Part shown: positions 1 to 64,000 of the stretch, one piece after another
Layout: the number at the start of each line of letters is the position of its first letter
How positions within the stretch are numbered: the stretch's first letter is position 1
From: an uncultured Eubacteriales bacterium
GTDB lineage: Bacteria > Bacillota > Clostridia > Oscillospirales > Oscillospiraceae
Length of the DNA: 64,000 nt
Direction: 5' to 3'
Assembly: GCA_900319635.1 (NCBI GenBank)
Contig: ONPF01000001.1
Location: forward strand, 54,832-118,831
Made by a program: the position numbers and the translations under genes
The notes under the pieces: generated by a model
The model's database searches: none
What the model was told of the DNA's origin: nothing
What the model saw: the letters and a program-made list of their open reading frames with translations, nothing else

Positions 1-567
1 TACCTTCTCCAGGGGTTCATCCGAAAGCCCACAGGCCGCGCAGAGCGCCAGATTGCCGCCCTTGGAGTGCCCGCCGATATAATACCCACGATTCTCTTGA
101 ATGATCCGCTTTGCGTATTCCTCGGCCAGCTTCTGTGCTTCGGTGACAGTGAAGCTGATCATAAAGTCTTCCTTCCATCCGGCAATGGAGCCGTCCGTGC
201 CCCGGAAGGCCAGGAAGGAAAAGTCCTCGCCATGAAAGGTAATCGCCGCAAACTGCAGTGGCGGCTCCGCACGGCGCAGGTCAACATAGTCGCTCAGCCG
301 CAGCTCACCGAAGCGGCGGGAAGACGCGGCAGTCTCCAGGATCGCGCGAAAGCCCCGATCTCTCCCCACCAGCATGGCGCGCACGTCGCCGTCTTCCAGC
401 AGCTTCAGACTGTCCTTCAAAAAAACCGGCTTTTCTCTGTCCTCAAACAGCGGCGTAAACTTGTAGTAGGACAGGAAGCTCAGCACCAGCGCGTCGGCGT
501 CTTGTAAGGGATAGGCGGAAAAGGGCACGTCCGCCATCCATTGAATGTAATCGATCAGATGATCCAT
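1..567 (-). CDS. DUF2974 (Mbeg1-like) alpha/beta hydrolase, C-terminus cut by window edge
   Basis: I translated this frame from the minus strand; it starts at the ATG at 567 (MDHLIDYIQW) and runs off the left edge, so about 189 N-terminal residues are visible. The visible part contains FRGTDGS (an oxyanion-type strand-turn) and the nucleophile elbow GGHSKGGN, which are typical of the lipase-like DUF2974/Mbeg1 family common in Firmicutes. The catalytic Asp and His would lie beyond the window. No signal peptide is visible, so the protein is probably cytoplasmic. It begins 21 nt after recD2 on the same strand and is probably co-transcribed with uvrA-recD2. The substrate is unknown. The family call is fairly secure; enzyme activity is inferred only from the elbow motif. 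Confidence 0.8.
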   Translation of the reverse strand, partial: MDHLIDYIQWMADVPFSAYPLQDADALVLSFLSYYKFTPLFEDREKPVFLKDSLKLLEDGDVRAMLVGRDRGFRAILETAASSRRFGELRLSDYVDLRRAEPPLQFAAITFHGEDFSFLAFRGTDGSIAGWKEDFMISFTVTEAQKLAEEYAKRIIQENRGYYIGGHSKGGNLALCAACGLSDEPLEKV

Positions 568-588
568 GTTGCTCTCTTTTCTTTCCGT

Positions 589-2811
589 TCAGGCAAGACC
601 GCAGAGCTTCCGCAGTCTTACCCGCAAGGCACAGTAGCGCTTGCTGGGGCGGTAATTGTCCACCATGCGGTAGGCAACGCTCTCATCCCCCACCAGGATC
701 AGCAGCTCCTTGGCGCGGGTGACGGCGGTATAGAGAACATCCCTTGTCATCAGCATGGGCGCGCTGCTGCCCAAGGCCAGGATCACCGCCCGATACTCGC
801 TTCCCTGGGATTTGTGTACCGTCAGCGCCCAGGCATGCTCCAGCTCCAGCAGAGCGTCAAAGCCATATTGGACGATGCGCCCGTCAAAATTCACGGTCAG
901 CTGCTCCTCTGCGAGATTCACTTCAAGGATGCGCCCCATGTCGCCGTTGAAGATCCCCATCCCGGCGGCGGTGTTGCTCTCGTTATGCCAAAGAATATCG
1001 TAGTTGTTGCGGATCTGCATGACTCGGTCGCCCTCGCGGAAAACGGCCTCGCCAAAGACCTTTTCCTTCTTTTCCTTCGAGGGCGGATTCAGCGCCTCTT
1101 GCAGACGCTTGTTCAAGCTGACCGTGCCAAGCTCCCCCTTCCGGGTAGGCGTCAGCACCTGGATCTCCTCGGGCGGGATCTTCATCTTTGTGGGGAGCCG
1201 CAGGGCGCAGAGCTCCACGATAGTATCCACGGTGCTGCCGGCCTGCATCCGCTTCAGGCGGAAAAAGTCCCCGGTGTTCTCGGAAAAATCCGGGTGCTCG
1301 CCTTTGTTGATCATGTGGGCGTTGCGGATGATGCGGCTGCCCTCGTTCTGACGAAAGATCTCTGTCAGACGCACCGTAGGAATCACGCCGCTGCGGATGA
1401 TCGCAGAGAAAACGTTGCCCGGGCCAACCGAGGGAAGCTGATCCGCGTCCCCCACCAGGATCAGGCGGCTGTCCGGCGGAAGCGCCTTCAAGAGCGCGTC
1501 CATCAGCGGCAGATCCACCATGGAGCATTCGTCCAGAATCACGGCATCGCAGGAGAGGCGGTCGGCTTCGTCCTTGGTGAAGACCACCCGCTCCCCATCC
1601 TCGTCAAACTTCGCGCCCAGCAGCCGGTGGACGGTAGCGGCCTCCCGGCCGGTGAGCTCGGTCATGCGCTTTGCTGCTCGCCCGGTCGGGGCGGTCAGCA
1701 GAGCGTCGATCCCCAGTCTGTCAAAGAGCGCCAAAATCGCGCGGATCGAGGTGGTTTTGCCGGTTCCGGGGCCGCCGGTGATCACAACGACCTGGTTTTG
1801 CAGCACCAGGCTGAGAGTCTGCCGCTGCAGATCCGCATAGTGAATGCCTTGCTTTTCTTCAAGCTCCACAAGAAAGCGGTTCAAGTCCAGCTTTTCCTGG
1901 AAGCGGCGGCGGCAAAGGGCGGCAAGGCGCTCCGCCGTATCTGTCTCCGCTTCATAGAGCTCCGGCAGGTAACAGGCCTGCTGCCCTGCGATCTCGTCCA
2001 GGATCAGCAAGCCGGATTCGATCAGCTCCTCAATGCTCTCGTCCACATGCTCCGGATCAATGTGGATCAGCTCCGCGGTTACGGCACAGAGCTTTTCCCG
2101 GGGAATAAAGCAGTGTCCGTTGCCAAGATTGTGCCGCAGCTCAAAGAGCACCGCGGCGTTTATACGGCTGCGGTTATTCTCGTCGAGTCCCAGATCCAGA
2201 GCAAGGCGGTCGGCCTCGTAAAAGCTGCCGCCGACGTGGGTAGTCGCAAGCAAATACGGGTTTTCCCGCAGCAGCTCCAGCGCCTTCTCCCCATAGTATT
2301 TATACAGCCTTACAGCCAGGATCGGGCGAAGCTCAAAGGAACAGACAAATTCCATGAGTCGCCGCACGCCAAGCTGACTGCTGAAGCTCTTGCACAATTG
2401 CTTGGCCTTTGCCAGGCTGATTCCTTTGATCTGAGCAAGGCTCTCCGGCTGGTTTTCCAGCACATCCAGGCTCTTCGCGCCAAAGCGCTGGACGATCAGG
2501 GAGGCGGTAGCAGGGCCGATCCCGCGAATCACGCCGGAGGCCAGGTACTGATAGATGGCGTTTTCCTCCGTGGGCATCTTGTGCTGGGCAAACTCCGCCT
2601 TAAACTGGCGCCCGTGCACGCTGTGTGTTGTCCAACTGCCGCTGACAAAAAGGGTCTCCCCCGGCGCCGCGTAAGGAATGGTGCCAACTACCGTTATGAT
2701 CTCATCGTTTTCATTGCGCAGCCGAAGGATCGTATACCCATTTTCTTCGTTTTTATAAATCACCGACTCCACAGAGCCGCTGAGCTCAATCAGTTCTTTT
2801 TCCTCGTCCAT
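589..2811 (-). CDS. recD2: RecD2-type 5'-3' DNA helicase
   Basis: A 740-residue RecD-like superfamily 1B helicase of the RecD2 class, found in bacteria where RecD acts outside RecBCD. Seen in order: an OB-like N-terminal region, a helix-hairpin-helix (IRGIGPATASLIVQRFG, near residue 95), Walker A GGPGTGKTTS (near 345), Walker B DECSMVD, LVGDADQLPSVGPG, and the C-terminal motif TVHKSQGSEYRAV. Length and domain order match RecD2 of Bacillus and Deinococcus. Its ATG overlaps the uvrA stop by one base (TAATG), so translation is probably coupled to uvrA. This puts a helicase implicated in recombination and replication-fork repair in one transcript with nucleotide excision repair. A longer antisense frame covers the same DNA but has no family features. 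Confidence 0.95.
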   Translation of the reverse strand: MDEEKELIELSGSVESVIYKNEENGYTILRLRNENDEIITVVGTIPYAAPGETLFVSGSWTTHSVHGRQFKAEFAQHKMPTEENAIYQYLASGVIRGIGPATASLIVQRFGAKSLDVLENQPESLAQIKGISLAKAKQLCKSFSSQLGVRRLMEFVCSFELRPILAVRLYKYYGEKALELLRENPYLLATTHVGGSFYEADRLALDLGLDENNRSRINAAVLFELRHNLGNGHCFIPREKLCAVTAELIHIDPEHVDESIEELIESGLLILDEIAGQQACYLPELYEAETDTAERLAALCRRRFQEKLDLNRFLVELEEKQGIHYADLQRQTLSLVLQNQVVVITGGPGTGKTTSIRAILALFDRLGIDALLTAPTGRAAKRMTELTGREAATVHRLLGAKFDEDGERVVFTKDEADRLSCDAVILDECSMVDLPLMDALLKALPPDSRLILVGDADQLPSVGPGNVFSAIIRSGVIPTVRLTEIFRQNEGSRIIRNAHMINKGEHPDFSENTGDFFRLKRMQAGSTVDTIVELCALRLPTKMKIPPEEIQVLTPTRKGELGTVSLNKRLQEALNPPSKEKKEKVFGEAVFREGDRVMQIRNNYDILWHNESNTAAGMGIFNGDMGRILEVNLAEEQLTVNFDGRIVQYGFDALLELEHAWALTVHKSQGSEYRAVILALGSSAPMLMTRDVLYTAVTRAKELLILVGDESVAYRMVDNYRPSKRYCALRVRLRKLCGLA

Positions 2812-5657
2812 TATCCGTTCTCCCGCGCCGCGTTCTCCAGAATGGGCTTGAGAAACTGTCCCGTAAAGCTCTCCTCACAGCGGGCGCAGTCCTCCGGCGT
2901 CCCGGCGAAAACAAGCGTGCCGCCCTCGTCACCGCCCTCGGGGCCGAGATCGATGATGTGGTCCGCCACCTTGATGACGTCCAGATTGTGCTCGATGACC
3001 ACAACGGTATTCCCCGCGTCGGTCAAGCGGTTCAGAATGTCAATAAGCTTGTGCACGTCCGCCACATGGAGGCCTGTGGTGGGCTCGTCCAGCACATACA
3101 CCGTGCTGCCGGTACTGCGTTTCGCAAGCTCTGTCGCCAGCTTCACGCGCTGCGCTTCGCCGCCGGAGAGCGTCGTGCTGGATTGGCCCAGCTTCACATA
3201 GCCCAGGCCCACGTCATACAGGGTCTGGATCTTGTTCAGGATCTTCTGCTGGTTGGCAAAGAAGGAGCAGGCCTCCTCCACCGTCATGTCCAGCACCTCA
3301 GCGATGTTCTTCCCCTTATAGCGCACCTCCAGGGTTTCTCGGTTGTAGCGCTTGCCGCCGCAAACGTCGCAGGGGACATACACGTCCGGCAGGAAATGCA
3401 TCTCGATCTTCACCAGACCGTCGCCGGAGCAGGCCTCGCAGCGCCCGCCCTTCACGTTGAAGGAGAAACGCCCTTGCCCGTAGCCCCGGAGCTTGGCGTC
3501 CTGGGTGGAGGCAAAGAGATCGCGGATGTCGTTGAAGGCGCCCGTATAGGTAGCGGGGTTGGAGCGGGGCGTGCGCCCGATGGGGCTTTGATCCAGGGCA
3601 ATGACCTTGTCCACCGCGTCCATCCCTTCAATGCCGGCGCACTTGCCGGGGCGGAGCTTGCTGCGGTTCTTCTCCACCGCAAGGGTCTTGTACAGGATCT
3701 CGTTAATAAGGGAAGACTTCCCGCTGCCGGAGACCCCCGTCACACAGATGAGTTTCCCCAGCGGGATCTCCACGTCGATATTCTTCAGGTTATTCTCACA
3801 GGCGCCGCGGATCCAGAGGCTCCTTCCATTTCCTTTTCTGCGCGTACCGGGGACGGGGATCCGCTTTTTGCCGCTGAGATACTGCCCCGTCATAGACTCC
3901 TCGCAGGCGCAGATCTCGTCGATGCTGCCCGCGCAGACCACGCGCCCGCCATTTACCCCGGCGCCGGGACCAATGTCCACCACATAGTCCGCAGAGCGCA
4001 TGGTCTCCTCGTCGTGCTCCACTACGATCAGGGTGTTGCCCAGATCCCGCAGCTGCCGAAGCGTCTGCAGGAGCTTGGCGTTATCCCGCTGGTGCAGACC
4101 GATGCTGGGCTCGTCCAGGATATACAGCACCCCCATCAGACTGGAGCCGATCTGGGTGGCAAGGCGGATGCGCTGGCTCTCGCCGCCGGAGAGGGTGGCT
4201 GCCATGCGGGAGAGAGTCAGATAGCCCAGGCCGACGCTCTGCAAAAAGCCCAGGCGGGAGCGGATCTCCTTCAGAATCTGGGCGGCGATCAGCATATGCT
4301 TTTCGCTGAGCTCAAGACTGTTCACAAACTGCAGGGCGTTGCCTACAGACAGCTCACAGAACTGCGCGATATTCAGCCCCCCAACCGTCACGGCCAGGGC
4401 GGACTTTTTCAGCCGCTTCCCCTGGCACTCCGGGCAGGGCGTCTCGGACATGCACTCCTCAATATCCGCCCGCATGGAAGGGCTCTGGGTCTCCCGATAC
4501 CGGCGCTCCAGGTTGGTCACAATGCCCTCAAACTCCCGCCGGATCGTGCCGAACCCCTCCGCCTTCTCGTAACGAAGCTGCAGGGGCTCACCTTTCGTCC
4601 CGTAGAGGATGGCATCCATGCCTTCCTTGGGGATGTCCTTGATGGGATCGGAGAGCTTGAAGTGGTAGCGCTTGGCCAGCGCGTCAAAGTACATTTTGGA
4701 GATGGTGTCTCCCCGCACATTGTTCCAACCGCTGGCGGTGATGCCGCCGTCCAGAATGCTCAGATTGGGGTTGGGGATGATGAGCGAGGGGTCAATGAGC
4801 ATCTGCATCCCAAGGCCCGTGCATTTGGGGCAGGCGCCGTGGGGATTGTTGAAAGAGAACAGCCGCGGCGTCAGCTCCTCGATGGAGATACCGCAGTGCT
4901 CACAGGCATAGTTCTGGGAAAAGGCGATCTGCCGGTTTTCCAATACCAGATCCACCAGCAGCAGCCCACCGGCCAGGGACAGCGCCGTCTCGGCAGAGTC
5001 GGTCAGCCGGCGGGAGATTTCGGGCTTGATTACCAGGCGATCCACCACGATCTCGATATCGTGCTTTTTGTTCTTCTCCAGCTTGATCTCTTCGCTTAAA
5101 TCATAGGCGATGCCGTCTACCCGGGCGCGGACATAGCCGGATTTCTTCGCGTCCTCCAGCACCTTCACATGCTCGCCCTTCTTACCGCGGATCACAGGAG
5201 CCAGGATCTGGATCCGGCTTCCCTCGGGCAGCGCCATGATCTGGTCCACGATCTGGTCAATGCTCTGCTGCCGAATCTCCCGCCCGCACTTGGGGCAATG
5301 GGGCACGCCGATCCGCGCCCAGAGCAGACGCAGATAGTCATAGATCTCCGTCACCGTCCCCACAGTAGAGCGCGGGTTCCGGGAGGTGGTCTTCTGGTCG
5401 ATGGAAATGGCGGGAGAGAGGCCGTCGATATAGTCCACATCCGGCTTGTCCATCTGCCCCAGGAACATCCGGGCATAGGAGCTCAAACTCTCCACATAGC
5501 GGCGCTGCCCTTCGGCATAGATGGTGTCGAAGGCTAAGCTGGACTTGCCGCTGCCGGAGAGGCCGGTGATGACCACCAGCTTGTCCCGCGGGATGCTCAA
5601 ATCGATATTCTTCAGATTGTTCTCTCTCGCGCCTTTGATGATGATATTATCCTGCAT
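2811..5657 (-). CDS. uvrA: UvrABC excinuclease subunit A
   Basis: UvrA, the damage-recognition ATPase of nucleotide excision repair, about 948 residues (usual length ~940). Two ABC ATPase modules are visible: Walker [10 protein letters not shown] near residue 32 and GVSGSGKSS near 640, each with an LSGGE signature ([24 protein letters not shown]). Zinc-finger cysteines occur as CPKCGR, CEHC/CPKC and CEAC/CDVCGG. I chose the ATG at 5657 because AAAGGTG lies 6 nt upstream; an in-frame GTG at 5666 has no ribosome site. A near-consensus promoter lies at 5732-5760. No convincing LexA box was seen, so SOS control cannot be claimed. The next gene, recD2, overlaps it by one base. Confidence 0.97.
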
Positions 5658-5731
5658 ACGCTTCACCTTTGGGGACGGCGCTCTGACACGCAGATGACAA
5701 TAGAGAGTCGCCGCTCAATGTTAATCATCTT

Positions 5732-5760
5732 ATTATACTCTAAATCTCCTCTACTTTCAA
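5732..5760 (-). promoter_or_regulatory. Sigma-A promoter of uvrA-recD2
   Basis: On the minus strand TTGAAA (5755-5760) and TATAAT (5732-5737) are separated by 17 bp. Transcription would start near 5725, about 70 nt before uvrA. The rest of 5667-5966 holds the hutH promoter and nothing else I recognise. Confidence 0.75.
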
Positions 5761-5863
5761 TACAAATTGTTGTGGAAACAAGCAATCTCTTCCATATCTT
5801 GTGGTTGCTGTTGAAGGTGCAGGTTCTATGCGCTGATTCTTCGACCAGATCTGTTCTTAGGGC

Positions 5864-5892
5864 TTGCTTTCATGACGTGATTATTGTAAAAT
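5864..5892 (+). promoter_or_regulatory. Probable sigma-A promoter of hutH
   Basis: TTGCTT (5864-5869), 17 bp spacer, TAAAAT (5887-5892). The start would fall near 5899, giving a ~68-nt leader before the hutH ATG with AAGAGGAAA as ribosome site. Confidence 0.55.
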
Positions 5893-5966
5893 AGTTATGG
5901 AAAATACCACTCTACCCGTGTGCAGATCACGCCGATTATCAAAACAGGAAAAGAGGAAATTACGAA

Positions 5967-7532
5967 ATGGATCACGCGAAGACCATTCGTTCCGTTGCCC
6001 TGGATGGGCACAGTCTGACCCTGGAAGCCTTTGTCGCCGTCGCACGCTTCGGTGCTCCCGTTGAAATTACGGAGGAGGCCATGGCGGCCATGCGCCGCTC
6101 CCGTGAGCTGGCGGAAAAAATCATGGCGGAAAAGCGCGTTGCCTACGGCATCACCACCGGTTTCGGTGATTTTGCCACCGTCGCCGTGCCCGAGGAGCAG
6201 AGCAGTCAGCTCTCCACCAACCTGATCCTCAGCCACTGTGTGGGCACGGGCGAGCCTTATACGGAAGAGGTCGTCCGCGGGATGATGCTGCTGCGTGCAA
6301 ATGCCCTTTGCGTGGGCGTCAGCGGCGTGCGGCCGCTGCTGGTGGAGCGGCTGGTGGAGCTGCTGAATAAGCGCGTCACCCCCTGGGTGCCGCAGAAGGG
6401 CTCTCTCGGCGCCTCCGGCGACCTTGCGCCGCTTTCCCACATGGGTCTGGTGCTGCTGGGACTTGGCCGGGCCTACTATCAGGGTGAGCTGCTGCCCGGC
6501 AAAGAGGCTATGCGCCGCGCCGGGATCAAGCCGCTGCAGACTCTGGTTAGCAAGGAAGGACTCGGCATCACGAACGGCACCTGCGCCATGACCAGCGTGG
6601 GCGCGCTGCATCTCTATGACACAATGGCAGCGGCCCGTCTCGCGGATCTGATCGGTTCGCTGACGCTGACCGCCTTGACCGGCCAGCTCAACGCCTTTGA
6701 GGATCGGGTACATCGTGTTCGCGGACAGATCGGCCAGATGCAGGTGGCGAAGAACATCCGTCTTCTGACCGAAAACTGTGAGATCCTGCGAAATTCCCAG
6801 GGCGACCGGGTGCAGGACGCCTATGCCCTGCGCTGTATGCCCCAGGTGCACGGCGCCGTGCGGGACGCGCTGGCCTACATCAAGTCCAAGGTGGATATTG
6901 AGCTCAATGCCGTCACCGATAACCCTCTCATGTTCCTGGAGGACGAGGCCGTCATCTCCGGCGGCAACTTCCACGGGGAGCCCATGGCCCTGCCCTTCGA
7001 TTTTCTGGGTATCGCCTGTTCGGAGCTGGCCGGCATCTCCGAGCGCCGCACCGAGCGCATGGTGAACGCCGCTCTCTCCAACGGACTGACGCCGTTTCTG
7101 ACCACCGAGGGCGGCCTGAACAGCGGCTACATGATCGTACAGTATTCTGCGGCGTCCATGGCATCCGAAAACAAGGTTCTAGCCCATCCGGCCTGTGTGG
7201 ACTCCATCCCCTCCTCCGCAAACCAGGAGGACTTTGTCTCCATGGGCACCACCGCGGCGCGCAAGGCGGGACAGATCCTGGAGAACACACGCTCCGTCCT
7301 GGCCTACGAGCTGCTGACCGCCTGCCAGGCAGTGGACATTCGCCGCAGACTCGGCACTCACGGGCAGGGCCTCTCCCCCGTCCACGAGGCCGTCTTCTCC
7401 CATGTGCGGGAAAAGGTCGCCTTCATGGAGACCGACCGGGAGCTCTGGCCGGACATTCTTGAGGTGGAGCGCATGGTTCGCTCCGGCGAGCTGCTGGACA
7501 TCGCGGACGAGCTCGTGCCGGAATTTGAATGA
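5967..7532 (+). CDS. hutH: Histidine ammonia-lyase
   Basis: Histidase deaminates L-histidine to trans-urocanate, the first step of the Hut pathway, in the cytoplasm. The 521-residue length is usual. The segment GSLGASGDLAPLSHM contains the Ala149-Ser150-Gly151 triad that cyclises to the MIO electrophile. Other family landmarks are YGITTGFGDF near residue 58, EGLGITNGTCAMTS near 195 and QDAYALRCMPQVHG near 287. The gene is monocistronic, converging with the hutU-hutI-fhs operon across a shared terminator at 7555-7592. Lyases acting on tyrosine or phenylalanine share the fold, but the neighbouring hutU and hutI make histidine the likely substrate. Confidence 0.96.
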   Translation: MDHAKTIRSVALDGHSLTLEAFVAVARFGAPVEITEEAMAAMRRSRELAEKIMAEKRVAYGITTGFGDFATVAVPEEQSSQLSTNLILSHCVGTGEPYTEEVVRGMMLLRANALCVGVSGVRPLLVERLVELLNKRVTPWVPQKGSLGASGDLAPLSHMGLVLLGLGRAYYQGELLPGKEAMRRAGIKPLQTLVSKEGLGITNGTCAMTSVGALHLYDTMAAARLADLIGSLTLTALTGQLNAFEDRVHRVRGQIGQMQVAKNIRLLTENCEILRNSQGDRVQDAYALRCMPQVHGAVRDALAYIKSKVDIELNAVTDNPLMFLEDEAVISGGNFHGEPMALPFDFLGIACSELAGISERRTERMVNAALSNGLTPFLTTEGGLNSGYMIVQYSAASMASENKVLAHPACVDSIPSSANQEDFVSMGTTAARKAGQILENTRSVLAYELLTACQAVDIRRRLGTHGQGLSPVHEAVFSHVREKVAFMETDRELWPDILEVERMVRSGELLDIADELVPEFE

Positions 7533-7554
7533 GCAACTGAATATATGATATATG

Positions 7555-7592
7555 AAAAGAGCGGAGTCGCAGTATTGCGGCTCCGCTTTTCA
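7555..7592. terminator. Bidirectional intrinsic terminator between hutH and fhs
   Basis: AAAAGAGCGGAGTCGCA, a 4-nt loop, and TGCGGCTCCGCTTTT form a GC-rich stem with A and T runs on both sides, so it can stop transcription from both convergent genes. Confidence 0.85.
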
Positions 7593-7609
7593 GATGGGAA
7601 GAGTATAAT

Positions 7610-9286
7610 TCAGAACAGGCCCGAAATGACCCCGTTTTCGTCCACGTCGATGCGTTCTGCGGCGGGGACTTTGGGAAGGCCGGGCATGGTCATAATGTCG
7701 CCGGTATAGGCCACGATGAAGCCTGCGCCGGCGCAGACCTTCACGTTGGACACGTTCACGGTGAAGCCCTCAGGCGCGCCCAGCAGAGTGGGATCATCGG
7801 AGAAGGAGTACTGGGTTTTGGCAACGCAGATAGGCAGATTGCCGTAGCCCAGCTTTTCCAGCTCCGCGGCCTTTTTCTTCGCCGCCGGCAGCATCAGCAG
7901 GTGCTTTGCATGATAAATCCGCTTGGCAATTGCACGGATCTTCTCTTCGATGGGCTGATCCAACTCATAGGTAAAACGGAAGGTATTCGGCTGCTCGCAG
8001 AGGCGCACCACCTCTTCTGCAAGGGCCATGCCGCCCTCGCCACCCTTGCCCCAGACCTCACTAAGGGCCACGTTCACGCCAAGCTCCCGGCACTTGTCCT
8101 CCACCAGCCGGAGCTCCGCCTCTGTGTCCGTGGGGAAACGGTTCAGCGCCACCACGCAGGGCACGCCCCAGACGTCCTTCACGTTGCTGACATGCTGCAG
8201 GAGGTTGGGTAGCCCCTTCTCCAGCGCCTCCAGATTCTCCTCGCCCAGCTCGGTCTTGGGTACGCCGCCGTGATACTTGAGCGCGCGCACCGTGGCCACC
8301 ACCACCATGGCGTCCGGCTTGAGCCCGGCCATGCGGCACTTGATATCCACGAACTTCTCCGCGCCCAGATCCGCGGCAAAGCCCGCCTCGGTCACGGTAT
8401 AATCGCTGAGCTTGAGGGCAAGGCGGGTAGCCATGACGCTGTTGCAGCCGTGGGCGATGTTGGCAAAGGGGCCGCCGTGTACGAAGGCAGGGGTACCCTC
8501 CAGGGTTTGCACCAGATTGGGCTTGATGGCATCCTTCAACAGGGCTGCCATTGCTCCCTCCGCCTTCAGATCGTGAGCGGTAACGGGTTTCCCCCCGTAG
8601 GTATAGCCTACTACGATGCGGGCCAGTCTTGCCTTCAGATCCATGAGACCGTCTGCCAAGCACAGCACCGCCATGATCTCGCTGGCGACAGTGATCTCAA
8701 AGCCATCCTCCCGGGGCACGCCCTGCATCCGGCCGCCCAGGCCGTCCACGATGTGGCGAAGCTGCCGGTCGTTCATGTCCACAGCCCGCTTCCAGGTGAT
8801 GGACTTGGGATCGATGCCCAAGGGATTCCCCTGCTGAATATGATTGTCCAGCATGGCGGCAAGCAGGTTGTTGGCAGCGCCGATGGCGTGGAAATCGCCG
8901 GTGAAATGGAGGTTGATATCCTCCATGGGCACTACCTGGGCATAGCCGCCGCCGGCAGCGCCGCCCTTGACGCCGAACACGGGGCCGAGCGAGGGCTCCC
9001 GCAGCGCCACCACCGCGTTCTTACCGATGCGGCGCAGCCCGTCGGTCAGGCCGACAGAGGTGGTCGTCTTCCCCTCTCCGGCGGGGGTGGGCGTAATGGC
9101 GGTGACGAGGATCAGCTTGCCGTTGGGGCGATCCTCCAGATCCTTCAGGATCGCGGGATCCACCTTGGCCTTATAATTGCCGTACTGCTCCAGATACTTT
9201 TCTTCAATACCCGCCTTCTGCGCAATTTCTGTGATCTTGCGCATCTGGCAGCGCTGGGCGATTTCAATGTCAGTCAAGAACGCCAT
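7610..9286 (-). CDS. fhs: Formate-tetrahydrofolate ligase
   Basis: 10-formyl-THF synthetase interconverts formate + THF + ATP with 10-formyl-THF + ADP + Pi. The 558-residue length matches the family, and the P-loop [16 protein letters not shown] is intact near residue 60. The ATG at 9286 ([10 protein letters not shown]) is preceded by AAAGGGG at 8 nt; an upstream TTG at 9304 is less likely. Its start overlaps the end of hutI by 17 nt, so it is translationally linked to histidine degradation. In this context it probably runs in the ATP-forming direction, releasing formate from the one-carbon unit delivered by FtcD and FchA. The methenyl-THF cyclohydrolase needed between them (FolD) is not in the window. 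Confidence 0.96.
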
Positions 9287-10520
9287 GTAGCCATCCCCTT
9301 TCAACTTTTCCGTTTTTGATTACCGTTCCGGCCAGATTACTGCCCATGCGGTAGCAGATATAGTCCAGATCCGGGGCGTCCCAGATCACCAGATCCGCCT
9401 TCTTCCCCGGCTCCAGAGAGCCAATGGTGTTCGCCCTGTTGATGGCGGCGGCGGCGTTCAGCGTCACTGCGGTGAGAACCTCCTCCGGCGTCATTTTATA
9501 ACGCAGGCAGCCCAGATTCATGACGAACTGCAGATTCAGGCTGGGGCAGGAGCCGGGATTGAAGTCCGAGGCCAGCGCCACAGGCACGCCCGCCTGGATC
9601 ATGTCCCGCACCGGGGCGTAGGTGGAGCCAAGGTAAAAGCTGGTTGCGGGCAGGCAGCAGGCAACCGTTCCGGCCTTCGCCATTGCCTCAATTCCCTCGG
9701 GGGGGCAGACGATCAGATGCTCCGCGGAAATGGCGCCCACCTCCGCCGTGAGCTGAGAGCCGCCAATGGGGTCGATCTCATCCGCGTGGATCTTGGGGAT
9801 CAGCCCGCAGCGCTTCCCCGCTTCCAAAATCCTCTTGGATTCCTCCGCGGTGAAAACGCCGGTCTCACAGAAGACGTCACAAAACTCCGCCAGCTTCTTC
9901 TCCGAGACCTGTGGAATAACAGTGTCGCACAGCAGGCGCAGATAGCTCTCCCGATTCTCTTTGTATTCCGGCGGCAGGGCATGGGCGCCCAGGAAAGTCG
10001 CTGCCAGATCAATGGGATGGGCTTCGTTCAGATCCCGGATCACCCGGAGCTGCTTGAGCTCCGTCTCTACATCCAGACCGTAGCCGCTCTTGGCCTCCAC
10101 CGTGGTCACGCCCAGATCCAGCATTTCATCCAGCGCGTCCCAGGCCTTTTCAAAGAGCTCCTCTTCTTCCGCAGCGCGGGTGGCCTTCACAGTCGAGAGG
10201 ATGCCGCCGCCCTGGGCCAGGATCTCCAAGTAGCTCACACCGTGGAGCTTGAGCCCGAGCTCGTTCTGCCGCCAGCCGCCGAAAATCAGGTGGGTGTGAG
10301 CGTCCACAAGGCCGGGGGTCACAAGGCTCCCCTCCACATCAAAACGCTCCGTGATGTCCTGCGGCGGCTCTCCGGTACCCAGATCCGCGATCAGCCCGTC
10401 CTCCATCAGAAGCCAGGCATTGCGCAGGATCCGGATCTGCCCCTGCTCCGCGCCTCTGCGAGCGGAAGTGCCGATCGGCGTGGCCAGCATGCCGATATTC
10501 TCAATGAGCAGTTTATCCAT
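9270..10520 (-). CDS. hutI: Imidazolonepropionase
   Basis: HutI hydrolyses 4-imidazolone-5-propanoate to N-formimino-L-glutamate, the third Hut step. It is 416 residues long, within the usual range for this amidohydrolase family. Visible metal-binding and catalytic segments are [11 protein letters not shown] (near residue 75), [12 protein letters not shown] (near 245) and [12 protein letters not shown] (near 320). The ATG at 10520 has AAAGGA 6 nt upstream. It lies between hutU (43-nt gap) and fhs (17-nt overlap) in one minus-strand operon. No regulator gene is attached to the operon. Confidence 0.96.
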
Positions 10521-10563
10521 ACAAATCCTTTCAGGGGAGAAGATAAACCTCTCCCCTTTTTGA

Positions 10564-12582
10564 TTACTTCTTCATGCTCCTGACGGCCTCAGCGACCACG
10601 TCATCGTCCGCCACATAGGGCATGGTGATGTGATCCTGCCCGGCGTACATTTTGTTGTACTCCGCGGCGGTGGTCATTGCATGCTCGTTGCGGGCCCAGC
10701 TGCGGCGGGCAACGCCCACCATGGTGTCCCAGGGCATGGCCATCTTCAGAATGTTGTCAACACGCTCGGAGCCGTCCAGCACCATACCGAAGCCGCCGTT
10801 GATGGCGCGGCCGATGCCGGTGCCGCCGCCGTTGTGCAGAGCGATGTAGCTCATGCCGCGGGCCGCGTTGCCGGCGTAGCACTGGGTGGCCATCTCGGCC
10901 ATGATGTTGGAGCCGTCCTTGATGTTGGAGGTCTCCCGGAAGGGAGCGTCAGTTCCGCCGGTATCGTGATGGTCACGACCCAGGATCACGGGGCCGATCT
11001 CGCCGTTGCGCACCATCTCATTGAACTTGAGAGCGATGTTCATGCGGCCCATAGCGTCCTGATACAGGATGCGGCACTGGGTACCGACGACCAGCTTGTT
11101 CTCCATGGCGTCGCGCACCCAGACGTAGTTGTCGTAGTCCTGATAGCGGCGATTGTGCTCCTTGATATACTCGGCAGCGGCCTTGTCGGTCTTCTCCAGA
11201 TCCTTGGGGTCGCGGCTCAGGCAGCACCAGCGGAAGGGGCCGTAGCCATAGTCGAAGAGGCAGGGACCTAGAATGTCTTCCACATAGGAGGGGAAGACGA
11301 AGCCGTCCAAATCGTTCTCGCCGTTCTTGCAGATGGACTTGACGCCGGTGTCGTACACAGCCTTCAGGAAGCTGTTGCCGTAGTCAAAGAAATAGGTGCC
11401 GCGCTCGTGGAACTTCTCAATCAGCTCGATGTGGTGCTGCAGGGACTTGTCCACCAGCTTGCGGAAGTCCTCCGGATCGTTTGCCAGCATCTCGGTACGC
11501 TGCTCGAAGCTCAGACCCTGGGGGCAGTAGCCTCCGTCATAGGGCACATGGCAGGAGGTCTGGTCGCTCATCAGATCCACATGGATGTTCTTCTCCAGCA
11601 GATACTCCAGCAGATCTACCACGTTGCCGTGATAGGCGACGGCGCAGCCCTTACCCTCTTTCTGGTACTCCAGCGCGATCTTCACTGCCTCATCCAGATC
11701 ATCGGTACGGTGGGTGACCCAGCCCTGCTCGTAACGGGTCTGGATCCGGCTCTCGTCAACCTCCGCGATAATGGAGGAGACGCCCACGATGACGGCAGCC
11801 TTGCCCTGGGCGCCGCTCATGCCGCCAAGACCGGAGGATACGAAGAGCTTGCCGGCCAGGTTTCCGTCCTGGGGGATGCCCAGCTTCAGACGGCCGGCGT
11901 TCAGCAGGGTGTTGAAGGTGCCGTGGACGATGCCCTGGGGCCCGATGTACATCCAGCCGCCGGCGGTCATCTGGCCGTAGTTGGCAACGCCGAGGGCAGC
12001 GGCGCGGTTGAAGTGCTCCTGATCATCAAAGGTACCGACCATCAGGCCGTTGGAGATGATGACCCGGGGCGCCAGCTTGTGGGAATGGAACAGGCCCAGG
12101 GGATGGCCGGACATGACCACCAGGGTCTGCTCATCGGTCAGCTCCTCCAGGTACTTCTTGATGAGCCGATACTGCATCCAGTTCTGGCAGACCTGGCCAG
12201 TTTCGCCGTAGGTCACCAGCTCATAGGGATAGAGGGCCACATCAAAGTCCAGGTTGTTGTCGATCATGACCTGGATGGCCTTGCCTTCCACGCACTTGCC
12301 CTTGTACTGGTCGATGGGCTTGCCGGAAAGCTTGCCCTCCGGACGGAAGCGGTAGCCGTAAATTCTGCCCTTCTCCTCCAGCTCCTGGGCAAATTCCTTT
12401 GCCATCTGCGCATGGTGATCGGGGTGAATGTAGCGCAGCGCGTTTTTGATCGCCAGAGCCTTATCCGCTTCGCTGAGCTTGGATTCCCGGCGGGGAGCCC
12501 GGCGGTAGCTGGGATTCATCTTGGGATACTCCGGCAGCTCATAGTCCAGCTTAATGGTCATGGCTTCGTCTGCAAGGTTCAT
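10564..12582 (-). CDS. hutU: Urocanate hydratase (long form)
   Basis: Urocanase adds water to urocanate to give imidazolonepropionate, using tightly bound NAD+. This protein has 672 residues, about 120 longer than the Bacillus/Pseudomonas form, and matches the longer urocanase type of anaerobic Firmicutes. The NAD-binding glycine-rich stretch SSGLGGMSGAQGKA is near residue 230, and GPFRWCCLSRDP near 460 may hold the conserved cysteine region. I chose the ATG at 12582 (MNLADEAM) because AAGGAG lies 10 nt upstream; the more distal ATG at 12612 has no ribosome site. It is the first gene of hutU-hutI-fhs and divergent from ftcD. Confidence 0.95.
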   Translation of the reverse strand: MNLADEAMTIKLDYELPEYPKMNPSYRRAPRRESKLSEADKALAIKNALRYIHPDHHAQMAKEFAQELEEKGRIYGYRFRPEGKLSGKPIDQYKGKCVEGKAIQVMIDNNLDFDVALYPYELVTYGETGQVCQNWMQYRLIKKYLEELTDEQTLVVMSGHPLGLFHSHKLAPRVIISNGLMVGTFDDQEHFNRAAALGVANYGQMTAGGWMYIGPQGIVHGTFNTLLNAGRLKLGIPQDGNLAGKLFVSSGLGGMSGAQGKAAVIVGVSSIIAEVDESRIQTRYEQGWVTHRTDDLDEAVKIALEYQKEGKGCAVAYHGNVVDLLEYLLEKNIHVDLMSDQTSCHVPYDGGYCPQGLSFEQRTEMLANDPEDFRKLVDKSLQHHIELIEKFHERGTYFFDYGNSFLKAVYDTGVKSICKNGENDLDGFVFPSYVEDILGPCLFDYGYGPFRWCCLSRDPKDLEKTDKAAAEYIKEHNRRYQDYDNYVWVRDAMENKLVVGTQCRILYQDAMGRMNIALKFNEMVRNGEIGPVILGRDHHDTGGTDAPFRETSNIKDGSNIMAEMATQCYAGNAARGMSYIALHNGGGTGIGRAINGGFGMVLDGSERVDNILKMAMPWDTMVGVARRSWARNEHAMTTAAEYNKMYAGQDHITMPYVADDDVVAEAVRSMKK

Positions 12583-12672
12583 GTTGTTGAAACTCCTTCC
12601 CTTCCAAAACATATTCGTTCGTCCGCAGGCGCGGGATAATAGATAAACTATAGGGGCAGACCCCGACTACTA

Positions 12673-12701
12673 TTTATAGCATTTTTTCCCGCGAAGCGCA
12701 A
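12673..12701 (-). promoter_or_regulatory. Probable promoter of hutU-hutI-fhs
   Basis: Minus strand TTGCGC (12696-12701), 17 bp, TATAAA (12673-12678); start near 12666. A short GGGG-CAGA-CCCC inverted repeat (12653-12664) sits at the predicted start and could be an operator. Confidence 0.5.
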
Positions 12702-12714
12702 GAGGAAGTGCCTT

Positions 12715-12736
12715 CTTTCCGCAGAAAAGCGGAAAG
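12715..12736. promoter_or_regulatory. Perfect inverted repeat between the divergent hut promoters
   Basis: CTTTCCGC, 6-nt loop AGAAAA, GCGGAAAG: 8 bp of perfect symmetry, 4 bp upstream of the ftcD -35 box and 13 bp upstream of the hutU -35 box. The position fits a regulator site shared by both operons. No T tract follows it, so it is unlikely to be a terminator. Confidence 0.45.
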
Positions 12737-12740
12737 ACTC

Positions 12741-12769
12741 TGGACACAAGTGCACTGCTGTGATACACT
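12741..12769 (+). promoter_or_regulatory. Probable promoter of ftcD-fchA
   Basis: TGGACA (12741-12746), 17 bp, TACACT (12764-12769); start near 12776 and a ~27-nt leader to the ftcD ATG. Confidence 0.6.
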
Positions 12770-12802
12770 CGTCCCGGAAATTACTTTTTGGAGGTACGCG
12801 AC

Positions 12803-13717
12803 ATGGCAAAACTCGTGGAATGCATCCCCAATTTCAGCGTCAGTAAGGAAAAGGACGAACCCGTTTTTCAGGCTCTGGTGGACACGGCCAACGCTGTCCC
12901 CGGCTGCACCCTCTTCGATGTGCAGACCGACGGCAACCACAACCGCTGCGTGTTCACGCTGATCGGCTCCCCCGCCGCCATCGAAGAGGTGGCCTTCCAA
13001 CTGGCGAAAAAAGCCGTGGAGACCATCGACATGCGGAAGCATGAGGGACAGCACCCCCGCATGGGCGCGGTGGACGTGATCCCCTTTGTACCCCAGATGG
13101 ACGTGACCGTTCAGGAATGTGTGGAAATGTCCAAGCGCGTTGCCCAGCGCTGCTGGGATGAGCTGGGGCTCCCCTCCTTCCTGTATGAGGACTCCGCCAC
13201 CCGTCCCGAGCGCCGGAACCTGGCCTCCTGCCGCAAGGGGCAGTTTGAGGGCATGCCCGAAAAGCTGCTGCAGCCGGATTGGGCGCCGGACTACGGCGAG
13301 CGGAAGATCCACCCCACCGCCGGCATCACCGCCATCGGTGCCCGGATGCCGCTGATCGCCTTCAATGTGAACCTGGATACCTCCGATGTGGAAATCGCCA
13401 AGAAGATCGCCAAGGCCATCCGCGGCTCTTCCGGCGGCTTCCGCTCCTGCAAGGCCATCGGCATCATGCTGGAGGAGCGGAACATCGCCCAAGTCTCCAT
13501 GAACATGGTAAACTACGAGGACACCCCCCTCTTCTACGCCTATGAGATGATCCGCGCTCTGGCTGACCGCTACGGCGCACGCATCATCGGGACGGAGGTC
13601 GTGGGGCTCACCCCAGCCAAGGCGCTGATCGACTGCGCCGAGTACTATCTCAAGATCGAAAACTTTGACTGCAAAAATCAGATCATGGAATATCACCTGA
13701 TCGACATGGAGAACTGA
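12803..13717 (+). CDS. ftcD: Glutamate formimidoyltransferase
   Basis: Transfers the formimino group of N-formimino-glutamate to tetrahydrofolate, giving glutamate and 5-formimino-THF. The 304-residue protein corresponds to the stand-alone N-terminal half of the bifunctional animal FTCD; CIPNFSVSK, DGNHNRCVFT, HEGQHPRMGAVDVIPFVP and NVNLDTSDVEIAK are characteristic. The ATG at 12803 is preceded by TTGGAGG at 8 nt; an upstream in-frame TTG is actually part of that ribosome site. It is followed 12 nt later by fchA. Because hutG is absent, this folate-dependent branch is the likely route of glutamate release. Confidence 0.95.
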   Translation: MAKLVECIPNFSVSKEKDEPVFQALVDTANAVPGCTLFDVQTDGNHNRCVFTLIGSPAAIEEVAFQLAKKAVETIDMRKHEGQHPRMGAVDVIPFVPQMDVTVQECVEMSKRVAQRCWDELGLPSFLYEDSATRPERRNLASCRKGQFEGMPEKLLQPDWAPDYGERKIHPTAGITAIGARMPLIAFNVNLDTSDVEIAKKIAKAIRGSSGGFRSCKAIGIMLEERNIAQVSMNMVNYEDTPLFYAYEMIRALADRYGARIIGTEVVGLTPAKALIDCAEYYLKIENFDCKNQIMEYHLIDMEN

Positions 13718-13729
13718 GGAGGACAGCAC

Positions 13730-14359
13730 ATGAAACTGGCAGAGATGGGCGTGACCCAGTTTGTCGATACCCTGGCCTCTGACGCGCCGGCTCCCGGCGG
13801 CGGCTCCGCTGCGGCGCTGATGGGCGCGCTGGGCGCGGGACTTGCAGCCATGGTGGGCTGCCTGACCCAGGGGCGGAAAAAGTACGCGGACTATGCGGAA
13901 TTCGCCGCCCAGGTGGAAAACCGCGGGAATGAGCTGAAGGCGAAGCTGCTGGACGTGATGGATCGGGACACCGAAGCCTTTAACCTGGTCAGCGCGGCCT
14001 TCTCTCTCCCCAAGGAAACAGAGGAAGAGAAAGCTAAGCGCTCCGCCGCCATCCAGGAAGGGTTGAAGGCCTGTACGGAAACGCCGTTGGAATGCATGGC
14101 ACTTGGATGCGAGGCAGTGGTGCTGGCGCACGATTTCCTGGAACAGGGCTTCAACACAAGCTCCGCCAGCGATCTGGGCGTTGCTTTTCTCAGCCTCTCC
14201 GCCGCCATTCGGGGCGCCTGGCTGAACGTGCTGATTAACCTGGGCTCCATCAAGGATGAGGCCTTCCGGGCGGATTGCCGGGCAAAAGGCGAGGCGCTGC
14301 TGGCAAAGTCACTTCCCCTGGCCGAGGCAGGATATGAGAAGGTTTTGAACCTGCTTTGA
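13730..14359 (+). CDS. fchA: Formimidoyl-THF cyclodeaminase
   Basis: Converts 5-formimino-THF to 5,10-methenyl-THF with loss of ammonia. At 209 residues it is the normal size for the stand-alone enzyme. The N-terminal segment DTLASDAPAPGGGSAAALMG is the family hallmark, and the rest is largely helical. It is the second gene of ftcD-fchA (GAGGAGG ribosome site) and is closed by a strong terminator. With FtcD it hands the histidine C2 carbon to the folate pool that Fhs draws on. Confidence 0.94.
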   Translation: MKLAEMGVTQFVDTLASDAPAPGGGSAAALMGALGAGLAAMVGCLTQGRKKYADYAEFAAQVENRGNELKAKLLDVMDRDTEAFNLVSAAFSLPKETEEEKAKRSAAIQEGLKACTETPLECMALGCEAVVLAHDFLEQGFNTSSASDLGVAFLSLSAAIRGAWLNVLINLGSIKDEAFRADCRAKGEALLAKSLPLAEAGYEKVLNLL

Positions 14360-14375
14360 TCTTCATCTAACACGA

Positions 14376-14416
14376 AAACGGCAGGAGCTGGAAATAACCA
14401 GTTCCTGCCGTTTTTG
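14376..14416. terminator. Intrinsic terminator after fchA
   Basis: AACGGCAGGAGCTGG, 6-nt loop, and CCAGTTCCTGCCGTTTTTG form a long GC-rich hairpin with a T run on the plus strand. The A-rich left flank lets it also serve the convergent sufB-like gene. Confidence 0.88.
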
Positions 14417-14455
14417 TCATACCACACTTCCCCAACTCGTCCAAAGCCCCGACTC

Positions 14456-15382
14456 TCAGCGCAGGAAGCCGTTGATGATCTGTTCTTCCGCCTCCTGCTC
14501 GTTCAGGCCTAAAGTCATAAGCTTGATGATCTGATCCCCGGCGATTTTGCCGATAGCGGCCTCGTGCACCAGCATGGCGTCCACATCATTGGCCTCCAGG
14601 GACGGAATCGCCAGGATCCGGCCGTGATCCATGATGATGGAGTCGCACTCTGTGTGTCCGCTGCAGGGGGCGTTTCCGGTGATGCGGGCGTTGAAGGTTT
14701 GCGTGGATTCGTCCCTTGCAACAGAGCGGGACACCACGTCCGCCGTGCCGCCGGCGCCGTTCAGATTCACCTGATAAGTGCTGACGGCGTTCTGGCTGCC
14801 GTGGGTCATGAGGCGCTCCTTCACCACCAGGCGGGCGTCGGCCTTGAGTTCCGCGATCGTAGTGCGCTCGGTGGAGTCCACGCCCTTGATCTGCTCCATC
14901 TCCATCTCGACCGTGCTGCCCTCCTCCTGGTAGACCTCTGTCACCGGATTCAGGATGCGCTTTCCCCGGCCGTCTCCGGAGCCGTAGTGCTTCTCCACAT
15001 ACTTGATCTTCGCGTTCTTGCCCACATAGAAGCGGTGGACGCCGTCGTGCTCGGAGTCTTGGCTGCCGCAGTTGTCGATGCCGCAGCCGGCGACAATGAC
15101 CACGTCCGCGTCTTCCCCGATGTAGAAATCGTTGTACACCGTCTCCTTGATCCCGCTCTGGGAGAGCACCACGGGGATATGCACGCTCTCGTTTTTCGTG
15201 CCGGGCTTGATGTGAATGTCAATGCCGCTGCCGTCTTCCTTGGAGACGATCTCGATATTGGCGGTGCTGTTTCGTCCAGCCAGCTGGCTGTTGGCACGGA
15301 AGTTGTAGGCACCGGTTGGGACACTGTGCAGATCCGCGATCTCCTCGATCAGACGTTTTTGAATGGCGTCAAGCTGTACCAT
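14456..15382 (-). CDS. SufB/SufD-family Fe-S scaffold (minimal SufBC type)
   Basis: A 308-residue SufBD-core protein, shorter than classical SufB (~460) or SufD (~420) and lacking most of their N-terminal region. It holds the right-handed beta-helix core, ending with SGHTECDSII and VHEAAIGKIAGDQI, where SufB Cys and SufD His functions reside in the classical pair. It follows the SufC-like ATPase by 15 nt and, being the only scaffold gene here, probably forms a homodimer. This matches the minimal SMS-type (SmsCB) machinery described for anaerobes. No cysteine desulfurase or SufU is nearby. The role in Fe-S cluster assembly is inferred from the family. Confidence 0.88.
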   Translation of the reverse strand: MVQLDAIQKRLIEEIADLHSVPTGAYNFRANSQLAGRNSTANIEIVSKEDGSGIDIHIKPGTKNESVHIPVVLSQSGIKETVYNDFYIGEDADVVIVAGCGIDNCGSQDSEHDGVHRFYVGKNAKIKYVEKHYGSGDGRGKRILNPVTEVYQEEGSTVEMEMEQIKGVDSTERTTIAELKADARLVVKERLMTHGSQNAVSTYQVNLNGAGGTADVVSRSVARDESTQTFNARITGNAPCSGHTECDSIIMDHGRILAIPSLEANDVDAMLVHEAAIGKIAGDQIIKLMTLGLNEQEAEEQIINGFLR

Positions 15383-15397
15383 GTTCTTCTTCCCTCC

Positions 15398-16126
15398 TCA
15401 CTGCAGCTTCTGGCAGGTGCTCACCGGAGCCTCTTGCCCAATTAGTTTCGGCATGATCTCTTCGGGAGTACCCCGCTGGCTGATCCTTCCCTCCGAGAGC
15501 ACCAGGATCTCATCGGCAATCTGCAGGATCCGCTCCTGATGGGAGATAATCACGATGGAGCTGTCCCTGATCTCGCTGCGCATCTTCTCGAAAATCCGGA
15601 TCAGATTCTGGAAGCTCCAGAGGTCGATACCCGCCTCCGGCTCGTCAAAAACGGAGAGCTTGGTGTGGCGGGCCAGGAGCGTTGCGATCTCGATACGCTT
15701 GAGCTCACCGCCGGACAGGGAGGAATTGATCTCCCGGTCGATATAATCCCGGGCACAGAGGCCAACCTCGGAGAGATACGAGCAGGCCTCGGACACAGAG
15801 ATGCGCTTACCCGCCGCCAGGCGCAGCAGATCCTTCACCCGAATTCCCTTAAAGCGCACCGGCTGCTGGAAGGCAAAGCTGATGCCGCGCTTGGCGCGCT
15901 CTGTCACATCCAGGGCGGTGATGTCCTCCCCGTCCAGCAGAATGCTGCCGGAGATGGGCTTCTCAATGCCCATAATGAGCCGGGCGAGGGTGGATTTTCC
16001 GCTGCCGTTGGGGCCTGTGATCACCGTGAATTTACCGTCCTCGATCTTAAGATTCAGATCGTGGATGATTTCTTTTTGTCTGTCGTCTTCGCTCACGGCA
16101 AAGCTTAGATTCCGGATCTCTAACAT
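15398..16126 (-). CDS. SufC-like ABC ATPase
   Basis: A 242-residue soluble ABC ATPase partner of the SufB-like protein. Walker A is GPNGSGKSTLA (near residue 39), the signature LSGGELKRIEIA (near 137), and Walker B LSVFDEPEAGIDLWSF with the D-loop and switch His in VIISHQERI. The DEPEAGIDLW variant differs from the DETDSGLD of classical SufC and supports the minimal two-component form. AAAGGAG lies 8 nt before the ATG. It is 26 nt downstream of the C69 dipeptidase gene, so the three genes may form one transcript. It would act in the cytoplasm. Confidence 0.9.
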   Translation of the reverse strand: MLEIRNLSFAVSEDDRQKEIIHDLNLKIEDGKFTVITGPNGSGKSTLARLIMGIEKPISGSILLDGEDITALDVTERAKRGISFAFQQPVRFKGIRVKDLLRLAAGKRISVSEACSYLSEVGLCARDYIDREINSSLSGGELKRIEIATLLARHTKLSVFDEPEAGIDLWSFQNLIRIFEKMRSEIRDSSIVIISHQERILQIADEILVLSEGRISQRGTPEEIMPKLIGQEAPVSTCQKLQ

Positions 16127-16152
16127 TTTTCTTTCTCCTTTATGCGCTTTCG

Positions 16153-17616
16153 TCAGTTATCTGCCCGGTTGAAACCGTTTTTCATATGGGTACTCACTTC
16201 ATGCAGCACCTTATTCAGCGTATCGGTGCTCTGCTCCCTTGCCATCCTGCAGAGCTCTTCGTTTGCAGTGTTCAGAATGGCTACATTCTCTCCTGCGGCG
16301 ATGCGCGCATCATAGTCACGGATGATCTGGCGGCCCTTGGTCACCACCGCGTCCTGATAACGCTCAATCTGCTGGGCGCAGGTGTTATAGCTGGCGTCGG
16401 CCAGCGCGCCGATCAGGCGGCTTGCCCAATAGAAGTTCTCCGTGGACACGTCCAGCGTAACCTCGCTGAGATACTTAGGCATTTTTTCAACGCGCGGGTA
16501 GACCGGCAGCAGCGCATCAAAGGTGGTGGAGCCGAAGCAAATCCACTCCAGGCCCTTTACCGGCTCCGCCGCATACGGGCGGATCTGGCAGATGGAGGTA
16601 ACGCCGGTGCGGTTGATGCCGATGGAGCGGTACATGCCACGCTTGCCGGTGTCCTGGTTGGTATAGGGGTTATAGGGCGTGCCCTGATAGTGGGCTGAGA
16701 GCAGGTATTTCACATCCTCCACCGCCACTTTTCGGTCTGGCACGAAGCACCAGGGAATATCATCGCTCTCCGGGGTAAACTCTGCGTCCGGGCCGTCCCA
16801 TTTATGAGATTTAGGGGTGAGATAACGGCCCATAAACCAGGCACGAGGCGTGTTATAGATATGATCCATGTCCCGGCGGGAGCCAAAGACGTCCCGGGGA
16901 TTAAAGGTGCCGTTCTGGTTCAGATCCAAATGATTTTCCGCGATAAACTCCCGCAGATCCTTTGAGCACATGTGTGCCTTCTGCTCGCCGAAAGCGTCCT
17001 CCAGATCAAAGGCATCCATGCCAAACTGGTTGGGGTTTACAACGACCACTTCGTCCGGCACTCTCCGCGCCATCCAGTGATGACCGCCGATGGTCTCCAG
17101 CCACCAGACTTCCTTCTCGTCATTGAAGGCGATGCCGTTGGATTCATAGGTACCGTAGCGCTCCAGCAGCTCCGCCAGACGCAGCACGCCTTCCCGGGCA
17201 GAGCGGATATAGGGCAGCACCAGCACCACAAGATCCTCTTCCCCGATGCCGCCGGGGACTTCCTTTTCGCCCCGCTTCCGGGGCTTTTTCAGCTCCACCA
17301 GGGGATCCGCCGCCAGAACACGGGGATTGGAGGTGATGGTCTCCGTGGCGGTCATGCCCACGTTAGCCTCATTGATTCCCGTGGCCGCCCAGATTCCCTC
17401 CTTGGGGTCCACGCTGGGGCATGCAGTGTAGGCCATGGGCTTCTCCGGAAGAGGGATCTCCACATGGCTCAGAACGCTTTTATAGACTTTCTTTTGCTTT
17501 TTCGGCTCAACGACGATCAGCTTCTTCACATCAAAATGTCCGTCGTCGGTACGGGCGATCATAGTGGAGCCGTCATTGCTGGCCTTGCTTCCCACCAGAA
17601 CAGTTGTGCAGGACAT
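16153..17616 (-). CDS. C69-family dipeptidase (PepD type)
   Basis: An N-terminal nucleophile peptidase of MEROPS family C69, 487 residues, close to the usual ~470-500. Starting at the ATG at 17616 (GGGAGG 6 nt upstream) the protein reads MSCTTVLVGSKASNDGSTM, so Cys3 is the predicted nucleophile exposed by removal of the first residues. Further family segments are WAATGINEANVGMTATET and ARRVPDEVVVVNPNQF. No signal peptide is visible, so it is probably a cytoplasmic dipeptidase. It would feed amino acids, plausibly histidine too, to the nearby catabolic genes. Bile-salt hydrolases share the fold, but these motifs fit C69, not C59. Confidence 0.92.
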   Translation of the reverse strand: MSCTTVLVGSKASNDGSTMIARTDDGHFDVKKLIVVEPKKQKKVYKSVLSHVEIPLPEKPMAYTACPSVDPKEGIWAATGINEANVGMTATETITSNPRVLAADPLVELKKPRKRGEKEVPGGIGEEDLVVLVLPYIRSAREGVLRLAELLERYGTYESNGIAFNDEKEVWWLETIGGHHWMARRVPDEVVVVNPNQFGMDAFDLEDAFGEQKAHMCSKDLREFIAENHLDLNQNGTFNPRDVFGSRRDMDHIYNTPRAWFMGRYLTPKSHKWDGPDAEFTPESDDIPWCFVPDRKVAVEDVKYLLSAHYQGTPYNPYTNQDTGKRGMYRSIGINRTGVTSICQIRPYAAEPVKGLEWICFGSTTFDALLPVYPRVEKMPKYLSEVTLDVSTENFYWASRLIGALADASYNTCAQQIERYQDAVVTKGRQIIRDYDARIAAGENVAILNTANEELCRMAREQSTDTLNKVLHEVSTHMKNGFNRADN

Positions 17617-17673
17617 AAGCTTCCTCCCGATAGTATCCCCCATTGAAACGCAATGAAGGTAATTTTCTCTAAA

Positions 17674-17702
17674 ATATTATCACACAGATCCCTATTTTAC
17701 AA
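17674..17702 (-). promoter_or_regulatory. Probable promoter of the dipeptidase-SufCB operon
   Basis: Minus strand TTGTAA (17697-17702), 17 bp, TAATAT (17674-17679); leader about 50 nt. Confidence 0.45.
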
Positions 17703-17726
17703 GCATCTGTCCCCCACTTCTCCATC

Positions 17727-17755
17727 TTGTAAGATGTCGAAATATGTGTTATAGT
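17727..17755 (+). promoter_or_regulatory. Promoter of the moxR-DUF58-transglutaminase operon
   Basis: TTGTAA (17727-17732), 17 bp, TATAGT (17750-17755). A 6-bp inverted repeat, CATCTTGTAAGATG (17724-17737), overlaps the -35 box and could be an operator. Confidence 0.6.
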
Positions 17756-17824
17756 AATATAGTATGCTTGTCATGTTCCATATCAGAACAGGCAGGCACT
17801 CCACGAGCAATACAGGAGGTTTCT

Positions 17825-18769
17825 ATGACTACCATCAATTCCGTAGGAAAAGCCAAGCAGATCGTGCGCGAGATCAGCAAGGCCATTGTCGGCAAGGACG
17901 ATGTGCTGATCAAGGTGCTGCTGGCGGTGATCGCAGGCGGCCACATTCTGATGGAGGACATTCCCGGTGTGGGAAAGACCACCATGGCAGTGTCCCTCTC
18001 CAAAGCACTTGGTCTGGACTATAACCGTGTCCAGTTTACACCGGACGTGCTGCCCTCTGACATCACGGGCTTTTCCATCTACGATAAAAACAGCGGCGAG
18101 ATGCGCTATCAAAAGGGCGCTGTGCTCTGCAACCTCTTCCTGGCGGACGAGCTGAACCGGGCCACCAGCCGCACCCAGTCCGCCCTGCTGCAGGCGATGG
18201 AGGAGGGCGAGGTCACGGTCGACAACAATACCTATCCGGTGCCCCAGCCCTTCGTCGTCATCGCAACCCAGAACCCCACCGGCGCCAAAGGCACCCAGAT
18301 GCTGCCGGATTCCCAGATGGACCGGTTTATGCTGCGCCTCTCCATCGGCTATCCCGATCATGCCGACGCCATTGAGATGGTGCGCCGCAAGCAGAGCGGC
18401 ATGAGTCCCGACGAGGTGGGGCAGGTAGTCAGCCGGGCGGAGATGATGCAGATCCGCCGGGAGGCTGAGGCTGTCTATATCAAGGACAATGTCATCGAGT
18501 ACATCGTCACACTCTGCGAGCGCACCAGAACCGATTCCCGCATTCTGCAGGGGGCAAGCCCCCGCGCCACCCTGGCGCTGACCGCGCTGGCCAAGGCCAC
18601 CGCATGGATCCAGGGACGGGATTACGTCCTCCCCCGGGACGTGCGCTTCATCTTCCAGGATTGCATCGAGCACCGCCTGATCTGGACGCCGGAGCTGGCC
18701 CGCTCGGAGGAGCGCTTTGCCGTTCTCGGGGAAATCTTTGATTCGGTGCCCGCGCCGGCCATCCGTTGA
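17825..18769 (+). CDS. MoxR-family AAA+ ATPase
   Basis: A 314-residue MoxR ATPase, a chaperone-like AAA+ protein that usually works with the DUF58 and transglutaminase proteins encoded next to it. Walker A is EDIPGVGKTTMA (near residue 45), Walker B FLADELNRA (near 107), sensor 1 VIATQNPTG, and the arginine-rich SPRATLAL segment follows near 240. The ATG at 17825 is preceded by AGGAGG at 6 nt; an upstream in-frame start at 17744 overlaps the -10 box and is unlikely. It is the first gene of a three-gene operon. Confidence 0.93.
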   Translation: MTTINSVGKAKQIVREISKAIVGKDDVLIKVLLAVIAGGHILMEDIPGVGKTTMAVSLSKALGLDYNRVQFTPDVLPSDITGFSIYDKNSGEMRYQKGAVLCNLFLADELNRATSRTQSALLQAMEEGEVTVDNNTYPVPQPFVVIATQNPTGAKGTQMLPDSQMDRFMLRLSIGYPDHADAIEMVRRKQSGMSPDEVGQVVSRAEMMQIRREAEAVYIKDNVIEYIVTLCERTRTDSRILQGASPRATLALTALAKATAWIQGRDYVLPRDVRFIFQDCIEHRLIWTPELARSEERFAVLGEIFDSVPAPAIR

Positions 18770-18772
18770 ACC

Positions 18773-19717
18773 ATGCCTACTTTTACGCTGTTTTTCTATC
18801 TGCTGCTTCTCGGCTTTGCACGCCTGTTTCGAATGGCCTATGTGGGCTGGCTGGGGCCCTATCTCTTCGACTGCCTGCTCTGGGTGCCGCCGGTGATGCT
18901 TCTGCTCTCCCTGCCCTCCATGCTGAAGATGCAGCTGCATCTGGAGGTCCCGGAGACTTTGACAAGGGGCGAGGAAGGCTATCTCAGCATCCATTTTGAG
19001 AATCGCAGCCTGCTTCCCCTACGCCGTGTATCCGTCTGGTTCGAGGTGGAAAACCGCTTCACCGGCGAAATTAAGAAGGATCGCTTTCACTATTTGAGTC
19101 TGGTGAGCAGCCGGGCCGAGATCCCGCTGCCTACCGGCTTTTGCGGACAGCTCCAGTGCCGCCTGACCAAGGTGGAGTGCCGGGATCTGCTGGGGCTTAT
19201 CGCCCTGCGGCGCAAGTGCCCACCCACCGTGATCACGACGGTTCTGCCCCAGGCAAAGCCTCCAGCTACCCCGCCGGATCTGGACGCTTTGCTGGACGCC
19301 ACCATGCAGCTCAAGCCCAAGTATGGCGGCGGCTATTCCGAGGAGCACGATCTGCGGGAGTACCGCCCCGGCGACACCGTCAACAGCATCCACTGGAAGC
19401 TCAGCTCCAAGACGGACGAGGTCATCGTCCGGGAGCCTCTCATCAGCGCCAACCAGGACATTTATCTGATCCTGGGGCGCATCGGCAAGGAGGATCGGGG
19501 CCTGGAGCTTTTGTACTGGCTGTCTCTTGAGCTCTGCAACCGGGAACTTGCCCACACCATGGTGGCGGACACGCTCTACGATGTGGGGAATGAAAACGAA
19601 TGCATTGATGCGCTCTGTACCATTCTGGCCAAGCCCATGGACAAGCCCTGTCCCTTTGATCCCTCCGGGGCCCGCTGCGTCTTTCTGATCACAGACGGGG
19701 AGGTGTCGGCCAAATGA
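18773..19717 (+). CDS. DUF58 membrane-anchored protein
   Basis: A 314-residue DUF58 protein. Two hydrophobic N-terminal segments (about residues 2-20 and 26-46) anchor it, followed by a beta-rich extracellular-like part, and the hallmark EEHDLREYRPGDTVNSIHWK lies near residue 185. After that comes a vWA-like stretch (VIVREPLISANQDIYLIL). It begins 3 nt after moxR and overlaps the transglutaminase gene by 4 nt, the standard MoxR/DUF58/transglutaminase arrangement. The biochemical role is unknown for the family. Envelope-related function is inferred. Confidence 0.9.
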   Translation: MPTFTLFFYLLLLGFARLFRMAYVGWLGPYLFDCLLWVPPVMLLLSLPSMLKMQLHLEVPETLTRGEEGYLSIHFENRSLLPLRRVSVWFEVENRFTGEIKKDRFHYLSLVSSRAEIPLPTGFCGQLQCRLTKVECRDLLGLIALRRKCPPTVITTVLPQAKPPATPPDLDALLDATMQLKPKYGGGYSEEHDLREYRPGDTVNSIHWKLSSKTDEVIVREPLISANQDIYLILGRIGKEDRGLELLYWLSLELCNRELAHTMVADTLYDVGNENECIDALCTILAKPMDKPCPFDPSGARCVFLITDGEVSAK

Positions 19718-21882
19718 CCCGTATTCTCAACCGACTGACCAACCTGGTGCTGCTGGAGCTCGGGATCCTGTCCATGCTCAGCCTTATGGCGGACAGCTTC
19801 GGCTGCCGCGTCGGCACATCTTTCTGGATCTGGATGGGTCTGGCCTGTGTTCTGCTCTGGATCGCAGGCTCCTTCCGCAAGGGTATTCTGGTTGGAATGC
19901 CGCTCTCCGCGGTTCTGTTGTACGCCGCATACCGCTTCTATGGGGCTAAGCCCTGGGAAGAGGCTTTGGATTTTATTGACCGCATTTCCGGCGCTTTTTA
20001 TACGCATATCACCCATCCCGGTGGGGAATACCCCTATGCAAACGCCGTGAGCTCCCATGCGCTGATCCTTCTGTTCCTCGGCTTTCTGCTGGGCGCCTAC
20101 CTGGTTTCTGCGCTTACCTCCAAAAATCTGCGGATCGCCCTGTCCATGCTGGAAACCGTGCCCATCTTCGCCGCCTGCGTCATCGTAAACGGCAAAGTGC
20201 CCGCCGTCTCCGCCCTGGGGATGCTGCTCTTCTGGTTCCTGCTGGTGCTGACCGGCCCAGGCTTTTTCCCGGATGGCAATGCGGGACGAACCATGCTGTG
20301 TGTCATCCTCCCCCTGCTGCTGGTGCTGGGCGGGCTGCTGATGCTCCATCGCCCGGAGGACTATGTCTATTCAGAACATGACAGGGAGCTTAGCCAGCGC
20401 TTTCAAAACTACACCAACTGGTTCGACCTTCTGACCGGGCGCAGCTCGGAGGCGGAGGCCAGAGTGACCGATCCGGATCACCCGGGCGAGACCACGCTTC
20501 CCCGCTCCCGATACCAGAGCTCCTGGGATTCTGACGACAACAGCATGAGCCTCGACCACGACTATGACTATGACAGCGCCGAGCTGCGCGTTATGCAGGT
20601 TCGCGCTGAGACCAGCGGACGAATCTACCTGCGCAGCAAATCCTATGGGGATTACACGGGAACGGGATGGCTCCCCGCGGAGGAACTGAGCTCCGGCTCT
20701 TCCCTGCCCTTTGCCGCCTTTGCGGTATCGCTGTCCCCTGCTGGCGTTCCTCGTGAGCTTGAAGTGCGTACTCTGGTGGATTTTGACGAGCTCTGCATCC
20801 CCTATTATGCCGCAGTCTCCTCCGGCTCCGACGTCTTTGTTGCTTCACAGCAGCAGATCAATTATAAGATCAACTATACTGACTATTCCGGAGACTTTAT
20901 AAATCTGACTTTGCCCTCAGACGCGGCCAATTCCGAGACTGTCTATCAGACCCACGCACACAGCGTCTATACCCGTTTGCCCGAGGAAACCCGCAGCGCC
21001 GCGCTCGCTATCTGCCAGAACGCCGGCCTGCGCGCGGACGATCCGAATATCATTCCCGCGCTGGCTTCCTACGTTCAAAATATCGGCGAATATGACCTGA
21101 ACGTCTCCTCCTATCCCTCCGATGACTATGCCATCTATTTCCTGACCCAGTCCCAACGAGGCTATTGCATCCATTACGCCACCGCTGCCGCGGTGCTGTA
21201 TCGCTCGCTCGGCATCCCCGCAAGAGTAACGGAGGGCTTTGTGGCCCAGACGCAGGCCGGGCTTCTCACTGATGTTCTGGCGAGAGACGCCCACGCCTGG
21301 GTGGAGGTCTATCTGGACGGTGTGGGCTGGATCCCGGTGGAGGTCACCCATCAGTCCGGCTTTGCTACCCTTGAGATCCCTCCCACGCCAACGATGGCTC
21401 CCTCTCCCACGCCTGACGCCTCCAGCATTGAACCGGTTTCGGAGGGGCAGTCCGACGAGCAGGCTCTGCAGCCGGATCCCGGAGCCGATTCATCCGAAAC
21501 GGCGCCTTCCGGAGGCGAGTCTTCGGCAGAAGAGTCCCGCTCGACCTTGAAAAAAATTCTGATCGCCCCGGCCTTCTTGCTTGCGCTGTTTCTTTGGTAT
21601 TGGCTTGCGAGAGCACGTTTCCTGAGCCAGGTAAACCACGCCAACGCACGCAAGGCAGTCCTGGCCTGTTGGCGCTACGCCCGCCGCGCTGCCGCCTTCG
21701 GTGGCGAGATGCCGCAGATCATTGTGGACACGGCGGAAAAAGTCGCCTTCAGTCCCCACATGATACGCAAGGACGAGCTGGCGCAGTGCCGTGAGGCGCT
21801 GCAGACGCTGATCGACACGGTGTATCCTCAATTGCATCTCTTCAACAAATTCCGCTTCCGCGTACTGCGCGGGATGCGATAA
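19714..21882 (+). CDS. Membrane transglutaminase-like protein
   Basis: A 722-residue TgpA-like protein. About six membrane helices fill roughly residues 8-215, an extracellular domain follows, and the transglutaminase core lies near 440-550. The core reads GYCIHYATAAAVLYRSLGIP (Cys485), DAHAWVEVYLDG (His527) and GWIPVEVT (Glu543 where Asp is classical, a common variant). A Pro/Ser/Glu-rich linker (~560-610) leads to a last membrane helix (~613-632) and a cytoplasmic tail. The gene overlaps DUF58 by 4 nt. The substrate is unknown; it may process cell-surface proteins or peptides. The operon ends at the 21885-21926 terminator. Confidence 0.9.
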   Translation: MTRILNRLTNLVLLELGILSMLSLMADSFGCRVGTSFWIWMGLACVLLWIAGSFRKGILVGMPLSAVLLYAAYRFYGAKPWEEALDFIDRISGAFYTHITHPGGEYPYANAVSSHALILLFLGFLLGAYLVSALTSKNLRIALSMLETVPIFAACVIVNGKVPAVSALGMLLFWFLLVLTGPGFFPDGNAGRTMLCVILPLLLVLGGLLMLHRPEDYVYSEHDRELSQRFQNYTNWFDLLTGRSSEAEARVTDPDHPGETTLPRSRYQSSWDSDDNSMSLDHDYDYDSAELRVMQVRAETSGRIYLRSKSYGDYTGTGWLPAEELSSGSSLPFAAFAVSLSPAGVPRELEVRTLVDFDELCIPYYAAVSSGSDVFVASQQQINYKINYTDYSGDFINLTLPSDAANSETVYQTHAHSVYTRLPEETRSAALAICQNAGLRADDPNIIPALASYVQNIGEYDLNVSSYPSDDYAIYFLTQSQRGYCIHYATAAAVLYRSLGIPARVTEGFVAQTQAGLLTDVLARDAHAWVEVYLDGVGWIPVEVTHQSGFATLEIPPTPTMAPSPTPDASSIEPVSEGQSDEQALQPDPGADSSETAPSGGESSAEESRSTLKKILIAPAFLLALFLWYWLARARFLSQVNHANARKAVLACWRYARRAAAFGGEMPQIIVDTAEKVAFSPHMIRKDELAQCREALQTLIDTVYPQLHLFNKFRFRVLRGMR

Positions 21883-21884
21883 GC

Positions 21885-21926
21885 AAAAAACATCGGTTGT
21901 TCCAATCCGAACAACCGATGTTTTTT
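21885..21926. terminator. Bidirectional intrinsic terminator
   Basis: AAAAAACATCGGTTGTT, 8-nt loop, AACAACCGATGTTTTTT: 16 bp of symmetry with A and T runs on both sides, between the transglutaminase gene and ftsH. Confidence 0.92.
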
Positions 21927-21937
21927 GATTTATTCTA

Positions 21938-23965
21938 TTATTCCATCCCCTGCGGGGGATCGGAAGCGGGCGTCTCGCCCGGGGCTTCGGCGGGCTCGTC
22001 GAAGCGGGCGATCTTGCGGGCCGGGCGCTCTATCGTCGTGTCGTTGCGGGCAAGCTTTGCCTGCCTTTCACTTTCCGGCATGAACTCGCCATGCTCAAAG
22101 AAGTAGTCAAACTCCTCGCCCTCCATGGTCTCATGCTCCAGAAGATATTCCGCAACCGCGCGCAGCTGATCGGCGTGCTCGGTGAGGATCGTCTCGCAGG
22201 TCTTGGAGGCGCGGTCAAAGATAGCCTTGACCTCCTCGTCGATGGCGGCGGCGGTCTCCTCGGAATAGCTCTTGGTGGTACCGAAGTCCCGCCCGATGAA
22301 GATGGACTGATCGGAGCTGTCGTACTTGATGGGGCCAAGCCGCTCGCTCATGCCGTACTTGGTGACCATGGCACGGGCAATGTTCGTGGCCTGCTGAATA
22401 TCGTTGGAGGCGCCGGTGGAAATATCGTCCAGGAACAGCTTTTCCGCCATGCGGCCGCCCAGGGACATGACAATGTTTTCAAACATCTCGGATTTGGAGG
22501 TGAAGTTCTCCGCATCCTCCTGGGGACGCATCAGGGTAAAGCCGCCCGCCATGCCCCGAGGGATGATGGTGATATAATGCACCGGATCCACATGCTCCAG
22601 GAACTTGGCGGCGACCGCGTGGCCGGACTCGTGATAGGCGGTGAGCCTCCGCGCCTTCTCGGACACCTTGCGGCTGCGCTTCTCGGGCCCCATCTGGACC
22701 TTCAGAATGGCCTCGTCAATATCATCCTGGGTAATGAAGCGGTGCTTGCGGCGCACGGCCAGCAAAGCGGCTTCGTTCATCAGATTCTCCAGATCCGCGC
22801 CGGCAAAGCCCGCGGTTCCCCGGGCGATGCTGCTCAGATCCACGTCCTCTGCCAGATGCTTGTCGCGGGTGTGGATCTTCAAAATCGCCTCGCGGCCGCG
22901 CACGTCGGGCAGACTCACATAGACCTGACGGTCAAAACGGCCGGGACGCAGCAGGGCGTTATCCAGAATATCCGCCCGGTTGGTCGCCGCCATGACGATG
23001 ACGCCCTCGTTATTGCTGAAACCGTCCAGCTCAACCAGCAGCTGGTTCAGCGTCTGCTCGCGCTCGTCGTTGCCGCCGCCGAGGCCGCTGCCTCTCTGCC
23101 GGCCGACTGCGTCGATCTCATCAATGAAGATGATGGCGGGCGCGACCTTCTTGGCCTGGTCAAAGAGGTCACGGACACGGCCTGCGCCCACGCCCACATA
23201 GAGCTCTACAAAATCAGAGCCGGAGATGGACAGAAACTGCACGTTTGCCTCGCCTGCCACAGCCTTGGCAAGCAGCGTTTTGCCGGTACCCGGAGGGCCT
23301 ACCAGCAGCACGCCCTTGGGGATACGGGCGCCCATGGCGGTGTAGGCCTTGGGATCCTTCAGGAAGTCCACGATCTCCGCCAGCTCTTCCTTCTCCTCAT
23401 CGCAGCCGGCAACATCGGCAAAGGTCTTCTTGTTCTTCTCCTCGCTGCCGAGGCGGGTCCTCGCCTTGCTGAAGCGGGCAACACCGCCGGCGCCGGCGCC
23501 GTTCATGCGGTTCATCATCACATACCAGAGGATGAAGGCGCCCAGGAGCAGGATGACATAGGGGATGAAGCTGACCCACCAGGGAATGGTGCCGCCGGGT
23601 TCATACTCGTACTCGGTGATATAGTGCTCCTCGTACTGCTCCTGGATCAGCTCGTGAAAGTCCTCATAAAACACGGAAAAGCTGTACAGATCGTAAGACA
23701 TTTCCGTGATGGCGTTGGGGCTGTCATCATCCGGACTGGCTGGCGTCTTATCCCGCACCTTGAGGATCACCGTACCGCCTGCGCTGTCGGGAACGTAGCG
23801 GAAGGATTCCACCCGTTTTTCCTGGAAGATCTGGACAAGATCCGAATAGTTCTCGATCTCTGCCGGGGACTTCTCCCTGGTCAGCAGCATGATGACCGAC
23901 ACCAGGATGGCCAGCATGATCAGATAAAAACCCAGGTCTCTGGTTCTGTTGCGATTAGGTTTCAA
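21938..23965 (-). CDS. ftsH: FtsH membrane ATP-dependent zinc metalloprotease
   Basis: A 675-residue FtsH. An N-terminal membrane helix (~11-28), an extracellular domain of ~110 residues and a second helix (~133-153) precede the AAA+ domain: Walker [12 protein letters not shown], Walker [12 protein letters not shown], and the second region of homology [10 protein letters not shown]. The zinc site is YHESGHAV with the third ligand in [14 protein letters not shown]. The start is a TTG at 23965 (AAGGAAG about 9 nt upstream); no ATG lies near. It is last in tilS-hpt-ftsH, a conserved Firmicutes order. It degrades misassembled membrane proteins. The acidic, Pro-rich C-terminal tail is ordinary. 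Confidence 0.97.
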
Positions 23966-24029
23966 ATGCAGTCACTTCCTTGTCTATTCGAAGATCGGAC
24001 TGGCCGATCCTCTGCGCGGGGATGCTTGC

Positions 24030-24566
24030 TCAATTCATATAGATTTCCGGTTTCAGCACGCCGATGTAAGGCAGATTCCGGTAACGTTCGTTGTAGTCCA
24101 GCCCATAGCCCACTACAAAGGCGTCTGGGATCTCAAAGCAGGAATAATTGGCATAGACGTCCGCCTTCCTGCGGGCGGGCTTATCCATCAGGGTTGCGAT
24201 GGTAATGGAGGCGGGATTGCGCACCAGAAGATAGTTTTTCAGGTAGTTCAGCGTGATACCGGAGTCCAGAATGTCCTCCACCAGAATAATATGACGCCCT
24301 TCGATGTTTTCATTCAGATCCTTGTTGATCTTCACGGCGCCGGTAGAGGTCGTTCCCCTGTAGGAAGAAACTGCCATGAAGTCCATGGAGCAGTTGATGC
24401 TTACATGGCGCATCAGGTCAGCCATGAAAATGAAGCAGCCCTTCAAAACGCCCACAAAAATGGGGTCCTTTCCTTCAAAATCAATGGAAATCTGTTTTCC
24501 GATCTCGGCAACATGCCGTTCGATCTCCTCGGCAGAAATCAAAACCCGTTCAATCGCTCGCTCCAT
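24030..24566 (-). CDS. hpt: Hypoxanthine phosphoribosyltransferase
   Basis: A 178-residue purine salvage enzyme that makes IMP or GMP from hypoxanthine or guanine and PRPP. The PRPP-binding loop IILVEDILDSGITL is near residue 94; VGVLKGCFIFMADL and VVGYGLDYNERYRNLP are also characteristic. AGGAGGG precedes the ATG. It overlaps the end of tilS by 17 nt and lies upstream of ftsH, an arrangement conserved in Firmicutes. Confidence 0.96.
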   Translation of the reverse strand: MERAIERVLISAEEIERHVAEIGKQISIDFEGKDPIFVGVLKGCFIFMADLMRHVSINCSMDFMAVSSYRGTTSTGAVKINKDLNENIEGRHIILVEDILDSGITLNYLKNYLLVRNPASITIATLMDKPARRKADVYANYSCFEIPDAFVVGYGLDYNERYRNLPYIGVLKPEIYMN

Positions 24567-25872
24567 CGCGCCCTCCTGTTTTTATGATTTGTACGCGAAG
24601 CACTGCATCCCCGATATGCGGCCGCACCCGCTCGTCCGCGGGATAGCCCAGCACGGCAAGCACGCCCCGCTCATCCCGGAACACCGGAACGCGCTCGCGC
24701 TCCTGCTGCGTCAGGCCGGCCTCCCGAAAGAGATCGTGCAGGCTCTTGCCGCAGTTTCTGCCCTGGGGATGAAAGCTGTCCCCCGGTCGGCGGCCGGTGC
24801 AGTACAGTGTACCACAAATACTCTCACATTTGAAGAGAAAAGTTTTGAATAAGTCGTAAACTTCTCCCTGATATACAACTTGGTCGATCCGGAGCCGGAG
24901 GCCGATTTCCGGCAGCTCCAGGCTCTCCCCCGCCCGAACAGCACGTTCCGGCAGAAGTCGGACGTTATCCACGGAAATATAGAGTCTCCCCTGCTCCCTG
25001 CGCAGACGCAGGCCGGGCAGATCCAGATAGCCCAGTCCCTCTCCAGCGCAAAAAGCAAGAGCAGCCTCCACATGCTTTTGCTCCAGCATCTGCGGGCAGA
25101 CATGGCGCAAAACGCGGGAGGAAATCGCCCGGTGCAGCGTAAGAAGCTCCCAGAGCGGGAGGCTATCTCCATTGAAGTGCTCCTGCAGAAACGCTTCCGA
25201 CTGACTTTCCAGGTACTCCGCGTCCTCCCGCAGCAGTGCGGTGCTGCGCGCAAGCGTCTCGGAAAGCCGCGGGTTCAGCTCCCGCAAGATCGGCAGTACC
25301 CGATGGCGCAGCCGGTTTCGCCGAAAGCTCTCGTCCCGGTTGCTGCTGTCCTCTATATGGGAAAGGGCGTTTGCAAGCAGGTAATCCTCGATCTCGCGCC
25401 TTGTTGTCTGCAGCAGCGGGCGCACGATCCGTCCCCGTTTGGGCGGGATCCCGCAGAGGCCGGAGAGTCCTGCGCCCCGGCAGAGATTCAGCAATACGGT
25501 TTCCGTCTGATCGTCCGCATTATGGGCGGTGGCGATCCGGTCGCAGCAATGTTCATCCGCCGTGCGCTCCAGGAAAGCATAGCGCAGCTCCCGCGCAGCC
25601 TCTTCGATGCCCAGATGCTTCTTCCGGGCGTAGGCACCCGCGTCTCCGTGCTCGACAACGCAGGGAATACCGTTCTCTTTGCAGAAATCCTCCACAAACG
25701 CGGCGTCCCGCAGGGATTCCTCTCCCCGCAGGCCGTGTTCGTAGTGTGCGGCGATGACTTGCAGATCCCCCTGGGAACAGAGCCAGTGCAGCAGACACAT
25801 AGAATCCGCCCCGCCGGAGACGGCGCAGAGCACCCTGCAGCCGGAAGGCAGGAGGGAAAAATCTCTATTCAT
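24550..25872 (-). CDS. tilS: tRNA(Ile)-lysidine synthase
   Basis: TilS modifies C34 of the CAU-anticodon tRNA-Ile to lysidine, so that it reads AUA. It has ~440 residues. The N-type ATP pyrophosphatase loop AVSGGADSMCLLHWL is near residue 18, with TAHNADDQTETVLLNL near 120; substrate-binding and C-terminal domains follow to the end. I prefer the ATG at 25872, which overlaps the dnaB stop (ATGAATAG, 8 nt). An ATG at 25893 would add seven residues and also lacks a good ribosome site. Coupling to dnaB translation is likely. Confidence 0.94.
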   Translation of the reverse strand: MNRDFSLLPSGCRVLCAVSGGADSMCLLHWLCSQGDLQVIAAHYEHGLRGEESLRDAAFVEDFCKENGIPCVVEHGDAGAYARKKHLGIEEAARELRYAFLERTADEHCCDRIATAHNADDQTETVLLNLCRGAGLSGLCGIPPKRGRIVRPLLQTTRREIEDYLLANALSHIEDSSNRDESFRRNRLRHRVLPILRELNPRLSETLARSTALLREDAEYLESQSEAFLQEHFNGDSLPLWELLTLHRAISSRVLRHVCPQMLEQKHVEAALAFCAGEGLGYLDLPGLRLRREQGRLYISVDNVRLLPERAVRAGESLELPEIGLRLRIDQVVYQGEVYDLFKTFLFKCESICGTLYCTGRRPGDSFHPQGRNCGKSLHDLFREAGLTQQERERVPVFRDERGVLAVLGYPADERVRPHIGDAVLRVQIIKTGGRDGASD

Positions 25873-27208
25873 CCTCGTGCCATCTTTCCACATTTCCGAA
25901 GGAAGTATACTCCGGCAGCCAAGTAAGCTCCACCGTGCCGGTAGAGCCCTTGCGGTTTTTCAGGATAATGGCCTCGGCCAGATTGGGGTTTTCACATTCC
26001 TTGTTGTAATAGCCGTCCCGGTACAGGCCGATGACCACGTCCGCATCCTGCTCGATGGCGCCGGATTCCCGCAGGTCAGACAGCATGGGGCGCTTGTCCT
26101 GTCTGGACTCGTTGGCACGGCTCAGCTGACTCAGACAGATCACCGGCACATTGAGCTCCTTGGCCATGATCTTCATCATACGGCTGATATCGCTGACCGC
26201 CTGGGTGCGGCTTTCGTTGGACCAGCTATGGCCGCTGCCGGCAGACTGCATCAGCTGCAGGTAGTCGATAACCACCAGATCCAGCTTGGGGATCCGGCGG
26301 CACTGGGCGTTCATTTCCGAGACGGTCAGCGTGGGATTATCGTCAATGCGGATGTCCGTCATGCTCAGAGTCTGGGCGGCGTCGGTAATATCCCGCCACT
26401 GCTGCGGGCTGAGCTGGCCGGTCAGCAGATTCTGGGACGGGATCAGTGCAGCCTTGGACAGAAGTCTGCTTACCAGCTGCTCGCGGCTCATTTCCAGGGA
26501 AAAGATCGCAATGGTCTTCCCCTCGTGCACCGCCGCGTGCAGGGCGATATTCAAGGCAATACTGGTCTTGCCCATGCCGGGACGGGCGGCGATCAGGATA
26601 AGCTCGGACTTGTTGAGACCCAGGATCATCCTGTCCAGATCCGCAAGGCCGGTTGGGATGCCCGGGATCTTGTTACCGGATGCGGCAGCTTCGTTCAGAT
26701 TGTCGAAAACATTCTGCACGATGCCGGAGATGGGCAGCAGGCCGCCCACGTTCCGCCCCTGGCGCAAGGCGTAGATCTTCCGTTCCGCCGCCTCCAGCAT
26801 GGCGTCCGCCTCACCGGTGCCCTCACCGACCATCTGGTTGATCTCATCCGCCGTCTCCCCCAGGCGGCGCAGCAGCGCCCGATCCCGCACAATGGCGGCA
26901 TACTCCAGGACATTGGCGGAGGTGGGGGTCATGCGCATGATCTCGGCCATGCTGTTTTCCAGGCCGTCCTCGTAGACGCCCCGCACCTTCATCTGATCCA
27001 GCACGGTCACCGGGTCGATGGTCTGCCCATAGGCAAACATGGCATAGATAGTCTCGAAAATATCCCGATTGCGCTTTCCGTAAAACTCATCCGCCTTTAG
27101 CTTATCCAGAACATCCGGAATGCAGTTGGGGTCGATGAGCATGGAGCCGACTACTGCCTGCTCTGCCGCGGGAGATTGTGGGATTCTCTTCCCTAAAAGC
27201 TCGTCCAT
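25865..27208 (-). CDS. dnaB: Replicative DNA helicase DnaB
   Basis: A 447-residue hexameric 5'-3' helicase of the replisome. The N-terminal primase-interacting domain begins PQSPAAEQAVVGSML; the RecA-like domain has Walker A AARPGMGKTSIALNIA near residue 212, LVVIDYLQLMQS near 320, and SDLRESGAIEQDADVV near 375. No intein is present. AAGGAG lies 8 nt before the ATG. It is in the conserved gdpP-rplI-dnaB operon, 35 nt after rplI. Confidence 0.97.
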   Translation of the reverse strand: MDELLGKRIPQSPAAEQAVVGSMLIDPNCIPDVLDKLKADEFYGKRNRDIFETIYAMFAYGQTIDPVTVLDQMKVRGVYEDGLENSMAEIMRMTPTSANVLEYAAIVRDRALLRRLGETADEINQMVGEGTGEADAMLEAAERKIYALRQGRNVGGLLPISGIVQNVFDNLNEAAASGNKIPGIPTGLADLDRMILGLNKSELILIAARPGMGKTSIALNIALHAAVHEGKTIAIFSLEMSREQLVSRLLSKAALIPSQNLLTGQLSPQQWRDITDAAQTLSMTDIRIDDNPTLTVSEMNAQCRRIPKLDLVVIDYLQLMQSAGSGHSWSNESRTQAVSDISRMMKIMAKELNVPVICLSQLSRANESRQDKRPMLSDLRESGAIEQDADVVIGLYRDGYYNKECENPNLAEAIILKNRKGSTGTVELTWLPEYTSFGNVERWHEDE

Positions 27209-27243
27209 GTGGCGCGCTCCTTATATCTACAAAAATGAACCGA

Positions 27244-27693
27244 TTATTTGTCCTCAACGACCAGGACGTTTACATTGCCGCTGACCTCGTAGCCCAGCTT
27301 GACCTTGACAGAGAAGCTGCCGAAATTCTTGATGGGCTCGCTCTGAACGATCTTGTTCTTCTCGATGTCCATGTCAAACTGCTCCTTCAGCGCCTTGCTG
27401 ATGGCCTCCGAGGTAACAGCGCCGAAAAGCTTGCCGGAATTGCCGGCCTTAGCGCGCACGATCACCTGCACCGCGCCAAGCTTCTTGCCGTACTCCTCCG
27501 CCTGGGCCTTCTCCTTGGCAGCCTGGGCGGCCTTGGCCTTTTCCTTCAGCTTGAGAGCGTTGATGTGATCCGGCGTAGCCTCGGCGGCCAAGCCGCGGGG
27601 AATCAGATAGTTGCGGGCGTAGCCCACGGAGACTTCCTTCATCTCGCCCTTCTTGCCCTGTCCTCTCACATCGGTATTGAATATGACTTTCAT
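27244..27693 (-). CDS. rplI: 50S ribosomal protein L9
   Basis: A 149-residue L9, the usual size. The N-terminal RNA-binding domain contains [20 protein letters not shown]; a long Ala/Lys/Glu-rich helix (~40-75) joins it to the C-terminal domain. AAAGGAG precedes the ATG. It lies between gdpP and dnaB, the typical Firmicutes position. Confidence 0.97.
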
Positions 27694-27712
27694 TTTGATC
27701 TCCTTTCTTCTA

Positions 27713-27767
27713 TGGCTCCCCTGCCAAGGGGGAGCTGTCAGCCGTAAGGCTGACTGAGGGGTTTTTT
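27713..27767. repeat. Double-hairpin intergenic repeat between gdpP and rplI
   Basis: Two adjacent hairpins, GCTCCCC/GGGGAGC and GTCAGCC-GTAA-GGCTGAC, are followed on the plus strand by GAGGGGTTTTTT. The T run faces the non-transcribed direction for this minus-strand operon, so it should not stop gdpP-rplI transcription. It resembles the short palindromic repeats scattered through Oscillospirales genomes; that comparison is from memory. Confidence 0.6.
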
Positions 27768-27786
27768 CCTCATTTACGCTGTCTTC

Positions 27787-29781
27787 TCAGCCCAGGTATT
27801 CGTCGATCGCGGCGCGAACCTTTTTCTCCGCTTCGTCCACGCTGATGCCCGCAAACTGCACCGCAGCTGCACTGCGATTGCCGCCGCCGCCCAGCTTTTC
27901 CATCAAGATCTGTACGTTCAGCTCTCCGATGGAACGGGCGGAGGCATAGATCTTGCCGTTTCCGTCCGGTGCCAGGACAATCGAAGCGTCCACGCCGGAG
28001 ATATTCAGCAGCTCATCCGCGGCCTGGGCCACCACGATGCGCTTCTGCGGCGCATAGGGTGCGGCCATGGCCACGTTCCGATACAGTACCGCGCTCTGCA
28101 AGATGGTGTAGCGTGCAATGGTATCCTCCATATCCGTCTGGAACAGCTTTTTAACCTCCGTCGTGTCGGCGCCCGCCCGGCGTAACCAGGCCGCCGCATC
28201 AAAGGTGCGCTCTCCGGTGCGCAGCGAGAAGCTCTTGGTGTCCAGCACGATACCGGCCAGCAGGGCCTCCGCCTCGCAGCGGGTGATCTGCGTCTGATCC
28301 GCGACCTCCTGCAGGATTTCCGTCAGCAGTTCGCAGGTGGATGAGGCATAGGGTTCAATAAAGCCCAGCGCGGCGTTTTGGATATAGGTCGCGGCAACGC
28401 GGTGATGGTCAATGACCGCAACCCGGTTGCAGGCGGAAAGCAGATCCGCATCCTCGACCTGTTCGGGCCGGTTGGTATCCACGACGACGAGAAGGGTCTT
28501 CCCGTCGGCGGTAAGCATGGCCTCCTGTGTAGTAAGGAAAGCGTCCCTGTATTCCTTCTCCCCCCGGAGACGCAAAAGCAAGGATTTGGAGGCGTTGTGC
28601 TCCTGGTCGATAACGATATAGGCCTTGACGCCGCAGGCTCTCGCCATGCAGCAGACGCCAACCGCAGCGCCCACCGCGTCCAGATCCGCAAACCGGTGTC
28701 CCATGACGAAGACCTTGGAGGAATCCCGCATCAGCTCGGCCAGAGTGTTGGCCATGACGCGGGACTTGACCTTGGTGCGCTTCTCCACTTCCAGTCCCCG
28801 GCCGCCGAAGAACTCAAAGCTCAGCCGGTTCTTGATAACCGTCTGGTCGCCGCCCCGGGTCAGGGCAAGCTCAACCGCCATGTCCGCAAACTGCAGCGCT
28901 TCGCCAAGGCTGTTGGCCTCCTCTCCGAAGCCGATGGAGACCGTGGCGTCCACCCCGTTGGAGCTCTCCACCTGGTGGATCTGCTCGGTGATACTGAATT
29001 TATCCTCCCGCATGGAATCGACATTCCGCTTTTCAAAGAAAACCAGGTAGCGATCCCGGTCATAGCGGCGCAAGATTCCATGGTAGTTGTCGCACCACTG
29101 GTGCAGCTTATCCTCCACCTCGTCACGCAGATCGTTGCGTGCTCGCTCGGGCAGATTCTTGTAGAGCTCATCCAGATTGTCGATGACCACAATGCCGGGC
29201 ACGGGCCGGGAGCCTTCATACTCCAGGCGGATATCCTCATACTCGGTGATATCCACCCAGTAAGTCACGCCCAAAAAGGCACTCTCCGCCTCTGACTTAT
29301 CGGAGCGAACCAGGTTCCCGTGAACCTGGTACTTTCTGCCTCCCAGCACGATGATCTCGGGATACCGCTTCTTCCCCTCGGTCAGCCATTTGCCGGAAAA
29401 GGCGGGGACAAGATCGGTGATCCGGGCGTCGATCCGCTTTTTGGACACCCCGCACATGGTAAAGAACATATCGTTGCCCCAGACGATGCTGGCGTCATCC
29501 AGCCGGAAAACCGCTATGGGAAGCGGAAAATGGAGAAGCGTATTGTTTTTGGCGTTTTCCGTGTCATAGGTCACAGACTCGATAAACGCGGTCAGCTGTT
29601 TTTCCCGAACTCTGCGGGCGATCAGGGCATAGACCAGGAGAACCAGGATCACGCCGCCCTCCGCCGCCGCCAGCAGATATTCCTTGAAATACAGCGCGCC
29701 AAGGGCAAACAGGATCATGAAAAAGAGATAGATTTGTAAGCCGGGCTCCGACAGCCGCCGAAAGTTCTTGTTGCTTTTCAA
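27787..29781 (-). CDS. gdpP: GdpP-type cyclic-di-AMP phosphodiesterase
   Basis: A ~664-residue membrane phosphodiesterase that hydrolyses c-di-AMP to pApA. Two membrane helices (~15-55) are followed by a PAS-like domain, a degenerate GGDEF domain (~175-300), and DHH/DHHA1 domains: HRFADLDAVGAAVG near 350 and VIDHHRVA near 430 supply metal ligands. I prefer the TTG start at 29781, because AGGAGGTG ends 6 nt before it. The GTG at 29790 lies inside that ribosome site. A near-consensus promoter is at 29831-29859. c-di-AMP control affects potassium and cell-wall homeostasis. Confidence 0.94.
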   Translation of the reverse strand: MKSNKNFRRLSEPGLQIYLFFMILFALGALYFKEYLLAAAEGGVILVLLVYALIARRVREKQLTAFIESVTYDTENAKNNTLLHFPLPIAVFRLDDASIVWGNDMFFTMCGVSKKRIDARITDLVPAFSGKWLTEGKKRYPEIIVLGGRKYQVHGNLVRSDKSEAESAFLGVTYWVDITEYEDIRLEYEGSRPVPGIVVIDNLDELYKNLPERARNDLRDEVEDKLHQWCDNYHGILRRYDRDRYLVFFEKRNVDSMREDKFSITEQIHQVESSNGVDATVSIGFGEEANSLGEALQFADMAVELALTRGGDQTVIKNRLSFEFFGGRGLEVEKRTKVKSRVMANTLAELMRDSSKVFVMGHRFADLDAVGAAVGVCCMARACGVKAYIVIDQEHNASKSLLLRLRGEKEYRDAFLTTQEAMLTADGKTLLVVVDTNRPEQVEDADLLSACNRVAVIDHHRVAATYIQNAALGFIEPYASSTCELLTEILQEVADQTQITRCEAEALLAGIVLDTKSFSLRTGERTFDAAAWLRRAGADTTEVKKLFQTDMEDTIARYTILQSAVLYRNVAMAAPYAPQKRIVVAQAADELLNISGVDASIVLAPDGNGKIYASARSIGELNVQILMEKLGGGGNRSAAAVQFAGISVDEAEKKVRAAIDEYLG

Positions 29782-29830
29782 GCGCCGCACCTCCTATACT
29801 CCAAGATTACACCCATTTAACCATTGAGAT

Positions 29831-29859
29831 ATTATACCAAAACAAATCACGCATTACAA
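29831..29859 (-). promoter_or_regulatory. Sigma-A promoter of the gdpP operon
   Basis: Minus strand TTGTAA (29854-29859), 17 bp, TATAAT (29831-29836); start near 29824. Confidence 0.75.
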
Positions 29860-29926
29860 CTGATAATTTTCTCAAAGTGGGGAATGCTGGCATCAAAAGA
29901 TGAAAAACGATCCGTGGAGGTGGCTT

Positions 29927-30949
29927 GTGAAAGCAATCCTGCTGGCTGGTGGAGAAGGGACAAGGCTCAAGGCGGTTACGGGCGATCTGCCAAAGCCCAT
30001 GGTTCCGCTGCTGGGACGTCCCCTGATGGAGCATATTTTGCGGCTTCTGCAAAGGAACGGTTTTACCCAGGTCTGTGCGGCGCTGAAATATCGCCCGGAG
30101 GACATCCGCTCTGTCTTCGGCGATGGCAGCGCTCTCGGTCTCTCACTGGAATATAGGGTGGAGACAGCGAATCTCGGCACGGCGGGCGCAGTAAAAAACT
30201 GCTCCGATTTCATCGGTGATGAGGACGTGCTTGTCATTTCGGGGGACGCAGCCTGCGACCTGGATCTGCGTGAGCTCTTTGAGCGTCACCGGGCACGCGG
30301 CGCCATTGCGACCCTGGCGTTGCATCGGGACAGCGCACCCCTGCGCTACGGACTCACGGTAACGGATGCAAGCGGCGCGATCCGCGCCTTTGTGGAGAAG
30401 CCCTGCTGGGGACAGGTGGTATCCGATCTGGTCAACACCGGCATTTACGTCTTATCTCCTCGTGCGCTGCAGCGGATCCCGGCAGAGAAGTCCTTCGATT
30501 TCGGCCGGGATCTCTTTCCCCTGCTGATTCAGCAAAAAGAATTGGTGCTGGGCGTTCCGCTGGAGGGCTATTGGTGCGATGTTGGGACGCCGCTGTCCTA
30601 CTATCAGTGCTGTGTGGACGCGCTGGAGGGGCGTCTTCAGCTGGAGCCGGGAGACGCCTTTCAGCGCAAGCCTCCCGAGACAGCGGCGGAACCGGAGCCG
30701 GAGAGCTTTATCCTGGAGCTCCCCTGCCGGGATCGCGCCGCGCTGATGGGGCGGCTCTCTCAATGGATGCTGGAAATGGACGCCGATTACTCCGACGGCA
30801 TCTGTCTGCACAAGCCAAACTTTGAGCTTCAAATCGCAGCTCTGGATACCCGCAGCGCCCTACGCATCGCCGTTAACGCGGAGGACACAGAGTTTGCCCG
30901 CCGCCTGGCCTTCTCCGCCAAGGAGCTGGCGGAGGCATTGGAAAAGTGA
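29927..30949 (+). CDS. Sugar-1-phosphate nucleotidyltransferase with a phosphomannomutase-like C-terminal remnant
   Basis: A 340-residue protein. The N-terminal ~230 residues are a nucleotidyltransferase (MKAILLAGGEGTRL, LPKPMVPLLGRPLMEH, VISGDAACDLDL, GYWCDVGTPLSYYQ), of the mannose-1-phosphate guanylyltransferase or glucose-1-phosphate thymidylyltransferase type. The last ~85 residues (DADYSDGICL, RSALRIAVNAED) resemble domain IV of phosphomannomutase/phosphoglucomutase, but the mutase domains with the phosphoserine loop are absent. I chose the GTG at 29927 because GGAGG lies 6 nt upstream; the ATG at 29900 has no ribosome site. The sugar is unknown. Genes downstream are not sugar-nucleotide genes. 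Confidence 0.85.
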   Translation: MKAILLAGGEGTRLKAVTGDLPKPMVPLLGRPLMEHILRLLQRNGFTQVCAALKYRPEDIRSVFGDGSALGLSLEYRVETANLGTAGAVKNCSDFIGDEDVLVISGDAACDLDLRELFERHRARGAIATLALHRDSAPLRYGLTVTDASGAIRAFVEKPCWGQVVSDLVNTGIYVLSPRALQRIPAEKSFDFGRDLFPLLIQQKELVLGVPLEGYWCDVGTPLSYYQCCVDALEGRLQLEPGDAFQRKPPETAAEPEPESFILELPCRDRAALMGRLSQWMLEMDADYSDGICLHKPNFELQIAALDTRSALRIAVNAEDTEFARRLAFSAKELAEALEK

Positions 30950-30962
30950 TATGCGATTCCGG

Positions 30963-30991
30963 TTGCAAAGCTCCCGCCTTGATAGTACAAT
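30963..30991 (+). promoter_or_regulatory. Promoter of the LUD-cupin-deacetylase genes
   Basis: TTGCAA (30963-30968), 17 bp, TACAAT (30986-30991). The -10 box covers the ATG at 30990, which therefore cannot be the start of the next gene. Confidence 0.7.
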
Positions 30992-31022
30992 GAATGTATC
31001 ATCAAGCCGGGAGGGGTATCAA

Positions 31023-31613
31023 TTGAATGTTGAAAAAGCGATCCGCAATCTGCAGCTCCGAGGCTTTTCCGTTCGTCACTTTGCAACAGGCGGGGAGGCT
31101 GTCGCGTATCTGGCGGAGCAGATTCAAAATACCACAGTGGGCATAGGCGGCTGTAAAACGGCAGAGCAGCTTGGGCTCTATGAAAAGCTGAGCGAGCGCA
31201 ACACCGTATACTGGCACTGGCGCGTCCCAGGACAGGAGACCCTGATCAAAGCAAATGCCGCGCCGGTCTATATCTCAGGCGCCAACGCCATCAGCGAAGA
31301 CGGCGAGATCCTGAACATCGACGGGCGGGGCAACCGCCTGGCCGGGCAGGTCTTCGGCAACAAGAAGCTGTATATTGTGGCAGGCGTCAACAAGCTGTGT
31401 CCGGATTTTGAATCCGCCCTTCGCCGTGCGCGGAACGTGGCCGCGGTGGAAAACTGCAAGCGCTTTCCCGGAAAGCAGCCCTGTCAGCTTGACGGGAAAT
31501 GCCACGATTGCCGCAGTGCCGACCGGATTTGCCGGTCGCTGCTGGTGCTCTGGGCACCCATGATGGATATGGAAGCAGAGATCGTCCTCATCGACGAAGA
31601 ACTTGGAATGTGA
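31023..31613 (+). CDS. LUD-domain (LutC/DUF162-like) protein
   Basis: A ~196-residue lactate-utilisation-type protein (LUD domain). VGIGGCKTAEQLGLYEKL, SGANAISEDGEILNIDGRGN and the C-terminal cysteine cluster PCQLDGKCHDCRSADRIC typify the Clostridia single-domain family. I assign the TTG at 31023 as start because GGGAGGGG precedes it by 7 nt and the upstream ATG at 30990 lies in the promoter. LutA and LutB partners are not in the window, so a role in lactate oxidation is not supported. The cysteines suggest metal or Fe-S binding. The function is unknown. Confidence 0.85.
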   Translation: MNVEKAIRNLQLRGFSVRHFATGGEAVAYLAEQIQNTTVGIGGCKTAEQLGLYEKLSERNTVYWHWRVPGQETLIKANAAPVYISGANAISEDGEILNIDGRGNRLAGQVFGNKKLYIVAGVNKLCPDFESALRRARNVAAVENCKRFPGKQPCQLDGKCHDCRSADRICRSLLVLWAPMMDMEAEIVLIDEELGM

Positions 31614-31623
31614 GGGAAAAACA

Positions 31624-31971
31624 ATGATCAGAAGAAATGACGAGCGAATCCACGAGCGCAAAAAAATGTTCGGCGGCGAGGGGGAGGCCATCTTCCACCG
31701 CATTCTGAACGGGCCGGAGGAAATGTACGGCAAAGGCCGGGTCTTCTCTCACCTGGTACTGGAAAAAGGCTGCGAGATCGGCTGGCATGTCCACAACGGC
31801 GACGGCGAGACCTACTGCATTCTGAAGGGGCTGGGCCTTTACAACGACAATGGCATCCTGCGGGAAGTCGGCCCCGGCGACGTGACCGTTGTGGGCGACG
31901 GGGAGGGACACGCCCTCAAGTGTATCAGCGACGAGCCGCTGGAGGCCATCGCCCTGATCCTCTATACATAA
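31624..31971 (+). CDS. Single-domain cupin protein
   Basis: A 115-residue cupin. The motif-1 region reads GWHVHNGDGETYCILKG (two His and one Glu of the metal site), and motif 2 is GDVTVVGDGEGHALKCISDE (third His). GAGGG lies upstream of the ATG at 31624. It follows the LUD gene by 10 nt and is probably co-transcribed. Small cupins act as isomerases, dioxygenases or binding proteins; no specific substrate can be assigned. Confidence 0.88.
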   Translation: MIRRNDERIHERKKMFGGEGEAIFHRILNGPEEMYGKGRVFSHLVLEKGCEIGWHVHNGDGETYCILKGLGLYNDNGILREVGPGDVTVVGDGEGHALKCISDEPLEAIALILYT

Positions 31972-32004
31972 GCTCCTATCGGAGCAAAAAAGGAGGGCAG
32001 GAGA

Positions 32005-33075
32005 ATGGAAAAGGGACTGAATTGGCGATCCCTCCTTCTCCTGCTCTCTCTTTCTGCTCTTTTTGCTTTTCTCTCCCCCGATCAGGAGATCATGCTGCAC
32101 GCCTTCCTCACGACCCAGGAGGAATCAGAAGAGCCTTTCACAGCAGAGCACGAACTGGACGTTTATGTGGACGGAAAGCTGCTCTCCTCCCCCGGCCTCA
32201 GCGCAGAGGGCGAGGCAAAGCACTATGCGCCTGCGGCGGAGTTTCTGGATGCCCTGGACAAGGACTTCTGGGCGGGAGAAACGCTGCACTGCGCGACGGT
32301 CTTCTACGCCGGACGGGACTTTCTCTGTATCGAGGATTTTTGTGCCGCACAGGGGATTTCCCTCTATCGTGAGGCGGACGACAGTAAGCTCTGGTGCACG
32401 TCCGCCGCCGGAGACTGGAACGTACCCCAGGGCTATCGGGTGCCGGTGCTGATGTATCACGGCGTGGGGGATAATCTTCGCCCCGGCGCGGAACTGGTTG
32501 TCGCCGCGGAATCCCTGGATGCGCAGCTTGCGCTGCTGCGGGAACGGGGCTACACGCCCATCTGGTTTGAGGATCTCAAGCATGTGGATCAGATCGAAAA
32601 GCCCGTCCTGCTGACCTTCGACGACGGGTATCGGGACAATTACACCGAGCTCTTTCCACTCCTGCAGAAGTACCGGATGAAGGCGACGCTCTTTATCGTG
32701 AGCGGCTATCTGGACAGTCCCCATAACGTAAACCGGGAGCAGATCCTGGAAATGCAGGCTTCGGGGCTGGTCTCCATCCAATGCCACACCCAGTATCACC
32801 CGGATCTGGACACGTTGAGCGCAGATCTACAGGAAGAGGAGCTCTGCTGGAGCAAGGTAGAGCTTTTAAAGCTGACGAATAAAGAGCCCTATGTCGTCGC
32901 ATACCCCCGCGGGCGGCAGAACGAGGAGACGCTCACCATCTGCCGGAAGGACTATCGCTTCGGTGTCAAGATGGGCGGCCCGGCCTATGTCACCGGGGAC
33001 GACCCCCTGCTGATCCACCGCATCGGGATCTATCGCAGCACCACGCCGGAGGAATTTGCAGCGCGCTTTCCATGA
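32005..33075 (+). CDS. Polysaccharide deacetylase with N-terminal copper-amine-oxidase-like domain
   Basis: A 356-residue exported or membrane-anchored enzyme; a hydrophobic N-terminal segment (~8-24) leads into a small domain (~45-140) resembling the copper amine oxidase N-terminal fold. The NodB-type catalytic domain (~148-356) shows VPVLMYHGV, TFDDGYRDNY (catalytic and metal Asp), QCHTQYHPDL (metal His) and VAYPRGRQNEET. It probably removes acetyl groups from peptidoglycan or another surface glycan. It is 33 nt downstream of the cupin gene and ends before a strong terminator. Confidence 0.9.
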   Translation: MEKGLNWRSLLLLLSLSALFAFLSPDQEIMLHAFLTTQEESEEPFTAEHELDVYVDGKLLSSPGLSAEGEAKHYAPAAEFLDALDKDFWAGETLHCATVFYAGRDFLCIEDFCAAQGISLYREADDSKLWCTSAAGDWNVPQGYRVPVLMYHGVGDNLRPGAELVVAAESLDAQLALLRERGYTPIWFEDLKHVDQIEKPVLLTFDDGYRDNYTELFPLLQKYRMKATLFIVSGYLDSPHNVNREQILEMQASGLVSIQCHTQYHPDLDTLSADLQEEELCWSKVELLKLTNKEPYVVAYPRGRQNEETLTICRKDYRFGVKMGGPAYVTGDDPLLIHRIGIYRSTTPEEFAARFP

Positions 33076-33085
33076 TAACAGATAA

Positions 33086-33116
33086 ACCGGGCGGCCAATC
33101 GGCCGCCCGATGTTTT
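33086..33116. terminator. Intrinsic terminator between deacetylase and lipoprotein genes
   Basis: CGGGCGGCC-AATC-GGCCGCCCG hairpin followed by ATGTTTTACTGTTTT; serves the plus-strand gene and possibly the convergent minus-strand gene. Confidence 0.82.
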
Positions 33117-33126
33117 ACTGTTTTGA

Positions 33127-35505
33127 TCAGCCCTGCTCGCTGAGATACAGACTGACTCTTGACTGGATCACCTTCGCGGTATCCTCGGCGCTGCGGTCGC
33201 CGGCAAAAAAGACGGCGGCTTCAGCGTTCACGATCTCAAAAATCTCGGTAGTACTGCCGGGCAGGACTTCCGCAAGCTCCAGCAGAGCCAGGAAGCGATC
33301 CGCCTGTTCCCGGGTAAGCCCGTAGTATTCAAAGCTGATGCTTCCGCCGCTCTCGTCAGCCATCCCCATACCGCCGCGGGAGATGGGGATTCGCTGTCCA
33401 TTTTCGTCCAGAAGATACTTTCCGTCCTCATTTTGCATGTATTCGATGCGCATTGCGTCCTCCAGCTGACTCTGGAACACGTCACGGCGCAGCGGAATAC
33501 CGTATTGATTGGTCTGGTACTCTTCCTTCAGAAACATGCGCAGGAATTCCCAGCCGGCTTCTTTGTCGGAGCAGGAAGCGCTCATTCCTAAGCTGTTTCT
33601 CATCTGCAGGTAGCTGCCGCATCCGCTGCGGCAGGGAAAGCCGATATAGGTGCAGGCTCCGGCGAAATACTGGTCGCAGTAGCTCAGATCCTCCATGCTG
33701 CCGATGCTGCTCTCCATCAGCATTTGCTCGCCGGAGGCGATTCGCATCAGTTCTGAGCTATACGCGCCGTTCGGGTCCACTTCGGCGGGAAAGCGGGCGC
33801 AGAAACGAAGCAGCTCGCAGAAATCATCATTGTCAAAGTCGCAGCTGCCCTCCTGCCAGTTCACATAGTCGTTCATTCCCGCGAACATCATCTCCATCAG
33901 CACCTGATCCCGTGTGCTGTAGGGGCCCAGGATCGCGCAGCCCTCGGGCATGGTGTCGGCCGCCTCCTCCAGATCCCGGATCGTCCATCCCGGCTCGGTG
34001 CCGACCACATCCGGCGAGCCGAGCAGGGTATAAATCGAAAAGCCGGGCGCGATCTGGTACAGTTTTCCGTTCATCTCCATCGCTTTCAGAACACTGGGCA
34101 GAAAATCCTCTCTCTGCAAGACAGGGTCTCCATCCAGATAGGGGTACAGATCCTCCAGAAGTCCCTTGGCCGCAAGCTGCTCATAGGGCAGGCCGCGCAG
34201 CATCAGCAGATCCGGCATCTCTCCGCTCATGATCTGGACATTGAGTCGGTTCATCTCCCCTATGACCTCCGCATCCGAAACGCCGGACATGGCCTCAGAA
34301 TAATCCAGGATCTGGATGCGGACATCCGAGTGGCTGCGGTTGAAGCGGAGTACCAGCGGACTCACTTCATCCGGTGAAAAGGTCCCCAGCGTCAAAACCC
34401 GCTTTTCCTGCAAAGAGGAGCGCTCGGTTCTTTTGATCTCCACCCGGTCAAGCTCCTGCTGGTCTGCGCAGTAGCACAAAAAGCCGCCGTCCTCTTTTGC
34501 GCGTAGCCAAAGCAGTCCCTCCGCGCCAAGATCGCAGTCCAGCAGATTCAGGATCAGCTCCTCCCGTTTCTCCGGAATGCAATAGCCGTAGAGCTTCGTT
34601 CCGCTTGTAAAGTAGAAGTCATATTCGCCCGCTCCGGTGTAGCAGCGATCCGGCCAGTTTTGAAGGCTGAGACTCTCGCTGACCTCTCCCCTCTCCATGT
34701 CCAGGATCGCGATCCGAGATCCCCTGCTGTCTGTGCCGACGATCCCGACCCGTCCGTCCGGCAGCAGCAGCGCCTGACTTGCCCAGCCGTTCAGCTCGAT
34801 CTGCTGCAGCAGTGTGCCGTCGGCAGAGAAAACGAAGGTCGTTTCGTTCGACGGGACGATCAGTCGATCCCCGGAGTCCATGACGGCACTGCGCCAGTCA
34901 AGCCACACGCTGTCCGACCCTCCTTCCCACTCCAGCGGATCAGAGGAGAGAACTGCGCCGTTCTCGTCCAGGAAGGTGACTTTGCAGATGTCGGCCATCT
35001 GATAGTAATCGTAATAGGAGGGGTCGTTTTCCATCATTCCCTCCGGCCCGTCCCACCAGGATTCGTAATACCGCTCCACAAGTGCGAGCCGTCCGTCCTC
35101 CCGGGGGAACAGGATCTCGATATTCGCGCTGCATGAATAATTCTTGCGCTCCTCCTGTTTTGCGGAGGCTTCCAGTACATAATCCAGCGGACGCAGCTCT
35201 CCGTTCAAGCCCACGAAATACAGCTTCTGCCCAAAGCTATCATACTGCCCCACATATTCCGGCGTCTCGCCCTCGGGGATCTCCCCCACGGCGAGCTGCT
35301 CTTCGCTTGCGGCATAGAAGCCGTCCTCCGTGAAGCAGACGGGCTGCAGATCCCGATCCTTGTTCAGCGGGATCTTGTGAAAATCCGCGGCATAGACCAG
35401 CTCGGTTTCCGCTGTGCTCTCCTGCTCCTCCGTGCCGCAGCCGGTCAGGAGGCAAAGCGCAAGGCATATCAGGAAAAGAACCGGCAGGAGCTTCATTTTG
35501 TTCAT
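33127..35505 (-). CDS. Propeller-like/solute-binding fusion lipoprotein (paralogue 1)
   Basis: A 792-residue lipoprotein: signal peptide with lipobox LLTGC (Cys23). Residues ~40-365 are beta-rich repeats resembling a propeller (ENGAVLSSDP, FSADGTLLQQ, LLPDGRVGIVG). Residues ~370-792 form an extracellular solute-binding domain (LTLGTFSPDEVSPLVLRFNR, PDLLMLRGLPYEQLAAKGLL, CSDKEAGWEFLRMF). The ATG at 35505 has AAAGGAG 8 nt upstream. It is the third gene of an RR-HK-lipoprotein operon, 16 nt after the kinase, with no permease nearby. It is clearly paralogous to the protein at 51559-54018. A role as ligand co-receptor for the kinase is inferred. Confidence 0.85.
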   Translation of the reverse strand: MNKMKLLPVLFLICLALCLLTGCGTEEQESTAETELVYAADFHKIPLNKDRDLQPVCFTEDGFYAASEEQLAVGEIPEGETPEYVGQYDSFGQKLYFVGLNGELRPLDYVLEASAKQEERKNYSCSANIEILFPREDGRLALVERYYESWWDGPEGMMENDPSYYDYYQMADICKVTFLDENGAVLSSDPLEWEGGSDSVWLDWRSAVMDSGDRLIVPSNETTFVFSADGTLLQQIELNGWASQALLLPDGRVGIVGTDSRGSRIAILDMERGEVSESLSLQNWPDRCYTGAGEYDFYFTSGTKLYGYCIPEKREELILNLLDCDLGAEGLLWLRAKEDGGFLCYCADQQELDRVEIKRTERSSLQEKRVLTLGTFSPDEVSPLVLRFNRSHSDVRIQILDYSEAMSGVSDAEVIGEMNRLNVQIMSGEMPDLLMLRGLPYEQLAAKGLLEDLYPYLDGDPVLQREDFLPSVLKAMEMNGKLYQIAPGFSIYTLLGSPDVVGTEPGWTIRDLEEAADTMPEGCAILGPYSTRDQVLMEMMFAGMNDYVNWQEGSCDFDNDDFCELLRFCARFPAEVDPNGAYSSELMRIASGEQMLMESSIGSMEDLSYCDQYFAGACTYIGFPCRSGCGSYLQMRNSLGMSASCSDKEAGWEFLRMFLKEEYQTNQYGIPLRRDVFQSQLEDAMRIEYMQNEDGKYLLDENGQRIPISRGGMGMADESGGSISFEYYGLTREQADRFLALLELAEVLPGSTTEIFEIVNAEAAVFFAGDRSAEDTAKVIQSRVSLYLSEQG

Positions 35506-35521
35506 GTTTTTCTCTCCTTTC

Positions 35522-37552
35522 TCATCCCTTCGGGAAGCGGAGGGTGACCTTGAAGAGATCCCCGTCCACCTCAATGTCCAGATCGCCCTTTTGCAGCTTC
35601 ATCAGGCTCATGGCGATGGCAAGGCCCAGGCCGTTGCCGTCTGTGTGCCGGGAGGCATCCCCCTGCACAAAGCGCTCGGTGAGCTCCGCCGCGCTGAGGT
35701 TCAGCGGCTCCCGGGAGATGTTGCGGAAGGTCACGCGCGCCTCCTGGTCCTGCGCCTGCAGGCTCAGGTAAACCCGGGTGCCGGGCATGGCGTATTTCAC
35801 GATGTTATTCAGCAGGTTGTCGAAGACCCGCCAGAGGTGCCGCCCGTCCGCCATCACCGTCACCGGGCTCTCGGGCTTTTGCAGCACCAGCTCCAGCCCG
35901 GCCTTTTCCAGCTTCTCGCCGTACTCCCCCGCCGTCTGATCCAGAAGGACGGAGAGGTCGCAGGGCTGCAGGTTCACCGAGAGATTGCCGGTGGAGGCCT
36001 TGGAGGCCTCGATCAGATCCTCAATGAGCTTTTTGAGCTTTGCCGACTGGCGGGACAGTACCTCCAGATATTCCTGCTGCTTTTCCGTCTTCGGCTCTTC
36101 CTTCTGCAGCAGATCCACATAGTTCACGATGGAGGTCAGCGGCGTTTTGATGTCGTGGGAGACGTTGGTGATGAGCTCCGTGCGGAAGCGTTCGGACTTC
36201 ATGCGCTGCTCCACAGCATCGTTCAGCCCGTCCCGGATATGGTTCAGGTCGTGGGCGTGATCCTTGAAGTCCAGGACCAGGTTCTTCTCGTCAATGGAAT
36301 AGTTCATGTTGCCGGAGGCGATCTCCTTCGCTCCCTTGCGCAGGCGCCGGAAGGCCAGCACCGCATACAGCGTCGCCCCACCGATCAGAGCCCAGCAGAG
36401 GAACCACCAGAAGGTGGTACGATTATAGGAAAAAATCGCGCTGTGCCGCCGTCCCAGATCCAGCAGCGCAAAGACCGCAAGCCCCAGCGCCCATTTCCAG
36501 AGGATGGGCAGATTGCGGAAGATCGCTCCTGCCCCCTGCCAGCACCATCGGAAGAAGCGCACGAGCATACAGCCGCTCCAGAGATTCCCCAGCTTCACCC
36601 GCACGGCAAAGCTCATGCACCAGAGCAGGAAGGTTAGGCCGATCAGAAGTACGCAGGGGATTAGGGCAAAGAGGATCTCCGGCCAGTTGAAGCCTCCCAA
36701 CAGAGGCGTCATGAACACGACGATTGCGGCGATGACAAGGATTGTGAACACATCAAAGGGGATCTTCTCCACAAAGCTGGGGACGATCTCGTCCGTGCCC
36801 TTTCGATGCCCGGCGGCGCAGAGCAGGAAGATAAAGACCAGCACGCCCAACAGAAAGCACAGGCCCGCGATCCACAGGAAGGTGAAACGCCAGGAATACA
36901 GGAAATTGGCCAAGCTGATGCGCGTTTGAAAGACCCCTTGCCCGCTTTGATCGGCCAGCACATAGCCCTTCACGGTGATTTCATGCTGCCGGATCCATTC
37001 TCTGGCCTCTTCCTCTGTGGAGAAGCGTTCTTCTTCTCCGGACAGGAGTATGGTCGCTACCCACAAAGGTTTCTCCGAGTTCTCCGGCGAGATGTGATCA
37101 GAGCTGCTCGGAGCAGGCGCGGAAGGGGCCATGGTAGCAGAGGGAACAACGGTGATGTCCCCGTCCTCATAGCTGATCTCCTCCGAAGTCCGAGGAACGA
37201 GCGTGTAATCCGGGCTGAACTGTCTGTTGATCTCCAGCAGGGTCTCTGCCCCGTCGTAATCAGAATACAGCTCCTTTCCGTCGCAGTCAAAGATCCGTAC
37301 CTGCAAGCCCTCGTAGCTCGACGCATCCTCCGGCGCTGTTCCCCAGAGAACAGACCAGCCGATCTCACCGATATAGCCTTCCGCCTCAGCCCCGACCGTC
37401 CGGTACAGAAAATCCTGATAGCCCAAGGTATAGCCCTGCCATTCGTACAAAAAGATCGCGCTGATGGCAGAGGCTGTAAAAACCAGCACCAGCAGGCACA
37501 GCAGGATCACGGCGATCATCTTGGCGGCAAAGCTGCCGTATAGTTTTTTCAT
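35522..37552 (-). CDS. Multi-pass sensor histidine kinase
   Basis: A 676-residue histidine kinase. Membrane helix ~10-35, an extracellular domain of ~180 residues (~36-215), then about five helices (~218-405). HisKA has ELITNVSHDIKTPLTSIVNY, with phospho-acceptor His466, and the HATPase domain shows DNLLNNIVKYA and DGNGLGLAIAMSL. AAGGAGG precedes the ATG. It lies between its response regulator and the solute-binding lipoprotein, so the large ectodomain may read the state of that lipoprotein. The signal is unknown. Confidence 0.92.
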   Translation of the reverse strand: MKKLYGSFAAKMIAVILLCLLVLVFTASAISAIFLYEWQGYTLGYQDFLYRTVGAEAEGYIGEIGWSVLWGTAPEDASSYEGLQVRIFDCDGKELYSDYDGAETLLEINRQFSPDYTLVPRTSEEISYEDGDITVVPSATMAPSAPAPSSSDHISPENSEKPLWVATILLSGEEERFSTEEEAREWIRQHEITVKGYVLADQSGQGVFQTRISLANFLYSWRFTFLWIAGLCFLLGVLVFIFLLCAAGHRKGTDEIVPSFVEKIPFDVFTILVIAAIVVFMTPLLGGFNWPEILFALIPCVLLIGLTFLLWCMSFAVRVKLGNLWSGCMLVRFFRWCWQGAGAIFRNLPILWKWALGLAVFALLDLGRRHSAIFSYNRTTFWWFLCWALIGGATLYAVLAFRRLRKGAKEIASGNMNYSIDEKNLVLDFKDHAHDLNHIRDGLNDAVEQRMKSERFRTELITNVSHDIKTPLTSIVNYVDLLQKEEPKTEKQQEYLEVLSRQSAKLKKLIEDLIEASKASTGNLSVNLQPCDLSVLLDQTAGEYGEKLEKAGLELVLQKPESPVTVMADGRHLWRVFDNLLNNIVKYAMPGTRVYLSLQAQDQEARVTFRNISREPLNLSAAELTERFVQGDASRHTDGNGLGLAIAMSLMKLQKGDLDIEVDGDLFKVTLRFPKG

Positions 37553-37570
37553 ATTTCAGCCCTCCTTTTT

Positions 37571-37597
37571 CGGGCAACCACAGGTCGCCCCTACGAT
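37571..37597. repeat. Short intergenic repeat fragment
   Basis: On the minus strand it reads GTAGGGGCGACC...GGTTGCCC, a partial match to the left part of the 41707-41802 element (GTAGGGGCG plus a palindromic GGCGACC core). It sits between the response-regulator and kinase genes. Confidence 0.5.
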
Positions 37598-38280
37598 TGG
37601 AACTTATAGCCCTGACCCCAGATCGCTTTGATATAGCGGGGATTGGCGGGATCGATCTCCAGCTTCTCCCGCAGGTGCCGGATGTGGACGGCTACGGTGC
37701 TCTCGGCGCCGTAGGGCTCCTCGTTCCAGACCTTGCGGTAGAGATCCCGGGGATGAAAGACCCTGCCTGGATTCTGCATCAAAAGCTTCAGAATGTCGTA
37801 CTCCCGGGGCGTCAGGTTTACCGGCTCTCCGTCCACAGTGACGTTCTTGCTGCCGTCGTCCAGCGAGACGCTGGCGATGGTGAGCACGTCCTCCCGCACC
37901 GTGCCGCCGCCCAGCTGCAGATAGCGCCGCAGCTGAGAGCGCACCCGGGCCAGCAGCTCCACGGGGTTGAAGGGTTTGGTCACATAGTCGTCCGCCCCCA
38001 CGTTGAGGCCCAGGATCTTATCCGTGTCCTCGCTCTTGGCAGTCAGCAGGATCACCGGCACGTTGGAGCTCTCCCGCAGCTTGGAAAGGGTGCTCACGCC
38101 GTCCAGCACCGGCATCATCACGTCCAGCAGCACCAGGTGGATCTCCTCCCGCTCCAGGATCGCCAGCGCTTCCCGGCCGTTATAGGCTGGAAAGGTCTGA
38201 TAGCCCTCCGCCTCCAGATAGATCTTCAGCGCCGAGACAATGTCCCTGTCGTCGTCGCAGATGAGAATGTTGTTTGTCAT
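37591..38280 (-). CDS. OmpR-family response regulator
   Basis: A 229-residue response regulator: receiver domain with phospho-acceptor Asp53 in LVLLDVMMPVLDG, acidic DDDRD pocket near residue 9, and Lys in YVTKPFNP; a winged-helix DNA-binding domain begins near 130 (LTPREYDILKLLMQ, YGAESTVAVHIRHLREKL). It is the first gene of the RR-HK-lipoprotein operon. Its promoter carries a TCTTAA direct repeat (38346-38362) also found before the second response regulator, suggesting autoregulation. Confidence 0.95.
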   Translation of the reverse strand: MTNNILICDDDRDIVSALKIYLEAEGYQTFPAYNGREALAILEREEIHLVLLDVMMPVLDGVSTLSKLRESSNVPVILLTAKSEDTDKILGLNVGADDYVTKPFNPVELLARVRSQLRRYLQLGGGTVREDVLTIASVSLDDGSKNVTVDGEPVNLTPREYDILKLLMQNPGRVFHPRDLYRKVWNEEPYGAESTVAVHIRHLREKLEIDPANPRYIKAIWGQGYKFQS

Positions 38281-38304
38281 GTCTTCCCCTCACCTCTCGA
38301 GAGC

Positions 38305-38333
38305 ATTATACCCTCCCGGCCATTAAGAACCAA
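38305..38333 (-). promoter_or_regulatory. Promoter of RR-HK-lipoprotein operon 1
   Basis: Minus strand TTGGTT (38328-38333), 17 bp, TATAAT (38305-38310). The TATAAT is perfect, but the -35 box is weak, which fits activator dependence. Confidence 0.65.
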
Positions 38334-38345
38334 GAGGGTATTGGA

Positions 38346-38362
38346 TTAAGAAATGTTTAAGA
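38346..38362 (-). promoter_or_regulatory. Predicted response-regulator box (TCTTAA direct repeat)
   Basis: On the minus strand TCTTAA-N5-TCTTAA (11-bp period) lies 12 bp upstream of the -35 box; a third TCTTAA (38323-38328) touches the -35 box. OmpR/PhoB-type regulators typically bind such repeats. The same motif precedes the second regulator at 54104-54119. Confidence 0.55.
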
Positions 38363-38375
38363 GAGCAGATAATTG

Positions 38376-40181
38376 TCACTCGTCCAGCTTGAGGACGGCC
38401 AGGAAGGCCTCCGTGGGGATCTGGACGGTGCCGAGCTGGCGCATCTTCTTTTTGCCTTCCTTCTGCTTTTCCAGCAGCTTCTTTTTCCGGGTGATGTCGC
38501 CGCCGTAGCACTTGGCCAGCACGTCCTTGCGCATGGCCTTCACCGTCTCCCGGGCAATGATTTTCCCGCCGATGGCCGCCTGGATGGGCACCTCGAAGAG
38601 CTGGCGGGGAATGTTCTCCTTCAGCTTTTCGCAGAGCTTGCGGGCGCGGGGATAGGCCTTCTCCCGGTGGGCGATGAAGCTGAGTGCGTCCACCTGGTCG
38701 CCATTTAGAAGCATATCCACCTTCACCAGGTCGCTGAGCTTGTACTCGGAGAACTCATAGTCCAGGGAGGCGTAGCCCTTTGTGCGCGCCTTGAGGGTAT
38801 CGAAAAAGTCGTAGATGATCTCGTTGAGAGGCATCTCATAGTGCAGCTCCACCAGGCGGGAATCCAGGTACTGCATGTTCTTGTACTCGCCCCGGCGATC
38901 CTGGCAGAGGGGCATGATGTTGCCCACATAGTCGTTGGGCGTGATGATGGAGACCTTCACATAGGGCTCGTAGGCCTCTGCGATGGAGGGCACGTCCGGA
39001 TAATTGTGGGGATTGTCCACCATGACCACGCTGCCGTCGGTCTTCACAACCTTATAAATGACGGAGGGCAGGGTGGTGACCAGCTCTAGGTCAAATTCCC
39101 GCTCCAGACGCTCCTGGATGATCTCCATGTGGAGCATGCCCAGGAAGCCGCAGCGAAAGCCGAAACCCAGCGCTACCGAGCTCTCCGGCTCGTAGCTTAA
39201 AGATGCGTCGTTGAGCTTGAGCTTTTCCAGCGCGTCCCGCAGGTCGGGGTACTTGGAGCCGTCCTCGGTGTAGATGCCGCAGAAGACCATGGGACGGGCC
39301 GGACGGTAGCCGGGCAGGGCCTCCGCCGTGGGACGCAGCGCTTCGGTGACGGTGTCGCCCACCTGGGTATCGGCCACGTTCTTGATGCTGGCGGTGAAGT
39401 AGCCCACGTCGCCGGCGGCCAGCTCGTCACAGGGATCCAGGCCGATGGGGCGCAGGTGACCCAGCTCCACCACCTTGTAGCGCGCGCCGGTGGACATGAG
39501 CAGCACCTCGGTGTCCCGGCGGATGCGCCCGTCGATCAGGCGCATGAAGACGATGACGCCCCGGTAGTTGTCATACTGGCTGTCGAAAATCAGTGCCTTC
39601 AAAGGCGCGTCCGGATCTCCGGAGGGGGCGGGGACGTTTGCAACGATGTCCTCCAGCACGGCGTCGATGTTGATGCCGGCCTTGGCGGAGATCTCCGGCG
39701 CGTCCTGGGCGGGGATGCCGATGATCTCCTCAATTTCGTCCTTCACCCGCTGGGGCTCCGCCGCGGGGAGGTCGATCTTGTTCACCACCGGCAGGATCTC
39801 CAGGTTGTTGTCCAGCGCCAGATAGGTGTTGGAGAGGGTCTGCGCCTCCACGCCCTGGCTGGCGTCCACCACCAGCACAGCGCCCTCGCAGGCGGCCAGC
39901 GAGCGGCTCACCTCGTAGTTAAAGTCCACATGCCCCGGGGTGTCGATCAGATTCAGGGTATAGTTCTCCCCGTCCCCCGCCTTGTAGGTCAGCCCGACGG
40001 CGCGGGCCTTGATGGTGATGCCCCGCTCCTTCTCCAGATCCATGTTGTCCAGGATCTGATCCTCCATGATCCGCTGCTCCACCGCGCCGCACTTTTCGAT
40101 CAGGCGGTCAGACAGGGTGGACTTGCCGTGGTCGATATGGGCAATGATCGAGAAATTCCGAATCTGCTTTTGGTCGATCAT
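38376..40181 (-). CDS. lepA: Elongation factor 4 (LepA)
   Basis: A 601-residue ribosome-associated GTPase. G1 [19 protein letters not shown]3 [15 protein letters not shown] and G4 NKIDLP are intact. LepA-specific C-terminal features include [19 protein letters not shown] and [19 protein letters not shown]. It promotes back-translocation or initiation-related steps under stress. Its ATG overlaps the stop of a small XRE regulator by 4 nt, so the two are translationally coupled. The shared promoter is at 40526-40554. Confidence 0.97.
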
Positions 40182-40492
40182 AGTTCTTCCCCCTCAATGT
40201 TATTCAGCGCGCTCTCCGCCCGATTTAAGAGATCCCGCATCTCGTTCAGAAACAATCTGGAATCCCGCACACTCACATCGCCGGGATGGGCAGAGCGGCA
40301 CAGCAGGTAATCCGCCGTCACGCCATAGTAATCGCAGGCGCGGCACACAAAGCTCAGCCCCGGCTCCCGCGCGCCATTCTCGTAGTGGCTCAGCAGCGCC
40401 TGGCTGATGCCCAGATCCGCCGCCGCCTGCCGCTGGCTGATGTTGCGCCCCTTCCGCAGGGCGGAAAGGGTCTCGGGAAAATTACGTTCCAT
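40178..40492 (-). CDS. Small XRE-family regulator
   Basis: A 104-residue protein with an N-terminal helix-turn-helix ([20 protein letters not shown], then [18 protein letters not shown]) and a short helical C-terminal part. The ATG at 40492 has AAGGGGAG about 6 nt upstream; the longer frame to 40642 runs through the promoter. It overlaps lepA by 4 nt. It probably represses or tunes its own operon and perhaps the divergent pta; target sites were not identified. Confidence 0.9.
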
Positions 40493-40525
40493 GGGATTCT
40501 CCCCTTCGATTTGATAACAGGGAGT

Positions 40526-40554
40526 ATTATATAGGCAGGATCGCGCTTTGTAAA
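40526..40554 (-). promoter_or_regulatory. Promoter of XRE regulator-lepA
   Basis: Minus strand TTTACA (40549-40554), 17 bp, TATAAT (40526-40531). Start near 40519. Confidence 0.75.
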
Positions 40555-40574
40555 CAGAAAATTCATCAAATGCC

Positions 40575-40603
40575 TTGAAAAAAACGGCGCTTGGTGTTAA
40601 ATT
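40575..40603 (+). promoter_or_regulatory. Promoter of pta
   Basis: TTGAAA (40575-40580), 17 bp, TAAATT (40598-40603); leader ~32 nt with GGAGGG before the ATG. Confidence 0.65.
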
Positions 40604-40641
40604 ATGCATGTTGATCAAAAAACTATTGGAGGGTAAAACCA

Positions 40642-41643
40642 ATGTTTGAAAATCTCATTGAAATCCTGAAGGCAAATCCCCGCAAGATCGTCTACACCGA
40701 GGGCCACGATGCCCGCATCCTCTCCTCTGCTGCCCGTCTGAAGAAGGACGGCTTCCTCACCCCCATCCTGGTGGGCAAGGTGGAAGAGGTCAAGGCCGCG
40801 GCCGAGAAGGGCGGCTTCGACATTGAGGGGCTGGAGATCCTGGACCCCGCCACCTACGGCAAGATGGACGAGATGGTGGAGACCATGGTCGCTCTGCGCA
40901 AGGGCAAGATGACCGCGGAGGAGTGCCGCGCTGCTCTGCAGAAGGGCAACTACTTCGGCACCATGCTGGTGAAGATGGGCGTGGCTGACGCGCTGCTGGG
41001 CGGCGCCACCTACTCCACCGCCGACACCGTGCGTCCCGCGCTGCAGCTGGTGAAGACCAAGAAGGGCGCGAACCTGGTGTCCTCCTGCTTTATTCTGGTC
41101 AAGGAAGGCGCCCCCATGCTCTGCATGGGCGACTGCGCCATCAACATCGACTACCAGGACACCGTGGACAAGGAAGGCAATGTGATCCTCCCCGCCGCCG
41201 CGAAGCTGGCTGAGGTCGCCGTGGAGACCGCCAAGACCGCCAAGGTCTTCGGTATGGATCCCAAGGTCGCCATGCTGAGCTACTCCACCAAGGGCTCCGG
41301 CAAGGGTGCCAACGTCGATCTGGTGCGCAACGCCACTGCCATCGCGAAGGAGAAGGCCCCCGAGCTGGATCTGGACGGCGAGATGCAGTTTGACGCCGCC
41401 GTCTCCCCCGTTGTCGGCCAGCTCAAGTTCCCCGGCAGCAAGGTCGCGGGCTATGCCAACACCTTCATCTTCCCGGAGATCCAGTCCGGCAACATCGGGT
41501 ACAAGATCGCCCAGCGTCTGGGCGGCTACGCGGCCTACGGCCCCATCCTGCAGGGTCTGAACGCCCCCATCAACGACCTGAGCCGCGGCTGCGACGCGGA
41601 AGAGGTCTACCAGATGTCCATCATCACCGCGGCGCTGGCGTAA
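40642..41643 (+). CDS. pta: Phosphate acetyltransferase
   Basis: A 333-residue short-form Pta that interconverts acetyl-CoA and acetyl phosphate. Family features: IVYTEGHDARILSSAARLKK near residue 14, GGATYSTADTVRPALQLVKT near 120, and the C-terminal PGSKVAGYANTFIFPEIQSG and APINDLSRGCDAEEVYQM. Codon use is strongly biased, as in highly expressed genes. Acetate kinase is not in the window. A phosphate butyryltransferase is less likely given the C-terminal motifs. Acetyl phosphate from this enzyme could also feed response regulators. Confidence 0.95.
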   Translation: MFENLIEILKANPRKIVYTEGHDARILSSAARLKKDGFLTPILVGKVEEVKAAAEKGGFDIEGLEILDPATYGKMDEMVETMVALRKGKMTAEECRAALQKGNYFGTMLVKMGVADALLGGATYSTADTVRPALQLVKTKKGANLVSSCFILVKEGAPMLCMGDCAINIDYQDTVDKEGNVILPAAAKLAEVAVETAKTAKVFGMDPKVAMLSYSTKGSGKGANVDLVRNATAIAKEKAPELDLDGEMQFDAAVSPVVGQLKFPGSKVAGYANTFIFPEIQSGNIGYKIAQRLGGYAAYGPILQGLNAPINDLSRGCDAEEVYQMSIITAALA

Positions 41644-41674
41644 GCGAAGTTTTGAGTTTTCAGTTTTGAGTTAT

Positions 41675-41706
41675 GAGAAGGGCGGCCTCGCGGTCGCCCT
41701 TTTCTT
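41675..41706 (+). terminator. Probable terminator of pta
   Basis: GAAGGGCG...CGCCCTTTTC hairpin, with an inner GCC-TCGC-GGT, ending in a short T tract. Confidence 0.6.
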
Positions 41707-41802
41707 GTAGGGGCGCCCTCCGCTTCGCTTCGCCCTTGCGGTCGCCCGCCGAAACAAGATCCGTATCCAAAGAATACGGGCGGGCACAAGGCCCGCCCCT
41801 AC
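41707..41802. repeat. Palindromic intergenic repeat element
   Basis: A 96-bp element bounded by the inverted repeat GTAGGGGCG ... CGCCCCTAC, with inner hairpins including CCGTAT/ATACGG and GGGCGGGC/GCCCGCCC. It contains no ORF. It ends 15 nt before tadA, whose ribosome site GAGGT directly follows it. A partial copy lies at 37571-37597. Confidence 0.7.
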
Positions 41803-41817
41803 GGTGAGGTTTGAATC

Positions 41818-42264
41818 ATGGATCATACATCTGAAATGTACGCGGCTCTCGCGCTGGCCCGGGAGGCCTATGCCGCCGGCGAGGTTCCCGTGGGCTGTGT
41901 CGTCACGGACGCGGAGGGGATCATCATCGGCCGGGGGCGCAACCGCCGGGAGGAAGCTGGCGACGCCACCGCCCATGCGGAGCTTGAGGCCATCCGGGAG
42001 GCATGCCAAGCCCTGGGCGACTGGAGGCTCTCGGGCTGTACCCTCACCGTCACCCTGGAGCCCTGCCCCATGTGCGCCGGCGCCATCATCAACGCCCGGA
42101 TCCCAACTGTTGTATACGGGGCGAAAGAACCCGTCTCCGGCTCCTGCGGCAGCGTCATCGACCTGTTTTTCGAGCGCTACGGTCACCACCCCACGGTGTA
42201 CAGCGGCGTGCTGGAGCAGGACTGCGCCGGGCTGCTGAGGGAATTTTTTTCCAACAAACGATAA
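41818..42264 (+). CDS. tadA: tRNA-specific adenosine deaminase TadA
   Basis: A 148-residue zinc deaminase that makes inosine at position 34 of tRNA-Arg(ACG). Zinc ligands and the proton shuttle are visible: His53-Ala-Glu55 in TAHAELEAI, and Cys83/Cys86 in LEPCPMCAGAI. The C-terminal DLFFERYGHHPTVYSGVLEQ is also TadA-like. It starts at ATG 41818, right after the repeat element, and appears monocistronic. Confidence 0.94.
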   Translation: MDHTSEMYAALALAREAYAAGEVPVGCVVTDAEGIIIGRGRNRREEAGDATAHAELEAIREACQALGDWRLSGCTLTVTLEPCPMCAGAIINARIPTVVYGAKEPVSGSCGSVIDLFFERYGHHPTVYSGVLEQDCAGLLREFFSNKR

Positions 42265-42288
42265 ATCGAACAATAGTTTTTTTATGCA

Positions 42289-42316
42289 GAACGGGGACGC
42301 GCGTGCGTCCCCGTTC
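42289..42316. repeat. GC-rich perfect palindromic hairpin
   Basis: GAACGGGGACG, 6-nt centre GCGCGT or GCACGC-like, CGTCCCCGTTC. Neither strand has a T run after it, so it is not a canonical terminator. The remaining stretch 42317-42380 has a related GGGGACA string and nothing else recognised. Confidence 0.6.
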
Positions 42317-42380
42317 GGCTGTCAAATATAATACTCGTTGCGGGAACACAGGGGACACTTACGGCTTTGACTTTTAATAG

Positions 42381-42929
42381 TTAATCTGTGTTCTGCTCTG
42401 GCTCCACGCGATAGAGACAAATGGTATCACCCGGCTCGTAGATTTCGCTTCTTTCCACGATGAATTCGATATGGTCTTCGCATACTTTTGAAACACTCCA
42501 GTATTCGCTTATCACTTCTTTTAGCTCTGGATCGTTTTCCAAATGTTCGTCCGGGCCAATGTAAATATGGTATTCCTCGCTGGGTCCGCCCTCTTGATAG
42601 ACGATGGAAATGCTTTGACCATCGGCGGCGAGATACGTTCCCTCCCCGTGCTGCCAGTTGTAGCCTTTCTCGATATATGTGATGCCATTTCCTCTGGTTA
42701 CTTCACGATCCCGAATATCTGTATTGACGATCGTAAATTCAATCCGGCCATCTTGTGTTCGCCAGGTGGAGCCGACCTGATTACACGGCATGCCGTCATA
42801 ATATCCAGACGACCATTTCCTATATCTGAACATAGAAGAACAACCTGACAGAAATACAGCAGTGCTTATCACAAGGACGAGCAAAAACAAAAATACCACA
42901 AATTGTTTTCTTGTGAGAGAAATATTCAT
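42381..42929 (-). CDS. Uncharacterised lipoprotein
   Basis: A 182-residue predicted lipoprotein: basic N-terminus, hydrophobic stretch ~10-27 and lipobox FLSGC (Cys near 30). The mature part is beta-rich with many aromatic residues (GITYIEKGYNWQHGEGTYLA) and gives no family that I recognise. AAAGGATG precedes the ATG. Base composition is AT-richer than the surrounding genes and palindromic repeats flank it on both sides, consistent with recent acquisition. Confidence 0.75.
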   Translation of the reverse strand: MNISLTRKQFVVFLFLLVLVISTAVFLSGCSSMFRYRKWSSGYYDGMPCNQVGSTWRTQDGRIEFTIVNTDIRDREVTRGNGITYIEKGYNWQHGEGTYLAADGQSISIVYQEGGPSEEYHIYIGPDEHLENDPELKEVISEYWSVSKVCEDHIEFIVERSEIYEPGDTICLYRVEPEQNTD

Positions 42930-42959
42930 TTAGTCACATCCTTTATAATCTGTGATTTC

Positions 42960-43050
42960 AAACCCATGGGACACGTCTCCGTGTTCTGTTCCCTTTCTCG
43001 CTGAGCCCGGACGCACGGTGCCGTCCCCGGTGTTCCGTGCGTTCCCCTAT
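42960..43050. repeat. GGGACA/GTCCCC-type palindromic repeats
   Basis: GGGACACG...CGTGTTCTGTTCCC and GCACGG...CCGTGC form overlapping imperfect hairpins upstream of the lipoprotein gene, with the same GGGGACG/CGTCCCC vocabulary as 42289-42316. Confidence 0.5.
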
Positions 43051-43071
43051 ACGCTCCTTTTCTTTTTTCCT

Positions 43072-43404
43072 CTATGAAAATATCAAAATCGCAAGGATGA
43101 ATGCCGCATCGCTGTAAAACACAGTCGGAATAAAGGTCTTGACAAAGGACGTGACGAGTTCAGCCTTGTTTTTGGAAAACGCAAAAATGATCGTCCCCAG
43201 AAGCGTGATGACAAGAAAAGCGGCAAAGAAGCAGAGAAACGGGGTATCGCTCCTCAAAATGGAGCCCAGCGACATGGCGGGATAATAGTGACTGGTATTC
43301 AGAGCCTCAAAAAAGCAGAGAAGCGACACCGAGATTGCAATATGCGCGCAGAGGGAATACAAAACCAGCAAAAAGCTGCGCAGGATCGAATGTGTTTTTA
43401 TCAT
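43072..43404 (-). CDS. Small three-helix membrane protein
   Basis: A 110-residue hydrophobic protein with about three membrane helices (near residues 10-32, 54-75 and 90-109). I recognise no family. The ATG at 43404 has AAGGAGG about 5 nt upstream; the longer frame to 43494 has no ribosome site. It shares strand and low GC with its neighbours at 42381 and 43501 and may belong to one transcript with the latter. Confidence 0.7.
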   Translation of the reverse strand: MIKTHSILRSFLLVLYSLCAHIAISVSLLCFFEALNTSHYYPAMSLGSILRSDTPFLCFFAAFLVITLLGTIIFAFSKNKAELVTSFVKTFIPTVFYSDAAFILAILIFS

Positions 43405-43500
43405 GGTTTCCTCCTTCCTGTTTGAATGCCGTAAGCGCCGGACATTGCCCAGCGTTGTTTGTATCTGCCGGCGAGCAGTTTTTCCATCCAACATTCCGTA

Positions 43501-43950
43501 CTATGCATGCTGATTCCGCCTTGCTTTTCGAGCGGATCCATAAAAATCAAGTGACGCAGAAAATACAAAGATGCACCCAAAGCCAGAAGATTCCATCAGG
43601 TACGGAACGCCATAGATTCCAAGCTTCATCATGAGCTCATCGATCCATCCATCGCCATGTATCCAAGCGAGAATGCAAAACACAAGATGAGCAAGCACGC
43701 AGAGCAAGGAGATCCATAGCAGCACCGTTATAAGAACATAGAATAAGTTCGTCGTTTCCCACGGGCGCTTCTCCCGACGCGTCATTCTCCATGAAAGAAA
43801 CCAAAAGCCCCCGGCCATGATGATGACGATCAACCCTAAGTCACGAATCTGTGCAAAAAGACAGATCGCGCCTAACACAAGAATGAACATCCCCAGGGCA
43901 AAGATTAGGATGGCGATCAGGCGCGAGTTCACGGTGTCGTGTTTCTTCAT
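43501..43950 (-). CDS. Small four-helix membrane protein
   Basis: A 149-residue hydrophobic protein with about four membrane helices (near residues 10-30, 37-55, 70-95 and 115-135) and a basic C-terminus (GSARKARRNQHA). No family recognised. The ATG at 43950 is preceded by GGGAGGGG at 6 nt. It lies upstream of the gene at 43072 (96-nt gap) on the same strand. The function is unknown. Confidence 0.7.
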   Translation of the reverse strand: MKKHDTVNSRLIAILIFALGMFILVLGAICLFAQIRDLGLIVIIMAGGFWFLSWRMTRREKRPWETTNLFYVLITVLLWISLLCVLAHLVFCILAWIHGDGWIDELMMKLGIYGVPYLMESSGFGCIFVFSASLDFYGSARKARRNQHA

Positions 43951-44015
43951 ATAATCCCCTCCCAAAGTTTAATTCCACAAGAACGCGAGAAAGTAACAAA
44001 TTTTTCCCAATAATT

Positions 44016-44039
44016 CTCCCTTCTGTCCTCCCTTCTGTC
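44016..44039 (+). repeat. Perfect 12-bp tandem duplication
   Basis: CTCCCTTCTGTC occurs twice head to tail in the AT-rich leader region upstream of the 43950 gene. The stretch 43951-44087 otherwise shows only AT-rich sequence. Confidence 0.8.
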
Positions 44040-44087
44040 TGTATAAAGTTTGAGAAGCAAAAAAGGTTTCAAAGCCAGAAAATAATT

Positions 44088-44128
44088 TTTTAAAAAATCG
44101 CCGGAAGCGGAGGGATCCGTTTCCGGCA
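44088..44128 (-). terminator. Intrinsic terminator of the small multidrug-export family gene
   Basis: On the minus strand GCCGGAAACGGAT...TCCGCTTCCGGC is followed by GATTTTTT, a standard stem and T run. Confidence 0.85.
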
Positions 44129-44139
44129 AAATCGTATTC

Positions 44140-44619
44140 TCAAAAGAAGTGGGTAAAGCCGATGGTCAGCGCCGTCATGATGAGCGCGGCGATGACGACG
44201 CCGACGAAGATGACCGGCACCGCCCTGCGGAGCTTCAGATTCAAGAGCGCCGCCACCAGAGAGCCCGTCCAGGCTCCGGTTCCCGGCAGGGGGATCGCAA
44301 CCAGGAGCAGCAGGCCCCAGGTGCCGTATTTTTCCACTACTTCGCTCTTTCCCTCTCCGCGCTGCTCCAGCTTGGTGATAAAGCCGTCCAGCTTTGCCCA
44401 GTGCCGGCGCAGCCAGGCGAAAATCTGGCGGATATAGATAATGATAAAGGGCACGGGAACCATGTTGCCCAGGATGGAGACGGGCAGGACAAGCGCCTTT
44501 GGAAGTCCCAGGGCAACGCCGTAGGGCAGGCCGAGGCGCAGCTCCCCAATGGGCAGCATGGAAACAAAGAAGGTCACTATGCACTTGCCAAGGGTGGTAC
44601 CGGTAAGCCAGGCGATCAT
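44140..44619 (-). CDS. Small multidrug export family (COG2426) membrane protein
   Basis: A 159-residue membrane protein of the COG2426 small multidrug-export family; about four helices. VSMLPIGELRLGLPYGVALG and VAIPLPGTGAWTGSLVAALL are typical. I chose the ATG at 44619 (GGAG 8 nt upstream); the GTG at 44637 would leave almost no leader after the promoter at 44649-44677. It is monocistronic. Transport activity is a family annotation that I cannot confirm from sequence. Confidence 0.85.
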   Translation of the reverse strand: MIAWLTGTTLGKCIVTFFVSMLPIGELRLGLPYGVALGLPKALVLPVSILGNMVPVPFIIIYIRQIFAWLRRHWAKLDGFITKLEQRGEGKSEVVEKYGTWGLLLLVAIPLPGTGAWTGSLVAALLNLKLRRAVPVIFVGVVIAALIMTALTIGFTHFF

Positions 44620-44648
44620 GGCAATGCTCCAAATCACAGTTTTTCCAT

Positions 44649-44677
44649 ATTATAGCACGCTGTTTTTTCTGTTGCAA
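44649..44677 (-). promoter_or_regulatory. Promoter of the small multidrug-export family gene
   Basis: Minus strand TTGCAA (44672-44677), 17 bp, TATAAT (44649-44654). Confidence 0.75.
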
Positions 44678-44712
44678 TGTCTGCTTCGTTAAGATTCCTT
44701 AAGTTTTTTCGG

Positions 44713-44741
44713 TTGACGGGGGTACATTCCTGCGGTAGAAT
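44713..44741 (+). promoter_or_regulatory. Promoter of the SDR gene
   Basis: TTGACG (44713-44718), 17 bp, TAGAAT (44736-44741). Confidence 0.75.
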
Positions 44742-44778
44742 ACAGACGAATTTTGTAAAACACACAGGAGGTTTCCCC

Positions 44779-45570
44779 ATGGCAAAGGTTGCAATCGTCA
44801 CCGGCGGCAGCGGCGGCATCGGGCGCTGCACGGCTGCAGAGCTGCACCGGGCAGGCTGCAAGGTTTATGAATTCTCCCGCCGGGAAAAACCCCAGGTGGG
44901 CGTGCGGCACATTACCGCTGATATGACCGACGAAGCCCAGGTCAGGGCCGCTGTGGAGGAGGTTTTGAAGCGGGAGGGGCGGATCGACATTCTGGTGAAT
45001 AACGCGGGCTTCGGCATCTCCGGCGCGGCGGAGACCACCGAGTCCAAGGACGCCCACGCCCAGTTGGAGCTGAATCTCTACGGTATGGACAATGCCACCA
45101 AGGCCGTGCTCCCCGCCATGCGCAAGCAGGGCAGCGGCCGCATCGTCTGCATGAGCTCCATCGCGGGCATCCTGCCCATCCCCTTCCAGCTCTGGTACTC
45201 CGTCAGCAAGGCCGCCATCAACGCCTATGTGCTGGCGCTGCAGAACGAGGTTCGCCCCTTCGGCATCACAGTCTGCGCCGTCATGCCGGGCGATATCGCC
45301 TCCGGCTTTACCGACGCGCGAAAAAAATCCTCCGCCGGGGACGACGTCTACGCCGGGCGGATCGAGCGCTCCGTCGCCGTCATGGAAAAGGACGAGCGGG
45401 GGGGCATGACTCCCGCCTACGCCGGGGCGTATGTTGCCAAGATGGCGCTGAAGGAGCACTCCAAGCCTCTGGTCGCCCTGGGCACCGCCTACAAAGGCGC
45501 CGCCGTACTGGCCAAGCTCCTTCCCCGCCGGCTCTCCAACTGGATCGTCGGTCTGATCTACGCGAAATAA
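44779..45570 (+). CDS. Short-chain dehydrogenase/reductase
   Basis: A 263-residue classical SDR. The nucleotide-binding TGGSGGIGR is at residue ~8, NNAG near 75, and the catalytic Ser...Tyr-x3-Lys in MSSIAGILPIPFQLWYSVSK. The gene is monocistronic: AGGAGG precedes the ATG and a terminator follows. The C-terminal part (AKLLPRRLSNWIVGLIYAK) resembles SDRs acting on lipids or other hydrophobic substrates, but the substrate is not identifiable. Confidence 0.92.
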   Translation: MAKVAIVTGGSGGIGRCTAAELHRAGCKVYEFSRREKPQVGVRHITADMTDEAQVRAAVEEVLKREGRIDILVNNAGFGISGAAETTESKDAHAQLELNLYGMDNATKAVLPAMRKQGSGRIVCMSSIAGILPIPFQLWYSVSKAAINAYVLALQNEVRPFGITVCAVMPGDIASGFTDARKKSSAGDDVYAGRIERSVAVMEKDERGGMTPAYAGAYVAKMALKEHSKPLVALGTAYKGAAVLAKLLPRRLSNWIVGLIYAK

Positions 45571-45584
45571 CAAGACAGCAGCCA

Positions 45585-45616
45585 TCACCCGCCGAGAGAT
45601 CGGCGGGTGATTTTTC
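45585..45616 (+). terminator. Intrinsic terminator of the SDR gene
   Basis: ATCACCCGCCG-AGAGAT-CGGCGGGTGATTTTT hairpin with T run. Confidence 0.88.
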
Positions 45617-45639
45617 ATGCCGCAAAACCGGCTTTCCCC

Positions 45640-45668
45640 TTGCACTTGTGCGGGATTGATGATAGAAT
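45640..45668 (+). promoter_or_regulatory. Promoter of the EEP-family gene
   Basis: TTGCAC (45640-45645), 17 bp, TAGAAT (45663-45668). Confidence 0.65.
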
Positions 45669-45697
45669 TCAATCAATACACGAACGGAGGATGCCTT

Positions 45698-46774
45698 ATG
45701 AAAAAAGTTCTCAAATCACTCCTTGTTCTCGTTCTGCTCGTTGTAGTGGCGCTGGCCGGTCTGCTCGGCTGGCTTACGCTGACGGAGTATAACCCCGACC
45801 CCATTGAAACGCTGGAGCCGCTGAAGGCGGAGGCCGTGACCCCGCTGCCCCAGGGCGCCACGCTGGATATTCTGAGCTGGAACATCGGCTACGCCGGGCT
45901 TGGCGCGGAATCCGACTTCATCATGGACGGCGGCCAGAACGTCCGCGCTGCGGATGAGGCTACGGTGCAGCGCTATCTGGACGGGATCAACGAGGTCACC
46001 CGCGCCGCGGATTACAGCTTTGTGATCCTGCAGGAGGTGGACACCGATTCCTCTCGCACCTACAACATCAACCAGGCGGAAAAGCTCTCCTACGGCACCG
46101 CTTACCACGCGATGAACTTCAACTGCCCCTTCGTCCCCAACCCTGTCACCTATGTCACCGAGCCCATCGGAAAGGTGACCAGCGGCCTGCTCACCATCTC
46201 CCGCTACAAGGTGGAGAACGCGGAGCGGCAGTCGCTTCCCTGCCCCTTCTCCTGGCCCCTGCGGATCGCAAACCTGAAGCGCTGCCTGCTGGTGAGCTAT
46301 GTCCCCATCGAGGGAACGGACAAGTACCTGGTTCTCGTGAATCTGCATCTGGAGGCCTACGACGACGGCGAGGGCAAGATCGCCCAGACCAAGCAGCTGC
46401 GGGAATTTATTGAGAACGAATACAAGAAGGGCAACTATGTCATCGCCGGCGGCGACTTCAACCAGATCTTCCCCGGCGGCCTGGAAAAGTACCCGAACAG
46501 CCACGGAGATCTGTGGACCCCCGGCATTCTCGGCGACGACATGCTGCCCGAGGGGGACGGCTGGCGCTTCGTCTATGATCTGAACACCCCCAGCTGCCGC
46601 CTGCTGAACCAGCCCTATGACCCCACGGATGTGAAGAACACCCAGTATTACGTCATCGACGGCTTCATCATCAGCCCCAATGTGCAGCTGGAGTTTGTGA
46701 AGACCCTGGATCTGGGCTTTGAAAACTCCGATCACAACCCGGTGCACATCCAGGTCACGCTGGTCGAACCCTGA
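45698..46774 (+). CDS. Endonuclease/exonuclease/phosphatase-family protein, membrane-anchored
   Basis: A 358-residue protein with one N-terminal hydrophobic anchor (~5-27) and an EEP fold. SWNIGYAG, VILQEVD (metal Glu), VNLHLEAY, IAGGDFNQIF and SDHNPVHI (catalytic Asp-His) are all present. The anchor puts the catalytic domain outside the membrane, so extracellular phosphodiester or phospholipid substrates are plausible; this is inference. ACGGAGG precedes the ATG at 45698. It is monocistronic, between a promoter and a terminator. Confidence 0.9.
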   Translation: MKKVLKSLLVLVLLVVVALAGLLGWLTLTEYNPDPIETLEPLKAEAVTPLPQGATLDILSWNIGYAGLGAESDFIMDGGQNVRAADEATVQRYLDGINEVTRAADYSFVILQEVDTDSSRTYNINQAEKLSYGTAYHAMNFNCPFVPNPVTYVTEPIGKVTSGLLTISRYKVENAERQSLPCPFSWPLRIANLKRCLLVSYVPIEGTDKYLVLVNLHLEAYDDGEGKIAQTKQLREFIENEYKKGNYVIAGGDFNQIFPGGLEKYPNSHGDLWTPGILGDDMLPEGDGWRFVYDLNTPSCRLLNQPYDPTDVKNTQYYVIDGFIISPNVQLEFVKTLDLGFENSDHNPVHIQVTLVEP

Positions 46775-46789
46775 GCTGCGATCAAATTG

Positions 46790-46823
46790 AAAAGAGACAG
46801 CCTTTCGGGGCTGTCTCTTTTTG
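46790..46823. terminator. Bidirectional terminator
   Basis: AAAAGAGACAGCC-TTTCGG-GGCTGTCTCTTTTT: long stem with A and T runs, between the EEP gene and the convergent MacB-core-like gene. Confidence 0.9.
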
Positions 46824-46828
46824 CATAT

Positions 46829-47905
46829 TTACGTCTCGCCGGGGTGCTTTTTTTCCCAGTGTTTGCGCTGTTTTTTCCGGATCGCCTCGCCTATTCTGTC
46901 CTTCGCCTTTGGCAGGACCTCATCGCCAAGCTTCTCTTTGCCGCGTTTCAGCAGGCGGATCAGCCAGACGACTGCCACGACCACCGGGAGCGCCGCGAAG
47001 AGGAGCCCCAGCAGCAAGAGCAGCGCGCACCAGTCCTCCACCGCCCGGGCGGCGTTCTCCCAATAGGGAAAAATCACGCCCTGGTTCTGCATAGAGCGGG
47101 TGCCGAAGTCCCCGATCAGGCTCAGCACGCGTCCAAAGGAAAAGCGGCCGCTGTTCTCCACGATGACCCCTTGGCCGATGGGGAATTTCTCCTTCACAAA
47201 GCTGAACGCAAAACCCCGCACCGGCTCCGCCAGCACCAGCTCATAGCAGGTGGCGCCGGCGTCCTCGTTCAAGAGCACATAGGCGTCATAGGACATATAA
47301 AGTCCCATGCCGGCAGTATAGGCGCGCCTGCTTGCAAAATCCTGTTCCCGCTGCACAACGCCGCCCACCACAAAGGGAACGCCGTTGATCTCCATGGGCA
47401 TCCCCTGGAGATCGGTGCCGCCGAAGAGCAGCCAGGCCAGATCCTCATCCAGCAGGACGCGATCCTTCATCAGATCGCTCTCCGCAAGATAGGTGCCGTT
47501 CAGCAGGCGGATGGGGTGAAAATCAAAGAAATTGCCTCCTACCGCGATGGCGCTTGCCTCACCGTGTCCCAGCTCACTGGCCACCTTTACCTTGCCGGTG
47601 GTACACCAGGCGTCCCGGAAAAGCCGGGTGTCGGTGTCCGCCTCATAGCCGGCGCCATGGAGCTGATCCAGAATGGCGTAGCGGAAGGCGTAGATCTCGT
47701 TGAGCTGAATGGGCTCATCCACCGCCAGGTAGCAGGAGAGCTGGGTGAAGCTCTGCTCCCCCTCCCCCTGCCAGCGCTCAGCCGCCTGCTGGGAAGAGAG
47801 CAGCCGTGTCAGTCTCCCCTCCGCGAGGAAGCAAGCCGCAGAGGCCAGCACCAGGCAGGCGCAAAGGATCAGGAAAACGATCCTTTTTTTCGTCAGTTTC
47901 TTCAT
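46829..47905 (-). CDS. MacB periplasmic-core-like membrane protein
   Basis: A 358-residue protein with an N-terminal helix (~9-28), an extracellular domain (~40-285) resembling the MacB/FtsX core (AIAVGGNFFDFHPIRLLNGTYL, VLLDEDLAWLLFGG, MEINGVPFVVGGVV), a C-terminal helix (~292-320) and a basic tail. The usual three-to-four-helix FtsX permease core is missing, so it is not a complete MacB-type permease. It follows the HlyD-like adaptor gene by 7 nt and probably works with it. No ATPase is encoded nearby. Confidence 0.75.
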   Translation of the reverse strand: MKKLTKKRIVFLILCACLVLASAACFLAEGRLTRLLSSQQAAERWQGEGEQSFTQLSCYLAVDEPIQLNEIYAFRYAILDQLHGAGYEADTDTRLFRDAWCTTGKVKVASELGHGEASAIAVGGNFFDFHPIRLLNGTYLAESDLMKDRVLLDEDLAWLLFGGTDLQGMPMEINGVPFVVGGVVQREQDFASRRAYTAGMGLYMSYDAYVLLNEDAGATCYELVLAEPVRGFAFSFVKEKFPIGQGVIVENSGRFSFGRVLSLIGDFGTRSMQNQGVIFPYWENAARAVEDWCALLLLLGLLFAALPVVVAVVWLIRLLKRGKEKLGDEVLPKAKDRIGEAIRKKQRKHWEKKHPGET

Positions 47906-47912
47906 AGCCGCG

Positions 47913-49613
47913 TCAATCCGCCAGGCGAACCAGATCGCCGTTCTTGATGGGTGCGCTGCTGGTGGTGATCACATGGTCGCCCCAGCCGAATTCGCCGGAG
48001 ATGGCCACATTGTTGTCATCCTCCGCCAGGACATCCACCAGCACACGACGGGCAACATAGCGGTTCCCCAGGGGGGAATTGCGGGACTCGACCTTGAAGA
48101 CATAGTAGCCGGTGGAATCGCTGTGAAGGGCGCTCTTGGGTACCACATAGTCATAATTTGCGCTGCGGGATCCGATGGAGATGGTGAGCTGGGCGCCGGT
48201 GGTCACATCGCCGCTCAAGTCAAAGTTCAGGAGCTTGTTGGTCTGGGGATTCTTGGGGTCTACCCGGATGCTCTCCAATGTTGCGGTGACCTGGCTGCCC
48301 CAGTTGTAATTGTTGACGGTGGCGCTGTCCCCGATGCGCAGGCGGGCGGCCTGTTCATTGGGCACGGAGAAGCTCATGGTGTAGCCCATGTCGGGCACTT
48401 CGATGGTGCAGAGGATGCTGTCCTTTGTCACGGTGTCCCCCGCGGTGCACTCGATGGAGAGGATGGTCCCGGAGACCTTGGCCGTTACCTGGTTATCCGT
48501 ACCGCCGGAGAGCTCCTCGATCTTCTTTTTCTGCTCCTCGATCTGGCGGTTCAGATCGCGCAGCTCAATGCCAAGGTTCGCGTTGGTTCTGGCCTCGGCG
48601 TTCTTTCGCGCGTCCAGAGCGGACTGCAGCTCGATATAATTGAGATAGGCCTCGTCCCTTTCCGCGACGGCCTGCTCAAACTCGGGAGAGGTGTTAAACT
48701 GGTTCATTTCCGCCTGGATCCCGTCCACCTTGCTCTGGGCGGCGTCCACCGCGGCGGTGGAGACGGCATTCAGAGCGGTCTCCGCGTCGCTCACGGCGTT
48801 TTTCTTCTCCAGCAGCTCCGTCCATTTTTCCAGCTTCCGATCCAGCTCGGGATCTGGATTCTCCTCCGACATGCTGTTGGTGAGCTCGTCGATACGGGCC
48901 TGGGGATCATCCAGGTAGCGCTGCTGATAGGCGATCTGCTCCGGGTCGGTCTCGTTGGCGTTCCAACCCTCCGCCAGATATACGGCCTGCTCCGCGGCGA
49001 GGCGTTCGCTCTCCGCCGAAGACAGGGCGCTGCGGGCTTCCTCCATCAGAGCGTCGTAAGCCTCCTTGGCAGCATCCCGCTCGGCAGTTGCCTTTTCTAG
49101 CTCCCGCTGCAGATACTGGTAGCCTTCGGAGTCCGTATTCCCGCCGGGATCCATGGCTTTCACCGCGTCGTCGGCCTTCTGATAGGCTTCCAGGGCGTTC
49201 TGCACGCGGATCTCATCTGCGGTATAGTCCGTGCTGGAGCCGCCCAGGGCTGCGCGCTGATAGCTCATCTGCAGCTGATAGAGCTGCTCCTGTGCCTGCT
49301 CCAGCTCGGATCTCTCCCCGCTGCCCAGGACAAATAGCACGTCTCCGGCCTCCACGGTCTGGCCGCTCTTCACCATGACGGCGCGGATCTCCCGGGTCTG
49401 CTCGGCCTTCACCACATGGGTGCCGTTGGCCTGTACAGTGCCGGTACCGCGCACCTTGGCGTTGATGGTGCCGTCAGACACATACTGGGTCGCAACCTCG
49501 GGCAGATTGCGATTCATGATCGTATTGGAAAAGAAGGTCAAGACCAGCAGCACCGCCAGCAGGATGATGGCGACGTTTTTGACCCACTCTCTCTTTTTCG
49601 CTTTGATTTCCAT
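47913..49613 (-). CDS. HlyD/RND-type membrane-fusion adaptor protein
   Basis: A 566-residue adaptor: one N-terminal helix (~13-30), a biotinyl-lipoyl-like half (VRGTGTVQANGTHVVKAEQT, VKSGQTVEAGDVLFVLGSGE), a long coiled-coil region (~100-365), the second lipoyl half (VTAKVSGTILSIECTAGDTV) and beta-barrel domains to the end. Adaptors of this type serve ABC exporters such as MacB-like systems in Gram-positives. It sits between sugar-type ABC permeases and a MacB-core-like protein on the same strand, an unusual mixture. GGAGG lies about 10 nt before the ATG. Confidence 0.88.
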   Translation of the reverse strand: MEIKAKKREWVKNVAIILLAVLLVLTFFSNTIMNRNLPEVATQYVSDGTINAKVRGTGTVQANGTHVVKAEQTREIRAVMVKSGQTVEAGDVLFVLGSGERSELEQAQEQLYQLQMSYQRAALGGSSTDYTADEIRVQNALEAYQKADDAVKAMDPGGNTDSEGYQYLQRELEKATAERDAAKEAYDALMEEARSALSSAESERLAAEQAVYLAEGWNANETDPEQIAYQQRYLDDPQARIDELTNSMSEENPDPELDRKLEKWTELLEKKNAVSDAETALNAVSTAAVDAAQSKVDGIQAEMNQFNTSPEFEQAVAERDEAYLNYIELQSALDARKNAEARTNANLGIELRDLNRQIEEQKKKIEELSGGTDNQVTAKVSGTILSIECTAGDTVTKDSILCTIEVPDMGYTMSFSVPNEQAARLRIGDSATVNNYNWGSQVTATLESIRVDPKNPQTNKLLNFDLSGDVTTGAQLTISIGSRSANYDYVVPKSALHSDSTGYYVFKVESRNSPLGNRYVARRVLVDVLAEDDNNVAISGEFGWGDHVITTSSAPIKNGDLVRLAD

Positions 49614-49651
49614 ATTCCCAAATCCTCCGTTTCCGGTTGATGTTCCGCGGC

Positions 49652-50527
49652 TCAGCCCTTGACGCTGCCCGCGTTGGCGATGCCCTCCACCAGGTACTCC
49701 TCACCGTGGAGGAAGAGCAGCAGCGACGGGATCATATACAGGGTGGCCATGGCAAAGGCCAGGCCGATCTCCCCGGCGTTGATATTGGACAGAAACACGC
49801 TCAGAGGCTGTGCTTCCGCGTCTTCCAACAGGATAAGCGGCTGCTCCACCATGTTCCAGTAGTCGATAAATACCAGGATCGCAATGGAGTAAAGCGCCGA
49901 ACGGCATTGGGGCAGGCAGATGCGGGTGAAGATCTGCCACTCCCCCGCCCCGTCCACCTTGGCAGACTCGATCAGCGAATACGGGATGCGGCGCATGAAC
50001 TTGGTCAGCAAAAACACCGAGAAGGGAGCAAAGATACCCGGCAGGATGATGGCCCAGCGGGTATTGTAGATGCCGAGCCACTTGCTGACCAGGAAGTTCG
50101 GCACCAGGGTGACCTGGTAGGGCATGAGCATCAGGATCACATAGAAGAAGAAAATGCTGCTGCGCACTCTCCCCCGCCAGCGGGTAAAGCTGTAAGCCGC
50201 AACCGAGGCCACTACCAGCTGGAAGACCACGATGGGGACCACCAGAATGATGCTGTTCCAGTATTTTACCAGATACTCCGGAGACTTGAGCAGTCCCGTC
50301 TCGTACTGGGAAAAGCTGACCTTCTCCGGAATGAACTTCAAATTGACCTTGTCGGAAACATAACCGCCGTTGAGGCCCTTGAAGATCTGGCCGTAATTGG
50401 CCTTGAGCTCCGTCTCGGACATAAAGGAGTTTGTGATGGTCAACACCGTGGGCAGGAGGAAGAGAACCGCAAATACAAGGCACAGCAGGAACATGGTCGT
50501 GCGGCCGAAATAATGTTTCTTTTTCAT
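49652..50527 (-). CDS. Carbohydrate-type ABC permease (MalG/AraQ-like)
   Basis: A 291-residue inner-membrane permease with six predicted helices. The EAA loop for ATPase contact reads ESAKVDGAGEWQIFTRICLP near residue 190. The first ORF of the pair overlaps its start by 4 nt, so the two permeases are coupled. It is expected to import an oligosaccharide or similar solute with the lipoprotein at 51559. The energising ATPase is not encoded here and may be a shared MsmX-type protein. Confidence 0.93.
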   Translation of the reverse strand: MKKKHYFGRTTMFLLCLVFAVLFLLPTVLTITNSFMSETELKANYGQIFKGLNGGYVSDKVNLKFIPEKVSFSQYETGLLKSPEYLVKYWNSIILVVPIVVFQLVVASVAAYSFTRWRGRVRSSIFFFYVILMLMPYQVTLVPNFLVSKWLGIYNTRWAIILPGIFAPFSVFLLTKFMRRIPYSLIESAKVDGAGEWQIFTRICLPQCRSALYSIAILVFIDYWNMVEQPLILLEDAEAQPLSVFLSNINAGEIGLAFAMATLYMIPSLLLFLHGEEYLVEGIANAGSVKG

Positions 50528-51408
50528 CCCTCCACGTCCTTTCCAAACCAGTTTTCAATGACAAAGAGGGCAAGGATCAAAATGACCATGACCAGAGCCA
50601 GGACGATAGCTGCGGCGGAGAGCTTCTGGTAATCCAAATGCCGGAAGGTGCCGTTCATGAAATGCTGCAGCATATAGAGCTCCGGCGGATAGTCCTCCGT
50701 CAGCAGGTAGATCTCCCGGAAAATCTTGAAGGAATTGATCAGCGACAGGATCGTGACGAAGAGCACCGTAGGCGAGAGATAGCGGAGCTTGATGGCAAAG
50801 AACTTGTACCACTCGCTGGCGCCCTCCACATCGGCCACCTCCAGAAGCTCCTTGGGGATGTTGGAGAGCCCTGCCATGAAAAGGATCATGTTATAGCCCA
50901 GATTCTTCCACAGGAAGAGCAGCACCACCACGTACACCGCGTAATTGGACACCAGCCAGTCGTGAGGCTGCCCGCCCAGGAGGGTGACAAGCTCGTTCAC
51001 GGTGCCCTTGTTGCTGAACAGCACCTGCCAGATCAGCACCACCGAGGCCACCGGCACCATCATAGGACTGAGAAAGAAGGTGCGGAATTGGGATTTCAGA
51101 GGGATGCGCGCCTCCAGCATCAGCGCCAGCACCAGGGACAGGATCACCGCCAGAGGTACGGCTAGAACGGAGAAATGCAGCGTGTTCTTAGACGCCTCCA
51201 GAAAGGCGGAGTTTTGAAACAGCGCAATGAAATTATCCAGAAAAACAAAATTGTGGGTCGCCACGCTGTCGATCATGGAATAATAGAGCACGACGCAGAA
51301 GGGCAGGACAAAAAACACGCCCACCCCCAGGAGACTGGGCGAAAGGAAGCAGAGGCTCCGCGCCAAATCTTTTCGTTTTTCTCTTTTTTTGATCCGGTTT
51401 TTTTCCAT
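50524..51408 (-). CDS. Carbohydrate-type ABC permease (MalF/UgpA-like)
   Basis: A 294-residue permease with six predicted helices. The EAA loop is EVADVEGASEWYKFFAIKLR near residue 195. A basic cytoplasmic N-terminus (KNRIKKREKRKDLARS) is typical of UgpA/LplB-type proteins. It follows the solute-binding lipoprotein gene by 150 nt, has its own promoter (51457-51485) and overlaps the second permease gene by 4 nt. The substrate is unknown. Confidence 0.93.
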   Translation of the reverse strand: MEKNRIKKREKRKDLARSLCFLSPSLLGVGVFFVLPFCVVLYYSMIDSVATHNFVFLDNFIALFQNSAFLEASKNTLHFSVLAVPLAVILSLVLALMLEARIPLKSQFRTFFLSPMMVPVASVVLIWQVLFSNKGTVNELVTLLGGQPHDWLVSNYAVYVVVLLFLWKNLGYNMILFMAGLSNIPKELLEVADVEGASEWYKFFAIKLRYLSPTVLFVTILSLINSFKIFREIYLLTEDYPPELYMLQHFMNGTFRHLDYQKLSAAAIVLALVMVILILALFVIENWFGKDVEG

Positions 51409-51456
51409 ATTTCAACCCGCTTCAACAGTAAGAGTAGTTTTGCGAGACAATTTAAC

Positions 51457-51485
51457 ATTATACATCACGCGCAATTCATGCGCAA
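51457..51485 (-). promoter_or_regulatory. Internal promoter of the permease genes
   Basis: Minus strand TTGCGC (51480-51485), 17 bp, TATAAT (51457-51462). The spacer repeats TTGCGC 12 bp further on. Confidence 0.6.
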
Positions 51486-51516
51486 GATTTCGTGCAAAAT
51501 TCTGATAAGGCAGACG

Positions 51517-51550
51517 ACCGGGTGCCGGCAAAGCCTGCTCGGCACCCGGT
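51517..51550 (-). promoter_or_regulatory. Intercistronic stem-loop after the solute-binding lipoprotein gene
   Basis: ACCGGGTGCCG, 12-nt loop, CGGCACCCGGT: a perfect 11-bp stem 9 nt after the stop codon, without a T run. It may protect the 3' end or dampen readthrough, a common device for making more binding protein than permease. Confidence 0.6.
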
Positions 51551-51558
51551 ATTCTCTC

Positions 51559-54018
51559 TCAGCGGCGCTCGTTGATGTACAGGTTCATCTTGCTCTGAAC
51601 CAGACGGGCGACCTCCTCGGCGCTCTTGTCGCCGGCGTAGTAGGCCTCCGCCTGGGAGGTCACGATGTCAAAGATCTCCGTGTCATAGGTCATGAGCTTG
51701 TCGCAGGTGATGACAGCCTCCCAGAGCTTGTCGGCCTGCTCCTGGGTCATGGCGTAGATCTTGTACTCCTTACCGTCCTCCGTGGCATAGCCGCCCCTGG
51801 GGACCTGGATGCGCTGGCCGTTATCGTCCAGGACATAATTGCCCTTGTCGTCCTTCTGATACTCGATCTCCATGGCTCTGTCCAGCTGCTTCTGGTAGGC
51901 GTCCAACCGCACGGGGATGCCCGAGACATTCTCCTGGGCCTCCGGCAGCAGGTAGCTGCGCAAAAACTCCCAGGCCGCTTCCTTGTCCTTGCAGGTGGAG
52001 CTGATGGCAAAGCCGGACTCCAGGCTCATGTAGCTGCCCACGCCGTTATTCGTGGGGTAGCCGATGTAGGTGCAGCCCTGCTCGCCGAACATCACGTCGT
52101 TCCACATCATGGCTTCCACATTGTAGAGGTAGGCTGTGGTCAGCATCTGCCGTCCCTGGGCGATGCGGGTCTCGGAGGACTCCCACTCGATGTTCTCGGG
52201 GATGGAGTCCGGGAACTGCGCCGTAAACTCCAGCATCTGGATGAAATCCTCAGACTCAAAATTGCAGGTGCCGTTCGTCCAGTCCACATAGTGATCCAGA
52301 TCCGCCGCCAGAAGGGTGGTCAGAATGTCCTTGCGGGTGACGTACATATCCATAGGGTCGCAGCCCTCCGGCATGGTGGAAAGAGCCTCCTGGAGCTGCG
52401 CATAGTTCCAGCCCGGCTTGTCGCCCACCACCGCGGCGGAGCCAACCAGCGTCTGAACGTTAAAGGAGGGCGTGATCTGGTAGAGACCGCCGTTCACCTC
52501 CAGCGCCGTCAGCACATTGGGGAAGAAATCCTCCCGCTTCAGCTCCGGATCCTTGTCGATCATGGGGTAGAGATCTTCCAGCAGGCCCTTGGCCGCAAGC
52601 TGGGAGTAGGGCAGCTGCCCCAGAGAAATGATGTCGGGCATCTGACCGGACATTATCTCCGTCAGAAGCTTGGTGCGTCCGGCATCATAGTTCTCATTCT
52701 CGTAGTCGTTATATTCAGAGTAGTCCAGGATCTCGATGCGGACGGTATCGCTGTGACGGTTGAACTCCACGACCTTGTCGTAAATATCGTCCACATACAG
52801 CACCGCCAGCGTCAGCGTCTGCTTCTGCGGCAGAGTATTAGAGGGAACCAGCGACAGGGTAACGATCTCGGTTTTGACAGTATCGTTCTTCCACTGGTTG
52901 ACGGTACCCACCATGTGTCCGTCGGGGAAGACGTGGAGGCCGGCCATGTTATAGCCGTTCACGTCCACATCAATAAAATTGAGGACGCGGGTCTTCTCCT
53001 GGCTCTCCAGCTTATAGCCGTAGAGGTACATGCCATTAACATAATAGAAATCGTAATTTCCGTCACCAGGCAGAAGATTACCGACATCGTCGGGGAGCTG
53101 GATCGGCTCATCCAGACGCTTTTTCTCTCCATTGATGGGATAGAGCGCCATGCCCCGCTCGGAATAGCCCAGACCGGCCATTCTGCCATCCTGCATCGGG
53201 ATCAGACGATCCATCCAGACATCCGAATTGATCTGATACTTGAGGCTTCCGTCGGGGGCGAAGGCGTAGATGACCTGGTCTCCGAACACAAGCAGGTTGC
53301 CCTCCTCATCCAAGACGCAGGAATTGAAGTTCAGCCACATATCCTGGGCGTCAAAGTCGATCTGTACGCAATCCTTTTCCGAACCGTCGGCGTTCAGATA
53401 GCGCAGATAGTAGATGTTGGAAGAACGGTACTTCTCCCAGATCTCGTCGCCGCCGCTGCGGAGCTCGGCCTCGGTGCCGTCAAACCAGCCGGTATACTGG
53501 CTCTCCACGGCGATCAGGCCGCCCTCCCCGTCATCCAGCAGGGTCTGCAGGTTCGAGCCCGAGTAGAACTCCAGCTTGTCCTCCGTATTCTCCAGCGCAG
53601 GCAGAGACTCATACTTGGGCAGAGAACGCACGCTGCCGTCAAAGCCCACGAAAAAGATCTTGTACCCGTAAATCGCGTACTGATCCGCATTGGCAGGTAC
53701 TGGAACATCAAGCTCTCCGGTGGAAACAGCGGACTCCTCTTCCCCGGTCTCCTCGCCGTCCTCCGCATTTTCTTCGGGAGGCGGCATCTCGCCGATCTTG
53801 CCGTAGCTCAGGCCGTAGAAGCCCTCGTCGGTATAGACCACAGGGTTGATGCCGTCTGTCAACTCATCGGACTTGACCTGCAGAAAATCGGCTTTATAGA
53901 CCATTTCCGGCCTTTCGGTCTCCTTGGGGTCTTCCGTCTTGTCGCCGCCGCAGGCGGCCAGGCTCAGCGCCATGGCAAGAACCAGCAGCAGAGCCAAAAT
54001 AGAACGTAACTTTCTCAT
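51559..54018 (-). CDS. Propeller-like/solute-binding fusion lipoprotein (paralogue 2)
   Basis: An 819-residue lipoprotein with lipobox SLAAC (Cys23). Residues ~40-400 are beta-rich repeats (VLDEEGNLLVFGDQVIYAFA, MQDGRMAGLGYSERGMALYP, VFPDGHMVGTVNQW) and residues ~405-819 form an extracellular solute-binding domain (PDIISLGQLPYSQLAAKGLL, CKDKEAAWEFLRSYL). An acidic insert (ENAEDGEETGEEE) lies near 75. AAGGAGG is 5 nt before the ATG at 54018. It shares many blocks with the 33127-35505 protein. It lies upstream of two permease genes and is divergent from a two-component system, suggesting both uptake and signalling roles. Confidence 0.87.
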   Translation of the reverse strand: MRKLRSILALLLVLAMALSLAACGGDKTEDPKETERPEMVYKADFLQVKSDELTDGINPVVYTDEGFYGLSYGKIGEMPPPEENAEDGEETGEEESAVSTGELDVPVPANADQYAIYGYKIFFVGFDGSVRSLPKYESLPALENTEDKLEFYSGSNLQTLLDDGEGGLIAVESQYTGWFDGTEAELRSGGDEIWEKYRSSNIYYLRYLNADGSEKDCVQIDFDAQDMWLNFNSCVLDEEGNLLVFGDQVIYAFAPDGSLKYQINSDVWMDRLIPMQDGRMAGLGYSERGMALYPINGEKKRLDEPIQLPDDVGNLLPGDGNYDFYYVNGMYLYGYKLESQEKTRVLNFIDVDVNGYNMAGLHVFPDGHMVGTVNQWKNDTVKTEIVTLSLVPSNTLPQKQTLTLAVLYVDDIYDKVVEFNRHSDTVRIEILDYSEYNDYENENYDAGRTKLLTEIMSGQMPDIISLGQLPYSQLAAKGLLEDLYPMIDKDPELKREDFFPNVLTALEVNGGLYQITPSFNVQTLVGSAAVVGDKPGWNYAQLQEALSTMPEGCDPMDMYVTRKDILTTLLAADLDHYVDWTNGTCNFESEDFIQMLEFTAQFPDSIPENIEWESSETRIAQGRQMLTTAYLYNVEAMMWNDVMFGEQGCTYIGYPTNNGVGSYMSLESGFAISSTCKDKEAAWEFLRSYLLPEAQENVSGIPVRLDAYQKQLDRAMEIEYQKDDKGNYVLDDNGQRIQVPRGGYATEDGKEYKIYAMTQEQADKLWEAVITCDKLMTYDTEIFDIVTSQAEAYYAGDKSAEEVARLVQSKMNLYINERR

Positions 54019-54076
54019 AGTGTCCTCCTTAAAGGGATTCCAAAGGCAGAGGGCACTTTCCCCTCTGTCGGGAGTC

Positions 54077-54105
54077 ATTATAACATACGAAAGCTCCCTT
54101 GTCTC
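54077..54105 (-). promoter_or_regulatory. Promoter of lipoprotein 2
   Basis: Minus strand GAGACA (54100-54105), 17 bp, TATAAT (54077-54082). The weak -35 box abuts the TCTTAA repeats, which fits activation by the neighbouring response regulator. Confidence 0.6.
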
Positions 54106-54119
54106 TTAAGTTTTCTTAA
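54104..54119 (+). promoter_or_regulatory. Predicted response-regulator box (TCTTAA direct repeat)
   Basis: TCTTAA-N4-TCTTAA with 10-bp period lies 15 bp upstream of the -35 box of the regulator gene and next to the -35 box of the lipoprotein gene. It matches the box at 38346-38362 in motif, orientation and distance. Confidence 0.6.
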
Positions 54120-54134
54120 ATCCTGCAAAATCGT

Positions 54135-54162
54135 TTGTATCCGTGAAAAATTATGGTACAAT
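54135..54162 (+). promoter_or_regulatory. Promoter of two-component operon 2
   Basis: TTGTAT (54135-54140), 16 bp, TACAAT (54157-54162); AAAGGAG precedes the ATG at 54186. Confidence 0.65.
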
Positions 54163-54185
54163 AGGGCGGAAAAGGAGTTGATCGC

Positions 54186-54875
54186 ATGACAGAGGTTTCC
54201 CGAATTCTTGTGGTGGACGACGATCCCGATATTCGCAAGGTGCTGCGTCTGCTGCTGAGCGAAACATATATTGTGGCGGAGGCGCCAGACGGGCTTGCCG
54301 CCGTCACCTATCTCAAGGAGAACCCGGACACGGATCTGATCGTGCTGGACGTGATGATGCCCGGCATGGACGGCATTGAAACCTGCGCCCAGATCCGGGA
54401 ATTCTCCACGGCGCCGGTGCTCTTTCTCACGGCCAAGTCCGCCGAGCGGGATCGGGTCAGCGCCTATGAGAGCGGGGGCGACGATTTTCTGTCCAAGCCC
54501 TTCTCCCAGGCGGAGCTGCTGGCGAAGATCAGTTCCCTGCTGCGCCGCTACAAGCAGTACCGGGGCAAGCCCGCAACCGTTCTCACCATCGACAATCTGG
54601 AGGTGGACTTTGCCGCCCGCTCCGTCAAATCCAACGGAAAACCCGTGGTGCTGACGGATACGGAGTACGCCATCCTGGAGTATCTGCTGCAGAAGCGGGG
54701 CACCATCGTCACCGCCGCAGAGCTCTATGAGGCTGTGTGGGGCGCTAAATTCCTCTCCGGCTCGGGCAACACCGTCATGGTGCATGTGCTGAACGTGCGT
54801 CGGAAGATCGAGGAGGATCCCTCCAAACCGAAGATTCTGCGTACTGTCTGGGGAAGGGGTTATCAAATTGACTAA
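54186..54875 (+). CDS. OmpR-family response regulator
   Basis: A 229-residue response regulator with the acidic VVDDDPD pocket, phospho-acceptor Asp55 in LIVLDVMMPGMDG and Lys in FLSKPFSQ; the C-terminal winged helix includes LTDTEYAILEYLLQKRG and SGSGNTVMVHVLNVRRKIEE. It is divergent from lipoprotein 2 and overlaps the kinase gene by 8 nt. It is the likely activator acting at the TCTTAA repeats between them. Confidence 0.95.
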   Translation: MTEVSRILVVDDDPDIRKVLRLLLSETYIVAEAPDGLAAVTYLKENPDTDLIVLDVMMPGMDGIETCAQIREFSTAPVLFLTAKSAERDRVSAYESGGDDFLSKPFSQAELLAKISSLLRRYKQYRGKPATVLTIDNLEVDFAARSVKSNGKPVVLTDTEYAILEYLLQKRGTIVTAAELYEAVWGAKFLSGSGNTVMVHVLNVRRKIEEDPSKPKILRTVWGRGYQID

Positions 54876-56214
54876 GCTCAGGCGGGTCCTGCGTTTCCCC
54901 CGCTCGCTGGACGCCAAGATGCTCTACATGGTGCTGCTGTCCCTGCTGTTTGCGGTGGGGGTCTACCTCTCCGCCTACGGGCTGGCCACTTTGGCGCTGA
55001 ACAAGATCTATATGAGCCCGGAATCCGTCGCCGCACGGCAGGCCAAGATCTACTCGGATTTTTCCCAGTATGTAAACTCTTATGGCATTGCAGGCAGTGA
55101 CGAGGACGCCGTGTCCCGCTGGCCGGGAAACGACGCCTATACCACCATCCTGATCTATCGGGACGATGAGTTGGCACTGTCAAATTCCGCCGGGCGGCCC
55201 CCGGTGGGGCAGGCCAGCTCCAATGCCAACCGCCTGCAGTATACCAGCGAGCACGGCCGGCTCTACCCCATGCGCTTTGCCGACGGGGTCTACCACATCG
55301 CCATTGGTGACAGCAGCCAGATGCGGGAGGATACGCTGAACCGGCTGATTGCCGTGGGACTGGGAGCGCTGGCCTTCTTTGTGCTGATCCTCTGGTTTTT
55401 CCGCCGCGTGACCCGGCGGGTCATTCGCCTCTCCCGGGAGGCGGACGCCATCGGCGACGGGGATCTGGAAGCGCCCATCACGCTCCAGGGCGAAGACGAG
55501 CTGTCCCAGCTTGCCCAGGAGGTGGACGCCATGCGCCACTCCGTGATCGCCCGCATGAGCGGCGAGCGGCGGGCCTGGGAGGCAAACTCCGAGCTCATCA
55601 CCGCCATCTCCCACGACATCCGCACCCCCATGACCTCGCTGATCGGCTACCTGGGACTCTTGAACGAGAACGGCTTCCAAGATCCCCAGCGCAGCGCTCA
55701 GTTTGCCGCCTCCGCCTATGAAAAGGCCATGGAGCTCAAGGATTTGACGGACGAGCTGTTCAAGTATTTCCTGGTCTTCGGCCGCTCGGAGCTGGAGCTG
55801 AACCGGGAAGAGCTGGACGGGCGGCTGCTGCTGGAGCAGCTGCTGGGCGAGGCGCAGTTTGAGCTGACGGATCTGGGCTTCACCGTGGAGCGGGAGGACT
55901 TTGAGGGAGACTGCCTGCTGTCCACCGATCCGCTGTACTTAAAGCGGGTGCTGGACAATCTGATGTCCAACCTGAAAAAATACGCTGACCGTACATCGCC
56001 CGTGCGGATGTGCTCCCGTCTGGAGGGAGACAAGCTTTCCATCACAGTCTCCAACCGTGTTGCGCGGTCTCTCGATCGGGTGGAAAGCACAAAGATCGGG
56101 CTGCGCACCTGCGAGAAGATTCTGGAGGCCATGGGCGGCCGCTTTGAGGTGCAGAAGGACGAGGAGCACTTCGCCGCAAGCCTTATCCTGCCGACTGTGA
56201 AAACTGAAGAGTAA
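54868..56214 (+). CDS. Sensor histidine kinase with a reduced ATP-binding domain
   Basis: A 448-residue kinase: helix ~20-42, ectodomain ~43-160, helix ~165-182, HAMP-like linker, HisKA ELITAISHDIRTPMTSLIGY with His249. The ATPase domain keeps the N box (LDNLMSNLKKYA), but I see no DxGxG G1 box and only a short lid before TKIGLRTCEKILEAMGG. A known Firmicutes kinase subclass has this form, so activity is not excluded. Start is a TTG at 54868, overlapping the regulator gene by 8 nt, with GGAAGGGG about 8 nt upstream. A composite repeat begins at its stop codon. Confidence 0.9.
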   Translation: MTKLRRVLRFPRSLDAKMLYMVLLSLLFAVGVYLSAYGLATLALNKIYMSPESVAARQAKIYSDFSQYVNSYGIAGSDEDAVSRWPGNDAYTTILIYRDDELALSNSAGRPPVGQASSNANRLQYTSEHGRLYPMRFADGVYHIAIGDSSQMREDTLNRLIAVGLGALAFFVLILWFFRRVTRRVIRLSREADAIGDGDLEAPITLQGEDELSQLAQEVDAMRHSVIARMSGERRAWEANSELITAISHDIRTPMTSLIGYLGLLNENGFQDPQRSAQFAASAYEKAMELKDLTDELFKYFLVFGRSELELNREELDGRLLLEQLLGEAQFELTDLGFTVEREDFEGDCLLSTDPLYLKRVLDNLMSNLKKYADRTSPVRMCSRLEGDKLSITVSNRVARSLDRVESTKIGLRTCEKILEAMGGRFEVQKDEEHFAASLILPTVKTEE

Positions 56215-56362
56215 TACTGATACCTGATAGAAATCTCGGATTCCTTCCAACCTTTCTATCAGATATCAGTATAAAAAGGAATAGTGAATAGTTGAGGTGC
56301 CCTTCGGGACGGATCATAATCCATCACGCCTTTTGGCGTGATACCTCAATTATTCACTATTC
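56214..56362. repeat. Composite of two long inverted repeats
   Basis: First, arms 56214-56233 and 56253-56272 (19 of 20 match; left arm begins ATACTGATACCTGATAG). Second, arms 56279-56298 and 56343-56362 (19 of 20 match; left arm GAATAGTGAATAG...), enclosing ATCACGCC-TTTT-GGCGTGAT. There is no ORF. The first arm begins on the last base of the kinase stop codon. This fills most of 56215-56383. Confidence 0.8.
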
Positions 56363-56383
56363 ATTATTCGTTATTCGCTTGTT

Positions 56384-56848
56384 TTACCAGGCTTCCTCGC
56401 CGTCGTAGCTGCCGCAGGAGCAGCCGCAGCCGCCTTCGTCGCCGCCGCAACCGCAGTTGCAGCCGCCCTCATCGCTGCCGCAGCCGCTGCAGCTTCCACC
56501 GCAGGAGCAGCTGCCGCCGGAGCTCTCGCTGGGGTTAAGGGGAAGCTGGCCGGTCACCAGCAGAACCGCCGCGGTATCGGCGTCGCCGGTATAGCCCACG
56601 ATGGGCACAATGCCGTAGCTGAGCAGCAGGGCCTTGCCCTCGCCGCCCATATTGCCGCAGAGCACCGCGTCCACCTCAAGCTCCCGCATCTTGTCCGCCA
56701 TGGCCTGATGCCCCGCCAGAGCGGAGGTATCTACCAAGGTCTTTACGCAATCATAGACATACTCGCCATATTCGTAGACAGCAAACTGGGGGCAGTGGCC
56801 GAAATGGCCGTAGATTTCGCCGTTTTCGTAGGCTACTGCAACCTTCAC
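56384..56848 (-). CDS. NifX/NifB-C-like protein with cysteine-rich tail
   Basis: A 154-residue protein. Residues 1-~108 match the dinitrogenase iron-molybdenum cofactor-binding family (MKVAVAYENGEIYGHFGHCP, VLCGNMGGEGKALLLSYGI). The tail (~109-150) is Gly/Ser/Cys-rich with ten cysteines, including a near-repeat GSDEGGCNCGC / GGDEGGCGCSC. No nitrogenase genes are present. Such proteins are found with Mrp/NBP35 ATPases, and this one overlaps the Mrp gene by 4 nt. A role in metal or Fe-S cluster handling is inferred. Confidence 0.88.
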   Translation of the reverse strand: MKVAVAYENGEIYGHFGHCPQFAVYEYGEYVYDCVKTLVDTSALAGHQAMADKMRELEVDAVLCGNMGGEGKALLLSYGIVPIVGYTGDADTAAVLLVTGQLPLNPSESSGGSCSCGGSCSGCGSDEGGCNCGCGGDEGGCGCSCGSYDGEEAW

Positions 56849-57678
56849 AGCTTGACCTCCTCTTCGATCACGTCCGCCATGGGCTTGATCTCTTCCACGG
56901 GAGCGTCCTCTACCTCGCCGGCGTCCACCATCGTGGCCACCACCGGGTCGATGGGAAGGCGCACGAAGTGCTTGATGTCAAAATGCTCCGCCACCTGCGC
57001 AACCTTGCTGTCGCCGAAGATCTCGTGCCTGGCGCCGCAGTCGGGGCACTGGAAATAGCTCATATTCTCCACGATGCCCAGCACCGGGATGTTCATCATG
57101 TTCGCCATGTTCACGGCCTTGGCCACGATCATGCCCACCAGATCCTGGGGAGTCGTGACGATGACCACGCCGTCAATGGGCAGGGACTGGAACACGGTCA
57201 GGGGCACGTCGCCGGTTCCGGGAGGCATGTCCACAAACATATAGTCCACATCCTGCCACAGCACGTCCGTCCAGAACTGGGTGACGGCGCCGGCGATAAC
57301 AGGGCCGCGCCAGACCACAGGGGCGGTATCGTCCTCCAGGATCAGGTTGATGGACATGATCTGCATGCCGCTGGGGGTGGTGACGGGGATGATGAACTCA
57401 TCGGTGCCCATGGCCTTCTGGGTGATGCCGAAGGACTTGGGGATGGAGGGGCCGGTGATGTCCGCGTCCAGCACGGCGCAGCGGTGGCCGCGGCGCTGCA
57501 TCTCGGAGGCCAGCAGGCTCGTCACCAGGGACTTCCCTACGCCGCCCTTGCCGGAGACAACGGCGATGACCTTTTTCACGCTGGAATAGGGGTTCAGACT
57601 CTTCAAAAAGCTCTGGGGCTCCTTGCGGGAGGCGCAGTTTTCCCCGCAGGTGGAGCAATCATGGGTGCATTCGCTCAT
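56845..57678 (-). CDS. Mrp/NBP35-type Fe-S carrier ATPase
   Basis: A 277-residue P-loop ATPase. The N-terminus carries Cys4-x3-Cys8-x2-Cys11-x3-Cys15, the NBP35-like 4Fe-4S motif. Deviant Walker A VVSGKGGVGKSLVTSLLA lies near residue 38, Walker B FVDMPPGTGDVPL near 150, and CPDC near 215 replaces the CxxC dimer-bridging motif. It is thought to transfer Fe-S clusters to apo-proteins. A near-consensus promoter lies at 57717-57744, and the NifX-like gene follows with a 4-nt overlap. Confidence 0.94.
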   Translation of the reverse strand: MSECTHDCSTCGENCASRKEPQSFLKSLNPYSSVKKVIAVVSGKGGVGKSLVTSLLASEMQRRGHRCAVLDADITGPSIPKSFGITQKAMGTDEFIIPVTTPSGMQIMSINLILEDDTAPVVWRGPVIAGAVTQFWTDVLWQDVDYMFVDMPPGTGDVPLTVFQSLPIDGVVIVTTPQDLVGMIVAKAVNMANMMNIPVLGIVENMSYFQCPDCGARHEIFGDSKVAQVAEHFDIKHFVRLPIDPVVATMVDAGEVEDAPVEEIKPMADVIEEEVKL

Positions 57679-57716
57679 ATTTTCATTCCTTTCGGTGTAT
57701 TTGCTTGTGCCATCCT

Positions 57717-57744
57717 ATTATACTCAAAAAGCACGTTCTGTCAA
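57717..57744 (-). promoter_or_regulatory. Consensus sigma-A promoter of mrp
   Basis: Minus strand TTGACA (57739-57744), 16 bp, TATAAT (57717-57722): perfect consensus boxes. Confidence 0.82.
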
Positions 57745-57759
57745 ACCCTCTCTTTTTCG

Positions 57760-57789
57760 TTGTCAAAAGGGCTGGAGATGTGGTATACT
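57760..57789 (+). promoter_or_regulatory. Promoter of the FtsW-PBP operon
   Basis: TTGTCA (57760-57765), 18 bp, TATACT (57784-57789); start near 57796. Confidence 0.6.
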
Positions 57790-57832
57790 ATATAAGTTAT
57801 GAAATTCATTTCCGGAAAGGAGGCGGCAGGAT

Positions 57833-59524
57833 TTGCACAATACCGCCTGGATCATCCCCACATCCAGGATCGTCATGATCCTGCTGTCTCTTGCGATCAT
57901 GCTGCGCTGTATCCGCTCCATGCTCCGGGAGCGCTATGACCCGGAGCTCTGGGCCTATCTCCGGGCGGGGAAGCTGACTCTGCCCGTCACCCACTGGGAA
58001 AATCTGATCGGCCGTTCCCGCAGCGCGGATCTTCGGCTGGAGCTGCCCGGTATCCGGCGCACCCACGCCGTCTTGCGGCGGGACGATAAGGGGATCTGGA
58101 AGATTTATGACGTATTCTCCCGCGGCGGCATTCTGGTCAACGGCACCGCCATCGGGCGGGAGGGTCTGCCCGTCACCGACGGGGACGTGATCAGCCTTGC
58201 GGGAAACCGGGTGCGCTTTCTGGACACCAATTCCGCCAAGCGGAAACGTCTTGAGGCCAGCAGAACCGCCGTGGGACGGCGGATCTCCCCTTCCCTCACC
58301 CTGCTGGAGCTGACCACTTTTCAGCTCTTTCTTCTGATGCAGCACGCCTTTTCCTCGGACAGCGGGCATCTGCCTGCCATAGCGCTGTCCTTCGCGCTGC
58401 TCATCATCCTGGAATGGTGCTGCTTCAACGCCATGCGGGTTATGGATCGAAGCGGCTTCGAGGTGGAGACCCTTGCCTTTTACCTCAGCTCTCTCGGCTT
58501 CTCCGTCACCGCCTCGGCGGCTCCGGAGGACATGTATAAGCTTGCGCTGCTGCAAACGGCGGCGGTGCTGCTTTTCCTCGCCTGCGGACTCTGGCTGCGC
58601 AATCTCAAACGCGCCTCCAGCCTGCGCATCCCTCTGGCTCTCGCCGCGCTGGCGCTGCTGGCGGTGAACATTCTCTTCGGACGGGAGCTGAACGGCGCCA
58701 AAAACTGGCTCATGATCGGCAGCTTTTCCTTCCAGCCCTCGGAGCTGGTGAAGGTCTGCTATGTCTATGTGGGCGCGGCCACGCTGGACAGGCTCTACCG
58801 CCGCGGAAACCTCTTCTCCTTCATCGCCTTCTCCGCCCTCTGTGTGGGGGCTCTGGCCCTGATCGGGGACTTCGGCACGGCGCTGATTTTCTTTGTGACC
58901 TTCCTGGTCATCTCCTTCATGCGCTCCGGCTCCATCGCCACGGTGTTTCTGGCGGTGGCTGGTGCGGGCATGGCGGGCTTTCTGGCCGTCAGCGTCAAGC
59001 CTCACATCGCCCAGCGCTTTTCCGTCTGGGGGCATGTCTGGGCGGATCGCTACGGCGCGGGCTATCAGCAGACCCGCGCGCTGAGCGCGGCGGCCGCCGG
59101 CGGTCTTCTCGGCAAGGGCGGCGGCGCAGGCTGGCTCAAAAGCGTGGTGGCAGCGGACACCGACTTGGTGTTCGCGTTGATCTCCGAGGAGCTGGGGCTT
59201 ATCATCGCCCTCTGTATGATGCTGGCGGTGCTGACCCTGGCCTTCTTTGCCGTGCGCAGCGCACGCAACGGCCGTTCGGCTTTCTATGCCATCGCCTCCT
59301 GCGCGGCCATGAGCATGCTGCTCTGCCAGATGGCGCTGAACGTCTTCGGCTCCCTGGATCTGCTGCCCTTCACGGGGGTAACCTTCCCCTTCGTGTCCCG
59401 GGGCGGCTCCTCCCTGCTCTCCTGCTGGATGCTGATGGCCTTCATCAAGAGCGCCGACAACCGGAAGCACGCGAGCTTTGCCGTGCGGCCCGGGGAGCGG
59501 CTGCCGGAAGGAGGCAAGGCATGA
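57833..59524 (+). CDS. FHA-domain FtsW/RodA/SpoVE-family protein
   Basis: A 563-residue fusion. After one N-terminal helix (~10-27), a cytoplasmic FHA domain (~50-125: ENLIGRSRSADLRL, RRTHAVLRRDD, VNGTAIG) precedes about ten membrane helices of a SEDS glycosyltransferase (NWLMIGSFSFQPSELVKV, ALIGDFGTALIFF, LISEELGLI, PFTGVTFPFVSRGGSSLL). The start is a TTG at 57833 with AAAGGAGG 9 nt upstream. It overlaps the PBP gene by 4 nt, a standard SEDS-PBP pair. The FHA domain suggests control by Ser/Thr phosphorylation. Whether it serves division, elongation or sporulation is not decidable. Confidence 0.92.
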   Translation: MHNTAWIIPTSRIVMILLSLAIMLRCIRSMLRERYDPELWAYLRAGKLTLPVTHWENLIGRSRSADLRLELPGIRRTHAVLRRDDKGIWKIYDVFSRGGILVNGTAIGREGLPVTDGDVISLAGNRVRFLDTNSAKRKRLEASRTAVGRRISPSLTLLELTTFQLFLLMQHAFSSDSGHLPAIALSFALLIILEWCCFNAMRVMDRSGFEVETLAFYLSSLGFSVTASAAPEDMYKLALLQTAAVLLFLACGLWLRNLKRASSLRIPLALAALALLAVNILFGRELNGAKNWLMIGSFSFQPSELVKVCYVYVGAATLDRLYRRGNLFSFIAFSALCVGALALIGDFGTALIFFVTFLVISFMRSGSIATVFLAVAGAGMAGFLAVSVKPHIAQRFSVWGHVWADRYGAGYQQTRALSAAAAGGLLGKGGGAGWLKSVVAADTDLVFALISEELGLIIALCMMLAVLTLAFFAVRSARNGRSAFYAIASCAAMSMLLCQMALNVFGSLDLLPFTGVTFPFVSRGGSSLLSCWMLMAFIKSADNRKHASFAVRPGERLPEGGKA

Positions 59525-60816
59525 AGAAAATCACCAACCGGGCGGTCTCCGTGCTGCTGCTGGCCGTCCTGATCATCTTGGGGATGCTGCTCTACGTTAT
59601 CCGCTACGCCGACGAGGGTGAGGATTGGGCCATGGCCTATTCCCGGGCGAATGCCGGCTCCTCCGGCGCCATCCTGGATCGAAACGGGCTGGTGCTGGCA
59701 TCCTTCAACGCAACGGAGAACGCCTTTTCTCCCGACGAGACCACCCGTATCGCAAACTATCACATTACCGGCGACTACTGGGGACGCAGCTCTACCGGGC
59801 TTCTGACCCGGTACGACGCCATGCTGAAGGGTTACTCGCCCCTCACGGGGGTCACGGTGCCAAAGGACACGGTGCTGCGGCTCAACGTGGACGCAGAGCT
59901 GAACAACAAGGCCTACGCCGTATTGAACGGACGCAAGGGCGCCGTTCTGGTCTGCAACTACCGCACTGGGGAGCTTTTGTGCATGGTCTCCTCCCCCGCC
60001 GTGGATCCGGCGGATCCCGACCCGGCGCCCGGAGACGGCGCGTATATCAACCGCTGCCTCTCGGCGAGCTTCGTGCCCGGCTCGGTCTTCAAGCTCATTA
60101 CCGCAGCCGCAGCCATCGAGTGCATCCCGGAGCTGGAGCGTATGAGCTTCACCTGCGAGGGCTCCTATAACGTGGCCGGGGTGGAGATCGTCTGCTCCGG
60201 CACCCATGGGGAGCAGACCTTCGAACAGGCGCTCTCCAACTCCTGCAACGTGGCCTTCTCGCAGCTCTCCATCCGCTTGGGACAGAGCACCATGCTGCGC
60301 TATGTGCGCGCTTACGGTTTCCTGGACGGACACGAGCTGGACGGCATCCCCACCGCCACCGGCAGCTTCCCGGAGGAATTTGTGGGCGACCCGGAGCTGG
60401 GCTGGGCAGGCATCGGCCAGTCCACCGATCTGATGTGCCCCTATTCCCTGCTGCGCTTTGTCTGCGCGGTAGCAAACGACGGGGTGCTGCTGGAGCCAAG
60501 CCTGATCAACACGGGGAGAAGCCCCACCGGCACGCGCTTCATGAAGGCCGACACGGCGGAGCGTCTGCGGGAGATGATGAATTACAACGTGGTGCACCAC
60601 TATGACGGTGCCAACCGCTTTCCCGGACTTGCCCTCTGCGCCAAAACCGGCACGGCCGAGCGGGGCGACGGCACCAGCAACGCCTGGTTTGCAGGCTTCC
60701 TGCTGGATGAGGAGCACCCCTATGCCTTTGTGGTGCTTATTGAGCAGGGCGGCGGTGGGCTCCAGGCCGCGGGAGGCGCCGCCAACGAGATCCTGCAGTA
60801 CGCCGTGGGGCGATAA
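59521..60816 (+). CDS. Class B penicillin-binding protein (PbpA/FtsI-like transpeptidase)
   Basis: A 431-residue transpeptidase with an N-terminal helix (~8-26), a reduced pedestal region and a catalytic domain: SVFK (Ser of SxxK near 193), SNSCN (SxN) near 241, and KTGTAE near 377. It is shorter than PBP2 or FtsI (~600), like actinobacterial PbpA. It overlaps the FHA-FtsW gene by 4 nt. It cross-links peptidoglycan made by its SEDS partner. Confidence 0.93.
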   Translation: MKKITNRAVSVLLLAVLIILGMLLYVIRYADEGEDWAMAYSRANAGSSGAILDRNGLVLASFNATENAFSPDETTRIANYHITGDYWGRSSTGLLTRYDAMLKGYSPLTGVTVPKDTVLRLNVDAELNNKAYAVLNGRKGAVLVCNYRTGELLCMVSSPAVDPADPDPAPGDGAYINRCLSASFVPGSVFKLITAAAAIECIPELERMSFTCEGSYNVAGVEIVCSGTHGEQTFEQALSNSCNVAFSQLSIRLGQSTMLRYVRAYGFLDGHELDGIPTATGSFPEEFVGDPELGWAGIGQSTDLMCPYSLLRFVCAVANDGVLLEPSLINTGRSPTGTRFMKADTAERLREMMNYNVVHHYDGANRFPGLALCAKTGTAERGDGTSNAWFAGFLLDEEHPYAFVVLIEQGGGGLQAAGGAANEILQYAVGR

Positions 60817-60849
60817 GCAAAAGATACTATTACAAAACAGGGTACGATT

Positions 60850-62715
60850 ATGGCTGAAATCACCGTATCCGGTCTCGTAAAGTCCTTCGAGATCGGCAAC
60901 AACATCTTAAACGGGCTCTCCTTTACCGTCAATCCCGGGGAGCGGGTGGGCATCCTGGGCCCCAACGGCTGCGGGAAAACCACCCTCTTCCGCATTCTCA
61001 CCGGCGCGCTGGATTATGACGAGGGGCAGATCAGCATCACCCCGGGGCGGCGCATCGGCCTCATCTCCCAGATTCCGGTGTTCCCTGCGGACTGGACGGT
61101 AGAGGACGTGCTGTGCTCCGCCCAGGCGCGGCTTACCGACATGAGCCGCCGCATGGAGGAGCTCACCGAGCTCATGGAGCACGACAGCTCCCCCGCCCTG
61201 CTGCGGGAGTACGACAAGCTCTCCGACGACTACCGGCGCCTTGGCGGCTACAGCATGGAGATCGACCGCAACCGGGTGGCAAACGGCCTGCAGATCCCCT
61301 CTGCCCAGCGGGAGCAGCTCTTTTCCTCCCTCTCCGGCGGGGAGAAGACCCGGGTAAACCTGGGGCGCCTCATCCTGGAGGACACAGATATCCTGCTGCT
61401 GGACGAGCCCACCAACCACCTGGATCTGCGGGCCACGGAGTGGCTGGAGGATTACATCCTGCACTTCAAGGGCACGGTGCTGACCATCAGCCACGACCGC
61501 TGGTTCCTGGATCGTGTGGTGCAGCGCTGCATTGAGATCTCCGACGGGAAGGCGGAGCTCTACAGCGGCAACTACAGCTTTTATGTCCAGGAGCGGCAGC
61601 GCCGCTTTGAGGAGAAGCTGAAGCAGTACGAGAAGGATCAGGCCAAGATCGAGCAGCTCACCCGTGCGGCGGAGCAGATGCACCTCTGGGCCTTCATGGG
61701 GGCGGACAAGCTGCACAAGCGGGCCTTTGCCATGGAAAAGCGTATCGAGAAGCTGCAGACAAGTGAGAAGCCTAAGACGCAGCGGAAGCTCAGCGTGAAG
61801 TTCAAGGAGCGGGAGTTTAACGGCGACGAGGTGCTGGTGATCGAAGGGCTCAAAAAGAGCTATGGGGAAAAGACTCTCTTTTCCGATCTCTCTCTCACCG
61901 TCACCGGCGGGGAGCGCATCGCCCTCATCGGCGACAACGGTACCGGCAAGACAAGCCTGCTCAAGCTTATCATGGACGAGGAGACGCCGGAAGAAGGCTG
62001 GCTCTACCGCGGCCCTGCCGTCCGCACTGCCTACCTGCCCCAGATCGTGGAATTCTCCCTGGATTCCCGGTCGGCGCTGGACACCATGCTCTACGACGCC
62101 CGCTGCCAGCCCCAAGAGGCGCGGGATCGCCTGGCCGCCTTCGGCTTCCGCGGGGAGGATGTGTTCACCCCCGTTGGTGCGCTCTCCGGTGGGGAGCGGA
62201 GCCGACTGAAGCTCTGTATGCTCATGGGCGGGGATGTGAACTTTCTCATTCTGGACGAGCCTACCAACCACCTGGATATCGCCAGCCGCGAGTGGATGGA
62301 GGACGCTCTCTCGGACTACGAGCAGACCCTTCTCTTCGTCTCCCACGACCGCTATTTTATCGAGAAATTCGCCACCCGGATCTGGGCGCTTGCGGACGGG
62401 CGCATCACCGATTATCGGGGCGGCTACCGGGACTTCTGCGCATGGCGGGAGCGACAGAGCGCCCTGCAGCAGACGGAAAAAGCAGTTCAGAAAAAGGAAG
62501 AAAAGAAAAAGCCCCACGTTCCCAACGCAGAAAAGCAGATCGCCAAAACCGAGCGTGAAATCGCTCGCCTGGAGGAGAAGATCGCCGCGCTGGACGCGGA
62601 GGCGGAGACCTACGCCGCGGATTACCAGAAGCTGCTGGAGATCGGCGAAACGCGGGATGCGTTGGACGCGGAGCTGATGGCTCTGTACGAGAAATGGGAG
62701 GAACTACATGGATAA
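60850..62715 (+). CDS. ABC-F family ATPase
   Basis: A 621-residue protein with two ABC domains and no membrane helices: Walker A GPNGCGKTTLF near residue 40 and GDNGTGKTSLLKL near 360; signatures LSGGEKTRVNLG and LSGGERSRLKLC; Walker B LLLDEPTNHLDL and LILDEPTNHLDI. The inter-domain linker and a C-terminal coiled coil (~555-620) match the YdiF/Uup type. ABC-F proteins act on ribosomes; some give antibiotic protection, but nothing here shows that. Its end overlaps the YdcF-like gene by 8 nt. Confidence 0.94.
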   Translation: MAEITVSGLVKSFEIGNNILNGLSFTVNPGERVGILGPNGCGKTTLFRILTGALDYDEGQISITPGRRIGLISQIPVFPADWTVEDVLCSAQARLTDMSRRMEELTELMEHDSSPALLREYDKLSDDYRRLGGYSMEIDRNRVANGLQIPSAQREQLFSSLSGGEKTRVNLGRLILEDTDILLLDEPTNHLDLRATEWLEDYILHFKGTVLTISHDRWFLDRVVQRCIEISDGKAELYSGNYSFYVQERQRRFEEKLKQYEKDQAKIEQLTRAAEQMHLWAFMGADKLHKRAFAMEKRIEKLQTSEKPKTQRKLSVKFKEREFNGDEVLVIEGLKKSYGEKTLFSDLSLTVTGGERIALIGDNGTGKTSLLKLIMDEETPEEGWLYRGPAVRTAYLPQIVEFSLDSRSALDTMLYDARCQPQEARDRLAAFGFRGEDVFTPVGALSGGERSRLKLCMLMGGDVNFLILDEPTNHLDIASREWMEDALSDYEQTLLFVSHDRYFIEKFATRIWALADGRITDYRGGYRDFCAWRERQSALQQTEKAVQKKEEKKKPHVPNAEKQIAKTEREIARLEEKIAALDAEAETYAADYQKLLEIGETRDALDAELMALYEKWEELHG

Positions 62716-63574
62716 AAAGAAAACCCTGCGCTGGCTGCTGATCGCGGCAGCGCTGCTGGTCGTCGCCCTGGTGCTGCGCTTTGCGGTGCGGGGCAGCGGC
62801 ATTCTGCCTTACATCCTGGGCGCTGCGGCGCTGGTGATCCTCATCGACCTCTTTCACAAGAATTGGGCGGTGCTGGCGGGCATCTTCCTGGCAGGCGCTC
62901 TGGTGCTGCGCTTCGCAGTGCGGGGTTACGCCTGGTGGGGCTACCTTGCCGCCTTTATCGCGGCGCTGATCGTGGCCCACCGCTTCCTCTCCAAGCCCCT
63001 CTTCCGGGCGCTGATGGTTCTGGTCTGCCTGGGCTTTACATACTTCTGCATCGTGGAGGTGCCCATTATCAAAAATGCCTTTACCGACGAGGAGCCGGGA
63101 CGGGACTATCTCATTGTCCTGGGCGCCGCGGTCTACGGCGATCAGCCCTCCCCCACCATGGAACGGCGTCTGGAGGGAGCGCTGGAATACCTGGAGGAAT
63201 ACCCGGACAGCATTGCCATCGTCTCCGGAGGCATGGGGGCGGGAGAAACCGTCACCGAGGCCCAGGCCATGCACGACTGGCTCATTGCCCATGAGGTGCC
63301 GGAGGAGCGGATTCTCATGGAAGATAAGGCCACCTCTACCCAGGAAAATCTGGAGTTCTCCTTCCGGATCATCCGGGAGCGGGGCGACGAGCCCGATGGC
63401 AAGGTGGCCATCGTTTCCAGCTGCTATCACCTGTACCGCGCGAAGAGCATGGCGCGGAATCTGGGCGTGGAAGCCGCAGGCGTAGCCGCTCCCTGGGGCG
63501 AGACTCTGGTGATGCTCAACTACTTCATTCGCGAGGCCTTTGGCGTGACCCATCTGTGGGTCTTCGGAAATTGA
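62708..63574 (+). CDS. YdcF/ElyC-like DUF218 membrane protein
   Basis: A 288-residue protein with about four N-terminal helices (~8-115) and a DUF218 domain (YLIVLGAAVYGDQPSPTMER, AIVSGGMGAGETVTEAQAM, EDKATSTQENLEFS, VAIVSSCYHLYRAKSMARNL). DUF218 proteins such as ElyC and SanA are linked to envelope integrity and vancomycin tolerance. It overlaps the ABC-F gene by 8 nt and precedes the DUF1292 gene by 12 nt. The enzymatic activity is unknown. Confidence 0.9.
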   Translation: MDKKKTLRWLLIAAALLVVALVLRFAVRGSGILPYILGAAALVILIDLFHKNWAVLAGIFLAGALVLRFAVRGYAWWGYLAAFIAALIVAHRFLSKPLFRALMVLVCLGFTYFCIVEVPIIKNAFTDEEPGRDYLIVLGAAVYGDQPSPTMERRLEGALEYLEEYPDSIAIVSGGMGAGETVTEAQAMHDWLIAHEVPEERILMEDKATSTQENLEFSFRIIRERGDEPDGKVAIVSSCYHLYRAKSMARNLGVEAAGVAAPWGETLVMLNYFIREAFGVTHLWVFGN

Positions 63575-63586
63575 GGAGGAATCAAC

Positions 63587-63874
63587 ATGGAGTTCAGGAA
63601 CAGCAATGAGCAAGAGGAGCTCATCTATCTTGCGGATGAGAGCGGCCAGGAGATGGGCTTTCACTTTCTTGATCTGATCCTGCACGAAGAGCAGGAGTAC
63701 ATGGTGCTGCAGCCCGCCGAGGGGCCCTATGCGGACGAGGCCCTGATCCTCCGGCGTGAACGGGACGAAAAGGGCGAGGAAAGCTACGCCGACGTAGAGG
63801 ATCCCAAAACCCTGCAGGCGGTGTATGAGATCTTTAAGGAACACTTTCGGGATCGCTTCATCTTTACGGACTGA
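63587..63874 (+). CDS. DUF1292 protein
   Basis: A 95-residue acidic protein of the DUF1292 family (YrzB-like), small and widespread in Firmicutes. LDLILHEEQEYMVLQPAEG is typical. GAGGAGG precedes the ATG at 63587. It is the last gene of the cell-wall operon in this window. The function is unknown. Confidence 0.85.
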   Translation: MEFRNSNEQEELIYLADESGQEMGFHFLDLILHEEQEYMVLQPAEGPYADEALILRRERDEKGEESYADVEDPKTLQAVYEIFKEHFRDRFIFTD

Positions 63875-64000
63875 TACTAACACCTAATAGAAATCTTTGA
63901 ATCTTTCCGGTCAGAATTGCGCCATGCTTCGTTGCTTCCCTTGACCGCGTCAAACGAAACTCGCTTCATTCCGCTTCCACGGTTGCGAAGAGCCGTGAAA
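63874..64000. repeat. Partial copy of the 56214-type intergenic repeat
   Basis: ATACTAACACCTAATAGAAATCT (written here as ATACTAACACC then TAATAGAAATCT) matches the left arm at 56214 in 20 of 23 positions and likewise begins at the last base of a stop codon. The sequence to 64000 has no gene. The opposite arm, if any, lies beyond the window. Confidence 0.65.

Follow-up and report, generated by a model that had tools for sequence, protein, structure and literature searches.

The window analysed here (the whole stretch of DNA, 64,000 nucleotides) encodes two large lipoproteins of the same kind, each next to a two-component system, which raises the question of whether these proteins are sensory inputs of the kinases, targets of the regulators or receptors for transport. 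The two proteins, here called SBPX copies 1 and 2, are 792 and 819 amino acids long and are both encoded on the minus strand according to the ORF check. An earlier note on this DNA had read them as paralogues, which holds: their pairwise alignment spans nearly the full length, with 287 identities in 803 positions (36%, E 2e-176), and the common sequence block QLAAKGLLEDLYP is present in both. Both are predicted to be lipoproteins with a signal peptide and a lipobox cysteine, Cys23, which was read by eye and lies in a column that is invariant in the family alignment. The C-terminal half is of the solute-binding protein (SBP) type, as had been proposed. Pfam SBP_bac_8 (PF13416) matches residues 418-669 in copy 1 and 440-709 in copy 2 with 39.9 and 46.4 bits (gathering cut-off 27), and we assign this half to SBP_bac_8/SBP_bac_1.

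The N-terminal half had been called propeller-like by eye. Pfam searches with this half gave nothing significant in either copy, the best match of copy 1 being PQQ_2 (E 0.24). A profile made from an alignment of 115 N-terminal halves taken from relatives matched beta-propeller chains among the PDB sequences, including the Reg_prop propellers 3va6 and 3ott; the best match (E 2.9e-28) was Cake10, a designed propeller. Single members gave weak Pfam matches (E <=0.1) to Reg_prop (15/115), SGL (11/115) and PQQ_2 (8/115). An AlphaFold2 model of the whole of copy 2 (pLDDT 77.7, pTM 0.73) retrieved sugar-binding SBPs, with CbpC (7x0o) at the top. Since the matches listed for this whole chain were SBP-type chains and fusions only, the propeller was modelled separately, with residues 34-371 of copy 1 as the only input. 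Foldseek listed 50 matches to the resulting model (TMq 0.34-0.49), all of which we take to be propellers. A separate N-terminal domain is thus predicted, and profile search and structure prediction bear out the by-eye call. Together, the profile matches, the copy 1 propeller model and the copy 2 SBP model confirm SBPX as a beta-propeller fused to an SBP domain (Table 1).

Table 1. Features of the two SBPX loci, with positions in the window (TM, predicted transmembrane segment; RR, response regulator; HK, histidine kinase).
Feature	Position	Strand	Details
SBPX copy 1	33127..35505	-	lipoprotein; propeller ~34-371 and SBP domain ~372-792; third gene of RR-HK-SBPX
Propeller domain of copy 1	34393..35406	-	AlphaFold2 on its own, pLDDT 95.9, pTM 0.91
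Histidine kinase 1 (HK1)	35522..37552	-	676 aa; one TM, outer domain ~195 residues, five more predicted TM, HisKA and HATPase_c
OmpR-type response regulator 1 (RR1)	37591..38280	-	domain search
Candidate promoter of RR1-HK1-SBPX1 operon	38305..38361	-	CTTAA-N6-CTTAA 38346-38361; TTGGTT 38328-38333; TATAAT 38305-38310
MacB-like periplasmic core domain protein	46829..47905	-	two predicted TM
HlyD-type adaptor	47913..49613	-	one predicted N-terminal TM
MalG-like permease	49652..50527	-	EAA loop
MalF-like permease	50524..51408	-	EAA loop
SBPX copy 2	51559..54018	-	lipoprotein; propeller ~38-396 and SBP domain ~397-819; heads five-gene operon
Candidate SBPX2 promoter	54077..54119	-	TTAAGA-N4-TTAAGA 54104-54119, N21, TATAAT 54077-54082
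Candidate RR2 promoter	54135..54162	+	TTGTAT 54135-54140; TACAAT 54157-54162; repeat ends 37 bp before -10
OmpR-type response regulator 2 (RR2)	54186..54875	+	domain search
Histidine kinase 2 (HK2)	54868..56214	+	448 aa; two TM, outer domain ~120 residues, HAMP, HisKA

The gene arrangement is also as the earlier note described it. Copy 1 closes an RR-HK-lipoprotein operon without a permease, and the nearest permease in the window lies 14 kb away within the copy 2 operon. That operon has the order SBPX copy 2, MalF, MalG, HlyD, MacB-core; it contains the announced permeases, two in number, together with the HlyD and MacB-core genes, which had not been named before. Each copy adjoins its own OmpR-type two-component system, and the RR2-HK2 pair is divergent from the lipoprotein gene. 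The two kinase architectures recur in relatives: in copy-1-type kinases a single TM is followed by an outer domain of about 195 residues and five predicted TM, and in the copy-2 type two TM go with about 120 outer residues. The outer domain spans about residues 31-227 in HK1 and about 37-159 in HK2.

A scan of genome contigs found one relative only, and whole-genome searches were therefore used. With the genome of the window counted, SBPX was found in 47 of the 150 genomes sampled from the taxonomic family (E <=1e-20) and in 58 of the 61 genomes of the genus (E <=1e-30). The window's own genome has six full-length members and one C-terminal fragment at a contig end. Oscillospiraceae bacterium RGIG2711 (L022), a goat omasum metagenome assembly, carries an SBPX that is 80% identical to copy 1 in the same gene order, RR-HK-SBPX. 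For a first classification we used 136 SBPX ORFs of at least 600 aa in 126 loci, 68 from the genus and 68 from the family outside the genus. Upstream sequence was usable for 65 of the 68 top-ranked genus copies (three with short upstream sequence were dropped) and for 65 of the 68 family copies (three were marked unknown). The genus copies had been ranked by similarity to an alignment of seven sequences; since two of these are the window copies, the top-ranked sample favours their orthologues. To offset this bias, a second genus sample of 40 loci was drawn from lower ranks (49 copies, five dropped for short upstream sequence, 44 usable). Neighbouring genes for RR, HK, ECF sigma, anti-sigma-like, BlaI, M56 and MalF/MalG proteins were marked within 3.5 kb, with profiles seeded from genes of the window's own genome. 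One genus locus (L180) has RR, HK and the promoter site, and its SBPX gene is split into two ORFs below the length limit, so that it is not among the counted copies.

Among the 65 top-ranked genus copies, 44 stand beside two-component genes (a class that takes in loci with RR alone or HK alone where the contig ends), six beside ECF genes, one is fused to M56 and 14 have no regulator. The 44 comprise 33 with a divergent RR (copy-2 type) and 11 with a same-strand upstream HK (copy-1 type). The link to OmpR-type systems claimed for the window is therefore kept within the genus, but most copies outside it are without one: there a same-strand upstream HK was found in 3/68 copies, other two-component genes nearby in 7/68, an ECF gene upstream in four and downstream only in two, and no regulator in 49/68. 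Because most copies outside the genus have no two-component genes, there is no obligate link between the SBPX family and such systems. Outside the genus a transport context is the more frequent one, since a regulator is absent nearby in those 49 copies and a MalF-like permease lies downstream in 27/68. The lower-ranked genus sample gave yet another picture, with ECF sigma a commoner partner than two-component genes (22/44 vs 5/44). An ECF gene lies upstream in 22 of these 44 copies (one also with an RR); one copy has a regulator downstream only, 16 have none, and in two of the five copies of the RR/HK class (L261 and L265) the sole two-component gene is an RR at a distance of 3-3.5 kb.

By our estimate, about 3% of genes would have an OmpR-type RR within 3.5 kb under random placement, and about 7-8% an ECF-like gene. 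The window's own genome has seven OmpR-type RR genes, two of which (RR1 and RR2) adjoin SBPX, and 18 Sigma70_r4_2 matches (16 over the cut-off), two of which adjoin SBPX. No OmpR-type RR lies within 3.5 kb of ordinary SBP genes at the six such loci of this genome. An SBPX gene adjacent to HK and RR genes, conserved within the genus, is the gene arrangement of an SBP-assisted three-component system.

Conserved DNA repeats of the kind bound by regulators were found upstream of the genes. In all of 32 divergent intergenic regions a TTAAGA-N4-TTAAGA repeat with at most one mismatch lies 21 bp before the best TATAAT-like hexamer on the SBPX side, the -10 being taken as the best TATAAT match 8-31 bp downstream of the repeat. 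Base-shuffled intergenic regions contain the repeat 0.05 times on average; the shuffling preserved base composition alone, and this control bears on the repeat rather than on its spacing. In L213, the 33rd divergent locus, an exact repeat stands with TACAAT at N22, so that the repeat is present in 33/33 loci with a spacing of N21 in 32 and N22 in one. The composite site was found 36 times when both strands of the 126 loci (1.73 Mb) were scanned: 33 of these sites precede SBPX and three precede SBPX-holding ECF operons, one of the latter in the window's own genome (L018); the L213 site falls outside these 36. Of four composite sites in the 40 further loci, three (L253, L266, L270) precede SBPX and the one in L251 precedes an ECF-SBPX operon. 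The whole genome of the window has 14 repeats with at most one mismatch (nine for a reversed control pattern); among these 14, a -10 at N21 is confined to the copy 2 site and the ECF-operon site. The RR side is looser: the repeat, or a second copy of it, ends 37/38 bp before an RR -10-like hexamer in 17 of 30 regions and 27 bp before it in four, and the remaining nine differ. Two loci with an extra gene between RR and SBPX (L054, L212) have a second repeat copy at 38 bp, and by eye L215 looks similar in layout.

TTAAG direct repeats are known sites of the OmpR family, for example of RR_1586 of C. difficile with an 11-bp period (PMC6222199). Because the layout of the TTAAGA repeat is conserved in the divergent loci, it is likely that the neighbouring regulator controls SBPX. 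This promoter evidence bears directly only on copy 2 as a regulator target. In the copy-1-type operons a different repeat, CTTAA-N6-CTTAA, precedes the RR gene, exact in six of ten loci, with one mismatch in three and with two in one, and TTGGTT-N17-TATAAT/TATACT follows downstream of it in 8/10. This repeat was rejected as an SBPX-specific site: the second of its two exact occurrences in the genome lies on contig C42 near another OmpR-type RR gene.

A conserved repeat in the SBPX promoter is what the main rival explanation would lead one to expect. It holds that the two-component systems just control SBPX and, for copy 2, its transporter, that the kinase senses the signal itself, and that SBPX is a transport receptor or, in the case of copy 1, an orphan binding protein. 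The copy 2 regulator site shows SBPX as an output, so that no sensing role is needed, and the numerous copies that outside the genus stand beside permeases and lack a regulator point the same way. So do the HK1-type kinases at loci without a detected SBPX. Such kinases are found in 132 of 400 family genomes (own genome included), and in 19 of 19 other HK1-type loci SBPX was not detected within the sequence past the kinase, which is 0.76-0.79 kb long in 17 of them and shorter in two; a strict pairing of this kinase with SBPX was therefore dropped.

We nevertheless consider a role as output only to be rather unlikely, since in copy-1-type loci a single operon contains both kinase and SBPX and no permease lies close by. 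In a FastTree tree of SBPX, many deep branches of which are uncertain, the 11 genus proteins of the copy-1 type group as a single clade with a support of 99. An HK lies upstream in all 11, and an RR is seen in ten, the contig of the 11th ending there. No MalF/MalG gene was found within 3.5 kb in the fetched sequence of these 11 loci, two of which (L169 and L191) have less than 0.2 kb downstream; L187 and L189 have a MalF-like gene at a distance of 4.6-4.7 kb. Eight of the 33 divergent loci are likewise without a same-strand downstream MalF-like gene within 3.5 kb. Five of them (L164, L170, L175, L178, L196) keep RR and SBPX with no permease in the fetched stretch, which reaches at least 6.4 kb downstream, and this too argues against an output-only role. 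Of the other three, L171 has 2.1 kb downstream only, and in L173 and L207 permeases lie in other parts of the locus. The distances of SBPX and of the kinase outer domain co-vary after RR and kinase core are regressed out. In the copy-2 type (n=31) the partial r is 0.34 for the propeller and 0.30 for the SBP half (permutation p <=0.0005); in the copy-1 type (n=10) it is 0.35 for the propeller, which is not significant (p 0.068), and 0.59 for the SBP half (p 0.012). This co-variation is weak evidence because shared ancestry stays in.

The ECF operons and the M56 fusion would also be unexpected if SBPX were never an input. In the ECF operons the gene at the anti-sigma position encodes one predicted TM in all 25 ORFs of 200 aa or more, and four of these proteins searched against Pfam gave no match over the cut-off. 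On contig C25 of the window's own genome a BlaI-type gene is followed by an ORF of 1086 aa without stops that joins M56, propeller and SBP, with the junction of M56 and SBPX at about 83.9 kb of the contig. Its M56 part scores 138.8 bits (Pfam cut-off 31) and has a HELAH motif; the NCBIfam BlaR1 equivalog reaches 69.6 bits against a cut-off of 400, over residues 179-283 only. This fusion was found in one of 400 family genomes and one of 61 genus genomes, in searches that scored at most two candidates per genome in the family and at most 12 in the genus, among which a fusion should rank first. It could in principle be an assembly chimera. The same sensor was also looked for on other long M56 proteins, and this idea was dropped, as neither propeller nor SBPX occurred in the 12 fetched. 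C25 resembles BlaR1/MecR1-BlaI in its M56 domain behind a BlaI-type gene. BlaR1 and MecR1 carry a C-terminal penicillin-binding sensor, in place of which the C25 paralogue has propeller and SBP. Literature searches for a linkage of SBPs with ECF or BlaR1 proteins gave nothing among the matches listed, judged by titles and the starts of abstracts.

These observations lead us to favour, as moderately probable, a role of SBPX as an extracytoplasmic receptor that feeds several kinds of regulators and in copy 2 also serves transport; the mechanism as a whole appears likely. SBPX would be a membrane-anchored receptor with an SBP half for a soluble ligand, for which the domain family points to an oligosaccharide or another substrate of the CUT1 type as most likely, and with a propeller that may act as a docking or presentation module. 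Copy 1 would be made together with HK and OmpR-type regulator from one operon without a transporter of its own; the outer domain of the kinase would read the ligand state of SBPX, and the regulator may act on its own operon via the CTTAA-type direct repeat seen there. Copy 2 would be the receptor of a MalFG-type transporter with a HlyD/MacB-core extension, and the divergent regulator would switch it on from the repeat 21 bp before the -10, resulting in feedback. In relatives the same module appears joined to pairs of ECF sigma and anti-sigma-like proteins, and once, covalently in the window's own genome, to a BlaR1-type protease behind BlaI. If SBPX does sense, this points to a plug-in sensor for which one kind of switch can be exchanged for another.

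The closest known counterpart is CuaDSR of Ruminiclostridium cellulolyticum. In its description (PMC10384115) it acts as a three-component system on the operon of a sugar ABC transporter; as for SBPX, a lipoprotein SBP is encoded beside HK and RR, and the CuaDSR SBP binds the outer domain of the kinase. By the same account the mature CuaD, an ordinary SBP of 410 aa, has no propeller and CuaR is of the AraC/YesN type, unlike the OmpR-type regulators linked to SBPX. The SBP-kinase contact is shown for CuaDSR while for SBPX it is proposed. The SBPX systems also differ in their spread over several regulator kinds, and SBPX likely works like such an SBP-assisted three-component system. In the XylFII-LytS xylose sensor an SBP is reportedly complexed with the outer domain of the sensor kinase; SBP and kinase differ from those described here, and this SBP is said to have no propeller. 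A propeller as proposed sensor module of a two-component system is shared with the Reg_prop sensors (3va6/3ott). In these HTCS proteins the propeller is part of the kinase itself, whereas in SBPX it sits on a separate lipoprotein, fused to an SBP. About ten cases of SBP-driven activation of sensor kinases have been characterised (PMC9602780). A large family with one receptor module beside three kinds of switches, together with a sharply conserved promoter site, would open SBP-regulator communication to comparative tests within one genus. More tentatively, and with somewhat less than even confidence, we propose that SBPX is an interchangeable receptor cartridge for OmpR-type, ECF/anti-sigma-like and BlaR1-type switches and the receptor of an undescribed MalFG-HlyD-MacB-core transporter, the MalG-HlyD-core block of which is also kept in further families of the class.

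The copy 2 operon joins importer-type permeases to exporter-type adaptor parts. An SBP with two EAA-loop permeases, as encoded here, is the composition of a CUT1-type importer. The genes at 46829-54018 do not include an ATPase gene; importers of the CUT1 type commonly share their ATPases. A HlyD adaptor and a MacB-like periplasmic core domain in one operon are shared with MacAB-type systems, and the MacAB exporter has an FtsX/MacB permease with four TM and its own ATPase. The HlyD and core genes of copy 2, by contrast, follow MalF/MalG-type permeases, and the core protein has two predicted TM with no ATPase gene in the operon within the window, so that the composition is not that of a MacAB exporter. 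As a guess, a HlyD ring and the core protein might serve MalFG as a channel or scaffold seated on its outer side.

These exporter-type genes could also be taken to mean that SBPX binds an antimicrobial or a cell-wall product, which the HlyD/MacB-core operon removes or traps. VanS is the best NCBIfam match of both kinases (E 2.1e-47 for HK1 and 1.2e-29 for HK2, with scores far below the cut-off) and a BlaR1-type relative exists, in line with such envelope or antibiotic sensing. It is nonetheless improbable, more so than a pure output role, given that the SBP half is of the SBP_bac_8/SBP_bac_1 type with sugar and oligosaccharide binders such as CbpC as best fold matches, and that the permeases are MalF/MalG-type with EAA loops.

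Literature searches listed no paper that, judged by its title, deals with the five-gene operon or with propeller-SBP fusions in the journals covered, which include only a minority of the subscription titles. The order SBPX-MalF-MalG-HlyD-core was found for 45 of the 136 copies and MalF-MalG-HlyD-core-SBPX for seven. Six have permeases and HlyD with no core gene in reach (four near the end of the fetched stretch, two being the first of tandem SBPX pairs), and the remaining 78 lack such a pair. Of 391 genomes of the class, 24 have relatives of HlyD, own genome included. The other genomes contribute 23 HlyD loci from five further families: HlyD is followed by the core gene in 23/23 and preceded by MalG in 22/23, the remaining locus beginning inside HlyD. 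In three of these 23 loci, which end soon after, the next ORF starts with the propeller domain.

The SBPX genes code for lipoproteins with an N-terminal beta-propeller and a C-terminal solute-binding (SBP) domain. The SBPX promoter of L266 (same genus) carries the complete site, a repeat followed by N21 and a TATAAT-like -10, while no response regulator (RR) gene was detected in the sequence fetched around it, 4.7 kb on the upstream and 1.4 kb on the downstream side; together, this suggests that this SBPX gene is controlled in trans. In L054, L212 and L215 an additional gene separates RR and SBPX, and a copy of the regulator repeat is found on each side of it. L213 (same genus) is the only divergent locus in which the distance between repeat and -10 is one base longer (N22).

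Several SBPX genes are clustered in L272, L273 and L274 (same genus), interspersed with genes for ECF sigma and anti-sigma-like proteins. The gene at the anti-sigma position of the own-genome ECF operon (L018) is apparently broken across reading frames, whereas it is one longer ORF in L181 and L216.

On contig C25 of the own genome (L017), a BlaI-type repressor gene is followed by one for an M56 (BlaR1-type) protease, the sensor part of which consists of propeller and SBP. Among all genomes searched, this arrangement was found only here. M56 proteins of related genomes (L239-L250, approximately 1000-1350 amino acids) extend far at the C-terminal end; these long parts gave no match to the propeller profile or to that of SBPX and are possibly other sensors.

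The small lipoprotein-like ORF of the window had no match in Pfam. The MalG-HlyD-MacB-core block is kept across other families of the class (L292-L314), and there as in the window importer-type permeases are combined with exporter-type adaptor parts.

Positions of the features, each in the coordinates of its own stretch
Stretch	Position	Feature
Window	42381-42929	lipoprotein-like ORF
Window	46829-51408	MalG-HlyD-MacB-core block
L017	4551-8239	BlaI-type repressor and M56 protease
L018	11126-12146	gene at anti-sigma position
L213	6351	divergent locus with N22
L266	4551	SBPX promoter
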